Shown piece by piece: positions 1 through 64,000 of a stretch of DNA of 64,000 nucleotides. The position numbers and the translations under genes were made by a program. The notes under the pieces were generated by a model. It searched no databases. It was not told where the DNA came from and saw only the letters and a program-made list of their open reading frames with translations. The DNA lies in assembly GCA_946415315.1 (NCBI GenBank), contig CAMKRZ010000002.1, positions 62,001 through 126,000 of the forward strand, written 5' to 3'. Position 1 is the first letter of the stretch; every line of letters begins with the position of its first letter. This DNA comes from an uncultured Lachnoclostridium sp. (GTDB lineage Bacteria > Bacillota > Clostridia > Lachnospirales > Lachnospiraceae).

Positions 1-203
1 GGGAAAATGCAAAGTGCGCATACGCAAAGTGCTGCTACTGCAAACGGATTCTTCAGATCCGCGTACGGAAGAGCCTTCATCTCCGCAAGAGAAGTCGGAA
101 TATCAACGAACGTGATATCCTTCTTCGGGTTTGTCTCCTGTGCGGAACTCGAGGTCCCGAGCGCGTCGGTAACTGTCTTTTTCAAATTGTCAAAAAAACC
201 CAT
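1..203 (-). CDS. N-terminal part of a small protein of unknown function (runs off left edge)
   Basis: About the first 67 codons lie in the window; the 3' end is beyond base 1. The protein begins MGFFDNLKKTVTDALG, followed by a short Ser/Gln linker, then a segment reading LAEMKALPYADLKNPFAVAA and a hydrophobic, Cys-containing stretch (ALCVCALCIF). The ATG at 203 follows a good AAAGGAG at a normal distance. The LPYADLKNPFAVAA type of segment resembles DUF6935, a family of unknown function in Firmicutes, but this is recalled by eye only. No signal peptide or catalytic motif is visible. It is read as a single gene from the promoter at 246-274. Confidence 0.65.
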   Translation of the reverse strand, partial: MGFFDNLKKTVTDALGTSSSAQETNPKKDITFVDIPTSLAEMKALPYADLKNPFAVAALCVCALCIF

Positions 204-245
204 GCTGGATGTTCTCCTTTCCTCGTATCTTTTCGATACAACAGG

Positions 246-274
246 ATTTTACCATAACGCAGCGGATTATGCAA
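246..274 (-). promoter_or_regulatory. Probable sigma-A promoter of the edge gene
   Basis: On the minus strand a -35 TTGCAT (269-274) and a -10 TAAAAT (246-251) are separated by 17 bases, about 40 bases upstream of the start codon at 203. The -10 matches the consensus at five of six bases; the -35 is weaker. Confidence 0.5.
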
Positions 275-302
275 CCTTTCCGGTCAAAAAAGTTAACTGT
301 AT

Positions 303-1487
303 TTACTTTTCATCATTCCAGTGATTCTGATCTCTCCATTCCAGCACCTCGCGAGGAACATATCTGCGTCGCATCATATGTTCGGCGATCAGTGCGCAGT
401 CGTTGCCGATCTCGCGATGTTCATACCGGATCAGCCAGTCGACAATATACTGAATTCCGAGAATCGTTTTTCGCTCCGTGACTCCATTTTCACGCATACC
501 GTACTCTGCCGCTGCGATTGCCTCCCGCCCGATCCGCATGTCCGTCTCATTTTTCCACTTTACATAGTCATCATCCGCTTCGACCCGATAGCTACCGCTG
601 CGACAACGTTCTGCAGCGAACCCGTTTTCCCACGTAAACCGTATCGGCGGTTCTCCTGCAAATGTCGAGCGGTACTCTCCCTCCGCCTCTGCAACATCAG
701 CGACAACCCCCGTGTTGTCCGCCCAGCGGTTTCGGAAGAAATCTCGTCCGGTTTCAACCTGTGTTCTCCGCGCGTAAAACAGATCGAGGTAATCCAATCC
801 ACGACCGTCCGAAAGATAGTTCTGAAGTAATCTTGTCATCTCCACATAGCAAAAACGCGAAAAATGATTCGGCAAACACTGATAAATTCGCGTCAGAAGC
901 GATTCTGTATCTCCCCCTCTTCCGAAAAAAACGAAAAAACATTTGTTGATCAGAGATCGATATCGTTCATAGAAATCGTTGAAGCTCTCGGTATTTACAG
1001 GTAGGCACACGACAACTACCTCTGCACGGTCAAGCATTTCAATGGTCGTGTCGTTGTTGCCTGCCTCCAGATTGAGATAGATATCATCATACTGGCTTTC
1101 CAGGTAGTCGATCTGCTGGTCCAGTACCTCGTGCATCATGAACCGATACGAATCCTCATACAGGCTTTGATCCATTGGCATAAACATCAGTCCGTTTCCG
1201 TCAGCCGGAATGACGGAATCTTTTCGAAACACTCGCCCCATTTCGCTGCAGACATGACGCGCATAGATCTCTCCTGCCTTATAATACACCGCACTCCCGC
1301 GCCTTGCGCCTCGCCGGACGGAATCGTACCGGCTCCCCAACATGTGATACCCCAGATTATGCGTATGCAGATAATTCTCAACGCCGACGATCGTACACGG
1401 ATATTTCCTGCAGCACATCCCACCGACCAGTGTCAGCATCTGAGCGGTCTCCTCCCGGTAATGCGGAGACCAGAAAACGATCAGCAT
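303..1487 (-). CDS. MinD/ParA-like protein with a degenerate P-loop
   Basis: 394 residues. The start MLIVFWSPHYREETAQML matches the layout of SIMIBI-class ATPases of the CpaE/TadZ kind that begin 'IVFWSP..GxxGTTSNL', but the glycines, lysine and threonines of the Walker A loop are replaced by REETAQM. A later segment, DDIYLNLEAGNND then AEVVVVCLPV (about residues 134-165), fits the beta-strands around the 'DxxAGN' region of that fold. The C-terminal third is charged and has no recognisable domain. It starts at ATG 1487 with GGAGG upstream. Nucleotide hydrolysis is unlikely; a scaffold or regulatory role is an inference. No flanking tad or flagellar genes are seen, so the process it serves is unknown. 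Confidence 0.7.
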   Translation of the reverse strand: MLIVFWSPHYREETAQMLTLVGGMCCRKYPCTIVGVENYLHTHNLGYHMLGSRYDSVRRGARRGSAVYYKAGEIYARHVCSEMGRVFRKDSVIPADGNGLMFMPMDQSLYEDSYRFMMHEVLDQQIDYLESQYDDIYLNLEAGNNDTTIEMLDRAEVVVVCLPVNTESFNDFYERYRSLINKCFFVFFGRGGDTESLLTRIYQCLPNHFSRFCYVEMTRLLQNYLSDGRGLDYLDLFYARRTQVETGRDFFRNRWADNTGVVADVAEAEGEYRSTFAGEPPIRFTWENGFAAERCRSGSYRVEADDDYVKWKNETDMRIGREAIAAAEYGMRENGVTERKTILGIQYIVDWLIRYEHREIGNDCALIAEHMMRRRYVPREVLEWRDQNHWNDEK

Positions 1488-1878
1488 TCCGTTATCCTCC
1501 TTCCTTGTACGCCATCACTCCTCCGGCCGGGTCTCCGGTTCCCGGGATTGATCTCACACTCCTGGATCGACACTTATTGGAAAGAGCATGGCTGTTTTGT
1601 TTGTGCACCGATTATATCAATCGCACATTCCGTGTTGCAAGCAAAACAAAACCTCACCCTGGAAACAGCACCAAAACCGGCTTGTGAAACATGACGAAAG
1701 CGGCACTTTATCCTGTCGCAAAACGCAAAACCGTCGATTGCGTCCGCAAATACAGAAAAAAGTGCCGTTGTTCAAAACAGACAATATTCGGATACTGTTT
1801 TCGTGATTGTGTATAATCGGAAGCTTATCCGTGCACTCCGAAAAGATGAAAGAAAATATTGCAAAAACATTGGAAAAT
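1488..1878. other. Intergenic region, no gene found
   Basis: This 391-base gap separates two minus-strand genes. It holds the promoter at 1611-1640 and a distant inverted repeat (CGGCACTTT near 1692-1700 and AAAGTGCCG near 1760-1768) with about 60 bases between the arms. A TATAAT on the plus strand near 1812 has no convincing -35. Reading frames here are short and lack ribosome binding sites. Confidence 0.6.
1611..1640 (-). promoter_or_regulatory. Probable promoter of the 303-1487 gene
   Basis: A perfect -10 TATAAT (1611-1616 read on the minus strand) is preceded at 18 bases by TTGCAA (1635-1640), which matches four of six bases of a -35. The start codon is about 125 bases downstream. Confidence 0.45.
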
Positions 1879-2388
1879 TCAAACAGGCATCAATGCATCG
1901 CAAATCGGGTCAGTCGAAGTCAATGCCGCAAGTTTCGAATTGCGGAACCGTTTGTCATCGGAAACATCCTTTCCGAACCATTCCGGAACCGTCACTGCCA
2001 TTGCCTCCGCAACGTTCGGAAACTCGATTTCCGCTGTGGCAAGGCCGGTCAGAACACCGTGATACAGATCAAGTTCCACAGTGTATTTTCCGTATGGAAT
2101 GCGGTACCTTGTCTTGCGAAGCATCGGTGTCTCCGTGTAAACGGACAGCCTGCGATAGAGATCAGCATCGATCTCTTCCTCAATCTCCTCACGGACCAGC
2201 ACCGCCTCGTAAGGATCGCTCAAATCCTTCGGCTTCTTCTTGATCGTGAGCAGATACTTCTCGTCGTCGCGTCGGATCCGTACGGTCGTAACGCCGCTCG
2301 AAATATACCCCTGCTCCAGCTCAGAATGAGGAAACCGGTCCAAATTCTCCGGCAGGGAGCGCACCAAAAACTTGCGTTCAATTTCCAT
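1879..2388 (-). CDS. CYTH domain protein
   Basis: 169 residues from the ATG at 2388, chosen because the family signature MEIERKFLV starts there and an AAAGGA lies just upstream; the frame stays open further but that part has no similarity to the family. The ExExK signature (EIERK) at the N-terminus, followed by alternating charged strands (RIRRDDEKYLLTIKKKP, YEAVLVREEIEEE, VELDLYHG), is the metal- and triphosphate-binding tunnel of CYTH enzymes. The family includes class IV adenylate cyclases, thiamine triphosphatases and inorganic triphosphatases; sequence alone does not choose between them. It diverges from the GNAT gene at 2475 with 86 bases between the starts. Confidence 0.85.
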   Translation of the reverse strand: MEIERKFLVRSLPENLDRFPHSELEQGYISSGVTTVRIRRDDEKYLLTIKKKPKDLSDPYEAVLVREEIEEEIDADLYRRLSVYTETPMLRKTRYRIPYGKYTVELDLYHGVLTGLATAEIEFPNVAEAMAVTVPEWFGKDVSDDKRFRNSKLAALTSTDPICDALMPV

Positions 2389-2474
2389 TTGCGATTCCTT
2401 TCCCCGGATGGTACAATTTTCCGGGAGATGTCTTCCATACGGACATCTTCGATTCTGCGATCGCGAGGTGAAGA

Positions 2475-3395
2475 ATGTCCACGATTCTCCTACTTCTTCA
2501 AAATTCTGCTTCGGAACAGTTTCCCGTCGAGGCACTGCAAGACAGCGATTTCCTCGTCGTGTTGTCCGGTACTGACGAAACCGCTTCGCTGCTGAACCGT
2601 CACGACCGAAGTAACACACTTGTCGTCACCGATTCGGAAAATGTCGCGCGCACCGCGTCGGAAAACCATTTTCCGCTGATCGGTTATGAGCATGACGGGA
2701 TACGTCTTTCCTGTTCGGAGATCATCGATTCACTCGAGGCGCTTACGCAGGAATACTGCCGCGAAGAACTGCTTGTTCAGACCGGGCGCAAGCCGGTGTA
2801 CGCCGATGATACGATCAATCTGTTTCCCGTTTCGGAGGACGATTTTCTCACAGCATATGAACAATTTCGGGAAGAACCGCACATGCTCACCGATGAGCAG
2901 CGCTCTCTGGATCGATCCGGTGTGATCGCCCTGTACCGGAATCGTCAGGCGCTTGCCCAGTTCACGGAGAGCGTCGGTTCCTTTCGCGCGGAATCCCGCG
3001 GGAATACGGTCGGCTACGGGAGTCTTTATACGGAAAATGGCGTTGCCCCCATCCGCATGACCGTCGATTTCTACGTCATCCCCGAGTATCGTAGGATGGG
3101 ATACGGTGCCGCGATCGTCCGCGCACTGATCGCGATTTCACGCACCGACGTTTCTTCCCGGGACCTGTTCGCCGTGGTGCGGCCTGCTAACACGGCTTCC
3201 GTGCGAACGCTGAAAGCATGTGGTTTTTCCCTGATTGAAACAGTCGCTCCGGATGGAACGGTCACTCCCTGCCCATCGCATGCGCTGCCAGAAACGCCTC
3301 CAGCTCCCGCATCGCACTGTCCCTGTCACGCGCCGGGATTGAGTGAATCCCAAGCGCCTTCGCTGTACGTATATTGTCTTCACGGTCGTCGATAA
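2475..3395 (+). CDS. GNAT family N-acetyltransferase
   Basis: 306 residues. The GNAT core lies at about 150-260: FYVIPEYRRMGYGAAIVRAL is motif A, the acetyl-CoA pyrophosphate loop, followed by a NTASVRTLKACGF motif B. The first 100 residues form an alpha/beta region (LVVTDSENVARTA, PLIGYE) reminiscent of the C-terminal half of a HAD or Rossmann domain, but without catalytic residues. The last 45 or so residues, Pro/Cys/His-rich, are encoded antisense to the end of the HAD gene at 3262 and look like run-through past the domain boundary. A GAGGTG precedes the ATG at 2475. The substrate cannot be predicted. Confidence 0.8.
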   Translation: MSTILLLLQNSASEQFPVEALQDSDFLVVLSGTDETASLLNRHDRSNTLVVTDSENVARTASENHFPLIGYEHDGIRLSCSEIIDSLEALTQEYCREELLVQTGRKPVYADDTINLFPVSEDDFLTAYEQFREEPHMLTDEQRSLDRSGVIALYRNRQALAQFTESVGSFRAESRGNTVGYGSLYTENGVAPIRMTVDFYVIPEYRRMGYGAAIVRALIAISRTDVSSRDLFAVVRPANTASVRTLKACGFSLIETVAPDGTVTPCPSHALPETPPAPASHCPCHAPGLSESQAPSLYVYCLHGRR

Positions 3396-4929
3396 ACACA
3401 CTCTCGGAAGCCTTCAGCTGATACCGTGACAGCAGCAGTTCGTAGAAATCTTCGTTAGGTTTGAATCTCCGCTCGCATCCGGAAACGACATATCCGTCAA
3501 GAAGCGAGAGGAACGGGAGCGATTTCTCCTCGTGCAGTGCAAACATTTCACGCGGATAATTGGTTAACGCATATACGCGGTATCCCCGCTCTTTCAGTGA
3601 AAGTATGATCGATTCCGTGTCCGGGTACGGCTCGGCAAGCCGCTCGATCCCTTTGAAGAACCGCACAATGGCGTCCGAATACGCAGGCTTCATAGACGAC
3701 CAGCGAGCGATGGCATCCTCCTGGGAAAGCGCTCCCTCGTCCATGAGCTGCCATTCCTCGCGGAACAGTACGCGTTCCCGGAAGAATTCCCTGATCTCCG
3801 CCGAAAAGCCAAGTTCCTCCATGTACTCTTCCGGCCGAAGCCGTACTAACACGCACCCGAGATCGAAAATGACGTTCTTTATCTCCCGTCGCTCATGATC
3901 CGTGATCATCTGCATGCACATGGTCTCCATCTCATCGACGCAATGCTGAGGGCTCAAAAGCTTCACGCGGCTGCCCAGCGCCATGAGCCAAGCGAGGAAG
4001 AAACGGTTCGGCACGATCCGGAAGGAAAGCTCTACCCCATTTTCCTTCGTAAGAACGGATATCTCCTGTCCGATCTTGTCGACGAACATGCCGAGCATAT
4101 CCGTAGGGCAGCTCACACGCACACGCTCCGGTGTCCCGTCAAACATTTCAAATCTAGCCTGCGCATACAAATCCGGGCTCGACTGCTCCGCCGCCTCGCT
4201 TCCTTCGCGAGGTTTCTCCAGGATATGGATATTGCGCATCTTATCCACGCGGAAGGTTCTCATTCCGCCTCGTATCCCGTCATATGCTCCCAGATAATAA
4301 TTTTCATGGTTATAGACAAGCCACCACGGACTGATCCCGGAACGAGGCTTACCATCGCGCGAAACCAGCTGCATCCCGGAATTCCATTGAAGGTACTCAA
4401 ACTCGATCTGGCGGTTCTCGCGGATCGCCTTCTGGATCGGATCCACGTTGGAGTAGCCGCCGTCATCGGTGTCCGTGGCGTGTCTTCGGATATACACGGT
4501 ACGGTTCAGTTCCCGCCGCTCCTTCGCGCTGACCATATGCTCCAGTTTACCGATCAGCTCACGCGACTTCTTCTCCGTCACGAACTTGGAAGCAGCGATG
4601 ACATCCGCCAGCAGTTTGATCTCCGCCAGCGTCAACAGCCGTCCGTCCGCGTAGTAGCGTGTTTCATTGTCCTTCCGGTAACTCTCAACGCGAATGGCTT
4701 CCCCGAACTCGTTGATCGCGCGGATATCGCTGTAAATGCTCTTTCTCTCCGCGCTTACCCCGCATTCTGCCAGCCGGTCGATCAACTCTGTCATCGTAAT
4801 GCCGTCACCTTTCGATGTACATTCCGAAAGGATCTTCATGATATAGCACAGTTTCAGTTTCTGATTTTCCGCTCTTGCCACATCTTCCTCCGTAACATTA
4901 CGGAAAATGCCCTGCCCAAACCGGTGCAT
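3262..4929 (-). CDS. WYL-domain transcriptional regulator fused to a HAD hydrolase
   Basis: 555 residues from the ATG at 4929; a TTG three codons upstream is a less likely start. Residues about 20-75 form a winged helix (LKLCYIMKILSEC, MTELIDRLAECGVSAERKS). Residues about 130-330 are a WYL domain with PWWLVYNHENYYLGAY and a WCX-like C-terminal extension. At about residue 350 the frame runs straight into a HAD hydrolase: NVIFDLGCVLVRL (motif I, second Asp replaced as in YihX-like phosphatases), YALTNYP (motif II), RRFKPNEDFYELLL (Lys motif) and VFIDDREDN (motif IV). The layout suggests a ligand-binding regulator joined to a phosphatase, possibly acting on a related metabolite; that is inference. 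It overlaps the convergent GNAT gene by 134 bases. Confidence 0.8.
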   Translation of the reverse strand: MHRFGQGIFRNVTEEDVARAENQKLKLCYIMKILSECTSKGDGITMTELIDRLAECGVSAERKSIYSDIRAINEFGEAIRVESYRKDNETRYYADGRLLTLAEIKLLADVIAASKFVTEKKSRELIGKLEHMVSAKERRELNRTVYIRRHATDTDDGGYSNVDPIQKAIRENRQIEFEYLQWNSGMQLVSRDGKPRSGISPWWLVYNHENYYLGAYDGIRGGMRTFRVDKMRNIHILEKPREGSEAAEQSSPDLYAQARFEMFDGTPERVRVSCPTDMLGMFVDKIGQEISVLTKENGVELSFRIVPNRFFLAWLMALGSRVKLLSPQHCVDEMETMCMQMITDHERREIKNVIFDLGCVLVRLRPEEYMEELGFSAEIREFFRERVLFREEWQLMDEGALSQEDAIARWSSMKPAYSDAIVRFFKGIERLAEPYPDTESIILSLKERGYRVYALTNYPREMFALHEEKSLPFLSLLDGYVVSGCERRFKPNEDFYELLLSRYQLKASESVFIDDREDNIRTAKALGIHSIPARDRDSAMRELEAFLAAHAMGRE

Positions 4930-4935
4930 TTTCCG
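4901..4935. repeat. Inverted pair of the GGAAAATG word at the start of the WYL-HAD gene
   Basis: CGGAAAATGC (4901-4910) and GCATTTTCCG (4926-4935) form a perfect 10-bp inverted repeat with a 15-base loop. The ATG of the WYL-HAD gene lies inside the second arm, so the hairpin in mRNA could cover its start. Confidence 0.7.
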
Positions 4936-4977
4936 CAATGCATCCTTTTTTCATCGCCGGTATCCCGTTTCATAAGA

Positions 4978-5004
4978 ATGGCTGCACGAAAACCATGCAG
5001 CCAT
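4978..5004 (-). terminator. Hairpin after the 5016-5852 gene
   Basis: ATGGCTGCA (4978-4986) pairs with TGCAGCCAT (4996-5004) around a 9-base loop, 11 bases past the stop codon of the gene at 5016. The T-run after it is weak (TCTTATG), so it may be a modest terminator or only an mRNA end stabiliser. Confidence 0.45.
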
Positions 5005-5015
5005 TGAAGTTCGAT

Positions 5016-5852
5016 TTAGTTGTTCACCGGAAGTTGTACATCCTTCATGCTATCGCGGAGCGCTCCGTATGCCACCGCCCCGAACACGACTCCGAGCACG
5101 CAGGCGATAATTCCAAGCGCCATACAAACCCATTTCTGTTTCTGGTAGGACCGGAAGGCTACATACCCTCCCATCACAGCCGCGATCACCTGGAAGAAGA
5201 ACCAGTCGGGAAGCAGAATGCCCATCACAGCAAAGAGCAATGCAAAGATCGCGATCGTGCTCTCCAGTCCCAGATCATCCTTCTCATGCTTCATCAGATC
5301 CACATCGAGAACTACGCTGGCATCCTTCTTCATCTCCTCGACGGAAACTTTCTTGTGTACGTCGCAGATGACCTCCTCCAGCCAGTTGGTGAATTCGCCT
5401 TTCAGGCTCTTATGGATCAGATCCAGTTCCATCGGATCCTCGATCGGCAAAATATCTTTCACCATGAGGACAAATCGCATGTTTGTCTCGAGCGGATCAT
5501 CGTCCTCACCGCGCTCCGTAAGGCTTCCGAAGGATACATGCATATCATGAATATCGTCATCGGGCCACATAAAATACTTCTCAACGATGGCGCGAAGACG
5601 CTCCGAAAGCGACTGCAGGTATAATTTGACGTTGTCCTTCTTCATATCCGCGTTCAGGTCATGGAAGGTAAGCACCTCCCCGTTCCACATGGCAGCCATG
5701 TGGATCTGCACCGCGTTTCTGCGCTGTGACATCGGGCTCACGACAAGATCCAGCGTATCCTCACCGATGATGCACTGCTCATGCGGCCATGCCGTTCCGA
5801 AAAACATCTCTTTCGGCATGACGCACTGCCCCATAACAACCTTTACGCTCAT
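5016..5852 (-). CDS. Membrane protein of unknown function
   Basis: 278 residues from the ATG at 5852, chosen for AGAGGAG just upstream and because the earlier frame is promoter DNA. The first 200 residues are soluble, acidic and rich in Met/Asp/His with no motif I recognise. Three hydrophobic segments follow near the C-terminus (FALLFAVMGILL, FFFQVIAAVMGGYVAF, ALGIIACVLGVVFGAVAYGA), so the protein is probably anchored with its long N-terminal part on the cytoplasmic side, as there is no signal peptide. It is transcribed alone, divergently from acn. Confidence 0.6.
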   Translation of the reverse strand: MSVKVVMGQCVMPKEMFFGTAWPHEQCIIGEDTLDLVVSPMSQRRNAVQIHMAAMWNGEVLTFHDLNADMKKDNVKLYLQSLSERLRAIVEKYFMWPDDDIHDMHVSFGSLTERGEDDDPLETNMRFVLMVKDILPIEDPMELDLIHKSLKGEFTNWLEEVICDVHKKVSVEEMKKDASVVLDVDLMKHEKDDLGLESTIAIFALLFAVMGILLPDWFFFQVIAAVMGGYVAFRSYQKQKWVCMALGIIACVLGVVFGAVAYGALRDSMKDVQLPVNN

Positions 5853-5917
5853 AAACACTCTCCTCTGCTCTGCCGGCTCCGTTATCGCTCGGAATCTGCC
5901 GGACTGCGTATATAGAT

Positions 5918-5946
5918 ATTGTATATTGTATAAAGACAAAATGCAA
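5918..5946 (-). promoter_or_regulatory. Possible promoter of the 5016-5852 gene
   Basis: On the minus strand TTGCAT (5941-5946) and TACAAT (5918-5923) are 17 bases apart; a second TACAAT follows at 5925-5930. The start codon is 66 bases downstream. Confidence 0.4.
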
Positions 5947-6011
5947 GAAAAAAAACCGCAATGATGACAAAAAAGCACAAATCCGCATTTACCCGGATCC
6001 TCGGAAAATAG

Positions 6012-6040
6012 TTGACACCAAACGCGGTTTTTATTACAAT
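6012..6040 (+). promoter_or_regulatory. Strong sigma-A promoter of acn-icd
   Basis: A perfect -35 TTGACA (6012-6017) and a -10 TACAAT (6035-6040) are exactly 17 bases apart. It leaves an untranslated leader of about 140 bases before acn. Confidence 0.8.
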
Positions 6041-6187
6041 GTATTTCGTATGTGCCCGGGATTTCCGGCAGCACAACGAAGGGCGATCCGAACACATTTT
6101 TCTTTGAAAAGATTCCCTTGAAAAGAAGGCTTTTCAGAGACTTTGACAGGTTTGCCCTCCGACAACGATATCCCAAGGAGAGTTTCT

Positions 6188-8443
6188 ATGAGTGATACCT
6201 GTGTAAAACTGCATGAAGGGGGCATTTTCCTCGTTGACGGTGTCCCTTCGACCGAAGCGCCCGTGAGCGCGGAGGAAGCTCGTCGCCAGACGATCGCGTA
6301 CAACATTCTGTCCTCCCACAACACGTCGGGCAATGACAGCAAACTGAAGATAAAATTCGATGCCATGGTGTCTCACGACATCACCTATGTCGGCATCATC
6401 CAGACGGCTCGTGCCAGCGGACTCACAGAATTCCCGCTTCCCTACGCCATGACGAACTGCCACAACAGCCTTTGTGCGGTCGGTGGCACGATCAATGAGG
6501 ACGACCATGTATTCGGTCTCTCCGCTGCGAAGAAATTCGGCGGCATCTACGTTCCCGCGAACCAGAGTGTCATCCACTCCTACGCGCGTGAAGAGCTGAC
6601 CGCATGCGGCAATATGATCCTCGGTTCCGACTCTCACACCCGCTACGGTGCTCTCGGTACGATGGGCGTCGGCGAGGGCGGTCCGGAGCTTGTCAAGCAG
6701 CTTCTCAACAACACCTGGGACCTCAACATGCCCGAGGTTGTTCTGGTATATCTGACCGGTACGCCGAAGCGCGGTATCGGCCCTCATGATATCGCCCTTG
6801 CTCTTGTGAAGGCGACGTTCGCAAACGGCTTCGTCAAGAACCGCGTGATGGAGTTTGTCGGCCCCGGTGTCAAAAATCTTCCGATCGATTTCCGCAACGG
6901 CATCGACGTCATGACGACCGAGACCACCTGCCTCTCCTCCATTTGGGAGACCGATGAGATCACAAAGGGTCATTATGTTGCTCATGAGCGTGAGCAGTTC
7001 TTCAAAAAACTTGCTCCCGGCTCCTGCGCATACTACGATCGCTTCATAACCGTTGACCTTGACAAGGCAGAGAGCATGATCGCTCTTCCCTTCCATCCGT
7101 CGAACGCTTACACGATCCACGAGTTCGTCGCCAATGCCGATGAGATCCTCGCGGATGTTGAGGCTGAGGCAGCAGCAAAGTTCAAGGGACACAAGTACGA
7201 TCTTCGCAGCAAGGTTCGCAACGGTAAGGTTTACGCGGACCAGGGCGTGATCGCAGGCTGCTCGGGCGGTCTGTTCGACAATATCGACGAGGCTGCGGCA
7301 ATCCTTGATCAGAAGAACTGTGGCAACGGTTATTTTTCGCTCAATGTCTATCCTACCAGCGTTCCTGTAAGCCTCGAGCTCACGAAGATCGGTGCGACCG
7401 CATCGCTTCTCAAGGCCGGCGCGATCATCAAGCCGTCCTTCTGCGGTCCCTGCTTTGGTGCCGGTGACGTTCCTGCGAACGACGGTCTCTCGATCCGCCA
7501 TACGACACGGAACTTCCCGAACCGCGAGGGTTCCAAGCCGTCCGACGGACAGCTTGCCGGCGTTGCCCTGATGGACGCGCGCAGCATCGCTGCCACGGCA
7601 GCCAACGGCGGAGTGATCACCGCGGCGACCGATATCGATTACGAAGTTCCGAAGCACGAGTATCATTTTGATAAGACTGTGTACCGCAACCGCGTATATT
7701 ACGGATTTGGCAAGGCGGACAAGAATGCCGAGCTCATTCTCGGACCGAACATCACCGACTGGCCTTCGATGGAGGCACTCACGGACAATATGCTCGTAGA
7801 GCTTGCTGCAGTCATCCGCGATCCGGTCACTACGACCGATGAGTTGATCCCTTCAGGTGAGACCAGTTCCTACCGGAGCAACCCTCTTCGCCTTTCCGAG
7901 TTTGCGCTCTCCCGCCGTGTTCCCGAGTATGTCGGACGCAGCAAAGCCATCCACGCTCTCGATCTGGCAAGACAGAACGGTGAGGCGCCGGAGAAACTGG
8001 TGAGAGCGCTCTCCGCGTTCGGCGATGCGGCTGCTCTTCTTACGAACACGCAGTTCGGTTCCTGCGTCTTCGCGAACCGTCCCGGTGACGGATCCGCCCG
8101 CGAACAGGCCGCTTCCTGCCAGAAAGTTCTCGGCGGTTACGCAAACATCTGCTACGAGTACGCAACCAAGCGCTACCGCAGCAACTGCATCAACTGGGGT
8201 ATTCTTCCGTTCACGCTTCCGGAGGGAGCTGAGTTCCCTTATGAGGAAGGCGATTTCGTCTTCATCCCGGATGTGCGCGCAAAGATCGCCGCAGGCGAGA
8301 CCGATTTCCCTGCCAAAGTGCTCTCGAAGGACGGCTCCGTGAAGGACATTCTTCTTCAGATCATCGGCCTCACCGATGAGGAGAAGACGATCATCCTCGA
8401 CGGATGCCTGATCAACTACTACGCAGAACAGAACCGTCGCTGA
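6188..8443 (+). CDS. acn: Aconitate hydratase
   Basis: 751 residues, a full-length aconitase that interconverts citrate and isocitrate with a [4Fe-4S] cluster. Seen in the sequence: LGSDSHTRYGALGTMGVGEGG, the substrate-binding SDSHT region, a first cluster cysteine in IAGCSGG, and the pair in PSFCGPCFGAGD. A swivelling C-terminal domain with SSYRSNPLRLSEF follows, ending near SNCINWGILPF. It belongs to the divergent group often called simply 'hydratase' in Clostridia, so homoaconitase-type activity is less likely but not excluded. The start at 6188 follows AAGGAG; the frame extends earlier into leader DNA. It is the first gene of an operon with icd, 26 bases apart, which points to 2-oxoglutarate and glutamate synthesis. 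Confidence 0.9.
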   Translation: MSDTCVKLHEGGIFLVDGVPSTEAPVSAEEARRQTIAYNILSSHNTSGNDSKLKIKFDAMVSHDITYVGIIQTARASGLTEFPLPYAMTNCHNSLCAVGGTINEDDHVFGLSAAKKFGGIYVPANQSVIHSYAREELTACGNMILGSDSHTRYGALGTMGVGEGGPELVKQLLNNTWDLNMPEVVLVYLTGTPKRGIGPHDIALALVKATFANGFVKNRVMEFVGPGVKNLPIDFRNGIDVMTTETTCLSSIWETDEITKGHYVAHEREQFFKKLAPGSCAYYDRFITVDLDKAESMIALPFHPSNAYTIHEFVANADEILADVEAEAAAKFKGHKYDLRSKVRNGKVYADQGVIAGCSGGLFDNIDEAAAILDQKNCGNGYFSLNVYPTSVPVSLELTKIGATASLLKAGAIIKPSFCGPCFGAGDVPANDGLSIRHTTRNFPNREGSKPSDGQLAGVALMDARSIAATAANGGVITAATDIDYEVPKHEYHFDKTVYRNRVYYGFGKADKNAELILGPNITDWPSMEALTDNMLVELAAVIRDPVTTTDELIPSGETSSYRSNPLRLSEFALSRRVPEYVGRSKAIHALDLARQNGEAPEKLVRALSAFGDAAALLTNTQFGSCVFANRPGDGSAREQAASCQKVLGGYANICYEYATKRYRSNCINWGILPFTLPEGAEFPYEEGDFVFIPDVRAKIAAGETDFPAKVLSKDGSVKDILLQIIGLTDEEKTIILDGCLINYYAEQNRR

Positions 8444-8469
8444 TAACGACTAACCAAGGAGGTACTTCC

Positions 8470-9687
8470 ATGAACAAGATTCAGATGACCACTCCGCTCG
8501 TCGAGATGGACGGCGATGAAATGACCAGAATCCTCTGGAAAATGATAAAAGACGAACTGATCCTCCCCTTCGTCGACCTGAAGTCGGAATACTACGACCT
8601 CGGTCTTGTCAAGCGTGAGGAAACAAAGGATCAGATCACTCTTGACGCAAGTTACGCTGCGAAGAAGTACGGCGTAGCCGTCAAATGCGCGACGATCACA
8701 CCGAACGCACAGCGCGTCACCGAGTACAATCTCTCCCAGATGTGGAAAAGCCCGAACGGTACGATCCGCGCCATCCTGGACGGCACCGTTTTCCGTGCTC
8801 CGATCATGATCGACTCGATCAAGCCCAACGTGCGCACCTGGACGAAGCCGATCACCATCGCCCGTCACGCATACGGTGACGTGTATAAGAACACCGAGTT
8901 CCGGATCCCCGGCAAGGGCAAGGCAGAGCTTGTGTTCACCGGTGAGGACGGAACCGAGATGCGCGAGACGATCTACGATTTCGAGTGCCCGGGCGTGCTG
9001 CAGGGCATGTACAACAAAGACACCTCGATCGAGTCGTTCGCACGCAGCTGCTTCGAGTACGCGCTCTCTGTGAAGCAGGATCTCTGGTTCTCCACCAAGG
9101 ATACGATCTCCAAGAAGTATGACCATCGCTTCAAGGACATTTTCCAGGAGATCTACGACAACGAATACAAGGAGAAGTTTGAGGCTGCCGGTATCACCTA
9201 CTTCTACACGCTGATCGATGATGCCGTGGCTCGTGTCATCCGCTCCAAAGGCGGTTTCATCTGGGCCTGCAAGAACTACGACGGCGATGTCATGAGCGAC
9301 ATGGTGAGCACCGCATTCGGTTCCCTCGCGATGATGACAAGCGTGCTTGTGAGCCCTGACGGAAATTACGAGTACGAGGCTGCACACGGAACCGTGACAC
9401 GCCACTACTACCGCTACCTGCAGGGTGAGGAAACCTCGACAAACCCGGTTGCCACAATCTTCGCATGGTCCGGCGCCTTCCGTAAGCGCGGTGAGAAGGA
9501 CGGTCTTGCCGATCTCGTTCGCTACGCTGACTGTCTGGAGGCAGCTGTTCTCAAAACGCTCAATGACGGCATCATGACGAAGGACCTTGCCGGCATGGTG
9601 AGCGAAGGCTACACCGCAACGGCAGTGAATTCCGCGGACTTCATTGCAGCGATCCGCGAACGCCTCACCGCAATGCTTGAGCAGTGA
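8470..9687 (+). CDS. icd: Isocitrate dehydrogenase (NADP+), eukaryote-like type
   Basis: 405 residues. The protein oxidises and decarboxylates isocitrate to 2-oxoglutarate. It resembles the homodimeric IDH1/IDH2-like group rather than E. coli Icd: EMDGDEMTRILWKMIKDELI at the N-terminus, VKCATITPNAQRV, the substrate loop MWKSPNGTIRAILDGTVFR, ARHAYGDVYK, and the coenzyme site around EAAHGTVTRHYY. Those signatures favour NADP+. AAGGAGG lies seven bases before the ATG at 8470. It is the last gene of the acn-icd operon, and a strong terminator follows. Confidence 0.93.
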   Translation: MNKIQMTTPLVEMDGDEMTRILWKMIKDELILPFVDLKSEYYDLGLVKREETKDQITLDASYAAKKYGVAVKCATITPNAQRVTEYNLSQMWKSPNGTIRAILDGTVFRAPIMIDSIKPNVRTWTKPITIARHAYGDVYKNTEFRIPGKGKAELVFTGEDGTEMRETIYDFECPGVLQGMYNKDTSIESFARSCFEYALSVKQDLWFSTKDTISKKYDHRFKDIFQEIYDNEYKEKFEAAGITYFYTLIDDAVARVIRSKGGFIWACKNYDGDVMSDMVSTAFGSLAMMTSVLVSPDGNYEYEAAHGTVTRHYYRYLQGEETSTNPVATIFAWSGAFRKRGEKDGLADLVRYADCLEAAVLKTLNDGIMTKDLAGMVSEGYTATAVNSADFIAAIRERLTAMLEQ

Positions 9688-9751
9688 CCGGTCTTCTTTC
9701 GGATCTTATGTCATGCACGTAACGCGCTTGCAACTGACTAATAAAACAATT

Positions 9752-9790
9752 CAGGCACCGAAACCGTAACGATTTCGGTGCCTGTTTTAT
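9752..9790 (+). terminator. Rho-independent terminator of acn-icd
   Basis: CAGGCACCGAAA (9752-9763) pairs perfectly with TTTCGGTGCCTG (9773-9784) around a 9-base loop, followed by TTTTATT. On the other strand the stem is followed by AATTGTTTTATT, so it may also stop the ABC genes that converge on it. Confidence 0.9.
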
Positions 9791-9858
9791 TGCAGTTTGT
9801 GATGAATTTCGTCTTCGGCTTCATTTTCCGAAGCAAAGGAATCTGCGGTACGCTGCTG

Positions 9859-12573
9859 CTAGATATCGTATTGTGCCAGTATTCCGCTCGGTGTCTTCCG
9901 CAAGATCAGAAGTACCGGAATGATGCCGCAGAAGATTCCCAGGGCATACAGGAACACCAGTATCAGCAAAGCATACCAGATCGGATAATAGAACAGCGTC
10001 GTGTTGGCCTGAATATACAAACTGGCCGCGCTTCCGATCAGATAACCCAGGAAAATACTTAAGGAAACGACAACGCCGGCTTCCACTGCGAATCGGAAAA
10101 TCACGTTCTTGCGCGTCACGCCGATCGCACGGTAGATGCCGATCTCTCTGGAACGATTCATGATCATCGATTTCATGATGAAATACATGCACACACTCAT
10201 GAAACCTACAATGACAAGCAACGTGACTCCGATCGGCACGATTTCCCCCTTGAATTCCGCGAAACATAGACTGCGAACATCCTTCGGCGTGTAAATGGCA
10301 AGCGGCTCATAGGCGTCCCCACCATACCAGCCTTCCGGAGCAATGACATCACTGAAATTGTCCTTCAGGTACTTCTCCGCAGCCTCAATATCCGTTGCGT
10401 GAACGGCATAATACGGTTTGTAATCGTACGACTCCACGGCTGCGTCAACGGACCGGTACGTGAAATAATAATTGTAGCTTCCTCTGATAAACGCCCCGGG
10501 TGTTGATCCGATTCGTGAACTGCATTCAAGGAAATCTTCCCGGTTGAGGATGATGAATGAAAGGTTATCTCGCTGTATCGCTTCATTGTACCGATATGTG
10601 TTATCAATGATCTCCTGATATCTCTTCGCAAAATCGCTCGTTTCGCTGTAGAATTCCTCGGCAGGAGCTACGGCCTCAATGATCCTTCCGATCCGGAAGT
10701 CCATACCGTGAACCCGTATGGTGTCCCCGACCTTGAAGTTTTTTACTTCCGCGAACATGTCTTCGCCGTAACTCATCTCGGCCTCGTCCTCCGTATAGTG
10801 CCGGACAAAGACAACCTCGCCACGCGCAATACCGAAATGTCCGTCAACTTCACAGAGAACTCCCTCGGTTCCCCCATACCTGTCGTTGCCGTACATGCTG
10901 TACGCCGCGTGAAGCATCGGGTCAATGAAAATCGTGTTTTCATCCGAATCGATCACACATCCGATCCGATAAGCATCCTGCTCGGTATAGTACCGATTGA
11001 CGGAGACCCATCCACACTCAACGCCCAGCAGATCTTCATACTCTCTGATATAGTCGTAAGGGAAATCTCGCAGCATTTTGTCCGCGACCATTTTTGTTAC
11101 GACTACCTTTCCTTCTCTGCGGCACTCTTCCGGATCGCCCGCCAGTATCTTCCCGTCACCCATGACATCATACGGCAGGACAAACGCGTTCAGGGAAACA
11201 TCGCCGTATATGCTCCTTCCCGAGGTATAGTAACCGAAACTCTCAAATCCGCTCGGGTTGAATTTAATGTTCGCTTCTGTAGGCCGACTATACACAGAGA
11301 GAAACCGCACTGTTGCAAAATCAATACCGGACGAAGGGTCCGAAAGAGCCTTCTGCATACGCTCGCCGACACTGTCATTTTGCGCATAGACATAGAAAAT
11401 ATTGTGGTCATACTTTTCGTTGAGGCGCAGATATTCGCGAATACCCGTTCCGAACAGTGCGCTCATAAACACGAATACGATCGCGAAAAATGCAAGCGTC
11501 CTGCGCAGTCGTTTCTTACTCTTCTGCGTCATCATCGACTTGAAATTATAACTGTAGCCACGCTTTAACGAGGTCTTTAAATCAAACAGTTTTCCGTAGT
11601 CTGATCCCTCGAACGGCGGCAGCGCCGACATGTCAAACTCCTGCCTCTGTCGCTCCTGCTGCTCCTGTGCCGTGTAGACACCATCATGAAATTTCAATTC
11701 GCTGAATTCGTCGATCACCGCTACGTTCGGCGTGTCGATCCGAAGCAGTAATCGTCCGTTATGGTTGACTACCGTCAGTTTGAGCGGCTCATCCGGCTTG
11801 TTGCCGTAATAGTTCACGCTCACTTCCTCATTGCCGATGTTCTCCGACTCGTAATCTCCGAGGTAAACATCGTTCTTGCTCTTGACAGCGTACCCGTTGG
11901 CGCTTTCGTTCACCTTCGTGCCGACGATCCGGCCGTCCTTAAGTTCAATGACCGTGTCGCAGTAGTAGTCGACAAGCTGTTCCTCGTGGGTAACCAAAAG
12001 AACAAGGTGCTCCTTCGACATCTCCTTCAAAATGTCCATCACCAGAACGGTGTTGGCCTCGTCCAGGTTGCCGGTCGGCTCGTCAGCGAGGATGATCTTC
12101 GGGTTCTTTACGATGGCGCGCGCGATGGCGACACGCTGCTGCTGACCGCCCGAAAGCGTGTCCGGATAGCGCTTGCTGAACTTGTCCATACCGACGTTGG
12201 CGAGCGCCGCCATAACGCGGCGTTTGATCTCCTCTTCGTCGCGCATGCCGCACAGAAGCAGGGAGTCGGACACATTTTCAAAGACCGTCTCGTCGTTGTT
12301 CAGGTTATAGTTCTGGAAAATGAAACCGATGTACCGGTTGCGCAGCAGATCTGTCTTCTGCTGCATATTGAGACCGTCGATCGTGAGGATGCCGGACTCA
12401 TAATTGTCCAATCCGCCGATCACGTTGAGGAGCGTCGTCTTACCGCAGCCGGAAGGTCCGAAGATCGCACACATTCCGGTCTCGGGGATGCTCATCGTGA
12501 CATCGTTGATGACGTGAATCTCATTTTGTCTGCCTTTGTTGTAATACTTCTGAAGACCGTTCAGTTCGATCAT
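9859..12573 (-). CDS. ABC transporter, fused ATPase and FtsX-type permease (second of pair)
   Basis: 904 residues. The ATPase occupies about 1-225: Walker [15 protein letters not shown]-loop FIFQNYNL, signature [15 protein letters not shown], Walker [13 protein letters not shown] and VTHEEQ. A first membrane segment near 375 ([17 protein letters not shown]-like) precedes a large extracellular domain, and three segments close the protein ([51 protein letters not shown]), ending [14 protein letters not shown]. This is the MacB/FtsX mechanotransmission layout with the ATPase in front. The ATG at 12573 overlaps the TGA of the upstream gene by one base, so the two are translationally coupled and probably form a heterodimer. 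Substrate unknown; export or defence against peptides is a family-based guess. Confidence 0.85.
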
Positions 12574-14882
12574 CACTCCTCACCTCCCCTCAACGTTTTC
12601 TTGACACTTGTTCCGAAGAGATTCTTGATCTGCTTTCGCGTGATACGGATCGTCAGATACAGCATGCCGCCGATCAGAACGACATACTGCCACGGCTGCA
12701 GATACCAGTATCTTCCGTTCCACTCTTCGTTGTGGTAGATGATGTAAGCCGCGACCGGCAACAGGATCAGCGAGGGAACAAGCGAGATCAGCATGCGCAC
12801 ATAAATGCCGACCCGGATAACCTTGGCCGGGATTCCCATCGAGCGCATGATCGCGATGTCATCCCGGAACGCCGCCACCGTGCGGTTTGTGCACATGTTG
12901 ACAAACATGGCGATGAAGAAAATGCTGAGCACCCACATCACAGCATACAGGAATCCGACAAACAAACGCTCGATGATATCTCCCATATCGGATTTGTACG
13001 TCATGTCGGAGGAAACCGCGATATATCCGTCCTCCCCGAGATCATCGACAAGGCGTTTTGCCTTTCCGTCGCTGTTGAAAAACAGACTGGCCTGCTTATA
13101 ATCAGATGTTACAGCACCACCGCACAATTTCTCGGCAACATGGATTCCGATACGGCAGATAATCTGCCCCTGTAGTTCATTATCACCGTACATAGCGGAA
13201 ACAGACGCAGGTCTCTCAGTTGTAAACGTATCCCGTCCGAACGTGCATGTATTACTTTTCTTACCTCCGGCCGTTCTCGTCGGATACGCTTCGTACATCC
13301 AATCTCCCCAAACATCGTAGTATCCTTGATTTCCGCCCGAGTAATTATTCTCATACTTCAGTGTCATAGAAACGTTTTCACCGTTTTTCAAACACTTCAG
13401 GAAGGTCGGATCGGAATAATAAATTTTATCCGGATCCATCTGCGTATCAACCGTGATATCAAGGAATGTTAAATCCAAATCCAGCAGCAGTTCCGAGCCA
13501 TCCACAGAAACTGCTTTGATGTTCTGCTGTCCGTCGATGATCATGGAGAGCGTATGATACCCTTCCTCCGTGACAACAGCCGTCATGTCTTTGGAGTTAT
13601 CCGCTATATACACGATCCCGCTGATCGTATAGATAAGTCCGTTCAGTTCCACTGTCGTAACGGAAAGAGAATCCTTGCCGTATATTTTCTGATAAAAGAT
13701 CGGAAGCCGAAGCAAAAGTTCCGTTTCGCTCTCCGGATACCTGCCGATGCTCGGTGTACCGAAGTTCTCGCCGACAGTGATGAAGAAAACCCCGTTGTGG
13801 AACTTGTCCTCTTCATAGTAATACATGTAATCTTCACTGGTTTCCGTGAGATTCCCGAGTTTTCTGTCCAGCAGGTAATCATAGTGAATTGACTTCTTCG
13901 CTCCGTATTTGTCCGCCAGTCCCTGTAATTCTTCGTCTGTGATTGCCCCTCCGTCCTTACGGATGACTACGAGACGACCTTCCATCGGGCGGAACATATG
14001 GTTTTTCTCAAACAATTTCTGGGCATCGCCGCAGAACATCGTCATCAAAAAAACACCCATTGTACCAAGCAACAGCAAAAGGCACAGAAAAATGCTCAGC
14101 TTCGGCTTTGCGAAGAAGATGGAACGACCGAGCAAAAGGCCGTTCGAAAGCATCGAAACATGCCCGCTTTCCTCAACCGGAGTGTAGTCCTTCTCCTCCG
14201 GTTGCGTAATCATCTGGTCCGCCTCCACAGCGCCGTCATAAACGCGCACGTGTCTCGTTGCAAACTCCGACACCTGATCGTAACTGTGTGTGACCATGAT
14301 CAGAAGCTTGTCCTTGGAAACCTCACGAAGAAGCGCGATGATCTCGCGCGAGGTCTCCGCATCCAGGTTACCCGTAGGCTCGTCCGCAAGGATGATCGGG
14401 CTGTCCTTCGCGAGTGCCCTGGCGATGACCGTCCTCTGCTTTTGGCCGCCGGAGAGCTGGCTGCCCTTCTGACGCATATGTTTCTTCAGCCCGACGCGCT
14501 CGATCAGTTCGATCGCACGGCGTCTGCGCTCCAGAGGATCCGTGATCGTCATGAGCGCGAGTTCAACGTTCTGAAGCACCGTAAAGCTCTCCAGAATGTT
14601 GTAATTTTGGAAAATGAACGAAATGTACTTCTCCCGGTACTCCTCCCAGTCCGGCTGGAGGTAGTGCGACGTCGGCTGTCCCTCGATGAACAGCTCGCCT
14701 TCCTCGTAGGAGTCCATGCCGCTAAGGACGTTCAAAAGCGTGGATTTACCGGAACCGGACGCACCGGTGATCGCGACAAATTCGCCCCGCTCGAACGACA
14801 GATTGACTCCGCGGATACCTACCGTCACATTGCCTTCGGACACGTAGATTTTCCCGATGTTCTGCAAACGCAGGAATGACAT
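12573..14882 (-). CDS. ABC transporter, fused ATPase and FtsX-type permease (first of pair)
   Basis: 769 residues. ATPase at about 1-220 with [57 protein letters not shown] and VTHSYDQV. A membrane segment near 265-285 (FLCLLLLLGTMGVFLMTM) is followed by about 350 extracytoplasmic residues, then FLYAVMWVLSIFFIAMFVN, ISLVPSLILLPVAAYI and YVVLIGGMLYLTI. The same architecture as its partner but with a shorter ectodomain indicates a two-gene transporter of two unlike fused subunits. AGGGGGAGG lies upstream of ATG 14882. A broken paralogue lies directly upstream at 14906-15431, so the locus once held more copies. Confidence 0.85.
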   Translation of the reverse strand: MSFLRLQNIGKIYVSEGNVTVGIRGVNLSFERGEFVAITGASGSGKSTLLNVLSGMDSYEEGELFIEGQPTSHYLQPDWEEYREKYISFIFQNYNILESFTVLQNVELALMTITDPLERRRRAIELIERVGLKKHMRQKGSQLSGGQKQRTVIARALAKDSPIILADEPTGNLDAETSREIIALLREVSKDKLLIMVTHSYDQVSEFATRHVRVYDGAVEADQMITQPEEKDYTPVEESGHVSMLSNGLLLGRSIFFAKPKLSIFLCLLLLLGTMGVFLMTMFCGDAQKLFEKNHMFRPMEGRLVVIRKDGGAITDEELQGLADKYGAKKSIHYDYLLDRKLGNLTETSEDYMYYYEEDKFHNGVFFITVGENFGTPSIGRYPESETELLLRLPIFYQKIYGKDSLSVTTVELNGLIYTISGIVYIADNSKDMTAVVTEEGYHTLSMIIDGQQNIKAVSVDGSELLLDLDLTFLDITVDTQMDPDKIYYSDPTFLKCLKNGENVSMTLKYENNYSGGNQGYYDVWGDWMYEAYPTRTAGGKKSNTCTFGRDTFTTERPASVSAMYGDNELQGQIICRIGIHVAEKLCGGAVTSDYKQASLFFNSDGKAKRLVDDLGEDGYIAVSSDMTYKSDMGDIIERLFVGFLYAVMWVLSIFFIAMFVNMCTNRTVAAFRDDIAIMRSMGIPAKVIRVGIYVRMLISLVPSLILLPVAAYIIYHNEEWNGRYWYLQPWQYVVLIGGMLYLTIRITRKQIKNLFGTSVKKTLRGGEE

Positions 14883-14905
14883 AGTGTTATTCCTCCCCCT
14901 TAAAG

Positions 14906-15431
14906 TTATATATCGTATTTCGCCAGGATTTCACTCGGCGTCTTACGCAAAAGTTTGACCACCGGCAGTATGCCGCACACAATGCCGGTCACCGCCAGGA
15001 ATCCGAACAATGCCTTCGCCATCCGTAACGGATAGTAGAAGGCACTTTCTTCATATGCCGATTGGCTGCTGAAACAGCCGACTGCGACATTTTACGGTCA
15101 TCAAAGCAAGCGCCACGTTCTGCAGAACCGTGAAGCTGTCGATGATATTATAGTCCCGGAAAATAAATGCGATAAACTTCTGACGGTACTGTTCCCAGTC
15201 CGGCTGAAGATAATGAGACGTGGACTGCCCCTCAACGCTGAGCTCGCCCTCCTCGCACGTGTCCATGCCGCTGATGACATTGAGATGCGTGGATTTGCCG
15301 GATCCGGATTCTCCCGTGATTGCGACAAACTCACCCTGATCAAAGCTCAGATTCACGCCGCTGATTCCGACGGCAACATTGCCCTCGGAAAGATAGATTT
15401 TTCCTACATTGTCCAGTTTCAGCAGCGACAT
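14906..15431 (-). pseudogene. Deletion-fused remnant of a duplicated ABC transporter pair
   Basis: The front part (15431 to about 15090) encodes 114 residues closely matching the N-terminal ATPase of the 12573-14882 gene (MSLLKLDNVGKIYLSEGNV, ESGSGKSTHLNV, FIFRDYNIIDSFTVLQNV) and stops before the signature motif; that frame ends at 15051. From about 15076 to 14906, in a different frame, lie 56 codons matching the end of the 9859-12573 permease (ESAFYYP, GIVCGILPVVKLLRKTPSE, ILAKYDI, stop at 14906). The simplest history is a tandem copy of both genes that lost roughly 4.4 kb between them. A GGGGGAGAAGG still precedes the start, so a 126-residue dead ATPase fragment may be made. Confidence 0.85.
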
Positions 15432-15494
15432 GACCTTCTCCCCCTGATACAAATCACCGTCGGATACAAAACTGACTGCTCAAAAATAATGCCT

Positions 15495-16616
15495 TTACTC
15501 CGCTAAGCCCGGCAGTATCTCCCGGATCCTCGCCGTCAGCACTTCCGCGGCACTCTCGTGCGCGGGATGCCCCGGGTGCCACCGGGAACCGAACATCCCC
15601 GGCTTCGTGTCCGGCAGGCGCAGATAATCGACACGGTCATCCCTGCTCTCCTCCCGGTACGCCCGGATTGCCGCAAGGATCGGCTCTTCCATGTCTGTTC
15701 CGAGCATTCCGTACACCCACAACAGATACGCCTGCGGATGGCAACTGCGAAGCTTCGCAAGGAACCCTCTGACTGCCCCGTCAAATGCAGCTGCGCTTGC
15801 AGCGTCAAGTGAGCCGTCCTCGCCCTTCGCAAGCTTGTATGTTCTGCCTGTCTCAGGGTCCGTGTATGCCTCCGCGTTGCACGCTCCGGAATCGTTGGTG
15901 CCAAGGTTGATCACAACCACATCGGGCTGAAACGCCTCAAAATCATACGGTTCCAGTGAGCCGAACACGCCTTTGCCGTCGACCGAGACGAGTGAACACA
16001 CCGCATCGTAGATGCCGGGCACATTGGAATGAATATCATTGTTATAGCCGCAGTACACGCCCCAGCCGCTCTGCGAGACCACCTGGTAATCCGCCGAAAG
16101 CGCTTCAGCCGTCTTGTACGCGTAATTATCGTATCCGGAGAACAGCTGTGCCACCCAGTCCATCTCTGCGTTGGCACCGATCCCACCTTCGCCCGAGGTG
16201 ATCGAATCGCCGATAAACTGAATCCGGCATTTCGGTTCCGCCACCGGTTCCAGTGTACCGTCCGTCTCGACCTTCGTCAGCCGGATGTAACCCTCGCCGT
16301 CGCCCGGCATGGGCTGCACTTCCTTGAGGATGCGTACATTTTTCGTCTCTTCCGCGTTGCGGTTTCGGAAAATGATCACCTCATTGTCACCGCGCAACAA
16401 CGGCATGCGGCACAGAAGCGCCCCGTTGATCACAACCGCGATCCACTGCTCCTGCATGCCGTATGCAGCTTCGATATGCACCGTGAGGTTCGCTGCGCGC
16501 ACATTCATTTCATAGCGGCTCCCGGTCCAGAACAATACGTCCGGAGCCTCCTTCGACACACGGCCGAGAATCTTCACATTTTTCACAATTGCGCCCTCGT
16601 GTATTGCGGCAACCAC
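15495..16616 (-). CDS. SGNH/GDSL carbohydrate esterase, CE2-like
   Basis: 373 residues, starting at GTG 16616 with no strong ribosome binding site nearby. The first 130 residues make a beta-rich jelly-roll-like domain (WTGSRYEMNVRAANLTVHIEA). The SGNH domain follows: FIGDSITSGEGG (block I with nucleophile Ser), VVINLGTNDSGA (block III) and SRWHPGHPAHE (block V His). A beta-sandwich in front of an SGNH domain is the plan of carbohydrate esterase family 2, which deacetylates xylan and other glycans. There is no signal peptide, so it would act on imported oligosaccharides. It ends a probable operon of unrelated functions. Confidence 0.8.
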   Translation of the reverse strand: MVAAIHEGAIVKNVKILGRVSKEAPDVLFWTGSRYEMNVRAANLTVHIEAAYGMQEQWIAVVINGALLCRMPLLRGDNEVIIFRNRNAEETKNVRILKEVQPMPGDGEGYIRLTKVETDGTLEPVAEPKCRIQFIGDSITSGEGGIGANAEMDWVAQLFSGYDNYAYKTAEALSADYQVVSQSGWGVYCGYNNDIHSNVPGIYDAVCSLVSVDGKGVFGSLEPYDFEAFQPDVVVINLGTNDSGACNAEAYTDPETGRTYKLAKGEDGSLDAASAAAFDGAVRGFLAKLRSCHPQAYLLWVYGMLGTDMEEPILAAIRAYREESRDDRVDYLRLPDTKPGMFGSRWHPGHPAHESAAEVLTARIREILPGLAE

Positions 16617-16673
16617 AATGGATCGCCGGTTCTCAAAAACTTCTCACGGTTATTCTGTAAAAGTAACCCTCTC

Positions 16674-17624
16674 TCAAGAGAAATAGATCATCGGGTCGGC
16701 CGGTTCCTTCGCGGGAACCATGCTCGTGATATACAGAACAACGCCCTTGCCCTTGTACTCGCGCATGCGCTGCACCTTTACATCAGCCGTGATCTCGAAC
16801 CACATGCGGCTCTTGAGCGATTCCGGAGAGACCGCCGCCGGCAGTTTCGCCATGAATCCCGAGAACTGCGTATCCTCGGCGCAGCAAGCCATCACCATAC
16901 GACCGGGGACAATATATCCCTTCGGAAGACGCGGTGACACGTACAGCATCGACAGAAAATGAATGGTCTTCCCGTCGTAATGCTCCGGATACTCCGAGGC
17001 ATCCATGAACCAGATACCGTAGTCTGCATCGGAAATCTCAATGTACTTCTGCGTGATGTCGTACGGAAGTTCATCCTCAAAATCGCCGGACGGCTTTCCG
17101 TCCGCGCGCTCGTACGAGATCTGCGTCTTGCGGTTCACAGCCTTGATGCTGCGGCGGATCAGCGATCGGTCGGTCGAATCATCACACCGGTTTACGATCA
17201 CGACATCGGAGTAACGGACTTCATCCAGGATCATCGCGCGCATGTTTGCGAGGTACATCGGGAACGTCGTCGAATCCAGAAGCGTGACGATCTGACCCAG
17301 CATCCAGTTTTGCGGCAGATCAAGCTCCAGCAGGTCCGTAAGCTTCCACATGCCGTTCCACTCGATCATGATCATATTGGGATCGTAAAAGTCATCCAGA
17401 TCGCTCAGAAACTTCGTCGTAAGCTGTTCCTGTTCTTCTACGGCGATGATACTCACGCCTTTTTTCGAAAGTTCAACCTCGTCATACTCCTCCTCGCCCT
17501 CTTCCGCCAGGATCAACAGAAGTCTGCCGGAAGAAAGAAAGTTCGGATCGTTCAGGGTATCACGTATAAATGAGGTCTTCCCGCTGTCCAGAAAGCCGTT
17601 TATGACAAATACGGGTTTTTCCAT
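16674..17624 (-). CDS. G3E-family GTPase (CobW-like), second of adjacent pair
   Basis: 316 residues. FVINGFLDSGKTSFIRDTL is a P-loop in the G3E position, followed by EEGEEEYDEVEL; VNRCDD stands in for the NKxD guanine motif. The cysteine metal motif CxCC of typical CobW proteins is absent: the equivalent region reads ILAEEGEEE and VEEQEQL. The C-terminal 90 residues form a beta-rich domain (PRLPKGYIVPGRMVMACC, RMWFEITADVKVQRM) like the one attached to some CobW relatives. It lies 23 bases after the His-rich G3E gene, so the two are co-transcribed; a role in metal handling is inferred from that and from the fold. Confidence 0.75.
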   Translation of the reverse strand: MEKPVFVINGFLDSGKTSFIRDTLNDPNFLSSGRLLLILAEEGEEEYDEVELSKKGVSIIAVEEQEQLTTKFLSDLDDFYDPNMIMIEWNGMWKLTDLLELDLPQNWMLGQIVTLLDSTTFPMYLANMRAMILDEVRYSDVVIVNRCDDSTDRSLIRRSIKAVNRKTQISYERADGKPSGDFEDELPYDITQKYIEISDADYGIWFMDASEYPEHYDGKTIHFLSMLYVSPRLPKGYIVPGRMVMACCAEDTQFSGFMAKLPAAVSPESLKSRMWFEITADVKVQRMREYKGKGVVLYITSMVPAKEPADPMIYFS

Positions 17625-17647
17625 AAAAACGAATCCTTTCGTCTGTA

Positions 17648-18874
17648 TCAGTCGAGCTCAAAAAGTTCGCGGATGGCATCCTCGTTCATCTTGCTGCCGA
17701 TCACACAGATACGGCCGATGATGTCCGGAGCGCCGTCGCGGATCTCGTACTCTCCGGGCGTCAGATCGAAGTAATGCCATTTGCCTTCCGCATCGGGAAG
17801 CATGCCCTTTGCGCGAAGGATCATGCCGTAATCCTCGGAATTTGCAAGCTTCTCGAGGATATCGTGAAGGGTATCCTCCTCGTAGCGGCGAACAGTCTCG
17901 CGGCCGAAGCTCGTGAACACCTCATCCGCGTGATGATGGTGATGATGGTGATGTCCCTCATGGTCATGATCGTGGCAGTGGCATTCCTCACCGTCCTCGT
18001 GATGATGATGGTGATGTTCATGCTCGTCCTCATCGTCGTCATCGTCGTCATGATGGTGATGATGCTCGTGCTCGTCCTCATCGTCGTCATGATGGTGATG
18101 GTGCTCGTGCTCGTCCTCATCGTCGTCATGATGGTGATGGTGGTGATGCTCATGTTCGTCCTCCTCGTCATCATCGTCATGGTGATGGTGGCACTCACAC
18201 TCGTCGTCATCGTCATCATCGTGATGGTGTCCGCATACCGGGCAGACATCCTCTTCCTCAAGCAGCTGCTTGGCAAGGTCCACCTTGGTCTCCATCGCCT
18301 TCAGGATCTGTTCGCCCGTCAGTTCATCCCAGGGAGTCGTGACGATCGTCGCGTCCGCATTTTTCTCGCGAAGAAGCTTCACGCATGCCTGCAGCTTATC
18401 CTCGGAAACGAACTGGCTGCGGCTCAACAGGATCGTGTGTGCGCACTCCACCTGGTTGTTGAAGAACTCGCCGAAGTTCTTCATGTAGATGCGGCACTTG
18501 CCCGCGTCAACAACGGTCACAAGGCCGGTGACGACCATCTCCGGGTCCCCGATGCTCTCGATCGCGCGAACAACGTCGGAAAGTTTGCCGACACCTGAGG
18601 GCTCGATGAGGATGCGGTCCGGATGGAACTGCTCCTTCACCTGCACGAGCGCCTTGCCGAAATCTCCGACCAGCGAGCAGCAGATGCAGCCCGAGTTCAT
18701 CTCAGTGATCTCGATGCCGGCGTCCTTCAGAAAGCCGCCGTCAATACCGATCTCGCCGAACTCATTTTCAATCAAAACCACCTTCTCGCCCTTGTATCCA
18801 TCCGCGAGAAGCTTCTTGATGAGCGTCGTTTTGCCGGCGCCCAGAAATCCGGAAAATACCGTTACCTGAATCAT
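17648..18874 (-). CDS. G3E-family zinc/metal chaperone GTPase with giant His/Asp-rich loop
   Basis: 408 residues from ATG 18874, eight bases after AAGGAGG; an ATG two codons earlier is too close to that site. GTPase features: VTVFSGFLGAGKTTLIKKL, NEFGEIGIDGG, the metal motif SGCICCSL, LIEPSGVGKLSDV, then TTPWDEL where the guanine-recognition motif should be. Between about 212 and 318 lies a metal-binding insert: CPVCGHHHDD, then units of the type HHHHHDDDEDEHE, then ECHCHDHDHEGHHHHHHHH. A CobW C-terminal domain closes it. The family inserts Zn, Co or Ni into proteins; the insert should bind many Zn or Ni ions. It lies downstream of dut and upstream of the second G3E gene. Confidence 0.88.
   Translation of the reverse strand: MIQVTVFSGFLGAGKTTLIKKLLADGYKGEKVVLIENEFGEIGIDGGFLKDAGIEITEMNSGCICCSLVGDFGKALVQVKEQFHPDRILIEPSGVGKLSDVVRAIESIGDPEMVVTGLVTVVDAGKCRIYMKNFGEFFNNQVECAHTILLSRSQFVSEDKLQACVKLLREKNADATIVTTPWDELTGEQILKAMETKVDLAKQLLEEEDVCPVCGHHHDDDDDDECECHHHHDDDDEEDEHEHHHHHHHDDDEDEHEHHHHHDDDEDEHEHHHHHDDDDDDEDEHEHHHHHHEDGEECHCHDHDHEGHHHHHHHHADEVFTSFGRETVRRYEEDTLHDILEKLANSEDYGMILRAKGMLPDAEGKWHYFDLTPGEYEIRDGAPDIIGRICVIGSKMNEDAIRELFELD
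17934..18235 (-). repeat. In-frame tandem repeats coding the His/Asp-rich insert
   Basis: The clearest unit is 39 bp, coding the 13-residue HHHHHDDDEDEHE, present three to four times with small changes between about 18005 and 18180. The flanks are degenerate His, Asp and Glu codons. Copy number is likely to vary between strains. Confidence 0.75.
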
Positions 18875-18911
18875 GTTCATATCCTCCTTGCTGCTTGAGC
18901 AGCATATCATT

Positions 18912-19346
18912 CTACTGTACTCCTGTCGTTCCGAAGCCGCCGCGCGACTCTCCGCCGAGGTGCTCGACTTCCTCAAACTCGAGTTTCGGCTGATTCTTCA
19001 TAATGCGGAACTGGCAGATGCGGTCGTTTACATGGATGACCGTGTCGCGCATCGCGAGCACCGGATACTTCCACTCGTCCTCGTCTCCGCAGTAACTCTG
19101 GTCGACAACTCCCATGTGGTTAGTCTGGATGATGCCGAAATTGCGGAACGTCGAACTCCGCGGCACGATGTGCGCCTCATAGCCCTTCGGCAATTCCACT
19201 GCGATCCCGAGGCGGATCAGGCGCCATTCGCCCTGTTTCATCTCAACCTCCTCGGCGCAACGCAGATCGATCCAGTCCGAAACGCCGTCAATGTAACGCA
19301 GTTTCTCGATTTCCTTGCTGATGTAGCGAATCTTCAGCGTCTCCAT
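18912..19346 (-). CDS. dut: dUTP diphosphatase
   Basis: 144 residues, the usual size of a trimeric dUTPase, which cleaves dUTP to dUMP and pyrophosphate. Motifs in order: AEEVEMKQGEWRLIRLGI (motif 1 region), VPRSSTFRNFGI (motif 2), NHMGVVDQSYCGDEDEW (motif 3 with the catalytic Asp), DRICQFRI (motif 4) and GGESRGGFGTTG (motif 5, the flexible nucleotide-closing arm). GAGGAG precedes ATG 19346. It begins ten bases after the apeB stop, so it belongs to the same operon. Confidence 0.93.
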   Translation of the reverse strand: METLKIRYISKEIEKLRYIDGVSDWIDLRCAEEVEMKQGEWRLIRLGIAVELPKGYEAHIVPRSSTFRNFGIIQTNHMGVVDQSYCGDEDEWKYPVLAMRDTVIHVNDRICQFRIMKNQPKLEFEEVEHLGGESRGGFGTTGVQ

Positions 19347-19355
19347 ACTGACTCC

Positions 19356-20756
19356 TCACATTGCGCGATAAAACGCAAGATACCCCTGCAAAGCCTCGTA
19401 AAGATCTGCCTTGCTGATCACTTCCCACGGCGCGTGCATATTCTGCACTGCGACACCGCAGTCGATGACGTTCATCCCGTAATTGCCCATGATGTAGGCG
19501 ATCGTTCCGCCGCCGCCCTGGTCAACCTTGCCGAGTTCCGCCGTCTGGAAGCTCACGTTTGCATCGTCAAACGCCTTGCGGATCTTCGCAAAATACTCCG
19601 GATTCGCATCGTTGGATCCGCTCTTTCCGCGCGAGCCGGTGTACTTGTTAAACACTAACCCGCAGCCGAAGTACGCTGCATTGCCGCGCTCGAACACGCT
19701 CGGATAGTTCGGATCGTATGCCGCGCTGACATCCGATGAGAGCATCACCGAATTCTGCATCGCGCGGCGAAGCTTGAGTTCACTGTACTCGCCGAGGCGG
19801 TCAAGCAGTTCCGCAACCGCATTTTCGAAAAATTTCGAGTGCATGCCGGTCGCGCCGACGCTGCCGATTTCCTCCTTGTCAACGAGCAGGCAAACGAGCG
19901 TGCGATCGGGAGTTACTGCATTCTTGTCCGTGACAAGACGGAACATAGCCTCTGCCGAAGGATACGCGCAGCAGCGGTCGTCGTGACCGTAGCCCATCAG
20001 CAGGGAATCGTCGATTCCCATGTTGCGTGCCTCGCCCGCCGGAACGATCTCGATCTCCGCGGAGAGGAAGTCATCCTTTTCCACACCATACTTCTTGGAG
20101 AGCAGTTTCCACACATTTGCGCGTACCGCGTACTCCTTCTCGCCCTTCAGCGGGATCGTGGCGAACGTCACATTGAGGTCCTCGCCCTCGACCACGGTCG
20201 CTCCCTGCTTCTGCAGCTGGGTTGCGCCGAGGTGGATCAACAGATCGCTCACACCGAACACCGGATCACCGGGTTCATCACCGATGTTGACCTTTACGGT
20301 CGTGCCGTCCTTGCGGCAAATGACCCCGTGCATCGCGAGCGGGATCGTCACCCACTGGTACTTCTTGATCCCGCCGTAGTAATGCGTATCCAGAAGCGCA
20401 ATCTCCGTATAGTCGTCCTCGTACACCGGAACCTGTTTCAAGTCGAGTCTCGGAGAGTCAATGTGCGCACCGAGAATCTTCATGCCGTTCTCGAGCGGCT
20501 CGCTGCCGACCGTGAACAGCGCCACAATCTTGCCCATGAGCGAAGCGTACAGTTTGTCACCGGGCTTTGCCTTCTTCACATCCGCAAGATTTTTAAACCC
20601 GAGCGTCTTGGCTTTCTTCAAGATCGAATCCGCGCACTCGCGCTCCGTCTTGTTCTCACTGATGAACCTGCGGTACTCCTCCGCAAAATCCATCACCGCT
20701 GTAAGCATCTTTTTGTCGTACTTCAGCCATGCATTGTCAGCAAGTTTCGTGCTCAT
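19356..20756 (-). CDS. apeB: M18 family aminopeptidase
   Basis: 466 residues, the normal length. M18 enzymes are cytoplasmic dinuclear-zinc aminopeptidases forming large tetrahedral complexes. Metal and catalytic signatures are visible: LGAHIDSPRLDLK (first metal His and neighbouring Asp), SDLLIHLG, the GHDDRCCAY metal-bridging Asp, LLVDKEEIGSVGATG (catalytic and metal Glu pair), SSDVSAAYDPN and the late metal-binding His in VQNMHAPWE. ATG 20756 begins 28 bases downstream of hslO and the gene runs directly into dut. Confidence 0.92.
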   Translation of the reverse strand: MSTKLADNAWLKYDKKMLTAVMDFAEEYRRFISENKTERECADSILKKAKTLGFKNLADVKKAKPGDKLYASLMGKIVALFTVGSEPLENGMKILGAHIDSPRLDLKQVPVYEDDYTEIALLDTHYYGGIKKYQWVTIPLAMHGVICRKDGTTVKVNIGDEPGDPVFGVSDLLIHLGATQLQKQGATVVEGEDLNVTFATIPLKGEKEYAVRANVWKLLSKKYGVEKDDFLSAEIEIVPAGEARNMGIDDSLLMGYGHDDRCCAYPSAEAMFRLVTDKNAVTPDRTLVCLLVDKEEIGSVGATGMHSKFFENAVAELLDRLGEYSELKLRRAMQNSVMLSSDVSAAYDPNYPSVFERGNAAYFGCGLVFNKYTGSRGKSGSNDANPEYFAKIRKAFDDANVSFQTAELGKVDQGGGGTIAYIMGNYGMNVIDCGVAVQNMHAPWEVISKADLYEALQGYLAFYRAM

Positions 20757-20784
20757 TTTTTCCTCCTTACGCGGCAGCCTTCCG

Positions 20785-21675
20785 TCACCGGTCGATGGCT
20801 GCCTCCGCTATCTTGTTCAATTCATCGGCCGTGAACTCGTATTTCTTTCCGCAGAACTGACACACGACCTCCACGGACTCGTCACCGTGGATCAGCGAGA
20901 GCAGATCCTCCCGCCCGAGGCTCGCAAGCCCCTTGGTATAGCGCTCCTTCGAACAGTTACAGGAAAATGCAGCGTCGCACTCCCCTGTGAACTCCGGGTT
21001 CAGCCCTTCGAGAACTCTCTCTAACATTCCCTCCGGGGAAAGCCCTGCAGAGAGCATCTCCGTCACGGACGGAAGCGCCTTCAGGTTTGTCTCCAACTGC
21101 GAGATCACCTCATCCGGAACATCCGGCATCAACTGTACGATAAATCCGCCGGACTGCAGAACGCTCCGATCGCGATCAACCAGCACACCGAGCCCGACGC
21201 TCGAAGGCGTCTGCTCCGAAGCCGCAAAATAGTACGTAAAATCCTCTGCGATCTCTCCGGTCTGAAGCTCGATATCGCCGACATACGGCTCCTTCAGCCC
21301 GAGATCCTTGATGACGCTCATCACGCCGATGCCGACTGCGGCTCCGACTCCGAGATGACCGTCCGGCCGGTCCGGCGCTTCCGCGTTAGGATTTCCTACA
21401 TAGCCTTTAACATTGCCGTGGGAATCTGCCGTAGCAAGGAGTCCCTTGAGCGGTCCCGAAGCATCGATCCGCACCGTCAGAACGTCTTTGTCACCCTTCA
21501 TCATGATTCCCATCATCGCCGTCGCGCTGAGGAGTCTTCCCAGTGCCGCCGTTGCGACCGGTGTCAGATCATGTGCCCTGCGCGCTGTCTCCGCAATCCC
21601 TCGCGAAGTGATTGCAAAGGCGCGGACAAACTCATCCGCGGCTGTCGCGCGTACAATATAATCTCTGTCAGCCAT
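20785..21675 (-). CDS. hslO: Hsp33 redox-regulated chaperone
   Basis: 296 residues from ATG 21675. The ATG overlaps the end of the upstream methyltransferase gene by eight bases, indicating translational coupling. The N-terminal chaperone domain carries ITSRGIAETARR, KGDKDVLTVRIDASGPLKG and YVGNP. The C-terminal redox switch has the four zinc cysteines in the classic spacing, FSCNCSKERYTKG and VVCQFCGKKYEF. Oxidation releases zinc and unfolds the switch, activating holdase function under oxidative or hypochlorous stress. In this operon it sits beside metal-handling GTPases, which is suggestive but not proof of a shared stress response. Confidence 0.93.
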   Translation of the reverse strand: MADRDYIVRATAADEFVRAFAITSRGIAETARRAHDLTPVATAALGRLLSATAMMGIMMKGDKDVLTVRIDASGPLKGLLATADSHGNVKGYVGNPNAEAPDRPDGHLGVGAAVGIGVMSVIKDLGLKEPYVGDIELQTGEIAEDFTYYFAASEQTPSSVGLGVLVDRDRSVLQSGGFIVQLMPDVPDEVISQLETNLKALPSVTEMLSAGLSPEGMLERVLEGLNPEFTGECDAAFSCNCSKERYTKGLASLGREDLLSLIHGDESVEVVCQFCGKKYEFTADELNKIAEAAIDR

Positions 21676-22567
21676 AATATTTTTGTTCCTGAAATCCTTC
21701 CTTCGCAATGATCACGATCCGTTCCGACGCTTCCGTCGCAGGACGCTCCGTGTATGCGTCATACGCTGCTACGAACGTCATTCCGCTCTCGGCGAGCAGC
21801 TCCCTGATCTCGTCAAGGTCATACGCCATCTGCACGTGAAGCTCGTCCTGCCTTGTGTAAAGCTCGCTCTCGTCCTTTAGAAACATGGTGAGGCGGTACT
21901 CGTTGCGCCCGCTCTTCGCATCGTACGCATTGTCCCAGATCAGCGTGGCGTCCTCGTAGTCCTCGACACGCACACGGTTTCCGAGAACCTTCTCGTAGTA
22001 GCTACGCGTCTTCATGTCAAAGCAGAACACACCCTCGCGATCCAGATAATTGTTGACGAGAGAAAATGTTTTCCGAAGGTCCTCCTTCGTCAGCAGATAA
22101 TTGAGCGTATCGCAGACGCTCACGATCGCAGCGGTCGTCCCATACAGTTCAAACGACCGGATGTCCTGACAAAGGAAAGTGATCCTGCCGTCGGCGGATT
22201 CGCATTCCGGGGCATCGTCGGGGTCACTGCAAGGATCGCAGCCAATGTTGCTTACCGGGTCAATGAATGATTCATTTTCCGGATCATCGTCATCGGTATC
22301 GTCATACAGATCAGCGAGACGCTCATACTCCTTCTCCTGCGCGACCATAAGCATCTCCTCCGAGGCGTCGATCCCGATCACATCGTAGCCCGCGTCCCGC
22401 AGCCTGCGACTGATCTTGCCGGTTCCGCATCCGAGCTCCGCAACGATACCGCCGTCCGGCACTCCGTTGGCGCGCAGAAGCGCCGTGATGCGCGCTGCCC
22501 ACTCGTCGTACGGTACATTGTCCATGCAGAGGTCATAAATGCGTGAAAAGGAAGAATACGGTTTCAT
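21668..22567 (-). CDS. Class I SAM-dependent methyltransferase
   Basis: 299 residues from ATG 22567 (MKPYSSFSRIYD), preferred to an upstream TTG because family members begin there. Motif I is IVAELGCGTGKISRRL, the second strand ends VIGIDASEEML, and ITFLCQDIRSF plus IVSVCDTLNYLL supply the later strands. This type normally lacks a large insert, but here about 40 acidic residues (DDTDDDDPENESF onward, with two Cys in CDPCSDPDD) separate strands 2 and 3. The substrate is unknown. It is the first gene of the hslO-apeB-dut operon; the ATG is preceded by GGTGGGA. Confidence 0.82.
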   Translation of the reverse strand: MKPYSSFSRIYDLCMDNVPYDEWAARITALLRANGVPDGGIVAELGCGTGKISRRLRDAGYDVIGIDASEEMLMVAQEKEYERLADLYDDTDDDDPENESFIDPVSNIGCDPCSDPDDAPECESADGRITFLCQDIRSFELYGTTAAIVSVCDTLNYLLTKEDLRKTFSLVNNYLDREGVFCFDMKTRSYYEKVLGNRVRVEDYEDATLIWDNAYDAKSGRNEYRLTMFLKDESELYTRQDELHVQMAYDLDEIRELLAESGMTFVAAYDAYTERPATEASERIVIIAKEGFQEQKYYG

Positions 22568-22603
22568 GCGGTCCCACCAGGTCAAAAAGTTGAAAATCAA
22601 GTA

Positions 22604-22629
22604 TTGCCTTTCGCGGATACGAAAGGCAA
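22604..22629. terminator. Hairpin between xylB and the methyltransferase gene
   Basis: TTGCCTTTCG (22604-22613) pairs perfectly with CGAAAGGCAA (22620-22629) around six bases. Neither side has a clean T-run, so it could be a weak two-way terminator or a leader structure of the methyltransferase operon. Confidence 0.4.
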
Positions 22630-22714
22630 TTCCTGTTTCTCAGTGATTGTATTTCGTCGTGCTGAAGCCGCATAAATGCCCTTCAGCGCCGTGAAAAAAC
22701 TGTTCTGATTTCGC

Positions 22715-22750
22715 AACGAATGGCTCCCGCATATGCGAAAGCCAATCGTT
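22715..22750 (-). terminator. Probable terminator of xylB
   Basis: AACGAATGGCT (22715-22725) pairs with AGCCAATCGTT (22740-22750) with one mismatch, and the loop contains the self-complementary CGCATATGCG. The hairpin begins nine bases after the xylB stop; a T6 run follows about 16 bases later. Confidence 0.55.
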
Positions 22751-22758
22751 CGTAACCA

Positions 22759-24240
22759 TTACTTGTCAAGTTTTGCAATGTCGGCGAATACCGGTTTCAG
22801 CGCCGGATAGATGGAGCGGAACAACTGGTAGCGCTTCTCGTACTCCGCAACGATTGCCGGATCCTGCTCGATCGTGTCAACGACGCGGATCAACTTGCCG
22901 GCAGCTTCCTCAACGGAAGCATACTCGCCGCAACCGACAACCGCAAGGATCGCTGCACCGTAGCCGGGGCCTTCCTCACAGTTGATCTTGTCAACCTTCA
23001 CGTTCATGATGTTGGCAAGAACCTTGCACCACAGCGGGCTCTTTGCACCGCCGCCGATCGCGCGGATGCGGTCGATCTTAACGCCGAAGGAGCGTGCGAT
23101 CTCAAGGGCATCGCGGAGCGCGTAGGTAACGCCCTCCATAACCGCAAGCGTCATATCCTCGCGCTTCGTGTTCATCGAGAGACCGACGAAGCAGCCGCGT
23201 GCGTCAGGATTGTTGTGAGGCGTGCGCTCACCCATGAGGTACGGCAGGTAGAACACATTGTTGGTTCCTACGTTGGTGATGTTCTTCTGCTCAGCGGCGT
23301 AATCCTTCGTTCCGATGATATCATCCATCCACCACTTGTTGGAGGAAGCAGCGGAAAGCATGCAGCCGAGGAAGTGGAACTTGCCGTTCGCATGCGCGAA
23401 GGAATGCATTGCGTTCGCGTCGTCCACGGCGAACTCATCCGTCGCGATGAACACCGTGCCGGACGTTCCGAGGGAAACGCTGCACATACCGTGCTCAAGC
23501 GTACCGGTTCCGACAGCGCCCGCAGCGTTGTCGCCTGCGCCGGCGATGATCTTCACGGTCTTCGGAAGTCCGAGTTCCTCTGCAACCTCGGGAAGGATCG
23601 TTCCGACTACTTCATAGCTCTCAAAGATCTTGGCAAGCTGCTCCTCCTTGATGCCGACAATGTCGATCATCTCCTTGGACCAGCACTTATTTTTCACATC
23701 GAACAGGAGCATACCGGAAGCATCCGACACATCCGTGCAGTGAACGCCCGAGAGAAGGTACGCAAGGTAATCCTTCGGAAGCATGATCTTGCAGATCTTC
23801 GCAAAGATCTCAGGCTCATTCTTCTTCACCCACAGAAGCTTCGGTGCGGTGAAACCGGTGAGTGCCATGTTGGCCGTGTACTCACTGATCTTCTCGCGTC
23901 CGATCACGTTGTTCAGATAATCGCACTCCTCCTGGGTACGTCCGTCGTTCCACAGGATCGCGGGACGAAGCACATTGTCGTTCTCATCGAGGATGACAAG
24001 ACCGTGCATCTGACCGCCGAAGCTGATGCCCGCAACTTCACCGGCATCAAATCCGGCAAGAAGCTCCTTCACACCGGCCTTCATCTGCGTCCACCAGTCC
24101 TCCGGCTTCTGCTCCGACCAGCCCGTCTTCGGAAAATACAAAGGATACTCCTTGGATACAATATTCTTGATCGCGCCCTCACCGTCCATCAGCAGAAGCT
24201 TGACGGAAGAGGTTCCCAGATCGACACCGATATAATACAT
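22759..24240 (-). CDS. xylB: Xylulokinase
   Basis: 493 residues from ATG 24240 with GGAGGGAG upstream. FGGY carbohydrate kinase: N-terminal phosphate loop YIGVDLGTSSVKLLLMD, xylulose-type signature GGQMHGLVILDEND, ILWNDGRTQEECDYLN, the ATP-side loop IAGAGDNAAGAVGTG, and the FGGY signature 2 region GVTYALRDALEI with AIGGGAKSPLWCK. GQMHG followed by LWND.R is the pattern of xylulokinases rather than glycerol or ribulose kinases. It phosphorylates D-xylulose for the pentose phosphate pathway. No xylA or transporter is next to it. It is a single-gene unit with a strong promoter. Confidence 0.9.
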   Translation of the reverse strand: MYYIGVDLGTSSVKLLLMDGEGAIKNIVSKEYPLYFPKTGWSEQKPEDWWTQMKAGVKELLAGFDAGEVAGISFGGQMHGLVILDENDNVLRPAILWNDGRTQEECDYLNNVIGREKISEYTANMALTGFTAPKLLWVKKNEPEIFAKICKIMLPKDYLAYLLSGVHCTDVSDASGMLLFDVKNKCWSKEMIDIVGIKEEQLAKIFESYEVVGTILPEVAEELGLPKTVKIIAGAGDNAAGAVGTGTLEHGMCSVSLGTSGTVFIATDEFAVDDANAMHSFAHANGKFHFLGCMLSAASSNKWWMDDIIGTKDYAAEQKNITNVGTNNVFYLPYLMGERTPHNNPDARGCFVGLSMNTKREDMTLAVMEGVTYALRDALEIARSFGVKIDRIRAIGGGAKSPLWCKVLANIMNVKVDKINCEEGPGYGAAILAVVGCGEYASVEEAAGKLIRVVDTIEQDPAIVAEYEKRYQLFRSIYPALKPVFADIAKLDK

Positions 24241-24278
24241 AAATACTCCCTCCGTGATTGTTTCATTTCGTTCGGAAA

Positions 24279-24296
24279 ATGCCGTGAATATGGCAT
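24279..24296. promoter_or_regulatory. Possible operator in the xylB leader
   Basis: ATGCC and GGCAT form an inverted repeat with an 8-base spacer, 16 bases downstream of the -10 element, a place where a repressor would block transcription. The short arms make this tentative. Confidence 0.25.
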
Positions 24297-24311
24297 AAAC
24301 CGCCATTGCTA

Positions 24312-24340
24312 ATCATACTAAATTCCGCATAATCTGTCAA
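24312..24340 (-). promoter_or_regulatory. Sigma-A promoter of xylB
   Basis: Perfect -35 TTGACA (24335-24340) and -10 TATGAT (24312-24317), spaced 17 bases, about 70 bases before the start codon. Confidence 0.8.
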
Positions 24341-24439
24341 GATGGGAAACACGGTTCCGACGCTGTCCGCGCGCGGAAAGAACGCCTGTGAAACCGCTGT
24401 TTTCCGTACTTTCCGAAGTATCGGCCAAAGGAAGCTTTT

Positions 24440-25372
24440 CTACTCGCTCTCAAAGGACAACAGCCCCATCAGATCGCGCGGCGCCATGAACGTTACCGCG
24501 TGCTTTTTGACCGACATGTGAGCCTGCATGCATGTGCCGCCGTACTCCCCGTCGATGGTCCAGGCGACTTCCTCCTCAAACTCGAACACCGCCTCCGAGA
24601 TGTGGCGGAACACGATCAGCGGATTGTTAAAATTGCCCCTGCGGATATCGTTGAGAAGCCCCGGTACCTGCAGAGCGCCGGGTTCCCGGATCAGGAACAG
24701 CTCGTATTTGCCGTCGTTCAGGCGCACGTCGGGACCGGTGATCCCGCGGAAGCCTCCGATGGAGGAGGCGCTGACTACCATGCCGACGATGAAACTGCCC
24801 TCGATCACCTCGTCCGGCAGCGTGATCACGGCATTAACCGTCTCGATGTTCGTGAGCGCGCCCGCTCCGTTCAGCACATATGCAGCGTGACCGAACACAT
24901 TTTTCATCGACTGCGAGGTCGCGTACGAAACGTCGGAGAAAAGTCCGAACGCAGCCGTGTAGACAACGTATTTGCCGTTGAAGCAGCCGATATCGCACGG
25001 ATACTCCATGCCTGTTTTGGAGAGTTCCGCCGCTGCCACAATGTCCTTGGGCAGGCACATGGAATAGCCGAAATCATTCGTGCTGCCGGCGGGCAGATAC
25101 ACGATCGGCACCCTCTCGCTTTCCTCGCACTCCATCATCCCCTCCACGACCTCGTGAAGCGTGCCGTCACCGCCGGAGCAGACCACCTTGACGCAGGCGC
25201 CCTCCTTCAGGTATGCCTTCACCGCCTCCTTCGCATCGTTACGCTTTCGCGTCGGCGAGATGACCAGGTCGCTGGAATCGTCGATCAGCTGATATACAAC
25301 GTCATTCAGCTTCGAAACAATTTTCTTGGTACCCGCATTCGGGTTGTAAACAAACAAAACTTTATCGCGCAT
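24440..25372 (-). CDS. Diacylglycerol/lipid kinase family protein
   Basis: 310 residues. The DAGK catalytic domain is clear: VYNPNAGTKK at the start, VCSGGDGTLHEVVEG for ATP binding, and YLPAGSTNDFGYSM, with GSTNDF replacing the usual GTANDF. The C-terminal beta domain includes VRLNDGKYELFLIREP. Members phosphorylate diacylglycerol (DgkB) or undecaprenol and other lipids (YegS/BmrU); the substrate cannot be told here. AAGGGGG precedes ATG 25372, 44 bases after addA, so it is probably the last gene of the addBA transcript. Confidence 0.87.
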   Translation of the reverse strand: MRDKVLFVYNPNAGTKKIVSKLNDVVYQLIDDSSDLVISPTRKRNDAKEAVKAYLKEGACVKVVCSGGDGTLHEVVEGMMECEESERVPIVYLPAGSTNDFGYSMCLPKDIVAAAELSKTGMEYPCDIGCFNGKYVVYTAAFGLFSDVSYATSQSMKNVFGHAAYVLNGAGALTNIETVNAVITLPDEVIEGSFIVGMVVSASSIGGFRGITGPDVRLNDGKYELFLIREPGALQVPGLLNDIRRGNFNNPLIVFRHISEAVFEFEEEVAWTIDGEYGGTCMQAHMSVKKHAVTFMAPRDLMGLLSFESE

Positions 25373-25416
25373 AGTCCCCCTTATATGACCGTTTCCGCAG
25401 TTTGGAAACCGTGTTC

Positions 25417-28400
25417 TTACTCGCCTTCCACGGCGATACGCCGCGAGTTATTATACATGATATCAATGGATTTGTTAAGTGCAAACGAGTAAATCGACAA
25501 ATGCTTTACCTCTCTGCCGAGTCCTCCGGACAACGCATCCGCGTAGAGCTCCAGCTGCACACGGTACCGATCGGTAAGCGTCTTCTCCGCATTGTCGCCT
25601 TCCACTCTGTCCGTCTTGTAGTCAACAATATGGATCTCGCCCTTGTATTCAAACCAGGCGTCGATCGTTCCCTGCACAAGCACAGGCTCCTCCGCGCTTC
25701 GCGCATCGTCCGACGGAAACACCAGTCTTGCCGGCAGTTTCATGACAAATGAGCGCTCCCTCTCGAGCGTTCCCTGAAGAAATGCCGCGCGCATTTTCAG
25801 CCCGAGCTCGCTCTCGAAGAACCGAAGGAACGGTTCCGGTTTCAGATGCATCGCCTCCGCCTCGGAAAGCTGCCTGCGGTCGACCATACCGCGGATTTCT
25901 TCCAGGACATTTTCCGCAGTATTTTCCCGGGAATAATCGTGAAGCTGCAGATATCGATGGCATGCGGTACCGAACATCGTCGGGGAGAGCCGAGATGGCT
26001 GCTCGTCCGGTTCCCTCGCAAAGGCCGGGATCGGAAGGCTCTGCTCATCCGGCTGGATCGTCCATTCGGGCGCAATCCTGTCGGTCGTCACGGTCTTCTC
26101 CTGTTCTTCCTCCTCCGCCTCCTTCGCAAGGTACTTCTGTTTCTTTACATACGAAACAGAGACTTTGACCGGGATATCCGGCGAATCCTCGTCATGGCTG
26201 TAGCGGTACCGGAACGCATGGTACCTGTCCAGTTCCTCCGTGTAGTTTCGATACAGCTCGGCTTCCTCCGGCGTGAGGCCGCCGTTCGGATATGTTGCAT
26301 TCCCCTGTGCGGCGCCGTCATTTCGGGCTTCCGTGTGATTCTGCGCCGTTGCATCAGTCTGCCCCGGTGTTTTCTCTCCGTCTGTCACATCTTCCGCATC
26401 CCAAGCAGCCGGCTCGTCAGGACACATGCGAAGCGTCCACGAACCGATCTTCGCGCAGTAATCCTCCGGCAGACTCGATCCCATGTAGAAGCGTTCCGTC
26501 TCCTCCTCCGTGCACATGCCCGCTATGGCGCGAAGTAATAGCGGAAGGTAGCTCGCATTGCTGTCCAGCATGTCCGTATAGCTCAGTCTGCGGCTGTACC
26601 GGAACTGATCACCGAGACAGCTCCCGATCTCATTGACAGAAGGCAAATACCCGGTGACGATCAGTTTCTCCTGAGCCCGCGTCATCGCCACATACAGAAG
26701 GCGCAGTTCCTCGCCCACTGTCTCGGAAAGCAGTTTCCGCGAGATCACGCGCTTGGCGAGCGATTCGCTCTTCATTCTGACTCTCGGGTAGAAGATCTCC
26801 GGTCCAAACCCGAAGTCATCGTGGATCAGCAGGTTTCCTTTGAGATCGCTCAGGTTTGCCTGTCGCTTCGTATCCGCGAGGATCACGATAGGAAACTCCA
26901 GTCCTTTACTTGCATGAATGGTCATCAACCGCACCGCATCGGCATTGCCCTGGGAACTCGTGTCCTCGAAGGAACCGTTGTCATACTGAATGCTGTTGTC
27001 GATATATGCTAAAAAGTCCGTGACCCTTCCTGCGGATGTCTCGCGCAGCTGCGCTGCCTTCGCACACAGCATGCGCAGGTTTCTGCGGCGTACTTCACTG
27101 TCCGAAAGCCCGCTGCAGTACTCCGCAAAGCCCGTGCTTCCCATGAACTCTTCCATCACTTCGGAAGCACTGATGTACATCGCGTGTTCCCTGAGACGGT
27201 CATACTGCGCGATCCAGGTTACGCACTTGGCGGCAAACTTTTCCGACACTCCTTCCGGAAGCTTCGCTCCGCTTTCGGAGGCCGACGCGATCTCGCGGAT
27301 GACATTTTGCATATACTCCGGCTTTCTTCGCGTCCCGCGCTCCCTTGCCAGGATCATGATCCGTGCAAGGTCGTCCGCGGAAAATCCGAACACCGGAAGC
27401 GTCAGTACTTCCGCGAGCGGAATTTCCTGGAACGGATTGTCGATGACACGCAGAAGCGAGATTACCGCCGTTACTTCCGCGGACTCGAAGAATCCGTCCG
27501 CCGAGGCGGAGCATGCCGGGATGCCGCTTTCCTGCAGTCTTCTCATCAGCTCCTTATAGAGTTCGCTCCGTGAGCGCATCAGTATCACGATGTCACAATA
27601 CCGCGCGATCCGGCCTTTCGTGTCCTCCTTATGCTCCGAGTCACGCACGCGAAGCCCGGTCACGGGATCGGTCAGCTCCACTATGCGACGCACGATCATA
27701 TCTGCTTCCGCGGCTACCGCGCTGTCACCGCCGGTCGCGATCCGGAGTTCACTCTCGTAATCCTTTGCATTCCAGAGGATACTGTCATACGAGTTTCCGT
27801 AGATCAGTTCCGCGCGCTTATCGTACTCCACCCCGCCGACATCGCGCCGCATCAGTCTGCGGAACACCTCGTTAACGGAGTCGATCACCTGCTCCCTGCT
27901 TCGGAAATTCTTCTGAAGATCGATCCGGTATCCATCGGGCGTTATTATGCCCTGAGATGCGCCCCGTCTCGCCTCGTCGGTATCCTGCGTGAACACATCG
28001 CATTTTCCGATAAACAATTCCGGACGCGCCTTTCGAAAACGGTAAATGCTCTGCTTGACGTCACCGACCATGAACATGTTCGGAAGGCCGTCAAAATCGC
28101 GGGACACCACACGGAGGATCTCCTCCTGCAGCATATTGGAATCCTGATACTCATCGATCATGATCTCCGCAAAATCGTTCCGTAGCTGCAGTGCAGCCTG
28201 CGTCGGCTCGTGGTTTTCCCCGACGAGGATGCGAAGCGCCATATGCTCAATTGTCGAAAAATCATACGCTCCGAGCTCCTTCTGCTTCTCCTCATACCGC
28301 GCACGCGCCTTCACGGCAAGCGAACAAAGCGCCGTCATGGAAGCACCGCACTCTTTGTGCATACGCTCCATCCCGCCGCCGAGCATGGCGATTGTATCGG

Positions 28401-29334
28401 CGATCGTACTGATCGTCTTCTTGTATTTGCCGCGGATCGATTCGCACAGTTTCTTCTGTCCCTCGTCCGTCACTTCCTTGTCCTGTTTTTTCGGCGTTGC
28501 ACGTGGCCACGCAGGCATAGCGGCAATTCTCGCAGCCAGTTCCCGCGCATCCGCCGCGGCCGTCAACGTGGAGATGATCTCCAGATCATTGGTCATGGCA
28601 CGCTCGAGATGCGGCGGCATTCCGGGCTCCGTAAACCGCGGCAAAAACGCAGTGAGCAGTTCCTCCGCGTCACATATTCTGCCGTGGTAATCCCGGAACA
28701 GGAAATCGGTGTATATGCAGTCAAACGGATCCTGATCCTCGGTAAACATCTTAAGATTCCGCTCCAGCCACTCCTCCGGATAGGCGTTGCTGTCGCACTT
28801 CTTGATAACATCCCGCAGGATTTCCACAAGCCTGCTGTCGCCGTATTTTCCGCCGTACCGGGCGACCAGTTCCATGAAATCGGCGTCCTTCCCGGAAAAC
28901 GCCTCCTCCAGCACCTCGTCGATCGAGGCGGCAAGCAGCGATTCCGCTTCGCTGTTCTCGGTCATACGGAATCCCGGGTTCACATCGAGAAGATGACAGT
29001 ACCGGCGCACGACCGCCTGGCAGAAACTGTCAATCGTGGATATTTTCGCAAAATGGATGTTTCTCGCCTGTCGCTGCATCCGCTCATTGTTCGGGTCGTC
29101 GACAAGCGCTTTCTCGATCGCCTTCTCGATCCTGGTGCGCATCTCCGCTGCCGCGTTGCGTGTGAACGTCACGATCAGGATCTCATCGATATCGACGGGA
29201 TTTTCTCTGCGCGAGATCATGTTCATGATCCGCGCTACAAGCACTGTCGTCTTGCCGGATCCCGCTGCCGCGGATACCAGGAGATTCCCGATCGGCGCGT
29301 CGATCACCCGCTGTTGTTCCACTGTAGGGTTCAT
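25417..29334 (-). CDS. addA: ATP-dependent helicase/nuclease subunit A (AddA)
   Basis: 1305 residues from ATG 29334, whose ATGA overlaps the addB stop; the longer open frame upstream is antisense-like and ignored. UvrD-type helicase with Walker A SAAAGSGKTTVLVAR at 21-35, IDEYQDSN (Walker B region), GDVKQSIYRFRKA, TIHASKGLEFPIVIL and LRLLYVAMTRAQEK. A RecB-like nuclease closes the protein with HIVDYKTDRVEG, the D-x-K catalytic motif. A charged linker rich in Glu, Gln and Asn lies near 1020-1120. With AddB it resects double-strand breaks for RecA; the complex responds to Chi-like sites, which matters for the repeated word reported in the findings. Confidence 0.95.
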   Translation of the reverse strand: MNPTVEQQRVIDAPIGNLLVSAAAGSGKTTVLVARIMNMISRRENPVDIDEILIVTFTRNAAAEMRTRIEKAIEKALVDDPNNERMQRQARNIHFAKISTIDSFCQAVVRRYCHLLDVNPGFRMTENSEAESLLAASIDEVLEEAFSGKDADFMELVARYGGKYGDSRLVEILRDVIKKCDSNAYPEEWLERNLKMFTEDQDPFDCIYTDFLFRDYHGRICDAEELLTAFLPRFTEPGMPPHLERAMTNDLEIISTLTAAADARELAARIAAMPAWPRATPKKQDKEVTDEGQKKLCESIRGKYKKTISTIADTIAMLGGGMERMHKECGASMTALCSLAVKARARYEEKQKELGAYDFSTIEHMALRILVGENHEPTQAALQLRNDFAEIMIDEYQDSNMLQEEILRVVSRDFDGLPNMFMVGDVKQSIYRFRKARPELFIGKCDVFTQDTDEARRGASQGIITPDGYRIDLQKNFRSREQVIDSVNEVFRRLMRRDVGGVEYDKRAELIYGNSYDSILWNAKDYESELRIATGGDSAVAAEADMIVRRIVELTDPVTGLRVRDSEHKEDTKGRIARYCDIVILMRSRSELYKELMRRLQESGIPACSASADGFFESAEVTAVISLLRVIDNPFQEIPLAEVLTLPVFGFSADDLARIMILARERGTRRKPEYMQNVIREIASASESGAKLPEGVSEKFAAKCVTWIAQYDRLREHAMYISASEVMEEFMGSTGFAEYCSGLSDSEVRRRNLRMLCAKAAQLRETSAGRVTDFLAYIDNSIQYDNGSFEDTSSQGNADAVRLMTIHASKGLEFPIVILADTKRQANLSDLKGNLLIHDDFGFGPEIFYPRVRMKSESLAKRVISRKLLSETVGEELRLLYVAMTRAQEKLIVTGYLPSVNEIGSCLGDQFRYSRRLSYTDMLDSNASYLPLLLRAIAGMCTEEETERFYMGSSLPEDYCAKIGSWTLRMCPDEPAAWDAEDVTDGEKTPGQTDATAQNHTEARNDGAAQGNATYPNGGLTPEEAELYRNYTEELDRYHAFRYRYSHDEDSPDIPVKVSVSYVKKQKYLAKEAEEEEQEKTVTTDRIAPEWTIQPDEQSLPIPAFAREPDEQPSRLSPTMFGTACHRYLQLHDYSRENTAENVLEEIRGMVDRRQLSEAEAMHLKPEPFLRFFESELGLKMRAAFLQGTLERERSFVMKLPARLVFPSDDARSAEEPVLVQGTIDAWFEYKGEIHIVDYKTDRVEGDNAEKTLTDRYRVQLELYADALSGGLGREVKHLSIYSFALNKSIDIMYNNSRRIAVEGE

Positions 29335-32300
29335 ATGTCTGCGCCCTCCTTTCCGGAATCCGTCGTATCGTCGGAATTCTCCGCATCGCCGGACGGTTTC
29401 GCCGCATTTCCGGGCTCCCGGTACGTTAGCGATGTCCCCGTTTCCCTGCGGCACAGGCCTTTGTAAACGCAGTACCGACAACTGTTATCGGCATAAGCGC
29501 CATGTCCGAACCGATACGGTCGGATCGCAATCTCACCGCCGCGGATGCGGGCTACCTCATCCGCAGCAACTGCCTCCACGTCATCCAGGAATTGCTCCAG
29601 TTTCTGTCCGGTATAGACACTGCCCTTGCCGAACGTTCCGTTCTTCTGCACACTGACGGAGACGACATCCGAACTGTATGCCTCACCCGGCTGAAGCGTC
29701 GCAAAATTGACATCCAGTTGCGAGAGGAACGGATCGGAGACGCTCACAACATCCGATTTCTCGACGCGCATCACGCCGTTCGGCGCATACGATCTCACCG
29801 AAACCGTCTCCTCCGTGCCGTCCGGTACCCCGTCGCTGTAATCAACCGTGAGCGGCATGTACAGAGCGGCTGCGGGAACGGCGGTAATCCCCTGATCGCG
29901 AAGCATTTTCTCCGTGATGCGAAGGTACAGCGGCAGCTGAATGTCAATCCCGTCGAGCGCAAGCTCCTCCTTGAACGGCTTGCCGCCGGACTTGTAATCG
30001 ACCAGTTTTAAGAGTGTCGCATCCTTCGTGTCGCACCGATCGATGCGGTCGATCTTGCCGCGGTACCGCACATTTCCGATCTCTTCGGAAAATGTCATCT
30101 CGGTCTGATCGATCCGGTAGTGTCCCTGCAACAGCTGCGCGGACAGATTCGGCGCGAGCTTCGTCAGTTCCTCCGTCAGCGAATCAAACAGATATCGGCT
30201 TCGGTTATCCTCAAAAAAGCATTCGAACTCCGGAAGCGAGCTCACATGTTCCGCTCCCTCCCGCACGAACGCGATCATTTCCTCCGGAGTCGGGGTGCGT
30301 CCCTGTGCACCGATCTCGGACGCCTTAGTGCCGGCATACTCCAATATGGCATGGCACAAAGATCCCGTCTCAAGCTGGGTCGGTTCATACGTGCACCGCT
30401 CCTCCGCCGCCAGTCCGTATGCCGCAAAATGCTTGAACGGACACTCGGCGAACGACTCCAGTCTCGTCACGGAATACTCGGTATCTTCCGGATACAGCTG
30501 TGCCGCCACCTCCGCGGAGAGCTCCTGCTGACGGAACATTCCCTGCTCCGCCTCCTGAAGCATTTTCCGAAGACGGCTGTCCGACTGCCCGCTTCCTTCC
30601 GCGCAATACCAGTCGTAGAGTGTTCGCAGAGCGGCCCGGTCTCCGCTCTCCGTCATCGTTCCCTTCACGGCTTCCGCATAGCGGGACAGAAGCTCCTCCA
30701 TGCCGCCATCGACCGCGATCCGTTCGAAAAATGTCCGCTCCGTCTGCGCGGTATCCCGAACCCGAAGCTTCGGGAACAGCCGCTGGATTCTGCGGATAAT
30801 GTATGATTCCGAGAGACTCTTCCCCTCACCGTCCGCGCGCGACCACGTGAGCGTAAGCCGCTCCGACGGCTTCTGCAGCGCTAACAGTACATTGAACTCC
30901 TCGCTGTCGACGGACTCCTTCTCGGTGTCCGCGAGGGAAATGTCGTAATCCTTCTTCAACAGTTCGCGCTCCCGGACGTTCAGCAGTTCGCTTCCGTGCC
31001 CGGAACCCGGGATCAGGCCTTCGTTCACGCCCGTCACAAACAGGTAACGCACGTGGGAAATGCGGGATCTCTTGCAGTCGCCGATCATCACGCAGTCCGG
31101 ATCGGGTGGGATCACGCCGAGCCTCATCTCGGCAAATCCGGCATCGAGCAGGTCCATATACTCCCGAAGCGGCATTGTCTCCTCGGGCAGAATCTCATGG
31201 AGGCGATCCATAAGCTCGATGACCCCGCGGTATGCCGCGATCAGTTCCTCGGCCCTTCTGCGGTTCCACGGAACCGGCTCGTTTCCGATCTCGGCCTCCA
31301 GTTTTCGAAGGTTCCCCGCGACATGTTGCTGCAGGAACCGGTACAGTTCCTCTGTCTTCTCCCGTACGGTCGTCGAAGCGGACGTCATTACCTCGGCGAG
31401 CGGAACGATCTTCTCCGTGATCTTCTGCGCCAAAGCAATGCACTCATTTGCCTTTGTGACCCTGCGTCCGCCGTAATCGCCCTTCAGGCCGCGCTTCCAC
31501 ATGGACAGGCCGCGAACCCCTCTCGCGATCAGGAAATTCTCCAGATGGCACAGCATGTCACGGTCATAGTCATATCGGTTGAGCGGGTTTTTCAGCCATC
31601 GCATGCAGACGTCCGTGCGCATGTCCGTCCGGAACATCTGAAGAAGGCTGCGAATGTAATCGACGAGGCAGTTGTCCATAACCTCGGAGGTTCGGTCGAT
31701 GAAAAAAGGAATCCCCGCTTCGGAAAATGTTCTCCGGAACACTTCCGAGTACGCTTTCACATCCCCGCAGACGATGCCGAAATCCCGATACCGAACATTC
31801 CCTTCGCCCGAGGCATCCCGCACCAGCCGCGCGATCTCCGTAGCAACAAATCGCACTTCCGACTCGCGGTCAGCGGCGGAAACCAACTGCAGTGCGCCGG
31901 TTTCGCTTCCCGTATAAGCGCCCTTTCCGCGGCGGAACAAGGAGGAAGCGAGGTAATTCAGCTCCGGATTATCCCCTTCTTCCACACCGGGAACAACAAT
32001 TCGCTCAACCGTGTGTCCGCTCTCCTGCGCCAGACGCTCCATCGTGCGCATCGTCTCCCGGCTCATGCGGAAACACTCCGTCTTTACGCTGTCATTTTCC
32101 GTTTCACCGGGATCGATCGTAACCGTGATCACGACGTCACGGCATGTTTTCATCAACTCCCCGACAAGGTTGTACTGCGTCGGGGTAAATCCGGTATAAC
32201 CGTCAAAATACAGAATGCTGTCGCGAAGCCGCTTCGATTCCCTCACAAGCGGACACATGGCGTTGTAAATATCGTCCTCCGTGATCTTCGTGTCCCCGCA

Positions 32301-32801
32301 TTTTTCGCGGAACCATCGATAGACTCCGGAGAGTTCACTCAGTTTATCCGCAAGAAGCGTATCCTCCGTTCTGCCGGAGGCTTCGGCAAGCGCTTCGGCG
32401 GACACTTCGTAGCGCACGAACTCAGACAGGAGCGATTTGACTTCCGTGACAAATCCGGGCATCGCCGCTTTACTCCCGAACCGCGGCAGTTCCTGCGCGT
32501 GCTCGGACAGGACTCTGCGTAGCAGAAGGCTCTTCCCGATGTCGTCCAGAACACCCGGAAGACGGTCCCCAAGCTCATCCATCAGGCGATGCAGCAGCCG
32601 GCGGAAACTAACGATATCGATCTTCAGCACGCAACCGTATCTCTGCATGGACGTGAGTTCCTGTTCCGCCTCCAGGTTCGCCTGTTCCGGAACGAAGAAC
32701 ACCACTTCCCGCTCCTCCCGGGCACTGCGGTCAAGCATGTCCCGCAGCAGTGCCTGACGGTTGTTTTTCACAGAGTTTCCGATGATAAAACGAAGTGCCA
32801 T
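29331..32801 (-). CDS. addB: ATP-dependent helicase/nuclease subunit B (AddB)
   Basis: 1156 residues, normal AddB size. The C-terminal nuclease has LVDYKSGGKPFKE, and the [4Fe-4S] clamp is formed by a cysteine in ESFAECPFKHFAAYG and the group CRYCVYKGLC near the end. In AddB/RexB proteins the N-terminal helicase-like domain reads Chi. Here the Walker A position reads IIGNSVKNNRQALL, without the GK[ST] core, so ATP binding by this subunit is probably lost, as in some RexB proteins. The upstream Shine-Dalgarno is weak (GCAAAG). It is the first gene of addB-addA-lipid kinase, starting about 55 bases after a possible promoter. Confidence 0.92.
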   Translation of the reverse strand: MALRFIIGNSVKNNRQALLRDMLDRSAREEREVVFFVPEQANLEAEQELTSMQRYGCVLKIDIVSFRRLLHRLMDELGDRLPGVLDDIGKSLLLRRVLSEHAQELPRFGSKAAMPGFVTEVKSLLSEFVRYEVSAEALAEASGRTEDTLLADKLSELSGVYRWFREKCGDTKITEDDIYNAMCPLVRESKRLRDSILYFDGYTGFTPTQYNLVGELMKTCRDVVITVTIDPGETENDSVKTECFRMSRETMRTMERLAQESGHTVERIVVPGVEEGDNPELNYLASSLFRRGKGAYTGSETGALQLVSAADRESEVRFVATEIARLVRDASGEGNVRYRDFGIVCGDVKAYSEVFRRTFSEAGIPFFIDRTSEVMDNCLVDYIRSLLQMFRTDMRTDVCMRWLKNPLNRYDYDRDMLCHLENFLIARGVRGLSMWKRGLKGDYGGRRVTKANECIALAQKITEKIVPLAEVMTSASTTVREKTEELYRFLQQHVAGNLRKLEAEIGNEPVPWNRRRAEELIAAYRGVIELMDRLHEILPEETMPLREYMDLLDAGFAEMRLGVIPPDPDCVMIGDCKRSRISHVRYLFVTGVNEGLIPGSGHGSELLNVRERELLKKDYDISLADTEKESVDSEEFNVLLALQKPSERLTLTWSRADGEGKSLSESYIIRRIQRLFPKLRVRDTAQTERTFFERIAVDGGMEELLSRYAEAVKGTMTESGDRAALRTLYDWYCAEGSGQSDSRLRKMLQEAEQGMFRQQELSAEVAAQLYPEDTEYSVTRLESFAECPFKHFAAYGLAAEERCTYEPTQLETGSLCHAILEYAGTKASEIGAQGRTPTPEEMIAFVREGAEHVSSLPEFECFFEDNRSRYLFDSLTEELTKLAPNLSAQLLQGHYRIDQTEMTFSEEIGNVRYRGKIDRIDRCDTKDATLLKLVDYKSGGKPFKEELALDGIDIQLPLYLRITEKMLRDQGITAVPAAALYMPLTVDYSDGVPDGTEETVSVRSYAPNGVMRVEKSDVVSVSDPFLSQLDVNFATLQPGEAYSSDVVSVSVQKNGTFGKGSVYTGQKLEQFLDDVEAVAADEVARIRGGEIAIRPYRFGHGAYADNSCRYCVYKGLCRRETGTSLTYREPGNAAKPSGDAENSDDTTDSGKEGADI

Positions 32802-32854
32802 GAAGCTTTGCCCCCATATCTGTCCAAGCCGCCGATGCGGCTGTCGTTTCTGTC

Positions 32855-32860
32855 AGTATA
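32855..32860 (-). promoter_or_regulatory. Possible -10 element of addBA
   Basis: TATACT on the minus strand, five of six consensus bases, lies 54 bases before the addB start. The -35 region at 17 bases is only a T-rich stretch, so the promoter is weak or uses an extended contact. Transcription from upstream is stopped by the terminator at 32877, which makes a promoter here necessary. Confidence 0.4.
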
Positions 32861-32876
32861 GCATAAAAAAGCGCAT

Positions 32877-32910
32877 GAAAAAAGCAAACATTTGCATGCA
32901 AACGTTTGCT
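32877..32910 (-). terminator. Strong terminator of the 6S-like RNA
   Basis: AGCAAACGTTT and AAATGTTTGCT (minus strand) form an 11-bp stem with one G-T pair and loop GCATGC, followed by six Ts. It separates the RNA gene from addB. Confidence 0.85.
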
Positions 32911-33062
32911 CATTAAATCCCGGGGATGTCGGCTCCGCTTTTTGACTCCCAGCGTAAAGCCAGGTGGGTGACCGCACGCATGCTTCTGCCTTCCACTGAC
33001 TAAGGAGGCCTGACATCCACATGCAAATATAGGAATCCCTTATGTCGATTTGTAGGTTCAAA
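32911..33062 (-). ncRNA. ssrS: Probable 6S RNA
   Basis: A 150-base non-coding stretch with its own terminator. An outer helix (GGATGTC, read 33018 to 33012, with GACATCC, 32930 to 32924) continues as GGC/GCC and CTCC/GGAG with single bulges. A second pair (AAATC near 33051-33047 with GATTT at 32919-32915) encloses an asymmetric internal loop containing AAGGGATTCCTATATTTGC. The 3' half carries GCGGTCACCCACCTGG. A long helix with a central bubble that mimics open promoter DNA, and the GGTCACCCACCT-type segment, are what I recall of clostridial 6S RNA, which binds sigma-A RNA polymerase. Ends are approximate and the family call needs a covariance search. An unrelated leader or small RNA is the alternative. 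Confidence 0.55.
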
Positions 33063-33150
33063 AATGACGGAGAACCCGAGCATCCCGGGAAACTGGTATC
33101 TTAGTCATCACATCAGACTGAGAAACAGGCAATCACATCCCGAAAACGGA

Positions 33151-33480
33151 TCAATCCTCTTTCTTCGCCTTCTCCACTTCGATGACAGCGCTCTTCTTCA
33201 TCGGGATACGGCAGTTCTTGTTGCTTCCGAACTCCACGATGATGATGTCCTGCCCTTCCACCATGTCGATGATCACGCCGTAAAATCCGGCGGTCGTAAG
33301 TACGCTGTCACCGATCTCCAGCGAGGAGAGCAGCGCCTTCATCTTCTTGTCCTGGTTGGACTGCGGGCGAAGGATCATAAAATAGAAAACCGCAACGAAG
33401 ATCACCAGCGCGATCAACATCGGCCAGATCGATCCGGTACCCTCCGTCTGAGTCAAAAACGATACAAAACCAACATTCAT
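33151..33480 (-). CDS. yajC: Preprotein translocase subunit YajC
   Basis: 109 residues from ATG 33480 with AAGGAAAG upstream. One N-terminal membrane segment (WPMLIALVIFVAVFYFMILRP) is followed by QSNQDKKMKALLSSLEIGDSVLTTAGFYGVI, the conserved cytoplasmic YajC core, and a basic-acidic tail. YajC associates with SecDF and YidC during protein export. It lies 28 bases downstream of tgt, the usual order, but secD and secF do not follow; the 6S-like RNA does. Confidence 0.92.
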   Translation of the reverse strand: MNVGFVSFLTQTEGTGSIWPMLIALVIFVAVFYFMILRPQSNQDKKMKALLSSLEIGDSVLTTAGFYGVIIDMVEGQDIIIVEFGSNKNCRIPMKKSAVIEVEKAKKED

Positions 33481-33508
33481 AACTTCTTTCCTTTCCGTTC
33501 CATCCGCA

Positions 33509-34645
33509 TCAGTCTTCCGCACCGAGCGCAAAGCCGGCAAGTTTCTCCTGCTTGTACGCCTCGTAGCGGCCCGCCTCGATCGCGTCGCGGATCTCTTCCA
33601 TCATTCTATTATAAAACCGGAGATTATGCAAGACCATAAGTCGAAGTCCGAGCATTTCCCCTGCCGTGAGCAGGTGCCGGATATACGCGCGCGAATGGTT
33701 ACGGCACGCAGGACAGTCACATCCCTCCTCGATTGGTCTCTCATCCGTTTTATATCGCTCATTCTTAAGATTCAGGCGACCGCGGTTCGTATAGGCATGA
33801 CCGTGCCGCCCGTTGCGCGTCGGATACACGCAGTCAAAGAAATCCACGCCCCTCGACACGCCTTCCAGAATGTTCGCCGGCGTTCCGACGCCCATCAGAT
33901 ACACGGGCTTCTCTTTCGGCAAATACGGCACCACCGCATCCAGGATCCGGTACATCTCCTCGTGAGACTCTCCTACCGCAAGTCCGCCGACCGCATAGCC
34001 GGGAAGATCCAGTTCCGCGATCCTCTTCGCGTGTTCGATCCGGATATCCTCGTAAATGCCGCCCTGGTTAATTCCGAAAAGCATCTGCGAGGGGTTGACC
34101 GTGTCGGGCAGCGCATTCAGTCGATCCATCTCCGCCTTGCACCGCTCAAGCCACCGCGTCGTGCGGTCCACCGATTTTCGGATATAGTCCTTCTCCGCGG
34201 TACTCGGAGGACATTCGTCAAATGCCATGGCGATGGTCGAGCCGAGATTCGACTGGATCCGCATGCTTTCCTCCGGTCCCATAAAGATCAGGCGGCCGTC
34301 GACATGAGAGTGAAACGACACTCCCTCCTCTTTGATTTTCCGAAGACCGGCCAGCGAAAACACCTGAAACCCGCCGGAATCAGTCAGGATCGGCTTGTTC
34401 CAGTTCATAAAGCGATGAAGTCCGCCGCAGGCGCGCACGATCTCGTCTCCGGGGCGCACATGCAGATGGTACGTGTTACACAATTCCACCTGCGTGCCAA
34501 TGCACTCAAGGTCCGGTGAGGAAACCGCTCCTTTGATGGCCGCTACCGTTCCCACGTTCATGAACACCGGCGTCTGAATGGTACCATGCACCGTGACGAG
34601 CTCGCCCCGTTTTGCACGGCCATCCGTTTTTATGATCCGATACAT
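33509..34645 (-). CDS. tgt: Queuine tRNA-ribosyltransferase
   Basis: 378 residues. The enzyme exchanges guanine 34 of GUN-anticodon tRNAs for the queuosine precursor preQ1. Seen: TPVFMNVGTVAAIKG, ILTDSGGFQVFSL with the catalytic Asp, FGINQGGIYEDIR, YAVGGLAVGE, VYLMGVGTP, FFDCVYPTRNGRHGHA (nucleophile Asp region), and the zinc ligands CDCPAC with a later His. GGAGGGTGG precedes ATG 34645. It is upstream of yajC in one operon and downstream of a small membrane protein gene. Confidence 0.95.
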   Translation of the reverse strand: MYRIIKTDGRAKRGELVTVHGTIQTPVFMNVGTVAAIKGAVSSPDLECIGTQVELCNTYHLHVRPGDEIVRACGGLHRFMNWNKPILTDSGGFQVFSLAGLRKIKEEGVSFHSHVDGRLIFMGPEESMRIQSNLGSTIAMAFDECPPSTAEKDYIRKSVDRTTRWLERCKAEMDRLNALPDTVNPSQMLFGINQGGIYEDIRIEHAKRIAELDLPGYAVGGLAVGESHEEMYRILDAVVPYLPKEKPVYLMGVGTPANILEGVSRGVDFFDCVYPTRNGRHGHAYTNRGRLNLKNERYKTDERPIEEGCDCPACRNHSRAYIRHLLTAGEMLGLRLMVLHNLRFYNRMMEEIRDAIEAGRYEAYKQEKLAGFALGAED

Positions 34646-34658
34646 TCCACCCTCCGGG

Positions 34659-35282
34659 TTACTGTTTCTTTATGAACCGTAGTCCCACTAAAAGCGCTGA
34701 AAAAACGATAAACACAAGACCGGACATCATCAGTTCGGACGAATTCTTAACTGCAGAGATGATCAGCAAAACGACACCGATCAACAGCATTCCCGTAGAA
34801 AACACGATCCCGAAAGCCGTATCCGAACGGTTCCGGTCCTGTCGGTTCAGGTATACGCCGTCGTTTGAGCTGCTTCCGACTTCCGCGATCGATGTCGGCC
34901 GCGAACCGCGCACATAGTACTGCGCAAACTTGTTGACTTCCTCCTGAAGCGCGAAAAATGCGTTGTTCACTTTCGTCGAATCGACGCTTGCCTCACTGTT
35001 CTTCAGGATGGCAAACGGATCATCCACGTACTGCGAAGTGCAGTACTGAACATAGTTTCTCTTGGAGAGATCTGTCAAAAGTGTCCCGCTCGGTCCGGTC
35101 AGGTCTTTCGCGCCCGCGCCTCCGATCTCCTCCAGAATATTCTTCATCTCGTCAAACGCACGGTTCACGTTCGGCATGATGTTATCACTCTCACCGTTCT
35201 CAAACGCGTTTCCTGCAGACATACATGCATCATAGAGTTCCGCGAACTGCTTCACGCACAAAAAATCTTCCGAGTACCCCAT
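34659..35282 (-). CDS. Small membrane protein of unknown function
   Basis: 207 residues from ATG 35282, preceded by AAAGGAAG. The N-terminal 140 residues are soluble and helical (FAELYDACMSAGNAFENGE, RAFDEMKNILEEIGG), then a polar linker and two membrane segments at the C-terminus (GIVFSTGMLLIGVVLLII and LMMSGLVFIVFSALLVGL), with a basic end RFIKKQ. No known family is recognised. It ends 13 bases before tgt and probably leads that operon, with tRNA-Trp 157 bases upstream. Confidence 0.6.
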   Translation of the reverse strand: MGYSEDFLCVKQFAELYDACMSAGNAFENGESDNIMPNVNRAFDEMKNILEEIGGAGAKDLTGPSGTLLTDLSKRNYVQYCTSQYVDDPFAILKNSEASVDSTKVNNAFFALQEEVNKFAQYYVRGSRPTSIAEVGSSSNDGVYLNRQDRNRSDTAFGIVFSTGMLLIGVVLLIISAVKNSSELMMSGLVFIVFSALLVGLRFIKKQ

Positions 35283-35439
35283 ACTTCTTCCTTTCCCGAC
35301 AACGGTATCGTCGTAATCGCGACAGTACCATGTCGAATACCGGATTCCTTTCCAAAGGAATCTCCGTAAAATCCTTCCCACAATGCACAAAAGGCCAACG
35401 GCGCATTGCCTTATAAGCAATCCGACATTGGCCTTTCGA

Positions 35440-35512
35440 CAGGGGCAGTAGGATTCGAACCCACGACCTGCGGTTTTGGAGACCGTTATTCTACCAGCTG
35501 AACTATACCCCT
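35440..35512 (-). tRNA. trpT: tRNA-Trp (CCA anticodon)
   Basis: The 73-base transcript folds as a standard cloverleaf: acceptor arm AGGGGTA with TGCCCCT and discriminator G, D-loop AGCTGGTAGA, anticodon stem CGGT/ACCG around CTCCAAA giving anticodon CCA, and T-arm with GGGTTCGAATCC. The terminal CCA is not encoded. A good promoter lies 33 bases upstream. Confidence 0.97.
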
Positions 35513-35544
35513 TTATGTGTGTGGCTCTTGCGAACCGCTTTCAC

Positions 35545-35573
35545 ATATTACTACACGGAAGAATAATTGTCAA
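35545..35573 (-). promoter_or_regulatory. Promoter of tRNA-Trp
   Basis: Perfect -35 TTGACA (35568-35573), 17-base spacer, -10 TAATAT (35545-35550). Confidence 0.8.
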
Positions 35574-35581
35574 CCGAAAAA

Positions 35582-35626
35582 TTGCATATGATGCAAGGTT
35601 TTATGCATTACTTGCATGTGATGCAA
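35582..35626. repeat. Tandem dyads TTGCAT-nnn-ATGCAA, 30 bp apart
   Basis: TTGCATATGATGCAA (35582-35596) and TTGCATGTGATGCAA (35612-35626) are perfect 6-bp arm dyads repeated at exactly 30 bp, with a further ATGCAT between them. They sit between the ligase stop codon and the tRNA-Trp promoter. On the minus strand the nearer dyad is followed by TTTTT, so they could also end the ligase transcript. Confidence 0.7.
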
Positions 35627-35682
35627 GTTTCTCTGTATTACATGCAGGAGACGCCGTCTTGACGTCTCCCGCATTTTCCGTA

Positions 35683-38208
35683 TTACGCTGTTTCGATCTT
35701 GTTTGCTTTGTGAAGGTTGTGGCGCTCCACTGCCTCCTCACGCATCTTGTACTTGAGGATCTTGCCTGCCGCGTTCATCGGGAACTCATCCACAAAATCG
35801 ACATAGCGCGGCACCTTGTGCTTTGCCATGTGCGTGCGCACGTAGTCCTTGATCTCGTCCTCGGTGCACTCGCAGCCGTCCTGCAGGATCACGCAGGCCA
35901 TGATCTCCTCACCGTAATCCGCATCCGGAACACCGATAACCTGAACATCCTTCACCTTTTCGTAGGTGTACAGGAAGTCCTCGATCTCCTTCGGATAAAT
36001 GTTCTCGCCACCGCGGATGATCATATCCTTGATGCGGCCGGTGATCTTGTAATATCCGTCCTCAGGTCTTCGAAGAGCCAGGTCGCCCGAATGCAACCAG
36101 CCGTCCTCGTCGATCGCGGCTGCCGTCGCCTCCGGCATCTTGTAGTAACCCTTCATGATGTTGTAGCCGCGCGCGCAGAACTCGCCCGGTACACCGTCCG
36201 GCAGATCCTCTCCGGTCTCCGGATCCACGATCTTGGTCTCTACGCCGAAGATCGAAGGTCCTACCGTATTGACGCGCTGCTCGATCGTATCGGTCGTCTT
36301 GCTCATCGTCGTCGCCGGCGAAGCCTCTGTCTGACCGTACGTGATAACGATCTCGGGCATGTGCATCTTCTCGATGACTTCCTCCATCGTCTTGATCGGG
36401 CACGGCGAACCCGCCATGATACCGGTTCTCATATGCGAGAAATCGGTCGTTGGGAAATTCTCATGCCCCAGCATCGCGATAAACATCGTCGGAACGCCGT
36501 GGAAGCACGTGATCTTCTCCTGGTTGATGCAGTGAAGGCTCTTTCTCGGGGAAAATGCGGTGATGGGCGACATCGTGACACCGTGCGTCACGGAAGCCGT
36601 CATCGCCAGCACCATGCCGAAGCAGTGGAACATCGGAACCTGGATCATCATGCGGTCCGCAGTGGACAGATCCATGCAGTCGCCGATGGCCTTGCCGTTG
36701 TTGACAACATTGTAGTGCGTAAGCATAACGCCCTTCGGGAAACCCGTGGTTCCTGAGGTGTACTGCATGTTGCACACGTCGTTCTTGTCAACCGCTGCAC
36801 GGTGCTTCTCCACCTCGGTAAGCGGCACGGTCTCGCCGAGCTTCATCGCCTCGTCCCATGTGAAGCAGCCGGGCTGACGGCTGTCGGTCGTGATGATGTT
36901 CTTCAGGTACGGCAGTCTCTCGCTCTCCAGCTTACCGGGCTCGCATGTCGCAAGCTCAGGGCAGAGTTCCTTGATCGTGCCCACGTAATCGCAGTCCTTG
37001 AAGCCGTCGATCATGACGAGCGTGTGCGTGTCGGATTGGCGCAGAAGATACTCGATCTCGTGGATCTTGTACGCGGTGTTGACCGTAACCAGCACTGCTC
37101 CGATCTTCGTTGTCGCCCAGAACGTGATGTACCATGCCGGCACGTTGGTCGCCCAGATGGCCACATGGTCGCCCTTCTTCACATCCATCGCGATCAGCGA
37201 GCGAGCGAAATTGTCCACGTCGTCACGGAATTCCGGGTAGGTTCTCGTATAGTCAAGCTCCGTATAGCGGAACGCGTACTGCGTCGGAAAAGCCTCGCAG
37301 ATGCGGTCCAGCACATCCGGGAACGTATAATCGATCAGGCGCTCCTTCGGCCAGATGTAGTTGCCGGTGCCGCGGTTGTCCGTCTGAAGCGCGTGCTTGT
37401 GCTTTGTCTTGTAAGGCCGCATGTAGTTCGCGAACTGCGGGAACACAACCCACGCGTCCGCCAGTTCTGCCGACCAGCGCTTTACCCACTCAAGAGATAC
37501 GTAGCCGGTGTAATGCATGCTCTGCAGCGCGGCAAATGCCTCCTTTAAGGGCATGTCACCGTCGCCCATCATGCGGTACGAAATCTTGCCGTCACGGCAC
37601 ACGGAATCCTTCACGTGAACGTACTTGATATACTCGCCCAGGTTTGCAACCGTCTGCTCCGGAGTCTCGCCGAAGTTCCGGTACGGATGATGAATGTCCC
37701 AAAGAGCGGCGATCTTTCTGCTTCCTACCGCATCCAGGATCTTCTTCAGGCGGGCGGTATCGGAATAAACACCGTTCGTCTCCACGATCATCGTCACATT
37801 GTACTGCTCCGCGATCGGAACAAGCTGCTTGAGCGTCGAGATGATCGCTTCGTCGTCAACCTCGCCCTCCGGTGCCGGATGCTCATCCGCAAGCACGCGA
37901 ATGTATGCCGTTCCGAGAGCATTGGCCAGCTTGGCGTAAGCTGTCAGCTCGGACATGATCTTCGGAAGCTTTGCCTGGTACTTCAACGCGATTCCCGACG
38001 AGAGGCACGGTACCTCGATCCCGATCTCGCGAAGTTTTGCCACCGTCTTCGGCAGCTGTTCTTCGGAAAACGGCTTCGCCCTGGTCGCGAGAATATCATT
38101 TCCCAGACCGCGGATCTCGATGCCGTGATAGCCGAGGTCCTTCGCCATTGTGTAAATGTCGGTCCAGGAATAATCCGGACAACCCAATGTGGAGAAACTG
38201 ATCTTCAT
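35683..38208 (-). CDS. Fusion of sugar phosphate isomerase/epimerase-like TIM barrel and AMP-dependent acyl-CoA ligase
   Basis: 841 residues from ATG 38208 (MKISFSTLGCPDYSW). Residues 1-275 form a xylose isomerase-like TIM barrel: GYHGIEIRGLG, MIVETNGVYSD, AALWDIHHPYRNFGE and YVHVKDSVC carry the metal-binding Glu, Asp, His pattern. From about 300 the protein is a FadD-like adenylate-forming ligase: IWATNVPAWYITFWATTKIG, the P-loop MQYTSGTTGFPKGVMLTH, ITYGQTEASPATT, GWLHSGDLALRRPEDGYY and MNAAGKILKYKMR with the catalytic Lys. The ligase should activate a carboxylic acid and form a CoA thioester; the barrel may produce or channel its substrate. It follows a T-box leader. No stop or frame change separates the halves. 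Confidence 0.85.
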   Translation of the reverse strand: MKISFSTLGCPDYSWTDIYTMAKDLGYHGIEIRGLGNDILATRAKPFSEEQLPKTVAKLREIGIEVPCLSSGIALKYQAKLPKIMSELTAYAKLANALGTAYIRVLADEHPAPEGEVDDEAIISTLKQLVPIAEQYNVTMIVETNGVYSDTARLKKILDAVGSRKIAALWDIHHPYRNFGETPEQTVANLGEYIKYVHVKDSVCRDGKISYRMMGDGDMPLKEAFAALQSMHYTGYVSLEWVKRWSAELADAWVVFPQFANYMRPYKTKHKHALQTDNRGTGNYIWPKERLIDYTFPDVLDRICEAFPTQYAFRYTELDYTRTYPEFRDDVDNFARSLIAMDVKKGDHVAIWATNVPAWYITFWATTKIGAVLVTVNTAYKIHEIEYLLRQSDTHTLVMIDGFKDCDYVGTIKELCPELATCEPGKLESERLPYLKNIITTDSRQPGCFTWDEAMKLGETVPLTEVEKHRAAVDKNDVCNMQYTSGTTGFPKGVMLTHYNVVNNGKAIGDCMDLSTADRMMIQVPMFHCFGMVLAMTASVTHGVTMSPITAFSPRKSLHCINQEKITCFHGVPTMFIAMLGHENFPTTDFSHMRTGIMAGSPCPIKTMEEVIEKMHMPEIVITYGQTEASPATTMSKTTDTIEQRVNTVGPSIFGVETKIVDPETGEDLPDGVPGEFCARGYNIMKGYYKMPEATAAAIDEDGWLHSGDLALRRPEDGYYKITGRIKDMIIRGGENIYPKEIEDFLYTYEKVKDVQVIGVPDADYGEEIMACVILQDGCECTEDEIKDYVRTHMAKHKVPRYVDFVDEFPMNAAGKILKYKMREEAVERHNLHKANKIETA

Positions 38209-38305
38209 GATGTGTGCTTTCCTTTCATTCATCCAGTATTTATCGGCGTCAGCGTTCTTGAGACGGTAACCTCGCGAGCAGCGCTCACTCAGTGTACATG
38301 CGCGC

Positions 38306-38596
38306 AAAAACGCCTCTATCTTCCTTTCGGAAAATAGAGGCGCTGATAAACGCGGTACCACTCTACTTCATGATCGCTCATGCACTCAGTGAGCACGGAC
38401 AGTCGTCGATGCTCTTCCCTCTGGTAACGGCGGGCTCCCGGCACGATCTACACAACCTTCGGTCTTCAATCGGCAGCTCCCAGGCGAGTTCACCCTGCAT
38501 CTTCGACTGTCTCGCATCCACCGACAGCTTTCTGAACCGGATACACGGTTACTATTCCTGCTCAACGCATTTTCCAAGGACTAAAAAGTCCCGTTG
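38306..38596 (-). promoter_or_regulatory. T-box leader riboswitch
   Basis: Transcribed on the minus strand from about 38596. Stem I has the distal AGAAAGCTGTCGGTGG (38518-38533) followed by GATGCGAGACAG, and the specifier region GGGTGAACTCGCC, where CTC (38486-38488) is the likely codon (Leu); ACT for Thr one base earlier cannot be excluded. The T-box itself is AGAGTGGTACCGCG (38351-38364). GTAGAG in front of it can pair with CTCTAT as antiterminator, competing with the terminator CGCCTCTAT/ATAGAGGCG (38311-38319 with 38334-38342) followed by TTTTT (38306-38310). Uncharged tRNA binding permits transcription of the fusion gene at 38208. Confidence 0.92.
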
Positions 38597-38602
38597 CGCG
38601 TT

Positions 38603-38631
38603 ATGGTACAACATGATTTCGGAATTGTCAA
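38603..38631 (-). promoter_or_regulatory. Promoter of the T-box transcript
   Basis: Perfect -35 TTGACA (38626-38631), 17-base spacer, -10 TACCAT (38603-38608). Confidence 0.75.
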
Positions 38632-38649
38632 CACTTTTTTCAAAGCAAA

Positions 38650-38677
38650 TGCGGTCCGCTCATACAGGCGGACCGCA
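38650..38677 (-). terminator. Terminator of the DUF58-cluster operon
   Basis: TGCGGTCCGC (38650-38659) pairs perfectly with GCGGACCGCA (38668-38677) around 8 bases, followed on the minus strand by TTTGCTTT. It isolates the cluster from the T-box promoter. Confidence 0.75.
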
Positions 38678-38721
38678 CAAGGTTTTCTTCTTTGAAATGT
38701 ATTGCTGTCTCCCTGCTTTTG

Positions 38722-38805
38722 CTTCGCAGGCTTCACCGCCTTCCTGCTTCTACTTCGCAGGCTTCACCGCCTTCCTGCTTCTACTTCGCAGGCTTCACCG
38801 CCTTC
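38722..38805. repeat. 31-bp tandem repeat across a stop codon
   Basis: The unit starting CTTCGCAGGCTTCACCGCC occurs at 38722, 38753 and 38784, exactly 31 bp apart. The copy at 38784 codes the end of the 38781-39893 protein (AVKPAK); the others lie after its TAG. Since 31 is not a multiple of three, the copies cannot extend the reading frame in phase. Confidence 0.8.
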
Positions 38806-39893
38806 ACGTCCTCGGGCGTGCAAGGGATATTGGAATAGCGGGCCTTCTCGTACTTCTCCAGAAGGATATCGTCATTTTCCTGAGGCATGCCGGTTCCGAG
38901 CAGTTCCTCCGGCGTTTTCTCGGGAATATCCACGTCTCCGAATTTGTCGAATACGGTGCGCTTGAACGTACGACGGATCTTCCGCGCGTACGCATTCTCG
39001 TCGATCACATCGTCGTCCCGAACGCGGATAACCTCATCCTGGATCGGGAGCAGAGTCTTCTTCAGGTCGATGACATGGTCGGTTTCCATACTGGTCTTTG
39101 CGTCCGTGATCTTCGTCATCAGAATACGCACCATCTGGTAGGTCGCAAACAGAAGGAATGCACCGATCAGGATATAGATGATATTGACAGCCGTTTCACT
39201 CAGTCCACCGCTGTCCGTGGGCACCGTAAATCCGTCGCCGCCGATAATCTCCGGTGTAGGTGTGACCGGTGAGCCCGGTTCCGTTGCCGGTATGTTCGGT
39301 GAATTCAATTGTGCAAGGTTAAACCTCTCGGACAGACTCTTTATGATCCGGCTCCACAGTTTGTTGAGCGATTTCCACATCGGAAGGATCGCAATGGAAA
39401 GAACAAGAAGCGCCGTCGCGAGATACCAGAGTCGATACGCGCGAAGATTTCCGAGCGTTACATGGTACACTGCCATGTAATCGGCGTCGCGGTTCACGCG
39501 CACGAATTTTACGTAATGCTTCAGATAAATGGCATAGATATTCATAGCGATGAAAGCGATCAGAATGATCATTTCCACCCAGGAAGTCTCCTGAAGATCA
39601 AGCATTCCGGCAACCATGTAACAGATAAACACGATCAGTCCGAGTGGCAGGAATACGATCTCATGGCCGCCCTTCCCGCTCTTGCTCATAAACATGCCGG
39701 TGAAAACCCATGCAACAATTCTTGCCAGGATAAGAGCGCCGGCAATTCCGAGGATCATCAGCCAGAGTCGATCCCCCATCAACTTGTGCACATACGCGAC
39801 CAGTGCGATCGCATACATGATCAGAAACACGCTGAAATGGCGAATGTAGAAAAGCTGCAGTTCATACCGCTGAATACGGAATTGATCTTTCAT
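38781..39893 (-). CDS. Multi-pass membrane protein with DUF4129-like C-terminus
   Basis: 370 residues with about six membrane segments (FLIMYAIALVAYVHKL, LWLMILGIAGALILARI, LGLIVFICYMVAGML, MIILIAFIAMNIYAIYL, LATALLVLSIAILPMW, IIYILIGAFLLFATYQM). A Pro/Thr/Ser-rich loop near 215-245 should be outside. The cytoplasmic tail, with ENAYARKIRRTFKRTV, KTPEELL and LLEKYEKARYSN, resembles DUF4129, which often accompanies DUF58 and transglutaminase-like proteins. It is the last gene of a three-gene operon, ten bases after the DUF58 gene. Function unknown; a link to envelope or secretion is inferred from the neighbours. Confidence 0.7.
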   Translation of the reverse strand: MKDQFRIQRYELQLFYIRHFSVFLIMYAIALVAYVHKLMGDRLWLMILGIAGALILARIVAWVFTGMFMSKSGKGGHEIVFLPLGLIVFICYMVAGMLDLQETSWVEMIILIAFIAMNIYAIYLKHYVKFVRVNRDADYMAVYHVTLGNLRAYRLWYLATALLVLSIAILPMWKSLNKLWSRIIKSLSERFNLAQLNSPNIPATEPGSPVTPTPEIIGGDGFTVPTDSGGLSETAVNIIYILIGAFLLFATYQMVRILMTKITDAKTSMETDHVIDLKKTLLPIQDEVIRVRDDDVIDENAYARKIRRTFKRTVFDKFGDVDIPEKTPEELLGTGMPQENDDILLEKYEKARYSNIPCTPEDVKAVKPAK

Positions 39894-39903
39894 CGCACAC
39901 CTC

Positions 39904-41058
39904 CTACATATTTCTCGGCTTCCAGAGAGCCGTACAGCCGGACAGCTCTGCGGGAAGTTCCGGCAGTTTCTCGCCGATGATCACGAGACAGCACGGAGCC
40001 CCCATGCGGATCCGGGAACAAACTCGCTTCTCAAATTCGGAACGAAGCGAATAAGTGACATACAACACACTGGTGTTCTGATTTTCCTCTTCCGCCGAAA
40101 AATCATTGCCGTCCCCGAGCTCCATTTTCTCACGCATTGCCTGCTGCATCTTCTTCGCGTCGAAAATGGTCTCGTAGTCGATCTTCGCAAGGCCGATCTC
40201 AATGCTGGAGAGATGACCCATCGAGCTTCCCTCCGAGATGATCAGCGGCGCCCCGCCGTTCGAGCCGGACACGTTGCATTCCATCGAAACGCTCTGTCCG
40301 ATCGCCAGTGCGGAGGAGGCGAAACTTACGCCCAGGCGCAACAGCTCCTCCCGCATGTCATCCTCGTGAGGCATCGGGCCGCGCTCCGCGTGAAGCACGA
40401 TGTGAAGACGCTTGTCCATCGTCGTGTCATAGTAGTTGACCTGCCAGTCGCCGGATCTCGCGGAAGCTTTCCAGTTGATACGCTGGATCGGGTCGCCGGG
40501 CTGATAATCCCGAAGACCGGCAAACGCCGAATAATCCTCGTAAAGTTTCAGTTTGGAAACCACATCGCCCCACATGGTTCGGAACGGAAGATCGCCGGTA
40601 CCGATCTCATAGTTGAACGGTGTGACAAGAAGCTCCGTCGCAGAGTCTGTCATAAAGGCATACTGCTTGGAGAAGAAAATGTCGCTCGCAAGCACCTGAA
40701 CACCCTCGACGCGGTACGGTCCGCGCTTCGTAGCCTGCAGCGGAAGCCGCCGGATAACCTTCTTGTACCCACCGATGGAAAACAGGTCGTTGCGGTAATA
40801 GTGGTCCGTCACATGCTTCGAGTCAAAGTTCTCGATCAGCATGTACCGTGACAACTGGAATTTTACTTTCAATGCGGGAAGGGGCATCGCCTTGTTGTTG
40901 GTGATAACCTCCTCAAGGGACACCCATTCACCCTCGTGAGCCGTCTCCTGCGTGAACTGGAGCGAAACGGAGAGCTTCTTCTGCCAATGCTTCCGGTAAT
41001 ACACTCTCATCACCATGTAGGAGGCGACGACTACAAGTAACAGCAGAAATACCTTCAT
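39904..41058 (-). CDS. DUF58 domain protein
   Basis: 384 residues from ATG 41058 with AAGGAGAT upstream. One N-terminal membrane segment (FLLLLVVVASYMVMRVYY), a beta-rich middle that starts LSVSLQFTQETAHEGEWV, then the DUF58 core: YSAFAGLRDYQPGDPIQRINWKASARSG. DUF58 resembles a von Willebrand A fold and is usually encoded with a MoxR AAA+ ATPase that remodels it. No moxR is seen in this cluster. The gene lies 11 bases after the M14-like lipoprotein gene and ten before the DUF4129-like gene. Confidence 0.88.
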   Translation of the reverse strand: MKVFLLLLVVVASYMVMRVYYRKHWQKKLSVSLQFTQETAHEGEWVSLEEVITNNKAMPLPALKVKFQLSRYMLIENFDSKHVTDHYYRNDLFSIGGYKKVIRRLPLQATKRGPYRVEGVQVLASDIFFSKQYAFMTDSATELLVTPFNYEIGTGDLPFRTMWGDVVSKLKLYEDYSAFAGLRDYQPGDPIQRINWKASARSGDWQVNYYDTTMDKRLHIVLHAERGPMPHEDDMREELLRLGVSFASSALAIGQSVSMECNVSGSNGGAPLIISEGSSMGHLSSIEIGLAKIDYETIFDAKKMQQAMREKMELGDGNDFSAEEENQNTSVLYVTYSLRSEFEKRVCSRIRMGAPCCLVIIGEKLPELPAELSGCTALWKPRNM

Positions 41059-41069
41059 TACGGATCTCC

Positions 41070-42461
41070 TTAGTTGTTGATTACGGCAATCTGCAACACC
41101 GCCCAGGAATCGCGGCAAGCGTTCCAGATTGCGTTAAATTCATTGAGCGACAGCGGCGTGGAACCGTTGCCGAGATACACTCCCAGAGCGGGAATATCCT
41201 TCACCCGGTTACAGTACCCTTCGTAACTGCCGTAGCCCGCGCTTCCCGTCTTCTCGTTCTCTACGCCATAGCTCATGACTTCCGCCAGTTTCTCTGCATA
41301 CTTCAGGGCATCCGACAGAACCTGTTCCTCCTGCCCGTACCGGCATACGATCTTCGAGCCGGTCGTATGGTAAGCGATCACCAGATCCGGTTCACACCCT
41401 GTCATCTGCGCGAGCAAAGCCCGCGTCTCCGGCTCCGAGGCTGGCTCCTTGCCGCGATAGTCCTTCGAGGACGGTTCCTCCGCCTCCGTGACGATCTGAT
41501 TCCACTGGTCGTCAAAATTCCTGCGCAGGTCTACGCCGTTTGCGTTCGCGTAGTAAAACATCAGGTAGTTGTCCATGTCAAGGCTCGTTCCGCCCTGACG
41601 GCTGTCACGCTCGTACCATTTCTTCAGATCGCTGATGATGTTCGTATTTTCCACACAACCGAGGTGCTCCTCACTGATCATCACGCCGTCTGGGTTCAGC
41701 ATCGGGATCACATGGATGGCTACGTAATCGCACAGCTCATTGTACGCAAACCCGTTGTAGTTGCCGGTATCGTAGTAGCACAGGCAGTACTCCGCCTGCT
41801 TCATGCACACCAGCGTGCTCATGTACTCCGCCCCGCAGATCCCCGCGCAGAAGAAAATGTGTTTTTTGGCCTTCTCCGGGTTTCCGATCACGATCTCGAA
41901 AATACTGCGCTTGTCCTTCGTGGAACCGATGCAGTTCAGTCTCATCCTGTCCCCGTACAGCTTGCGGAGTTCCGTGAGGTCCTCGCACATGGAATCGTAG
42001 CTGTACATCTGCCGGGAAGTATCCACGACCGACAACATGGCACTCGAATAAAAATCTCCGCCTCGATCCTCGTGGATCGTCAGCGTCGTGATGTGACTGT
42101 TGCTGATATAGGCCGGCATGTTCTCGTAGGAGATGCGGTCCCAGCCGTTCTCTCCGATCCCTGTCCGTGCAAGCGCCGTTCCGTACGAGACGGTATCCAC
42201 AACCTCCTCGTCAGTTCCGGGTAGTCTGCGGATGTTCAGCGTGTTCGATGTGACGTAAACGACATCGTTCACGACATAGTACCCGTCCGTATCCCGGATC
42301 AGCTGCTTCTCCTCTTCCTTGTCCGGAAGCGTCGCAGCGCTTACAACATGCTCATAGTTCGTCATCTCCATCAACGTCACATTGGAGGAGTTCGTCTGTT
42401 TGCCGCATGCCGTACACAGCAGCACAACTGCGCACACAGCGGCGACGATCCGAATTTTCAT
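41070..42461 (-). CDS. SH3-domain lipoprotein with degenerate M14 carboxypeptidase domain
   Basis: 463 residues from ATG 42461, with AAGGGA upstream. A lipoprotein signal (VCAVVLLCTAC, Cys about 19) is followed by an SH3-type domain (TSNTLNIRRLPGTDEEVVDTV) that would bind cell wall. The rest is an M14 fold: VIPMLNPDGV, NANGVDLRRNFDDQWN and IAYHTTGS are the expected conserved segments. Two key positions differ: the first zinc ligand motif HxxE reads CGAE (AGICGAEYMST), and the catalytic Glu of TIELG is Tyr in LGVYLGNG. The protein is therefore probably not a normal metallopeptidase. It lies 44 bases after radA and starts the DUF58 operon. Confidence 0.8.
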   Translation of the reverse strand: MKIRIVAAVCAVVLLCTACGKQTNSSNVTLMEMTNYEHVVSAATLPDKEEEKQLIRDTDGYYVVNDVVYVTSNTLNIRRLPGTDEEVVDTVSYGTALARTGIGENGWDRISYENMPAYISNSHITTLTIHEDRGGDFYSSAMLSVVDTSRQMYSYDSMCEDLTELRKLYGDRMRLNCIGSTKDKRSIFEIVIGNPEKAKKHIFFCAGICGAEYMSTLVCMKQAEYCLCYYDTGNYNGFAYNELCDYVAIHVIPMLNPDGVMISEEHLGCVENTNIISDLKKWYERDSRQGGTSLDMDNYLMFYYANANGVDLRRNFDDQWNQIVTEAEEPSSKDYRGKEPASEPETRALLAQMTGCEPDLVIAYHTTGSKIVCRYGQEEQVLSDALKYAEKLAEVMSYGVENEKTGSAGYGSYEGYCNRVKDIPALGVYLGNGSTPLSLNEFNAIWNACRDSWAVLQIAVINN

Positions 42462-42505
42462 ACTCAATCCCTTCTCTCCACACAGTCAGATTTCTTTGAA
42501 AATGA

Positions 42506-43882
42506 TCAGAAAGCAAAGTCCTTCGGTATCTCCCGAATATTGTGCAGCCCGATCAGCCGGATTCCCTTCGGCGCATCCCCGCGGATCTTCTCACAATCGG
42601 CGGCGGACATCACGATGGTCCGATAGCCGAGTTTGGCTGCCTCCCGAACACGCTGCAACGCCTGAGATACGGCTCGCAGTTCCCCGGTCAGTCCGATCTC
42701 ACCGAACGCAACCGTATGCTCCGGAAGCGGCATATTCCGGTATCCGGAGAGCATTGCAAGAATGATCGGAAGATCAAGCGCGGGTTCCGTCACCCGCAGT
42801 CCGCCCGCTACATTGAGATACGCGTCGCATCCGGAAAATGCCACTCCCACGCGCTTCTCGATCACCGCGAGCAGAAGGTTCATGCGGTTGAAATCCGTTC
42901 CCGCAGCCGTACGGCGGGGAAGGTTAAAATTCGTCTTGCTGACAAGCGCCTGCACCTCGACAAGGATCGGACGCGTGCCTTCCATGGTCACGGCAACAAC
43001 TGAACCGGGCTCCGACTCCGGCATGCCGCGCAGCATATGCTCGGACGGGTTTGCAACTTCCGCAAGACCGCCGCTGCCCATCTCGAACACACCGATCTCA
43101 TTGGTGGAACCGAACCGGTTTTTCACTGCGCGAAGGATCCGGTATGTCGTTGTCGAATCCCCCTCAAAATACAGCACCGTATCCACCATGTGCTCCAGCA
43201 TTTTCGGACCGGCAACCGAACCGTCCTTCGTGACATGTCCCACCAGAAATACCGCGATGTTCTCCGTCTTGGCAAATCTCATCAGATATGCTGTATTCTC
43301 GCGGATCTGCGAAACGCTGCCGGGCGCGCTCTCCACCTCCGGAAGCATCATCGTCTGGACGGAGTCCACGATCATGACCACCGGCCTTATCGCAAGCGCC
43401 TGCTCGCGGATCGTCTCCATGTCGGTCTCCGCCATAAACCACAGCGAGTCCGGACAATCGCCGATGCGCAGCGCACGCAGTTTGATCTGTGACAGCGATT
43501 CCTCACCGGATACGTAGAGAACCTTCTCTCCGCTGATCGCAAGATTGCGTGCCATCTGCAGCAAAAGCGTGGATTTGCCAATACCCGGATCACCGGAGGC
43601 AAGAACAAGCGAACCGCCGACGATCCCGCCGCCCAGCACGCGGTTGAGTTCCTCCATTCCGGTCGAGATGCGCTGCTCTTCCCTCGCATCAATATCCTTC
43701 AGACTGACCGGACCAGCGACTCCCGTATCTCTCAACGGCCCCGTTCCGGACGCCTTCGTCTTTCTTGTCTTAGGAGCCTCCGCAATGGTGTTCCAGGCGC
43801 CGCAGGCTGCGCACTGCCCGGACCATTTCGGCGTCTCCGCACCGCACTCCGTGCAGAAGAAGACGGTCTTCTCCTTAGCCAT
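42506..43882 (-). CDS. radA: DNA repair protein RadA
   Basis: 458 residues. Zinc finger CTECGAETPKWSGQCAACG at the N-terminus, RecA-like core with Walker A ASGDPGIGKSTLLLQ, LYVSGEES, MIVDSVQTM (Walker B), the RadA motif KNRFGSTNEIG, and a C-terminal Lon-like domain (ALDLPIILAML, GEIGLTGELR). RadA is a hexameric helicase that extends D-loops during recombination. It is 22 bases downstream of clpC, the usual Firmicute arrangement. Confidence 0.96.
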   Translation of the reverse strand: MAKEKTVFFCTECGAETPKWSGQCAACGAWNTIAEAPKTRKTKASGTGPLRDTGVAGPVSLKDIDAREEQRISTGMEELNRVLGGGIVGGSLVLASGDPGIGKSTLLLQMARNLAISGEKVLYVSGEESLSQIKLRALRIGDCPDSLWFMAETDMETIREQALAIRPVVMIVDSVQTMMLPEVESAPGSVSQIRENTAYLMRFAKTENIAVFLVGHVTKDGSVAGPKMLEHMVDTVLYFEGDSTTTYRILRAVKNRFGSTNEIGVFEMGSGGLAEVANPSEHMLRGMPESEPGSVVAVTMEGTRPILVEVQALVSKTNFNLPRRTAAGTDFNRMNLLLAVIEKRVGVAFSGCDAYLNVAGGLRVTEPALDLPIILAMLSGYRNMPLPEHTVAFGEIGLTGELRAVSQALQRVREAAKLGYRTIVMSAADCEKIRGDAPKGIRLIGLHNIREIPKDFAF

Positions 43883-43904
43883 AGTTCCCCCCCGTAAAGC
43901 TATA

Positions 43905-46325
43905 TTACTGTCTTTCTGCCGTTACCGTCACCGCGCCGTCCCGGAAATCGACGACAACCGAGTCATTTTCCGAGATATCCTTGCGCAGAAACGCCTCCGT
44001 AACAGCATTTTCGATCGTTTCCGAAATGACACGCCGCACAGGACGGGCACCGTACATCGGGTCATATCCGCGCTCCGCGACCATTCCCGCGAGCGCTTCC
44101 GTGTACGTTGCCGAGATGTGAAGTGTCTCCCTGCACCGCTGCACAAAGCGGCCCAGCAGAAGGTCTGCAATTCCGCGAATTTCCTCCTTCGTCAACGAAT
44201 GGAACACGAGGATGTCATCGATCCGGTTCAAAAATTCCGGACGGAACACCCGCTTGACCTCTTCCATCACGCCTTCTTTCATACGCTTGTAATCCGCAGC
44301 GGCGTCGCTCTCGGAGGCAAATCCGAGCGTCTTCGGATTCATGATACGCTCAGCGCCGGCGTTGGAGGTCATGACGATGACCGTGTTCTTCATATTGACC
44401 ATGCGTCCCTGGGAATCCGTGATACGACCGTCATCCAGCACCTGCAGCAAAATATTGAACACATCCGGATGTGCCTTCTCGATCTCGTCGAACAGAAGGA
44501 CCGAGTAGGGCTTCCTGCGAACCTTCTCGCAGAGCTGCCCGCCGTCCTCGAAGCCGACGTACCCGGGAGGACTTCCGATCAGTTTGGACACACTGTGAGA
44601 TTCCATGTATTCCGACATGTCGACGCGGATCATGGAATCGGGGTCGCCGAACAGTGCCTGCGCAAGCGCGCGGCAAAGCTCCGTCTTGCCGACACCGGTA
44701 GGTCCTAAAAACAGAAATGAACCAACCGGACGGTTCGGGTCCTTCAATCCGACACGTCCTCTGCGCACCGCTTTCGCGAGCGCGGAAACCGCCTCGTTCT
44801 GGCCGATCACCATGCGGTGAAGTTCCTCCTCAAGCCCGAGAAGCCGTTCGCCTTCCGACTGCGACAGTCTTGCGATCGGAATCCCCGTCATGCGGGCTAC
44901 CACCGTGCGCACATCGCTCTCGCGAACCGTGACCGGCTCTTCCTCATTGCGCTCCGCTCGGCTTTCATTCCGGTCACGCAGAACCGCGCGATACGTTCCG
45001 CCCAGCGACGCGGCCTTCGAAAAATCGCCCTCAATGATCGCTCTCTCACGCTCGTCCGCCACATTCCTAAGTTCCCCTTCGCGGGATGCTTTCGCTCCGA
45101 GCTTCACTGTGCTTCCGGTCTCATCCAGAATGTCGATGGCCTTGTCCGGAAGCCGCCGGTCGCCGATATAACGAACCGACATGTCAACGCACGCATGCAG
45201 AGCCTCGTCCGTATAATGCACGCCGTGAAACCGTTCATACCGCTCCCGAATACCGGCAAGGATCGCCAGCGCCTGCTCCGGCGTCGGTTCTTCGATGGTC
45301 AGCGGCTGAAATCTCCGTTCCAGCGCGGGATCCTTCTCAATATAGCGGCGGTACTCGTCCGATGTCGTCGCGCCGATGACGCGCAGACGATTGCCGGACA
45401 ATGCTGTCTTCAGTATATTGGCGGCATCGAGCGTTCCCTCGGATCCGCCAGCGCCGATCACCGTATGTAATTCGTCGATAAATAAAACCGCCGTTTCGCT
45501 CTGTTCAAGCTCCGTCAAAAGACGCTTCATGCGCTCCTCGAAATCCCCGCGATAGCGAGTTCCGGCGACAAGTGAAGCCACATCCAGCGTATATACCCGC
45601 AACCCGGCGATGGACTTCGGAACATTTCCCTCCAGGATGCGCCGCACAAACCCTTCGACAACAGCAGTCTTGCCGACTCCCGGCTCGCCGATCAGGCACG
45701 GGTTGTTCTTCGTCCTCCGGCACATGATCCGGATGATGCTATCCGTCTCCGCCTCGCGGCCGATCACCGGCTCCGTAAGGCCGTCCTCGACATCGTCCGT
45801 GAGACAGCGGCAATAGTTTTCCAGGAACGAACCTCCATTTTCCGGATCGCGTCCTCCGTCCCGGAGAAACTGAATATATTCCTTCGACTGCTCGGCGGAA
45901 AGCCCCATATCGTGCAGCACGCTCATCGCGTATACCGTAATGTCCTGACGCACGTTTCGCAGCAGCCTGCAGCCTACGCTCTCGCTCTCCCGCAACAAAC
46001 CCAGAAGAAGATGTCCGGTTCCGATGCGGTCATCGCCGAGCATCCTCGCGAACGTCTCCGCATTCTCCTCCACAAGGGACAACCGCGGCGTAAACGACGG
46101 CGTCCTGCCTACGGAGAGATCACCGTGAACCGTCTCCGCGCTCAGTCCCGTGAGAAGACGCTCGTACGTTTCGACCTCTTCCTCCGTGAAAATCTTCGCT
46201 GTCATACAGTCGGCAGTCATCAGCGCATACACCAGATGCTCCGTCCCGACATGGGCAGCGCCCATCCGGGAGGCGATTTCCGCTGCGAGCATATAGGTGT
46301 CAACTGCCTCGCGTGTCTTGATCAT
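43905..46325 (-). CDS. clpC: ClpC ATPase
   Basis: 806 residues from ATG 46325, overlapping the GntR stop by four bases (ATGA). Two N-terminal repeats (AHVGTEHLVYALM, GTGHLLLGLLRE), AAA1 with Walker A GEPGVGKTAVVEG and SLVAGTRYRGDFEERMK, a middle region with an arginine-rich coiled part, AAA2 with GPTGVGKTELCRAL, IRVDMSEYMESHSVSKLIGSPPGYVG, and LLFDEIEKAHPDV. ClpC unfolds substrates for ClpP. In Bacillus it follows ctsR-mcsA-mcsB; here these are replaced by one small GntR regulator, so adaptor and control must differ. Confidence 0.94.
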   Translation of the reverse strand: MIKTREAVDTYMLAAEIASRMGAAHVGTEHLVYALMTADCMTAKIFTEEEVETYERLLTGLSAETVHGDLSVGRTPSFTPRLSLVEENAETFARMLGDDRIGTGHLLLGLLRESESVGCRLLRNVRQDITVYAMSVLHDMGLSAEQSKEYIQFLRDGGRDPENGGSFLENYCRCLTDDVEDGLTEPVIGREAETDSIIRIMCRRTKNNPCLIGEPGVGKTAVVEGFVRRILEGNVPKSIAGLRVYTLDVASLVAGTRYRGDFEERMKRLLTELEQSETAVLFIDELHTVIGAGGSEGTLDAANILKTALSGNRLRVIGATTSDEYRRYIEKDPALERRFQPLTIEEPTPEQALAILAGIRERYERFHGVHYTDEALHACVDMSVRYIGDRRLPDKAIDILDETGSTVKLGAKASREGELRNVADERERAIIEGDFSKAASLGGTYRAVLRDRNESRAERNEEEPVTVRESDVRTVVARMTGIPIARLSQSEGERLLGLEEELHRMVIGQNEAVSALAKAVRRGRVGLKDPNRPVGSFLFLGPTGVGKTELCRALAQALFGDPDSMIRVDMSEYMESHSVSKLIGSPPGYVGFEDGGQLCEKVRRKPYSVLLFDEIEKAHPDVFNILLQVLDDGRITDSQGRMVNMKNTVIVMTSNAGAERIMNPKTLGFASESDAAADYKRMKEGVMEEVKRVFRPEFLNRIDDILVFHSLTKEEIRGIADLLLGRFVQRCRETLHISATYTEALAGMVAERGYDPMYGARPVRRVISETIENAVTEAFLRKDISENDSVVVDFRDGAVTVTAERQ

Positions 46326-46690
46326 CGGAATTCCTCCACCACTTCGTTCAGAATCGACCGGATCTCCTGTCCGGACACATTGCGGCACACCGCTCTCGCA
46401 ACTGCGTCACGCAGAGAGGCTCTCAGCTCATCCACCGCACGCTGGCGGTCAATGTCCACGGACACAACGGCACCGCGTCTGCGGTCGAGTTTCAGATACC
46501 CCTCCTGCCGGAGGATCGCATACGCTTTGTTGACCGTGTGCATGTTGATCCCGACCGAATCTGCAAGTTCCCTCACACTGGGCAGACTCTCCCCTTCGCG
46601 GATTTCTGAAGTCGCGATTCCCATAATGATCTGATTTCGCAACTGCACGTAAAATGCTTCATCACTGTTAAAATCTATGCTGATCAGCAT
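46322..46690 (-). CDS. GntR/YtrA-type transcriptional regulator
   Basis: 122 residues, the short YtrA form. A winged helix with FYVQLRNQIIMGIATSEI, GESLPSVRELADSVGINMHTVNKAYAILRQEGYL (recognition helix region), then a 45-residue dimerising tail without a ligand domain. GAGGAG precedes ATG 46690. It overlaps the clpC start by four bases, so it is co-translated with clpC. YtrA-type proteins usually repress their own operons; the dyad at 46789-46822 is the natural candidate site, making this a likely regulator of clpC-radA. Confidence 0.88.
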   Translation of the reverse strand: MLISIDFNSDEAFYVQLRNQIIMGIATSEIREGESLPSVRELADSVGINMHTVNKAYAILRQEGYLKLDRRRGAVVSVDIDRQRAVDELRASLRDAVARAVCRNVSGQEIRSILNEVVEEFR

Positions 46691-46788
46691 CTTCTTTCTC
46701 CTCGTCGCAAATGGTTATACGGCACAACCGAACACGGACATACCGACTGCGGGCATTCTCCCCTGTCTCGTTCGCGTTTCCTATATCG

Positions 46789-46827
46789 ACACTTTCCGTT
46801 ATAATTGTTATAGGAACAGTGTAACAA
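46789..46827 (-). promoter_or_regulatory. Promoter and palindromic operator of gntR-clpC-radA
   Basis: On the minus strand TTGTTA (46822-46827), 18-base spacer, TATAAC (46798-46803). Overlapping it is an interrupted dyad: ACACT...TATAA-caa-TTATA...AGTGT (46789-46822), a good position for an autorepressor. The rest of the gap to smpB (46828-46982) has a hairpin at about 46877-46898 (CCGCCATTC/GAATGACGG) that may end the smpB transcript. Confidence 0.55.
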
Positions 46828-46982
46828 GCGTGGAAGGATTTGTCAACGAAAAAAAGCGTAAAACCGACGTCTTCCGCCATTCTCCGGAATGACGGAAAAT
46901 CGTGCATTTTCACGCTTTTCCAACATCTGTTTTTCGTTGTTCAGACCGCACAACCGCAGGGTATCCTGCCCGAGCCGGTCGC

Positions 46983-47450
46983 CTATTTCAGGTTGCGGAT
47001 CTTGAAGTCGCGCTCCGCCTCACGCTGCTGGTCTTTCTTCGCGATGCTGTCCCTCTTGTCGTAGAGTTTCTTACCGCGTGCGACCCCGATCTCCAGCTTC
47101 ACCAGGTTGCCCTTCAGATAGACGGTGAGCGGCACAAGTGTGAACCCCTGCATCTGCAGTTTGCCGCCGATCTTGTTGAGTTCTCCCCTGCGCAGGAGAA
47201 GCTTTCTCACGCGCAGCGGATCCCGGTTGAAAATGTTGCCCTTCTCGTACGGTGAAATGTGCATACCGTACAGAAGCGCCTCACCATGTTCTATGCGGAT
47301 GTAGGATTCCTTGACGGAAACCTGCCCCATACGGATGGATTTGACCTCCGTACCGTGCAGCGCGATCCCCGCCTCATACTTCTCCTCAATAAAATAATCA
47401 TGATACGCCTTTTTGTTGCTCGCGATCAGGCGAATGCTGTCCTTGCCCAT
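46983..47450 (-). CDS. smpB: SsrA-binding protein
   Basis: 155 residues, the usual length. Begins [24 protein letters not shown], with [29 protein letters not shown] and the basic C-terminal tail [19 protein letters not shown] that inserts into the ribosomal mRNA channel. It binds tmRNA and rescues stalled ribosomes. It is 16 bases downstream of rnr, the conserved secG-rnr-smpB order; the tmRNA gene itself is not found in the window. Confidence 0.96.
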
Positions 47451-47466
47451 AGTCCCCTCATTTCAT

Positions 47467-49686
47467 TTATCGTACCGGAATAAACTCCACCGTTCTCGAC
47501 GCCTTGTCCGCCGCTGAAACCATCACGCGCATCGGATCCCCGATCGCATACCGGCGCCCGGAACGCTCTCCCGTGAGCGACATCGACGCCGCGTCGTAGA
47601 TGTAATAGTCACCGCGCAGATCGGTAAGCCGCACAAGCCCTTCCACCGTGTTCGGAAGCTCCACGTACAGCCCCCAGGAAGTCACGCCGGAGATCACGCC
47701 GTCATACTCCTCCCCGAGGAATCCCCGCATGTACTCAGCCTTCTTCATGCGCTCCACTTCGCGCTCCGCCTCCTCGCTTCTGCGCTCGGTCATGCTTGAG
47801 CGCGCCGCGATCTCACCGAGAAACGCCTGATAGTGCGTCTCGCGACGCTTGTTCATCGTGCCGTGCAGGTGCTCCTTGATGATGCGGTGGATCTGCAGAT
47901 CCGGATACCGCCTGATCGGCGACGTAAAATGACAATAGTACGAAAGCGCCAGTCCGAAATGCCCCGCGCATTCCGTCGCGTAGCGCGCCTGCCGCATGGA
48001 ACGGAGCGTCAGACGGCTCAGAAGTGCCTCCTCGCGCTTTCCGCGCAGTTTCCGCAGAAACTTCTGCAGATCCATGGAGTGCACCTCGCCGTTTCCGACG
48101 TGAAGTGAGTAGCCGAAATGCGACACATATCCGGCAAGTTCCTTCATTTTCTCCTGCGAGGGCTCCTCATGAATGCGGTACACAAACGGTGACGAAAGCC
48201 AGAAAAACTCCTCCGCGACGGTCGAATTGGCGGTCACCATGAAGTCCTCGATCAGCCGCGTCGCCTCGTTGCGCGGGTACGGCTCGATCGAGTTCACGCG
48301 CCCCCGCTCATCCAGTATTATTTTACTCTCCGGAAAATCAAAGTCAATCGCTCCGCGCGCATCTCTTCTCGCCCGGATCTTCGCCGCAAGCTCACGCATC
48401 AGAAGAAGCATGCTGCGCACCTGCTGATCGGTTTCGTTCTCGGTACGTTCGTCCGCATCGTCGAAGACGCTTTGAACGTACGTATACGTGAGTCTCCGGT
48501 CCACCCGGATCAAGGTCTCCTCGATTGAATGTCCGATCACAGCACCGTTATCGTCAATCTCCATGAGGCAGCTGAGCGCCAGCCGCTCCTCATCCTGGTT
48601 GAGCGAGCAGATACCGTCCGAGAGCTCATGTGGCAGCATCGGGATCACGCGGTCCGCAAGGTACACGCTCGTGCCGCGGTTGATTGCCTCCCTGTCAAGC
48701 GGATGCCCCTCGAGCACATAATTGCTCACGTCCGCAATGTGCACGCCGAGTTTCCAGACGCCGTTCTCACGGGTCAGGGAAACCGCATCGTCAATATCCT
48801 TCGTGTCCTCGCCGTCGATCGTCACGGTCAGGACATCACGCAGATCCGTGCGACCCGCGTGCTCCTCCGCGGATACTTCCCGCGGCACAGTGGCCAGCTC
48901 CAGCTTCACTTCCTCGGGCCATTCATACGGAAGCCCGCAATCCCGCACGACCGAAAGAATATCCACTCCCGGATCGTTGACGTGGCCGAGTATCTCTGTG
49001 ATCTTACCCGACGGTCCGTGCGGTCCGTCGTACTGCGTGATCGTGACGCAAACCTTCTGTCCGCTGACCGCGCCAAGCGTGTCCTTCGGTCCGACAAGCA
49101 CGTCAAAATCGCATTTGCTGCGGTCGGGAATCACCCTTCCGCCGAACTTATTCTTTCGGAAAATGCCGACCAGCACCTTCGTGTTTCGCTCCAATACAGC
49201 CACCACGCGTCCTTCTGTGCGCGGTCCGCGCGGAGCGGCATCCTCCCGTGAACGGTCATGGCGTCGGTGTCCTCGTCTCTGTACGGAAAATGAGGCGAAC
49301 CTGCCGGACACATTTTCCGAAGCACCGGTGTCCCCGCCGCGACGTACCACGGCAACGCGAACGAGGTCGCCGTGCATCGCGCCTCCTGTGTATGAAGCCG
49401 GGATAAACCAGTCATTCTCCTCGCCTTCCACGGTAACAAAACCATATCCCTTGTCTGTCGCCTGAAAAATGCCTACTGCAACAGTGGCAGACACCGGAAT
49501 ATAGCGTCCTTCGAGATCCACGGCGATCTTCTCCTCGTGGATCAGCCGGTCGAGGATCTCGTTCAGTTCCCCGCGCTCCTCCTTCGGCACCTGCAGAAGA
49601 CCCGCCATTTCCCGGAAACGCATCGGCCGATACGACCGATCCTTCAGGAACGCGAGAACCATCTCTTTTTTTCTCTCATCAATCAA
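47467..49686 (-). CDS. rnr: Ribonuclease R
   Basis: 739 residues starting at TTG 49686, eight bases after GGGAG; no in-frame ATG is near. Order: winged-helix N-terminus, cold-shock domain (GIFQATDKGYGFVTVEGEENDWFIP), a basic insert near 135-155 (RRGHRRHDRSRED), second OB fold, the RNB catalytic domain with TIDGEDTKDIDDAVSL holding the Mg-binding Asp residues, and a C-terminal S1 domain (YDGVISGVTSWGLYVELP). RNase R is a processive 3'-5' exonuclease that degrades structured RNA and works with SmpB-tmRNA. Confidence 0.95.
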   Translation of the reverse strand: MIDERKKEMVLAFLKDRSYRPMRFREMAGLLQVPKEERGELNEILDRLIHEEKIAVDLEGRYIPVSATVAVGIFQATDKGYGFVTVEGEENDWFIPASYTGGAMHGDLVRVAVVRRGGDTGASENVSGRFASFSVQRRGHRRHDRSREDAAPRGPRTEGRVVAVLERNTKVLVGIFRKNKFGGRVIPDRSKCDFDVLVGPKDTLGAVSGQKVCVTITQYDGPHGPSGKITEILGHVNDPGVDILSVVRDCGLPYEWPEEVKLELATVPREVSAEEHAGRTDLRDVLTVTIDGEDTKDIDDAVSLTRENGVWKLGVHIADVSNYVLEGHPLDREAINRGTSVYLADRVIPMLPHELSDGICSLNQDEERLALSCLMEIDDNGAVIGHSIEETLIRVDRRLTYTYVQSVFDDADERTENETDQQVRSMLLLMRELAAKIRARRDARGAIDFDFPESKIILDERGRVNSIEPYPRNEATRLIEDFMVTANSTVAEEFFWLSSPFVYRIHEEPSQEKMKELAGYVSHFGYSLHVGNGEVHSMDLQKFLRKLRGKREEALLSRLTLRSMRQARYATECAGHFGLALSYYCHFTSPIRRYPDLQIHRIIKEHLHGTMNKRRETHYQAFLGEIAARSSMTERRSEEAEREVERMKKAEYMRGFLGEEYDGVISGVTSWGLYVELPNTVEGLVRLTDLRGDYYIYDAASMSLTGERSGRRYAIGDPMRVMVSAADKASRTVEFIPVR

Positions 49687-49727
49687 ACAGTAATTCTCCC
49701 TAAGCGCAAAAATCCTGGAAAAAGTAA

Positions 49728-49751
49728 CGGCACTCTGTTTCCAGAGTGCCG
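49728..49751 (-). terminator. Terminator or attenuator between secG and rnr
   Basis: CGGCACTCTG (49728-49737) pairs perfectly with CAGAGTGCCG (49742-49751), four-base loop, followed on the minus strand by TTACTTTTTCC; on the plus strand GGTTTTT follows. It lies 15 bases after the secG stop, so rnr may be read at a reduced level by read-through. Confidence 0.8.
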
Positions 49752-49765
49752 CGGTTTTTAATCTC

Positions 49766-50014
49766 TTATTTGTTCCAGAACGACATGTTCAGAACAATCG
49801 AAAGAACGATGAATACACCAGCCAGGATTCTTGTGATCATGACCAGAGTGCCCTCCATCGAGCGACCCTTGTTCTTGCCCCAGTAGGTCTCAGCAGCTCC
49901 GCTGATCGAACCGGAAAGGCCGGCATTCTTGCCTTCCTGCATCAGAACGATGGCCGTCAACACGACACAGACTATAATATATATCACTTTTGTAATTACA
50001 AACAATACGCTCAT
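49766..50014 (-). CDS. secG: Preprotein translocase subunit SecG
   Basis: 82 residues from ATG 50014, five bases after GGAGG. Two membrane segments (VIYIIVCVVLTAIVLMQ and MITRILAGVFIVLSIVLNM) flank the conserved GKNAGLSGSISGAAETYWGK loop. SecG stimulates SecYE-mediated export. Confidence 0.94.
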   Translation of the reverse strand: MSVLFVITKVIYIIVCVVLTAIVLMQEGKNAGLSGSISGAAETYWGKNKGRSMEGTLVMITRILAGVFIVLSIVLNMSFWNK

Positions 50015-50065
50015 ATCATCCTCCGACAACCGTAAAAATGTTGCATTGCGATACGCAACACGCAG

Positions 50066-50094
50066 AGTTTACCACAAAAGTTCAGGAAATGCAA
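50066..50094 (-). promoter_or_regulatory. Possible promoter of secG
   Basis: TTGCAT (50089-50094), 17 bases, TAAACT (50066-50071), about 50 bases before the start; TTGCG/CGCAA forms a small hairpin in the leader. Confidence 0.4.
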
Positions 50095-50194
50095 GCGTTA
50101 TTTTCCGATATCTTATTACAATCCACACTCGGTATCTTCGCACTGCAGTCTTCCGGTTTCCGTGTCATGCATCAATCAGTTTTTCTTCAGCCGA

Positions 50195-50887
50195 TCAACG
50201 GCCGTTTGCTCGTCTGGTGCGCTTTTCGGCCACAACTCCACCGAGCGTTCCGGCTGCAATGATGGCGAGAATTGCCCACAACCAGAGGTTGCTCGTGTCA
50301 CCGGTCTTCGCGGAATGCTCCTCCGGAACCGGCGTAGGACTCGGCTCCGGAGTCACGATTGCCGTAGGCGTAGGAGATACCGTTGGTGTCGGTGCTTCCG
50401 TAGGAGTCGGTGTTACCGTAGGTGTCAGTGCTTCTGTAGGAGTCAGTGTAGCCGTCTTTTCCGCCTCTACGATACGGAACTCTGCGGTCACCTTTCCATC
50501 CACGAACTCGATCTCTATGGTATATTCGCCCGGAGCAAAAGTTTTCAGGTACTCATTTTTCAGAGTGATGACCGTACTTCCTGCCACTGCCGTGTAATTC
50601 TGTCCCGAAACAAGCTCATTTCCGATCCGAACTGCAGAAAAATACGTGATACAGTTTGCGTCGTCCAGCGAACGCTTCACCGTGAATACCATGTTACTAT
50701 CGCTCTCCTGCTTCCATTCAGTGTCAGCGTTCAGGAGTTTGTACATCATCTTCGGCACTTCTCTGAACATCGGTTCGTACGTGGTTGTAGTACCGCTCAC
50801 TGTGTCATCGCTCCATCCGAAGATGTTGTTGTAAAATACCGTTAAAAAAATCGTACAAAATGTTGAACTGCAAGTTATTCGACGCAA
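50195..50887 (-). pseudogene. C-terminal remnant of a cell-surface protein
   Basis: The open frame gives 230 residues from a TTG with no ribosome binding site and no signal peptide. Residues about 55-125 (MVFTVKRSLDDAN, YTAVAGSTVITLKNEYL, GEYTIEIEFVDGKVTAEFRI) match a beta module common in Lachnospiraceae surface proteins. A Thr/Pro-rich stalk with a 36-bp DNA repeat (about 50385-50456) and a C-terminal KTGDTSNLWLWAILAIIAAG membrane anchor with basic tail follow. A protein of this kind needs a signal peptide and usually a long N-terminal part, both missing. I take it as a 5'-truncated gene; an unusual start or frameshift upstream is the alternative. Confidence 0.6.
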
Positions 50888-50914
50888 TTGTGTATGATTG
50901 CATCATTTTACAAG

Positions 50915-50954
50915 AAAAAGGAGTGACCTTCACCTTACAGTGCAAATCACTCCT
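50915..50954 (-). terminator. Terminator of the glycolytic operon
   Basis: AGGAGTGA and TCACTCCT form an 8-bp stem (50947-50954 with 50919-50926) with a 20-base loop, followed by TTTTTCTTG on the minus strand, 27 bases after the gpmI stop. Confidence 0.75.
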
Positions 50955-50980
50955 CATAGCTTATTTCATTGCAACATTCA

Positions 50981-52549
50981 TTATTTTTCGATCAGGCTCT
51001 TCCCGGTCATCTCCTTCGGCTGCTCCTTGCCCATGAGCTCGATCAGCGTCGGAATGATGTCCGCAAGGCATCCGCCCTCGCGAAGCTTCGTGCCCTCATC
51101 GGCATTGACAAGGATGAACGGAACAGGGTTCGTCGTATGCGCCGTGAACGGTGCTCCGGTCTCGTAGTCGATGAGCTGCTCAGCGTTACCGTGGTCTGCG
51201 CAAATGAACATCACACCGCCGACTTCCTTCACGAAGCTGACAACCTCGCCGACACACTTGTCGATGACTTCTATAGCTTCCGTAGCTGCCTCCAGAACGC
51301 CGGTGTGTCCGACCATGTCAGGGTTTGCGAAATTGCAAATGATGACATCGTAGTAAGCGTTTCCGTCCTCATCCTTCTTCGTGATCGCCTCGCTCAGACG
51401 GTCGCATACGGTGTATGCGCTCATACGCGGCTTCTTGTCGTACGTAGGAACATACTTCGGGGAATCCACAAGAATGCGGTCCTCCCCTGCGTTCGGAGCC
51501 TCAACGCCGCCGTTGAAGAAGAATGTAACATGCGCGTATTTCTCGGTCTCTGCGATACGTGCCTGGCGCAATCCCTGTGCTGCAAGCCACTCACCAAAGG
51601 TGTTGGTTACCTCAACCTTCTTGAACGCGATGGTCTTGTTCGGTATCGTCACGTCGTACTCGGAGAAGCACACGTATGTAAGCGGCAGGAAGCCGTTTCT
51701 TCTCGTAAATCCGTACTCCTCGAAATCCTCGCAGCAGAATGCGCGCGTGATCTCTCTTGCGCGGTCCGGTCTGAAGTTAAAGAAGATCACGGAGTCATTT
51801 GCCTTCACAGTCGCCGTCGGTGCGCCGTTCTTCAGGATAACCGTCGGAACAACGAACTCATCGGTAACGCCGTCCGCGTACGTCTTCGTCATGGCAGCCT
51901 CAGCGCTGTCCGCCGTGTTGCCCTCGCCGTACACGAGCGCTGCGTAAGCCTTCTCAACGCGATCCCAGTTTTTATCGCGGTCCATCGCATAGTAACGGCC
52001 ACTGATCGTTGCCACCTCGCCGACACCGATCTTCTTCATCTCCTCCTCAAGGGCAGCCACATAGTCCTTGCCCGAAGCCGGAGGCGTATCACGTCCGTCG
52101 AGGAAGCAGTGAACGTAAACCTTCGTCAGGCCGCTCTTCTTCGCGAGCTCAAGGAGTGCGTAGAGGTGCGTGTTGTGCGAATGCACACCGCCGTCTGAGA
52201 GAAGACCCCACAGATGGAGCGCGCTGTCATTTTTCTTACAATTCTCAACCGCACGGAGAAGCTCCTCGTTACGGAAGAAATCTCCGTCCATGATCTCCTT
52301 CGTGATGCGCGTGAGCTCCTGGTACACAATGCGTCCCGCGCCCATATTCAGATGGCCGACCTCCGAGTTACCCATCTGACCTTCCGGCAGACCGACAGCC
52401 ATGCCGGAGGCGTTGCCCTTCACAAACGGGCATTCCGCCATCAATTTATCCATAACCGGTGTCTTAGCCTGAGCCACCGCGTTGCCTTCTACTTTGCCAT
52501 TCAATCCGTATCCGTCTAAAATCAATAATACTACAGGCTTCTTCGCCAT
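50981..52549 (-). CDS. gpmI: 2,3-bisphosphoglycerate-independent phosphoglycerate mutase
   Basis: 522 residues from ATG 52549, AGGAGG upstream. Metal-dependent alkaline phosphatase-fold enzyme converting 3- to 2-phosphoglycerate. Motifs: VVLLILDGYGLN (first metal Asp), PEGQMGNSEVGHLN with the phosphoserine nucleophile, HCFLDGRDTPP, YYAMDRDKNW, FNFRPDRAREITRAF, NFANPDMVGHTG and FICADHGNAEQ (second metal cluster). It is the last gene of gap-pgk-tpiA-gpmI. Confidence 0.96.
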   Translation of the reverse strand: MAKKPVVLLILDGYGLNGKVEGNAVAQAKTPVMDKLMAECPFVKGNASGMAVGLPEGQMGNSEVGHLNMGAGRIVYQELTRITKEIMDGDFFRNEELLRAVENCKKNDSALHLWGLLSDGGVHSHNTHLYALLELAKKSGLTKVYVHCFLDGRDTPPASGKDYVAALEEEMKKIGVGEVATISGRYYAMDRDKNWDRVEKAYAALVYGEGNTADSAEAAMTKTYADGVTDEFVVPTVILKNGAPTATVKANDSVIFFNFRPDRAREITRAFCCEDFEEYGFTRRNGFLPLTYVCFSEYDVTIPNKTIAFKKVEVTNTFGEWLAAQGLRQARIAETEKYAHVTFFFNGGVEAPNAGEDRILVDSPKYVPTYDKKPRMSAYTVCDRLSEAITKKDEDGNAYYDVIICNFANPDMVGHTGVLEAATEAIEVIDKCVGEVVSFVKEVGGVMFICADHGNAEQLIDYETGAPFTAHTTNPVPFILVNADEGTKLREGGCLADIIPTLIELMGKEQPKEMTGKSLIEK

Positions 52550-52607
52550 GTCTGTTTCCTCCTGCGCGGGTACCTGCCCGCAACTGATATGTAATTGTTC
52601 ACAGTCA

Positions 52608-52648
52608 ATCTGCGGACCCGACAGTGCATGCCGCCGGTATCCGCAGAT
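52608..52648 (-). other. Intergenic hairpin between tpiA and gpmI
   Basis: ATCTGCGGA (52608-52616) pairs with TCCGCAGAT (52640-52648), with no T-run; a second stem GCGGG/CCCGC lies near 52566-52580. This looks like mRNA processing or stabilising structure inside the operon. Confidence 0.45.
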
Positions 52649-52673
52649 CATTTGTGCGGAAAATGTTCCGCTA

Positions 52674-53426
52674 TTACTTGTTGTAGTTCACGATCTTGCC
52701 GAAGTCAGCCTTGAGGCTTGCTCCGCCGATCAGACCGCCGTCGATGTCAGGCATTGCAAGAAGCTCTGCAGCGTTGCCTGCGTTCATGGAACCGCCGTAC
52801 TGGATACGAACAGCTGCTGCCGTATCTGCATCGTAAAGCTCTGCGATGTAGTCACGGATGAGTTTGCAAACTTCCTGAGCCTGCTCAGCCGTAGCGGTCT
52901 CGCCGGTACCGATTGCCCAGATGGGCTCGTAAGCGATAACAAGGTTCTTCACCTGGTCAGCGGTGATACCGCTCAGATCCCACTTGATCTGACGGCTGAT
53001 CCACTCCTTGTAGGTGCCTGCCTTGCGAAGCGCAAGGGATTCACCGCAGCAAAGGATGGGCTTGAGACCTGCAGCAAATGCCTTCTTAACCTTAGCGTTG
53101 ATCAGGATATCGTTCTCGCCGAAAATGTCTCTTCTCTCAGAGTGACCGATGATGATGTACTCTACACCTGCATCGATAAGCATCGGAGCGGAAATCTCGC
53201 CCGTGAATGCGCCCTTGTCCTCAATGTAGAAGTTCTCAGCGCCTACCTTAACGTTGCTGCCCTTCACAGCTGCAACAACCGGAACAATGTCGATCGCCGG
53301 TACGCAGTACACAACATCAACATCATCGTTCTTTACGAGATCCTTGAGGGTCGCGCAAAGCTCAACTGCCTGCGTAGGAGTCATGTTCATCTTCCAGTTG
53401 CCGGCAATAATCTTCTTTCTAGCCAT
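52674..53426 (-). CDS. tpiA: Triosephosphate isomerase
   Basis: 250 residues from ATG 53426 with GGAGG upstream. Active site residues are in place: AGNWKMNMT (Lys), [15 protein letters not shown] (His) and [16 protein letters not shown] (Glu plus flexible loop), with [12 protein letters not shown] and [10 protein letters not shown] at the phosphate site. It interconverts dihydroxyacetone phosphate and glyceraldehyde 3-phosphate. Confidence 0.97.
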
Positions 53427-53482
53427 AATAGCCTCCAAATTGTTCGTTTATTCGCCCCTGCTTACGCATCAGCGATTTATTT

Positions 53483-54709
53483 TTACTGAAGGTCGTCCGC
53501 AGCTGCAACGCCCGGAAGCTCCTTACCCTCAAGGAACTCAAGGGAAGCGCCGCCACCGGTCGAGATGTGGGACATCTTGTCAGCGAAGCCGAGCTGGTTG
53601 ACAGCTGCAGCGGAGTCGCCGCCGCCGATGATCGTCGTAGCGTCGGTCTCAGCAAGAGCTGCTGCTACAGCGATGGTACCCTTTGCAAGGATCGGGTTCT
53701 CGAAGACACCCATAGGTCCGTTCCAGACAACCGTCTTCGCGGTCTTAACAGCCTCAGCGTAGAGAGCCTGCGTCTTCGGTCCGATATCCATGCCCATCTT
53801 GTCAGCCGGAAGTTTGTCGGAATCGAAAACTTCGGTCTCGATCGGAGCATCGATCGGATCCGGGAAGGAAGCCGTAACAACAGTATCTACAGGAAGAAGG
53901 AGCTTCTTGCCGAGAGCCTCAGCCTTGTCCATCATCTCCTTGCAGTAATCGATCTTCTCGTCATCGCAGAGGGAGGTACCGATCTCATAGCCCTTAGCCT
54001 TGAGGAAGGTGTAAGCCATACCGCCGCCGATGATGAGCGTATCGCACTTCTCGAGAAGGTTGTTGATAACGTTAAGCTTGTCCGCTACCTTAGCACCGCC
54101 GAGGATCGCTACAAAAGGACGTACCGGATTCTCAACAGCATTGCCGAGGAAGTTGATCTCCTTCTGCATCAGGTAACCTACAGCGCAGTTGCCGCCCTTA
54201 GCGCGAACAACATCCGTAACACCTGCTACGGAAGCGTGTGCTCTGTGGGAGGAACCGAATGCGTCACATACATAATCGTCGCAAAGGTCAGCGAGTTCCT
54301 TGGAAAATGCCTCGCCGTTCTTGGTCTCCTCGGAGCCGCGGAAACGCGTGTTCTGAAGAAGAACCACATCACCCTCGTTCATTGCTGCAACAGCTGCCGT
54401 TGCGTCCGCACCGGTAACGTTGTAATCTGCAACGAAGGTAACCTTCTTGCCGAGCTTCTCGGAGAGACGCTCAGCAACGGGAGCAAGGCTCTCACCCTCG
54501 TTGGGGCCGTTCTTAACCTTGCCGAGATGGGAGCAAAGGATCACCTTTGCGCCGTCGTTAAGGAGCTTGTTGATAGTGGGAAGAGCCGCAACAATACGGG
54601 TCTCATCGGTGATCACACCGTTCTTGAGCGGAACGTTGAAATCGCAGCGAACGAGAACTCTCTTGCCCTTTGCGTTGAAATCGTCAACAGACTTTTTGTT
54701 CAGAGACAT
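53483..54709 (-). CDS. pgk: Phosphoglycerate kinase
   Basis: 408 residues from ATG 54709. Substrate site [57 protein letters not shown] and the nucleotide loop [15 protein letters not shown] are all present. It transfers phosphate from 1,3-bisphosphoglycerate to ADP. AAAGGAATTG lies upstream, and a hairpin separates it from gap. Confidence 0.97.
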
Positions 54710-54739
54710 AGTTTCAATTCCTTTCTGGAAAATAAATAA

Positions 54740-54766
54740 GGGTCCGGTCCATTTCGGACCGGACCC
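54740..54766 (-). terminator. Hairpin between gap and pgk (partial terminator)
   Basis: GGGTCCGGTCC (54740-54750) pairs perfectly with GGACCGGACCC (54756-54766), five-base loop, followed on the minus strand by TTATTTATTTT. Partial termination here would make gap more abundant than the genes after it. Confidence 0.7.
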
Positions 54767-54800
54767 CATCGTCCATGATTCTTATGCGCCTGGCAGCAGC

Positions 54801-55829
54801 TTACTGAAGCTCTGCGAAGTACTTGATGGTACGAACCATCTGGCTCGTGTAGGAGTTCTCGTTGTCATACCACGAAACAACCTCAACCTGGGTCTTGCCG
54901 TCCGGAAGAGGGCTGACCATGGTCTGGGTAGCATCGAACAGAGAACCGAATCTCATACCGATGATATCGGAGGAAACGATCTCCTCGGTGTTGTAACCGA
55001 AGGACTCGTTAGCAGCAGCCTTCATAGCAGCGTTGATCTCGTCCTTGGTAACTTCCTTGTTCACAACTGCGAACAGAAGCGTCGTGGAACCGGTCGGAGT
55101 AGGAACACGCTGAGCAGCGCCGATTAGCTTGCCGTTGAGCTCAGGGATAACGAGACCGATAGCCTTAGCAGCACCGGTGCTGTTCGGAACGATGTTGACA
55201 GCGCCTGCACGGCTACGTCTCTTGTCGCCCTTTCTCTGAGGACCGTCAAGGATCATCTGGTCGCCGGTGTAAGCGTGGATCGTGCACATGATACCGGACT
55301 CGATCGGAGCAAGGTCGTTGAGAGCCTTAGCCATAGGAGCGAGGCAGTTCGTGGTGCAGGAAGCTGCGGAGATGATGGTGTCATCCTTCGTCAGCGTGGT
55401 GTGGTTAACATTGTAAACGATGGTAGGAAGATCGTTGCCTGCCGGAGCAGAGATAACAACCTTCTTAGCACCTGCGTTGATGTGAGCCTGAGCCTTAGCC
55501 TTGGAAGCGTAGAAGCCGGAGCACTCCAGAACTACGTCAACATCAAGCTGGCCCCAAGGGCAATTGTTTGCATCGGGCTCTTTATAGATCTTGATCGTCT
55601 TGCCCTTAACGGTGATGGTACCTTCCTCGTCGTTAGCGGTAACGGTATTCTCCTCGCCGAGGTTGATGTAACGACCCTGCGAAGAATCGTACTTCAGAAG
55701 ATGAGCAAGCATGGAAGGAGTCGTAAGATCGTTGATTGCAACAATCTCATATCCTTCAGCGCCGAACATCTGACGGAAAGCCAGACGACCGATACGGCCA
55801 AAACCATTGATAGCTACTTTTACTGCCAT
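54801..55829 (-). CDS. gap: Glyceraldehyde-3-phosphate dehydrogenase
   Basis: 342 residues. NAD-binding [15 protein letters not shown], catalytic cysteine in [13 protein letters not shown], the anion-binding [15 protein letters not shown], and [14 protein letters not shown] near the C-terminus. AINDLTTP after the second strand favours NAD+. AGGAGG precedes ATG 55829. It is the first gene of the glycolytic operon and has its own leader dyad. Confidence 0.97.
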
Positions 55830-55855
55830 GATTTGGTTCCTCCTGGAATATAATA

Positions 55856-55881
55856 TTTTTAGAGTTTAAGACTCCTAAAAA
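55856..55881 (-). promoter_or_regulatory. Leader dyad upstream of gap
   Basis: TTTTTA and GAGT pair with ACTC and TAAAAA around a short loop (one bulged G) between the -10 element and the ribosome binding site. It may stabilise the mRNA or be an operator; no CggR-like gene is adjacent. Confidence 0.45.
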
Positions 55882-55890
55882 TCCTCACTC

Positions 55891-55919
55891 ATTGTACTGA
55901 AAGATTGTGAAAAAAGCAA
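55891..55919 (-). promoter_or_regulatory. Promoter of the glycolytic operon
   Basis: TTGCTT (55914-55919), 17-base spacer, TACAAT (55891-55896), 62 bases before gap. The -10 is good, the -35 weak. Confidence 0.5.
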
Positions 55920-56019
55920 GTCCAATTTTGGGTTTTTTGAGCAGTATGGCATTTTCCCCAAATCATCGTAAAAATGTTTGTTTTTTTTGTTCATTGTTAC
56001 TGTTTTCCGCACATGCAAA

Positions 56020-56048
56020 CGGACAGATGCGACCTGCACATCTGTCCG
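56020..56048 (-). terminator. Probable terminator of rpoZ
   Basis: CGGACAGATG (56020-56029) pairs with CATCTGTCCG (56039-56048), nine-base loop, followed by TTTGC on the minus strand; the short T-run is its weak point. Confidence 0.6.
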
Positions 56049-56107
56049 AAACACGCATTCTGTTGAGATCCGCATCCCCGATGCGGCTGATTTGGACTGC
56101 AAGAAGC

Positions 56108-56431
56108 TTATTTCTCCTCGCTGTCATCCTCTTTTGCAAGAGCAGCCTCCCAGTCGAGGGGCTCAAGACCGGACTCTTCCTCACGGAGAGCAGCCGTATC
56201 CTCCTCGTCAGCGCCGAGAATCTTGACTTTGCCTTCCCAAACTTCCTGAACGGCGATGGAAAGAGGTTTCTCGCACTTCGGCGTCACAAGCGGCTGAGAG
56301 CCCTTGATGATCTGACGTGCGCGCTTCGCCGTCGCAAGCACGATGGAATACCGGCTGGACACGATCGGATCGCCCTCTTCTGCCCCCGTGTTGATTACCT
56401 CAAGCAAATCTTTGTAAGACGGATGGATCAT
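56108..56431 (-). CDS. rpoZ: RNA polymerase omega subunit
   Basis: 107 residues. The omega core is MIHPSYKDLLEV, SRYSIVLATAKRARQII and KPLSIAVQEVWEGKVKI, the segment that latches the beta-prime subunit. The C-terminal 30 residues are acidic, as in other Clostridia. It lies 108 bases downstream of yicC. Confidence 0.93.
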   Translation of the reverse strand: MIHPSYKDLLEVINTGAEEGDPIVSSRYSIVLATAKRARQIIKGSQPLVTPKCEKPLSIAVQEVWEGKVKILGADEEDTAALREEESGLEPLDWEAALAKEDDSEEK

Positions 56432-56539
56432 AACTGTTCTCCTTTGTTCGTAGATTCCCGCGGCAATGCCGCTGTATTCCTGTCGCCGTCAAAACCGGTC
56501 AACGGCCGTCTGACAACGAATCCAATCATATCATGTCTC

Positions 56540-57418
56540 TTATTCGATGTTCTGAATCTGCTCGCGGATCTTCTCGATGTCGGTCTTCAGATTGATCGCA
56601 ATGTCCGAGACGATCAGGTCATTGGCCTTGGAGAGGATCGTGTTCGCCTCGCGGTTCATCTCCTGCGCGATGAAGTCAAGTTTGCGACCGACATTGTCCT
56701 TCGCATCGAGCGTATCGCGCATGTTCTTCACATGAGCGCGAAGACGTACGGTCTCTTCATCCGTGCAAATGCGGTCCGCGTACTGTACGATCTCGGTTGC
56801 GAGCGCCTGCTCGTCCACAGGAGTCTCACCGAGCACCTCCTGCACCTTCGCAAGAAGCTTGGCACGGTATGCCGACACGATGTCCGGAGATCTCTTGACG
56901 ATCTCGTCGACACCAGCAAGAATGGAGTCAAGTTTCTCCTCCACATCCCTGCGTAGCTCTGCGCCTTCCGCCGTTCTCGTCTCGACGAACTTCTCACACG
57001 CGCCGCGCACGGCACGCTCCACAAACGGCAGCAGCGCATCCTCATCGGGCTCTGCCTCCTCCGCGACTAAGACATCCTGCATGCGCGCAAGGCTTGTCAC
57101 GGAAATGTCCGAAGAGAGATTGAACTCCTCCGCCATCTGCTTCATATACCGGATGTACTCTTCCGCCACGCTGCGGTTGTAACGAACGCTCTCCGTACTG
57201 TCGGATTCCTCCTCGTAGTACAGATACATGTCAATCTTTCCGCGCGACGCATACTTCTTGACGATGTTGCGAACAGCCGTCTCGAAGAAATTGAGTTTCT
57301 TGGGAAGCCGAACGCCGATCTCACAATAGCGGTGGTTGACCGACTTCATCTCAACGGACAACTTCTTTCCGTCCTCGTTCAGCTCAAAGCGGCCGAACCC
57401 CGTCATGCTGCGAACCAT
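56540..57418 (-). CDS. yicC: YicC family endoribonuclease-like protein
   Basis: 292 residues, typical length. Begins MVRSMTGFGR, has EMKSVNHRYCEIGVRLP, a long helical middle, and ends with KLDFIAQEMNREANTILSKAND and IKTDIEKIREQIQNIE-type sequence (NLKTDIEKIREQ here). YicC proteins are RNases acting on small or structured RNAs. In most Firmicutes yicC, remA, gmk and rpoZ are consecutive; here remA and gmk are missing between yicC and rpoZ. Confidence 0.93.
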   Translation of the reverse strand: MVRSMTGFGRFELNEDGKKLSVEMKSVNHRYCEIGVRLPKKLNFFETAVRNIVKKYASRGKIDMYLYYEEESDSTESVRYNRSVAEEYIRYMKQMAEEFNLSSDISVTSLARMQDVLVAEEAEPDEDALLPFVERAVRGACEKFVETRTAEGAELRRDVEEKLDSILAGVDEIVKRSPDIVSAYRAKLLAKVQEVLGETPVDEQALATEIVQYADRICTDEETVRLRAHVKNMRDTLDAKDNVGRKLDFIAQEMNREANTILSKANDLIVSDIAINLKTDIEKIREQIQNIE

Positions 57419-57506
57419 GGGCAGATCTTCCTTTCCGAACTATCTCAATAAGAACGTCGAAGCGGATTGCAGCAAGAAGCTGCAAGCCGCATCGCGCTAT
57501 CATAAA

Positions 57507-57535
57507 ATTATATTGATTTCATCGTATGTTGTCAA
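57507..57535 (-). promoter_or_regulatory. Consensus sigma-A promoter of yicC-rpoZ
   Basis: TTGACA (57530-57535), 17 bases, TATAAT (57507-57512): a perfect match. The leader holds an extended hairpin (57462-57490; TTGCAGC/GCTGCAA with a GCGG/CCGC base). Confidence 0.85.
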
Positions 57536-57544
57536 GAACCAGTT

Positions 57545-59116
57545 TTACTCAAACCATTTATAGCGGAAACTTGCACTGAAGTCCATGAAGGTGTCGAAAG
57601 CGCTGTTGCCCGAGCTATAGCTCCATTTTACCATGCCGGACATTTCGACTTCTCCGGTGATGGTTCCCTGTGCCATGCCGAGAGACGTCGACTGGAACTC
57701 AAGGGTGTTTTTGTTGTTTCCAAGAGCGATCGCTGACCAATCCCACAGCGCATCCGCTTCTTTGCCCGTAGTTCCGTCAATGCTCATCGTCACCTTCCCG
57801 TCGCCGAAGCTGAGGATGAACCGTGTTTCGTCGGTAAGATCGTACTGCGGATCGCACGCAACCTTCTCGGCAGCCATCATAATCTCGGATACCGCTTCAA
57901 TCTCTTTGGACATGGAAGCTTTCTCAATATAACGCTTATACGAAAGTCCGAGAATATCGAGGATAAACTTCATGCCGGAGATGTTGCCGGGTTTCTTTAC
58001 GGAAGCCGAACTCGGGTTCGTACGGAACACAAGTCCTAATTCGCCCGCACCGCTCCTGGTATCTCCGATCATTTTCATATCAAGCACATATCCCTCGTCA
58101 TCAGCGAAGAACCGAATGGTAGAATCGGGAACTTTCGCATCGCCGGTCATCGCGCCGATTGCTTTGTCGAGAGCCTTCGAGACTTTGCCCACAACCTCAT
58201 CCAGTTGCGCATCCGTGAGACTGCTAACCTGGTCTCCGCCGGATTTCGCGATGTACTGTTCGTACAGTTTGTTGAAATCCTGGCCTTCGACAGACTTGAG
58301 CGCGTTGTCATAGTCCTTCTCGGTAATGCCGTATTCTTCGCCGTGCTCTCTCAAATACTCGCGGATATCGTTATTGTATGTGGAGATGATCTTCTTCACA
58401 TAGTTGTTCATGTCGATCTTTGTCACATCACCGGCAGACGCAGACATGGATTTCAGAACATTCTTGAGATTCGCGTCCGAATACTTTTTGACTGCGCTTA
58501 CCACTTTTCCGTAATCGTCAGCGGTTTTCAGTGTGATCGTATAATCACCCTTCTCTCCCGCCGGTGTAACTCCCTCAACGACCGCCTCAATAAGGTCAAT
58601 AAACGGAATCTTGCTGCCGAAAGCGTTCGCCTTGCCTTCGATCTCATCCGGCAACGGGAACGCGAACCAGCCGGTCAGATCGCCGACAAACTTCTCCGCT
58701 TCGGCGTTCCCTTCAGCCTTCAGCATGAACTGTTTCAGCACAGCGCCGACCGCATCCAGATTGAAATACAAAACATTGTCAACCACACGAATCAGCTCGG
58801 TCTCATTAAACACGAAGGAATTGCTGCCACCGTCAAATCCGAGTGAAAGCGAATAGTTGTTAGCTTCGCGGTCAAACACGATCTTACCGGCAAGTTTCTG
58901 ATTCGAAAGTTTTCCTTCCTCATCCTTCTTGGCCAATGTGATCTCAAAGGTAGATGTGCCGGCCTTCACCTCATGCAAAGCCTCTGCCATCTCCTCAATG
59001 CTTCCCTTGACGATACTGGGAGTATCATCGTCATCATCATGATCGCCGCAGGCAACGAACGCGAACATCATAAGGCACGCCATCACCAGAAGCATCATAT
59101 ACTTTCTGAGTTTCAT
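57545..59116 (-). CDS. Large lipoprotein of unknown function
   Basis: 523 residues from ATG 59116 after GGGGG. The lipoprotein signal MLLVMACLMMFAFVAC puts the lipidated Cys at about 22, followed by an acidic stretch GDHDDDDD. The mature part alternates beta-strands and helices without a family I recognise; repeated patterns such as NYSLSLGFDGGSNSFVF, GYVLDMKMIGDT and RFILSFGDGKVTMSI suggest a large beta-barrel or cradle like LolA/LppX-type carriers, which is a guess. It has its own promoter and is followed by yicC's promoter, so it is a single-gene unit. Confidence 0.7.
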   Translation of the reverse strand: MKLRKYMMLLVMACLMMFAFVACGDHDDDDDTPSIVKGSIEEMAEALHEVKAGTSTFEITLAKKDEEGKLSNQKLAGKIVFDREANNYSLSLGFDGGSNSFVFNETELIRVVDNVLYFNLDAVGAVLKQFMLKAEGNAEAEKFVGDLTGWFAFPLPDEIEGKANAFGSKIPFIDLIEAVVEGVTPAGEKGDYTITLKTADDYGKVVSAVKKYSDANLKNVLKSMSASAGDVTKIDMNNYVKKIISTYNNDIREYLREHGEEYGITEKDYDNALKSVEGQDFNKLYEQYIAKSGGDQVSSLTDAQLDEVVGKVSKALDKAIGAMTGDAKVPDSTIRFFADDEGYVLDMKMIGDTRSGAGELGLVFRTNPSSASVKKPGNISGMKFILDILGLSYKRYIEKASMSKEIEAVSEIMMAAEKVACDPQYDLTDETRFILSFGDGKVTMSIDGTTGKEADALWDWSAIALGNNKNTLEFQSTSLGMAQGTITGEVEMSGMVKWSYSSGNSAFDTFMDFSASFRYKWFE

Positions 59117-59149
59117 ACTAATTCCCCCTTTTTGAAAAGTAAAAACCCG

Positions 59150-59168
59150 CGGAAAACAATATTTTCCG
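59150..59168 (-). other. Leader hairpin with T-run before the lipoprotein gene
   Basis: CGGAAAA and TTTTCCG pair around five bases, then GCGGGTTTTT follows on the minus strand (T-run 59141-59145). It lies between the promoter at 59175 and the start codon, so it could attenuate transcription. One arm is the CGGAAAAT core of the repeated word. Confidence 0.45.
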
Positions 59169-59174
59169 AATACC

Positions 59175-59203
59175 ACTATACCCGAAACTTCATCCTGCGT
59201 CAA
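59175..59203 (-). promoter_or_regulatory. Promoter of the lipoprotein gene
   Basis: TTGACG (59198-59203), 17-base spacer, TATAGT (59175-59180); each element matches five of six bases. Confidence 0.75.
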
Positions 59204-59228
59204 CCTTTTTGAGGATTCGCGGAAAATG

Positions 59229-61853
59229 TCACTCGATGCTTTTCAGCGATTCCGCCATGTCGATCCGCTCAAGCCTGCGGTACATCACAAGGTCGACGAT
59301 CACCGCGAACAACAGCGTGTACAGAAAGCTGAACAGATAGCTCTGCCCGTTCACGTGAACATGGAAGGACACCTGGTCTACCTTGATCTTCGTCATCAGA
59401 AAACGCAGCAGAAGTTGTCCGAGCGGCACACCGGCGATCGCGCCGATGACCGTCAGCATCAGGTTCTCACGGAATACATAGATTGCCGTCTCCGCGCTTC
59501 GGAACCCGAGCACCTTGATGGTCGCGATCTCCCGCAGACGCTCCGTGATGGTAATGTTCGTAAGATTGTACAACACGATAAATGCCAGCGCCGCCGAGCA
59601 GACGATCACGAGGATCACGATGACATTGAGCCGCTCCAGCATATCGGAGATCCGCTGCTCAAACTCCGCGACGATGCTGACGTAGGACACGCCTTCGAGC
59701 AGACGCAGTCTCGCTCCGATCTCGAAGGCGTCGGTTCCTTCATTGCGAACCGCAAAACAGGTGTCAAACCTCGTTTCCTCACCCGTGAGCTGCCGGTACG
59801 TCTCCGTGGTCATGTACAGGCAGTTGCCGACATAGTTGAGCATGATCCCGCCGATGCGCACGTTTACATCCTTCCGATCCTCTCGACGAAGCGTTACGGT
59901 GTCACCCACGGACAGCGACATCTGTTCAGCGAATTTGTCGTTGACGTAGCACTCCCCTTCCGCAGGCACCGGAAGCTCCCTGCCGTCGACGTCCGTCCTT
60001 GTCACGACTTCGGAAAATTCCGACTCCGACTCAGGGATGTACAGATACGTGTCCTTCGAGGAATCGTCCGTGACGACCGTCACGGGCGTTTGCATGAGGA
60101 ACACGGTCCGGCTGATATAGTCCTTCGTTTCCTGCAGAAACTCCTCGTGCGTCTTGCCGTCGAGAAGCACCGTGTAATCGTAGCGTTCGATTTCCCCGTA
60201 CTGCACGGATGTGACTGTCGTCATCGAGTCGCGGATGCCGTGTCCCGCGATCAGAAGCGCCATGCATCCCGCGATGCCGATGACCATCATGAAAAATCTT
60301 CTGCGGTACCGCACGACATTTCGCACGGACACTTTCGCCAGGAACGAAAGTCGGTTCCACAGGAACGGCACATGCTCGAGCAGGATTCTCTTGCCGCTCT
60401 TCGGGGCACGGGGCCGGATCAGTTCCGCGGGAACTTCGCGCATCACGTTCATGATGCTCAGTATGGTCACGCCGACCGGACAAAGCACTCCGACCGCCAT
60501 GCAGAAGACAAACAACCACGGATCCCAGACGTATATAAGTTTGTCCGTGAAACCGTACATGATGTCATAGACTTTCCAGATTGTGAACGGAAACATCCTG
60601 CAGCCCACGAAAAATCCGATCACGCCACCGATCAGCGCCGCGCTTCCCGAGTAGAAGATATACTTCGCGGAGATCGCTTTCGCAGTGTAACCGAGCGCTT
60701 TCATCACTCCGATCTGTGTCCGGTGCTCATCGATCATGCGGCTCATGGTCGTCATGCACACGAGCGCGGCGATCAGGATAAAGAACGCCGGGAACACGGT
60801 CGCCAATCCCTCGACAATGTGCGCGTCGTTGTCAAAACACACGTAACCGACATTCGTGCTGCGGTCAAGGCAGTACGACTCATACTCCACGTTATCGTAT
60901 TGATCATACGGATAGTTGAAATCCGCGGGCACCTCCAGCCCGTATTTAGCGTACTCGGCGGCGACAACCTCCCGCACTTTCTGACGGATCAGCTCCGAAA
61001 GGTCCTGTTTCCGCGCTTCGCAGAGCCGCGCGCAGAGTTCCTCCATCGGCTGCTTCAACCGTTCCTGCATCGCCTCGTAGCCTTCGCTGTAGATTGTCTC
61101 GTTCTCGTCGGTCACAAGGTAGAGCGAGGTGTACACGTCGGTTGCGAATCCCTCCCGGTCGAGATAGACAAATCCCGCGATCGAACCGTCCAGCAGTTCC
61201 GTTGTTCCTCGCTCGTAGTTGAGATAAATCGGGGAAAATACCGTTCCCACGATCGTATATTCGTCGTATCGGAGGTAACCGGAAGCCGGTTCCGGGGAGG
61301 CATTGCCCTCCGACAGATCATCTTCCGTCGCGCCGCTCCATAGCGCCGCCTCGATCGGATTGCTGTTTGCGGAAGCCTTCTCCGCATCACGGTTTTTCGA
61401 AGATATCCGGATCTTTTTTCCAACGCAGTCACTGCTGAAGCCGCGCGCATCCACGACGCACTCATTCTGACTCTCGGGCATGCGTCCCTTCACGAGCTTC
61501 AGCTCATTCACGCCTTCTGTGATCGAGTGAAACGCGTAAACCGCGTCCTCTCCTTCCTCCCTGACACGGCCGATGATCTCGTGTCGGATCTCCCCGTCTG
61601 CCGCGATCACCGCAGCGTCCTTACGGAGCAGCATCAGTTCCCTGTCCGTGAAACCGATCGTCGATGCGAACCGGAAATCAAACAGTTTCTGCTCCGCCAG
61701 ATATTCGTCTGTCGTAGCGATCATATCGTCGGTCGTAATCCGCAAACCGGCAAAAAAACCCACGCCGAGGCCGATGATCGCCGCAATCGCCAGAAAGCGG
61801 CCGAGACTTGCGCGGATCTCGCGCAGTGTCGTTGTACGCATACCTCTTGTCAT
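59229..61853 (-). CDS. ABC transporter permease, FtsX-type
   Basis: 874 residues from ATG 61853, ten bases after AAGGA; a GTG at 61877 overlapping the ATPase gene is less likely. An N-terminal membrane segment (FLAIAAIIGLGVGFFAGL), a large ectodomain with a helical part, a central block (FFILIAALVCMTTMSRM, YSGSAALIGGVIGFFVGC, WLFVFCMAVGVLCPVGVTIL), a second ectodomain, then LNVIVILVIVCSAALAFIVLYN, MLTVIGAIAGVPLGQLLL and LFSFLYTLLFAVIVDLVMY. Two FtsX domains in one chain is the plan of putative peptide or lipoprotein exporters and YtrF-like systems. The cognate ATPase lies 17 bases upstream. Confidence 0.85.
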   Translation of the reverse strand: MTRGMRTTTLREIRASLGRFLAIAAIIGLGVGFFAGLRITTDDMIATTDEYLAEQKLFDFRFASTIGFTDRELMLLRKDAAVIAADGEIRHEIIGRVREEGEDAVYAFHSITEGVNELKLVKGRMPESQNECVVDARGFSSDCVGKKIRISSKNRDAEKASANSNPIEAALWSGATEDDLSEGNASPEPASGYLRYDEYTIVGTVFSPIYLNYERGTTELLDGSIAGFVYLDREGFATDVYTSLYLVTDENETIYSEGYEAMQERLKQPMEELCARLCEARKQDLSELIRQKVREVVAAEYAKYGLEVPADFNYPYDQYDNVEYESYCLDRSTNVGYVCFDNDAHIVEGLATVFPAFFILIAALVCMTTMSRMIDEHRTQIGVMKALGYTAKAISAKYIFYSGSAALIGGVIGFFVGCRMFPFTIWKVYDIMYGFTDKLIYVWDPWLFVFCMAVGVLCPVGVTILSIMNVMREVPAELIRPRAPKSGKRILLEHVPFLWNRLSFLAKVSVRNVVRYRRRFFMMVIGIAGCMALLIAGHGIRDSMTTVTSVQYGEIERYDYTVLLDGKTHEEFLQETKDYISRTVFLMQTPVTVVTDDSSKDTYLYIPESESEFSEVVTRTDVDGRELPVPAEGECYVNDKFAEQMSLSVGDTVTLRREDRKDVNVRIGGIMLNYVGNCLYMTTETYRQLTGEETRFDTCFAVRNEGTDAFEIGARLRLLEGVSYVSIVAEFEQRISDMLERLNVIVILVIVCSAALAFIVLYNLTNITITERLREIATIKVLGFRSAETAIYVFRENLMLTVIGAIAGVPLGQLLLRFLMTKIKVDQVSFHVHVNGQSYLFSFLYTLLFAVIVDLVMYRRLERIDMAESLKSIE

Positions 61854-61870
61854 GGGTTCCCTGTCCTTTT

Positions 61871-62572
61871 TTACCACTCGATCTCGTCCACCGGAAGCAC
61901 CTGCTCGTTCCGGTACATATTCTTGATCCTGCCGCTGCTGACCTCGATCACGCGGTCGGCCATCTTCGTGATCGCCTGGTTGTGCGTGATGATCACAACG
62001 GTCATATCGTACTTCTTCGCCGTCTCCGCGAGAAGCGCGAGGATTGCCTTTCCGGTCTTGTAGTCAAGCGCGCCGGTCGGCTCGTCACACAGCAACAGCT
62101 TCGGTTTCTTCGCCAAAGCCCGCGCGATCGCCACGCGCTGTTGCTCTCCGCCCGACAACTGTGCCGGAAAATTCTTTGCCCGGTCCGCAAGTCCGACCGC
62201 TGCGATCACTTCATTTGCGTCGAGCGGTTCTCGGCAGATCTGCGAGGCAAGTTCGACATTTTCCACGGCGGTGAGATTCTGGATCAGATTGTAAAACTGA
62301 AATACGAACCCGATGTCCGCGCGGCGGTATTCGGTCAGTTTCCTGCGGTCGTACGCGGATATCGTCTCGCCGTCCAAAAGGATCGTACCGTCCGTCGCGG
62401 TGTCCATCCCACCTAAAATGTTGAGGATCGTCGTCTTGCCGGCGCCGGATGCCCCGACCACCACGCAGATCTCGCCCTTCTCGATCTCAAACGACACACC
62501 GTTCAGGGCGGGGATGGTCACCTCGCCCACGCGGTAAATCTTCGTCACATCATGGAATTCCACGTAACTCAT
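61871..62572 (-). CDS. ABC transporter ATP-binding protein, LolD/MacB type
   Basis: 233 residues from ATG 62572, six bases after CGGAG. Complete set of motifs: [72 protein letters not shown] and VIITHN. It powers the FtsX-type permease directly downstream. It starts 11 bases after the topB stop, so it may be co-transcribed with topB. Confidence 0.92.
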
Positions 62573-62583
62573 AGCGTTCTCCG

Positions 62584-64000
62584 TCAACGATAGTACGAAT
62601 CCACCACACGGAACTGATTCCGCAGCACGTCATGGTCCTGCTTCGCCTTCGCGTAGTCGGTCCATTTGGTGACGTATGCCTCCAGTTTCTCGAGGTACTC
62701 CTTCTCGGTCGTAACACCGTCGGCCACCTGTGTCAGACCCTTCTCCCAGCTCGCAGTGAGCTCCGGGTTGAGGAGTGACCGAATGGACACGAATACCACG
62801 TAAAATACAAGCTCCCCGAGTTTCTTCGGCGTGATCACCTGTGTCTTCTTGTTGAGGTTCAGGTAGTTGATCTTGATCAGTTTATTCAGGATCTCGGCGC
62901 GCGTTGCGCTCGTTCCGATACCGCTGCCCTTGATCTGCGCGCGGAGCTCCTCGTCCTCGATGAGCTGGCCCGCATTTTCCATCGCAAGGATCAGGGAACC
63001 GGAGGTATAACGCTTCGGCGGCTTGGTCTCGCCCTCGCGCAGCTCGTAACCGGACACATCGATCTTCGCGCCCTTCTTCAGTGCCTTGATCCGGTCAAAC
63101 AGCGCCGTGTCGAGCACTTCCTCGGGCTCTTCCTCGGGCTTGTCGGAGTCCTTGCCGTCCTCCTTGTCCTTGCCCTTCTTCGCCTCCTTCGCCTCGTCCG
63201 CTCCGGCGCGCTTCGCCTCGTCCGTGCCGTACAGCGCAAGGTATCCGGGATTCTCCAGCACCTTGAAACTGCTGAAGAAATGCTCGGATTTTACTTCAAG
63301 TTCCATTGAAATCTTCTGGTATTCTGCCGGCGGGTAGAAAATCGCCAGGAAACGTCGAACGATACGGTCATACACTTTCCGCGCAAGCTCGCCGATCGAA
63401 GCAAGCTCCGACTGGCCTTCGCCTGTCGGTATGATCGCGTAGTGGTCCGTGATCTGCTTATCATTGACGTACCGCGTCTTCGCGATGTTCGCGTACAGTC
63501 CGAACTCCTTGACCTGCCTCGTGTACGGCAGATATGTCTCATTCTTCGAGAGCCCCGCAAGGTTCTTCGTGATCTCCTTCGCAACCGCTGTTGAGAGCAC
63601 GCGCGCGTCGGTTCTGGGGTACGTCACCAGCTTTCGCTCGTAGAGCATCTGCGTGATCTTCAGCGTCTCGTCGGGACTGATCTTAAAAAGCCGCGAGCAC
63701 TCGTTCTGAAGCTCCGCTAAGTTGAACAGCAGCGGAGGATTCTTCTTCTCTTTCTTCTTCTCTATGTTCGTGAGCGTTGCCCGGGAACACTCCGGATCGG
63801 AACCGTCCACGAGAAAATGGTTGTCAGGGTTGTCCGTAACCGCTTTTGCAACGTTATCGGTTGCCGCGGGAACGGTTGCTTCCCCGATAGTATCTGTTGA
63901 CGCGGTCGCTGCTGTCTCTTCTTCACCGGATGGCGGATTTACCGCTTTCGCAGCTTCCTGCAAATCTTCGCTCACCGCAGGCGCTTTCACCCCGCCGAGC
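62584..64000 (-). CDS. topB: DNA topoisomerase III, C-terminal part (runs off right edge)
   Basis: About 472 codons lie in the window; the frame stays open to base 64000, so the N-terminal Toprim domain is outside. The catalytic tyrosine is in LYERKLVTYPRTDARVLS, and PPLLFNLAELQNECSRLF, QITDHYAIIPTGEG and KGSGIGTSATRAEILNKL are type IA signatures. Two low-complexity inserts occur: a Thr/Ala/Val-rich stretch near the left of the visible part (ETAATASTDTIGEAT) and a Lys/Glu/Asp stretch near 63105-63220. No zinc-finger tail is present; the protein ends VDSYYR. Confidence 0.9.
   Translation of the reverse strand, partial: LGGVKAPAVSEDLQEAAKAVNPPSGEEETAATASTDTIGEATVPAATDNVAKAVTDNPDNHFLVDGSDPECSRATLTNIEKKKEKKNPPLLFNLAELQNECSRLFKISPDETLKITQMLYERKLVTYPRTDARVLSTAVAKEITKNLAGLSKNETYLPYTRQVKEFGLYANIAKTRYVNDKQITDHYAIIPTGEGQSELASIGELARKVYDRIVRRFLAIFYPPAEYQKISMELEVKSEHFFSSFKVLENPGYLALYGTDEAKRAGADEAKEAKKGKDKEDGKDSDKPEEEPEEVLDTALFDRIKALKKGAKIDVSGYELREGETKPPKRYTSGSLILAMENAGQLIEDEELRAQIKGSGIGTSATRAEILNKLIKINYLNLNKKTQVITPKKLGELVFYVVFVSIRSLLNPELTASWEKGLTQVADGVTTEKEYLEKLEAYVTKWTDYAKAKQDHDVLRNQFRVVDSYYR

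Follow-up and report, generated by a model that had tools for sequence, protein, structure and literature searches.

DNA uptake sequences have so far been found only in the Neisseriaceae and Pasteurellaceae, according to a passage in a 2025 paper, and the part of the TerminatorNet paper that treats frequent words in the terminators of thousands of genomes names just these two families (PMC13020248). The Neisseriaceae DUS, whose receptor is ComP, is described as occurring in many copies throughout the genome, in inverted pairs and in dialects round a conserved core (PMC3630211; PMC12616744), and the Pasteurellaceae USS, with ComN/PpdA as its candidate receptor, as a 9-bp motif with an inner core, dialects and inverted pairs (PMC12616744). 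FimT, a minor pilin that binds DNA in Legionella and other Gammaproteobacteria, is reported to carry a C-terminal GRxR motif (PMC8897410). Chi sites are also over-represented words, more so in core DNA, and are described as polarised on the leading strand (PMC8022716). Our search of the open-access literature by titles and abstract openings, with preprints and most subscription papers outside its scope, returned no report of an uptake sequence in Bacillota.

Here, we describe a 9-bp word, CGGAAAATG, in a Lachnospiraceae genus from rumen and gut. Like the Neisseriaceae DUS it is present in many genomic copies, in inverted pairs and in dialects round a conserved core, but its sequence is unrelated (core AAAT rather than CTG), it belongs to another phylum, it has fewer copies and its receptor is only a candidate. 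It shares with the Pasteurellaceae USS its 9-bp length, an inner core, dialects and inverted pairs, but again the sequence is unrelated, and no downstream AT-rich column stands out across 168 sites.

Abundance of the word in the window and genome

Within the window, the whole stretch of 64,000 nucleotides that was analysed, GGAAAATG occurs in 39 exact copies counted over both strands (19 plus, 20 minus), and 24 of these carry a 5' C to give CGGAAAATG, 12 per strand. All are exact matches:

2-9, plus strand, GGAAAATG
2635-2675, inverted pair of CGGAAAATG (2635-2643, plus; 2667-2675, minus)
3031-3039, plus strand, CGGAAAATG
4038-4045, minus strand, GGAAAATG
4901-4935, inverted pair of CGGAAAATG (4901-4909, plus; 4927-4935, minus)
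6223-6230, minus strand, GGAAAATG
8537-8544, plus strand, GGAAAATG
9138-9145, minus strand, GGAAAATG
9822-9830, minus strand, CGGAAAATG
12315-12322, plus strand, GGAAAATG
14609-14616, plus strand, GGAAAATG
16366-16374, plus strand, CGGAAAATG
20962-20969, plus strand, GGAAAATG
22273-22281, minus strand, CGGAAAATG
24273-24281, plus strand, CGGAAAATG
25908-25916, minus strand, CGGAAAATG, inside addA
28001-28009, minus strand, CGGAAAATG, inside addA
30086-30094, plus strand, CGGAAAATG, inside addB
30561-30569, minus strand, CGGAAAATG, inside addB
31721-31729, plus strand, CGGAAAATG, inside addB
32093-32101, minus strand, CGGAAAATG, inside addB
35672-35680, minus strand, CGGAAAATG
36550-36557, plus strand, GGAAAATG
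38568-38575, minus strand, GGAAAATG
38873-38880, minus strand, GGAAAATG
42832-42840, plus strand, CGGAAAATG
43964-43972, minus strand, CGGAAAATG, inside Clp-family ATPase gene
45836-45844, minus strand, CGGAAAATG, inside Clp-family ATPase gene
49157-49165, plus strand, CGGAAAATG
49284-49319, inverted pair of CGGAAAATG (49284-49292, plus; 49311-49319, minus)
52657-52665, plus strand, CGGAAAATG
54302-54309, plus strand, GGAAAATG
55950-55957, minus strand, GGAAAATG
59220-59228, plus strand, CGGAAAATG
62257-62264, minus strand, GGAAAATG
62973-62980, minus strand, GGAAAATG

Across 100 dinucleotide shuffles of the window GGAAAATG averaged 2.73 copies with a maximum of 7, none of the 100 reaching 39, and an order-3 Markov model, itself inflated by the word, expects 5.5 copies of the 8-mer and 2.4 of the 9-mer. 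Genome-wide, CGGAAAATG has 1019 copies in 2.93 Mb (506 + 513 by strand), whereas the reversed word has 11 (4 + 7 by strand). In 464 kb sampled, GGAAAATG occurs 297 times, more often than any other of the 280 possible arrangements of its letters (runner-up 77, median 11); overall, 301 copies in 484 kb amount to about one every 1.6 kb. The over-representation of the 8-mer and 9-mer claimed in an earlier note on this DNA is therefore real, and the refutation that the note itself offered, a genome-wide count near the Markov level, failed to materialize. Its tally of copies with the 5' C, 12 per strand, was correct, and its list of 38 sites was nearly all right, except that it missed the plus-strand copy at 8537 and gave 43963 for 43964.

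Placement, shape and polarity

Coding sequence, within our own gene calls, holds 116 copies of the 9-mer against about 8.6 after synonymous codon shuffling, and all six coding frames exceed the shuffle expectation, if unevenly (48 of the 116 in sense frame 1). The shuffling and the frame counts rule out codon usage as the cause, upholding the earlier view that sites in several frames and gaps lie beyond its reach, and an explanation by one codon frame, which was to count as a refutation, fails on the same counts. Intergenic DNA, about 15% of the total, holds 52 of 169 sampled 9-mers, a density about 2.5-fold that within genes. A dispersed repeat or mobile element is likewise ruled out, given that no two of 168 sampled sites have common flanks. 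Chance, codon usage and repeats do not explain the word.

Variants that differ by one letter exceed expectation 1.6- to 10-fold if the change lies at positions 1-4 or 9; if it lies within AAAT (positions 5-8) they are unenriched (105 seen against about 119 expected, summed), a pattern of strict core and tolerant ends. Of the close pairs, taken as those separated by no more than 60 bp, 10 of 11 in about 304 kb of the host genome are inverted, as are all 10 found in additional stretches of it and of four relatives (20 of 21 with all stretches combined). In uptake sequence systems such pairs often double as terminators. These features bear on two explanations at the level of base sequence. Recognition by a restriction-modification system or another epigenetic one, in line with the methylation target among the options of the earlier note, would suit the word's short, non-palindromic and lineage-specific form, but the targets of such systems are usually neutral or avoided, not enriched about 10-fold, and the motif is graded at both ends; we think it very unlikely. 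Hardly less improbable is a bias in mutation or mismatch repair, for instance very-short-patch repair, that depends on sequence context and turns near-words into the word: such a bias would operate on the whole genome with little polarity and would vary between lineages, but near-words are enriched or about neutral rather than depleted, inverted pairing is not predicted, and known repair biases are unlike a target of 9 bp with tolerant edges.

The word, AT-rich as it is, is commoner in GC-rich 4-kb bins (Spearman 0.30, p 0.0008, 121 bins), and its spread over such bins is uniform (variance/mean 0.91). Spacing on C1 showed no evenness (CV 0.99 against 0.99 at random), and spacing on C2 was mildly even (CV 0.77 against 0.98, p 0.017). 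With the gene-majority strand as a proxy for the leading strand, the word leans slightly towards it (148:111, 57%, p 0.025; 84:65 for the 9-mer, p 0.14), and the other arrangements of its letters are more polar, at 72%.

This polarity bears directly on the suggestion in the earlier note that AddAB, the nuclease encoded at 25417-32801, uses the word as its Chi site. As with Chi of RecBCD/AddAB, a short word is over-represented and the nuclease is encoded: AddA exceeds its cut-off in the window, accompanied by an AddB-like protein (AddB model 559 bits, below the cut-off of 904). The enrichment of Chi in core DNA would also suit the GC trend, and a change in AddB could underlie dialects. Unlike Chi, however, the word has little polarity, is dense between genes and is degenerate at its ends, and two genomes of the genus, G006 and G017, retain AddAB matches yet have just background word counts. 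Because of the weak polarity, with 57% on the proxy strand where permuted words reach 72%, Chi is disfavoured despite the presence of AddAB, and we consider it improbable.

Dialects and turnover within the genus

The host genome (G000) belongs to this rumen and gut genus, which is represented here only by metagenome assemblies, 22 of which were compared. Whole-genome counts support three dialects, CGGAAAATG, CGGCAAATG and AAATGCGGC, with AAAT kept in the altered forms: CGGCAAATG occurs 445 times in G012 and 431 in G007 against 41 each in G006 and G017, and AAATGCGGC 463 times in G011 against 26-80 in the other 21 genomes. G006 and G017 are at background word counts and showed no clear dialect of their own when searched for one. 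In a tree of pilus proteins covering 16 of the 22 genomes they form, with the weak G015, one nested clade, to which word loss is confined. Dialects of an uptake sequence should track phylogeny; those at position 4 do so only untidily, with the sisters G002 and G007 differing. Beyond the genus, samples of 10 other genera gave no clear enrichment of CGGAAAATG (21 seen against 17.3 expected, pooled), and word-richer genomes outside it include G253 (517 words, 98% complete) and G134 (419, 95%).

Comparison of sites between relatives, a check proposed beforehand, gave a divided answer. Places of GGAAAATG are kept about twice as often as controls: 9 of 23 are intact where 18% of control 8-mers are, and 13 of 31 where 23% are. 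For CGGAAAATG the figures are 4 of 12 (controls 16%) and 2 of 16 (controls 20%). Read from these genomes, the word turns over between species.

Competence genes and the candidate receptor

ComEA is encoded in all 22 genomes of the genus (21 over cut-off) and ComEC in 20 of 22, and the host genome has a type IV pilus operon. As candidate receptor we propose a type IV minor pilin, the short protein encoded at G000:C5:78755-79264; of the genus genomes with completeness of 90% or more and contamination of 5% or less, 13 of 13 have an ortholog. It resembles FimT in being a minor pilin, short in length, whose C-terminal TG[KR] stretch is conserved, though homology is seen in its N-terminal part only: a profile search against solved pilins in the PDB gave matches within the first 71 profile positions, and N_methyl was its sole Pfam match. 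Unlike the Neisseriaceae system, none of 10 pilus-operon proteins reaches the ComP_DUS cut-off, the best being the operon's first pilin (17.9 against 27.3 bits). Among 16 orthologs the C-terminus carries K/R in 12 of 13 word-bearing genomes and T (ATYTGK) in G015, G017 and G006; since these three form one clade, a correlation of residue and word is a single event at best, and, with E at the same position in word-bearing G002, this residue was set aside as a tracker of the word.

The type IV pilin signature (N_methyl) was not found in five word-bearing genus genomes (G010, G012, G013, G020 and G021, 79-91% complete), and the operon is retained in word-poor G006 and G017. Outside the genus, 22 hand-chosen genomes gave no association of pilins with the word (pilins in 3 of 9 word-richer against 8 of 13 word-poor genomes), and none were found in G253 or G134. 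As no type IV pilins were found in the five word-rich genus assemblies or in most of the word-richer outsiders checked, the receptor is unproven and the pilin a candidate only.

Word-rich genomes in which type IV pilins go undetected would suit the main rival to DNA uptake, in which a cytoplasmic protein that is nucleoid-associated, organises the chromosome or terminates transcription binds the word all over the genome, with the dialects mirroring how this protein has changed. A nucleoid-protein site had been among the options in the earlier note. The uniform spread with little polarity, the binding-like tolerance pattern and the twofold retention of 8-mer places also agree with it. Against it, about one copy per 1.6 kb, with genes occupied in every frame, is dense for a site under selection, and scarcity in AT-rich bins together with turnover of places better suits a self-spreading word; we regard such a protein as unlikely, if a serious contender.

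A proposed uptake sequence in Bacillota

Near-balance between strands, presence in six frames, the strict AAAT, inverted pairs, the GC trend, turnover and dialects are marks of DNA uptake sequences, and on this genomic evidence CGGAAAATG is, we think with modest confidence, a local dialect of one in this Lachnospiraceae genus. The earlier note had suggested as much; most sequence tests fit, and dialects and inverted pairs are now added, but the pilin association outside the genus was not found. We propose that a surface DNA receptor would bind the word, that cells would preferentially take up DNA carrying it, and that chromosomal DNA would be repeatedly replaced by word-carrying fragments, so that the word would accumulate by molecular drive, mostly in long-resident DNA; the minor pilin as receptor is the weakest step. 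Somewhat more tentatively, and at little better than even chances, self-recognising DNA uptake may have arisen independently a third time, in the Lachnospiraceae (Bacillota), as a system that has two or more further dialects, was lost in one clade and possibly extends to several genera (G118, G253, G134). If so, self-recognition in DNA uptake would have evolved repeatedly, including in Gram-positive gut bacteria, and natural transformation would be frequent among rumen bacteria that are difficult to work on. The word added to donor DNA would then offer a practical key to their genetics, and the dialects and the word-losing clade would help in finding the receptor.

Abundance and anatomy of the word

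The window (G000:C2:62001-126000) contains 39 copies of the 8-mer GGAAAATG (the word), where dinucleotide shuffles predict 2.7, and 24 copies of its longer form with an added 5' C, CGGAAAATG (the 9-mer), 12 on each strand. The strong enrichment claimed in the earlier note extends to the whole source genome (G000; 2.93 Mb, 97.5% complete), with 506 and 513 copies of the 9-mer on the two strands versus 4 and 7 for its reversed form; that note's list of 38 copies omitted the one at 8537, and its entry for 43964 was off by 1 base. Among 280 orderings of its own letters the word ranks first (297 copies in the 464-kb sample described next, runner-up 77).

In 464 kb of G000 (21 stretches, window included; genes called with a simple codon-score caller), 169 9-mers comprised 68 sense, 48 antisense and 52 intergenic copies and 1 spanning a gene end. 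All six frames exceeded a synonymous-codon shuffle, which left ~8.6 copies against the 116 coding copies observed, ruling out codon usage as the cause, in agreement with the earlier note. A repeat as source was likewise ruled out, since 168 sites searched for common flanks had none; T was preferred at several upstream positions (80 of the 168 at -2). Density was ~0.30 per kb within genes versus 0.74-1.21 per kb in intergenic DNA.

One-letter variants revealed a graded motif, loose at positions 1 and 9, partly loose at 2-4 (e.g., CGAAAAATG, 44 observed versus 7.5 expected) and with no enrichment for changes within AAAT. Close pairs were inverted in 20 of 21 cases, three such pairs lying inside the window. 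The uptake sequences of Neisseriaceae (DUS) and Pasteurellaceae (USS), as described in PMC3630211 and PMC12616744, resemble the word in being abundant, in forming inverted pairs and in having dialects around an invariant inner core; the sequences themselves are unrelated.

Strand polarity and Chi

The earlier note had also pointed to a Chi site for the AddAB encoded here; a further frame of the window is listed with these genes:

Window 25417-32801, minus strand: AddA, Gram-positive type, above the curated cut-off, and AddB, Gram-positive type, 559 of 904 bits, below cut-off; the two genes contain six 9-mer copies
Window 35683-38361, minus strand: 892-aa frame, residues 340-881 matching fatty-acid CoA ligases

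None of the 25 families listed matched the 892-aa frame over its N-terminal 340 residues, which may represent a domain of their own or an artefact of the start site chosen.

In 4-kb bins the word was enriched in GC-rich and rarer in AT-rich DNA, opposite to the composition-based prediction, a trend that fits build-up in long-resident DNA and would equally be produced by a Chi site. Chi is polarized toward the leading strand, according to PMC8022716, whereas in stretches where most genes share one direction, our proxy for polarity, the word fell 148 times on the gene-majority strand and 111 on the opposite one (p 0.025; 9-mer, 84 versus 65, p 0.14; split by GC skew, 162 versus 123). For the remaining orderings of its letters the share on that strand was 72%; the polarity of the word is therefore below what its composition predicts, and we consider a Chi site improbable.

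Dialects and turnover within the genus

Relatives identified through AddA include Lachnospiraceae metagenome assemblies, and four of 74 loci were identical (100% DNA identity) to the genus members G014 (water buffalo rumen), G020 (isolate RUG14085), G009 (yak rumen) and G004 (horse faeces). Word discovery in samples of 23-484 kb per genome yielded several dialects.

Dialects of the word in genus genomes, by word discovery
CGGAAAATG: G000, G009, G002
CGGCAAATG: G007
AAATGCGGCC, left side relaxed: G011
Tendency to GGAAAATGTG-like and GGCAAATG forms: G001, G018
Tendency to GGCAAATGTG/GGCAAATACG: G016, G008
Weak signal, different words ranked higher: G004
No clear dialect: G006, G017
Mostly uninformative (samples <30 kb): G014, G019, G005, G015

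In bigger samples G005 and G014 had the GGAAAATG form. Whole-genome counts confirm two dialects: CGGCAAATG (G012 445, G007 431, G016 354; 41 each in G006 and G017) and AAATGCGGC (463 in G011 versus 26-80 in the remaining 21 genus genomes). The density of CGGMAAATG, calculated from rounded genome sizes, ranged from 477 per Mb (G010) through 114 (G015) to 44-55 (G017, G006). These last three form a single nested clade in a tree of four pilus proteins from 16 genus genomes, and the word probably decayed once there. Dialects track the tree only partly, however, since position 4 is not the same in the sister genomes G002 and G007.

The places of the word turn over, the majority not being retained in two relatives: alignable GGAAAATG sites were intact in 9/23 (G005) and 13/31 (G014) cases (control 8-mers, 18% and 23%) and CGGAAAATG sites in 4/12 and 2/16 (control 9-mers, 16% and 20%), the controls being 9-mers with four G/C and their first eight letters.

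Separately, G004 (L118-L122, L168) was enriched in CGGAAAGC/GCTTTCCG (37 versus 10.4 expected) and TCTTAAGA (30 versus 8.0); CGGAAAGC could come from a terminator stem, or it may be a side form of the word. ACCGGAAC/GTTCCGGT was raised in a 23-kb sample of G016 (L164, L137; 17 versus 2.8) and fell outside the top words of a larger sample.

Distribution in the family and candidate receptors

CGGAAAATG showed no clear enrichment in 40-80-kb samples of 10 other family genera (0-4 seen versus 0.5-3.8 expected; pooled, 21 versus 17.3). A survey of CGGMAAATG in 250 family genomes, 248 from outside the genus, gave three outliers, picked by eye, from three other genera: G118 (648), G253 (517) and G134 (419), with 45, 24 and 60 reversed controls. 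There the motif, known from counts, is strand-balanced and may belong to the same system; some further genomes were moderately raised (e.g., G088, 305 versus 65 reversed).

ComEC was found in 58 of 61 searched genomes (20 of 22 in the genus, the two without a match being 79-82% complete) and so does not discriminate word-bearing from other genomes; ComEA was found in all 22 genus genomes, 21 above cut-off. G000 also carries a pilus operon:

C5:66757-81521: several pilins, with PilB-, PilT-, PilC-, PilD- and PilM-like proteins; the labels PilB and PilT and those of some minor pilins are our assignment

Across the genus, identity is 91-99% for PilT, the motor protein, versus 31-57% for the short pilin, our candidate receptor, present in 13 of 13 better genus genomes (at least 90% complete, at most 5% contaminated); together with PilV-like and PilX-like proteins this pilin spans 24-57% identity to G000 (operons L155-L169). 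Near-constant PilT beside diverged pilins suggests, from sequence comparison, a pilus tip changing fast within the genus. Against a pilin as receptor count the 5 of 22 genus genomes (79-91% complete) in which no N_methyl pilin was found, the operon retained in word-poor G006 and G017, and the distribution outside the genus, where pilins occurred in 3/9 word-richer versus 8/13 word-poor genomes of a set we chose and N_methyl pilins were not detected in G253 or G134. In word-rich genomes without detected pilins, either the words are relics, the operon was lost from the bins, or another receptor, such as a putative Tad pilus or surface protein, is used.

The pilin distribution weighs against a pilin receptor for an uptake sequence, the role suggested in the earlier note; most sequence-level tests agree with that role. 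The retention figures for 9-mer sites and the position-4 difference between the sister genomes lower its probability slightly. A site for another genome-wide DNA-binding protein is unlikely, though a more credible rival than Chi; repair bias is very improbable, and an epigenetic target slightly more so. According to the introduction of PMC12616744, uptake sequences are known only from those two proteobacterial families, Neisseriaceae and Pasteurellaceae. The word behaves like one in most tests of its sequence, its membership is putative, and we lean modestly toward an uptake sequence in this lachnospiraceal genus.
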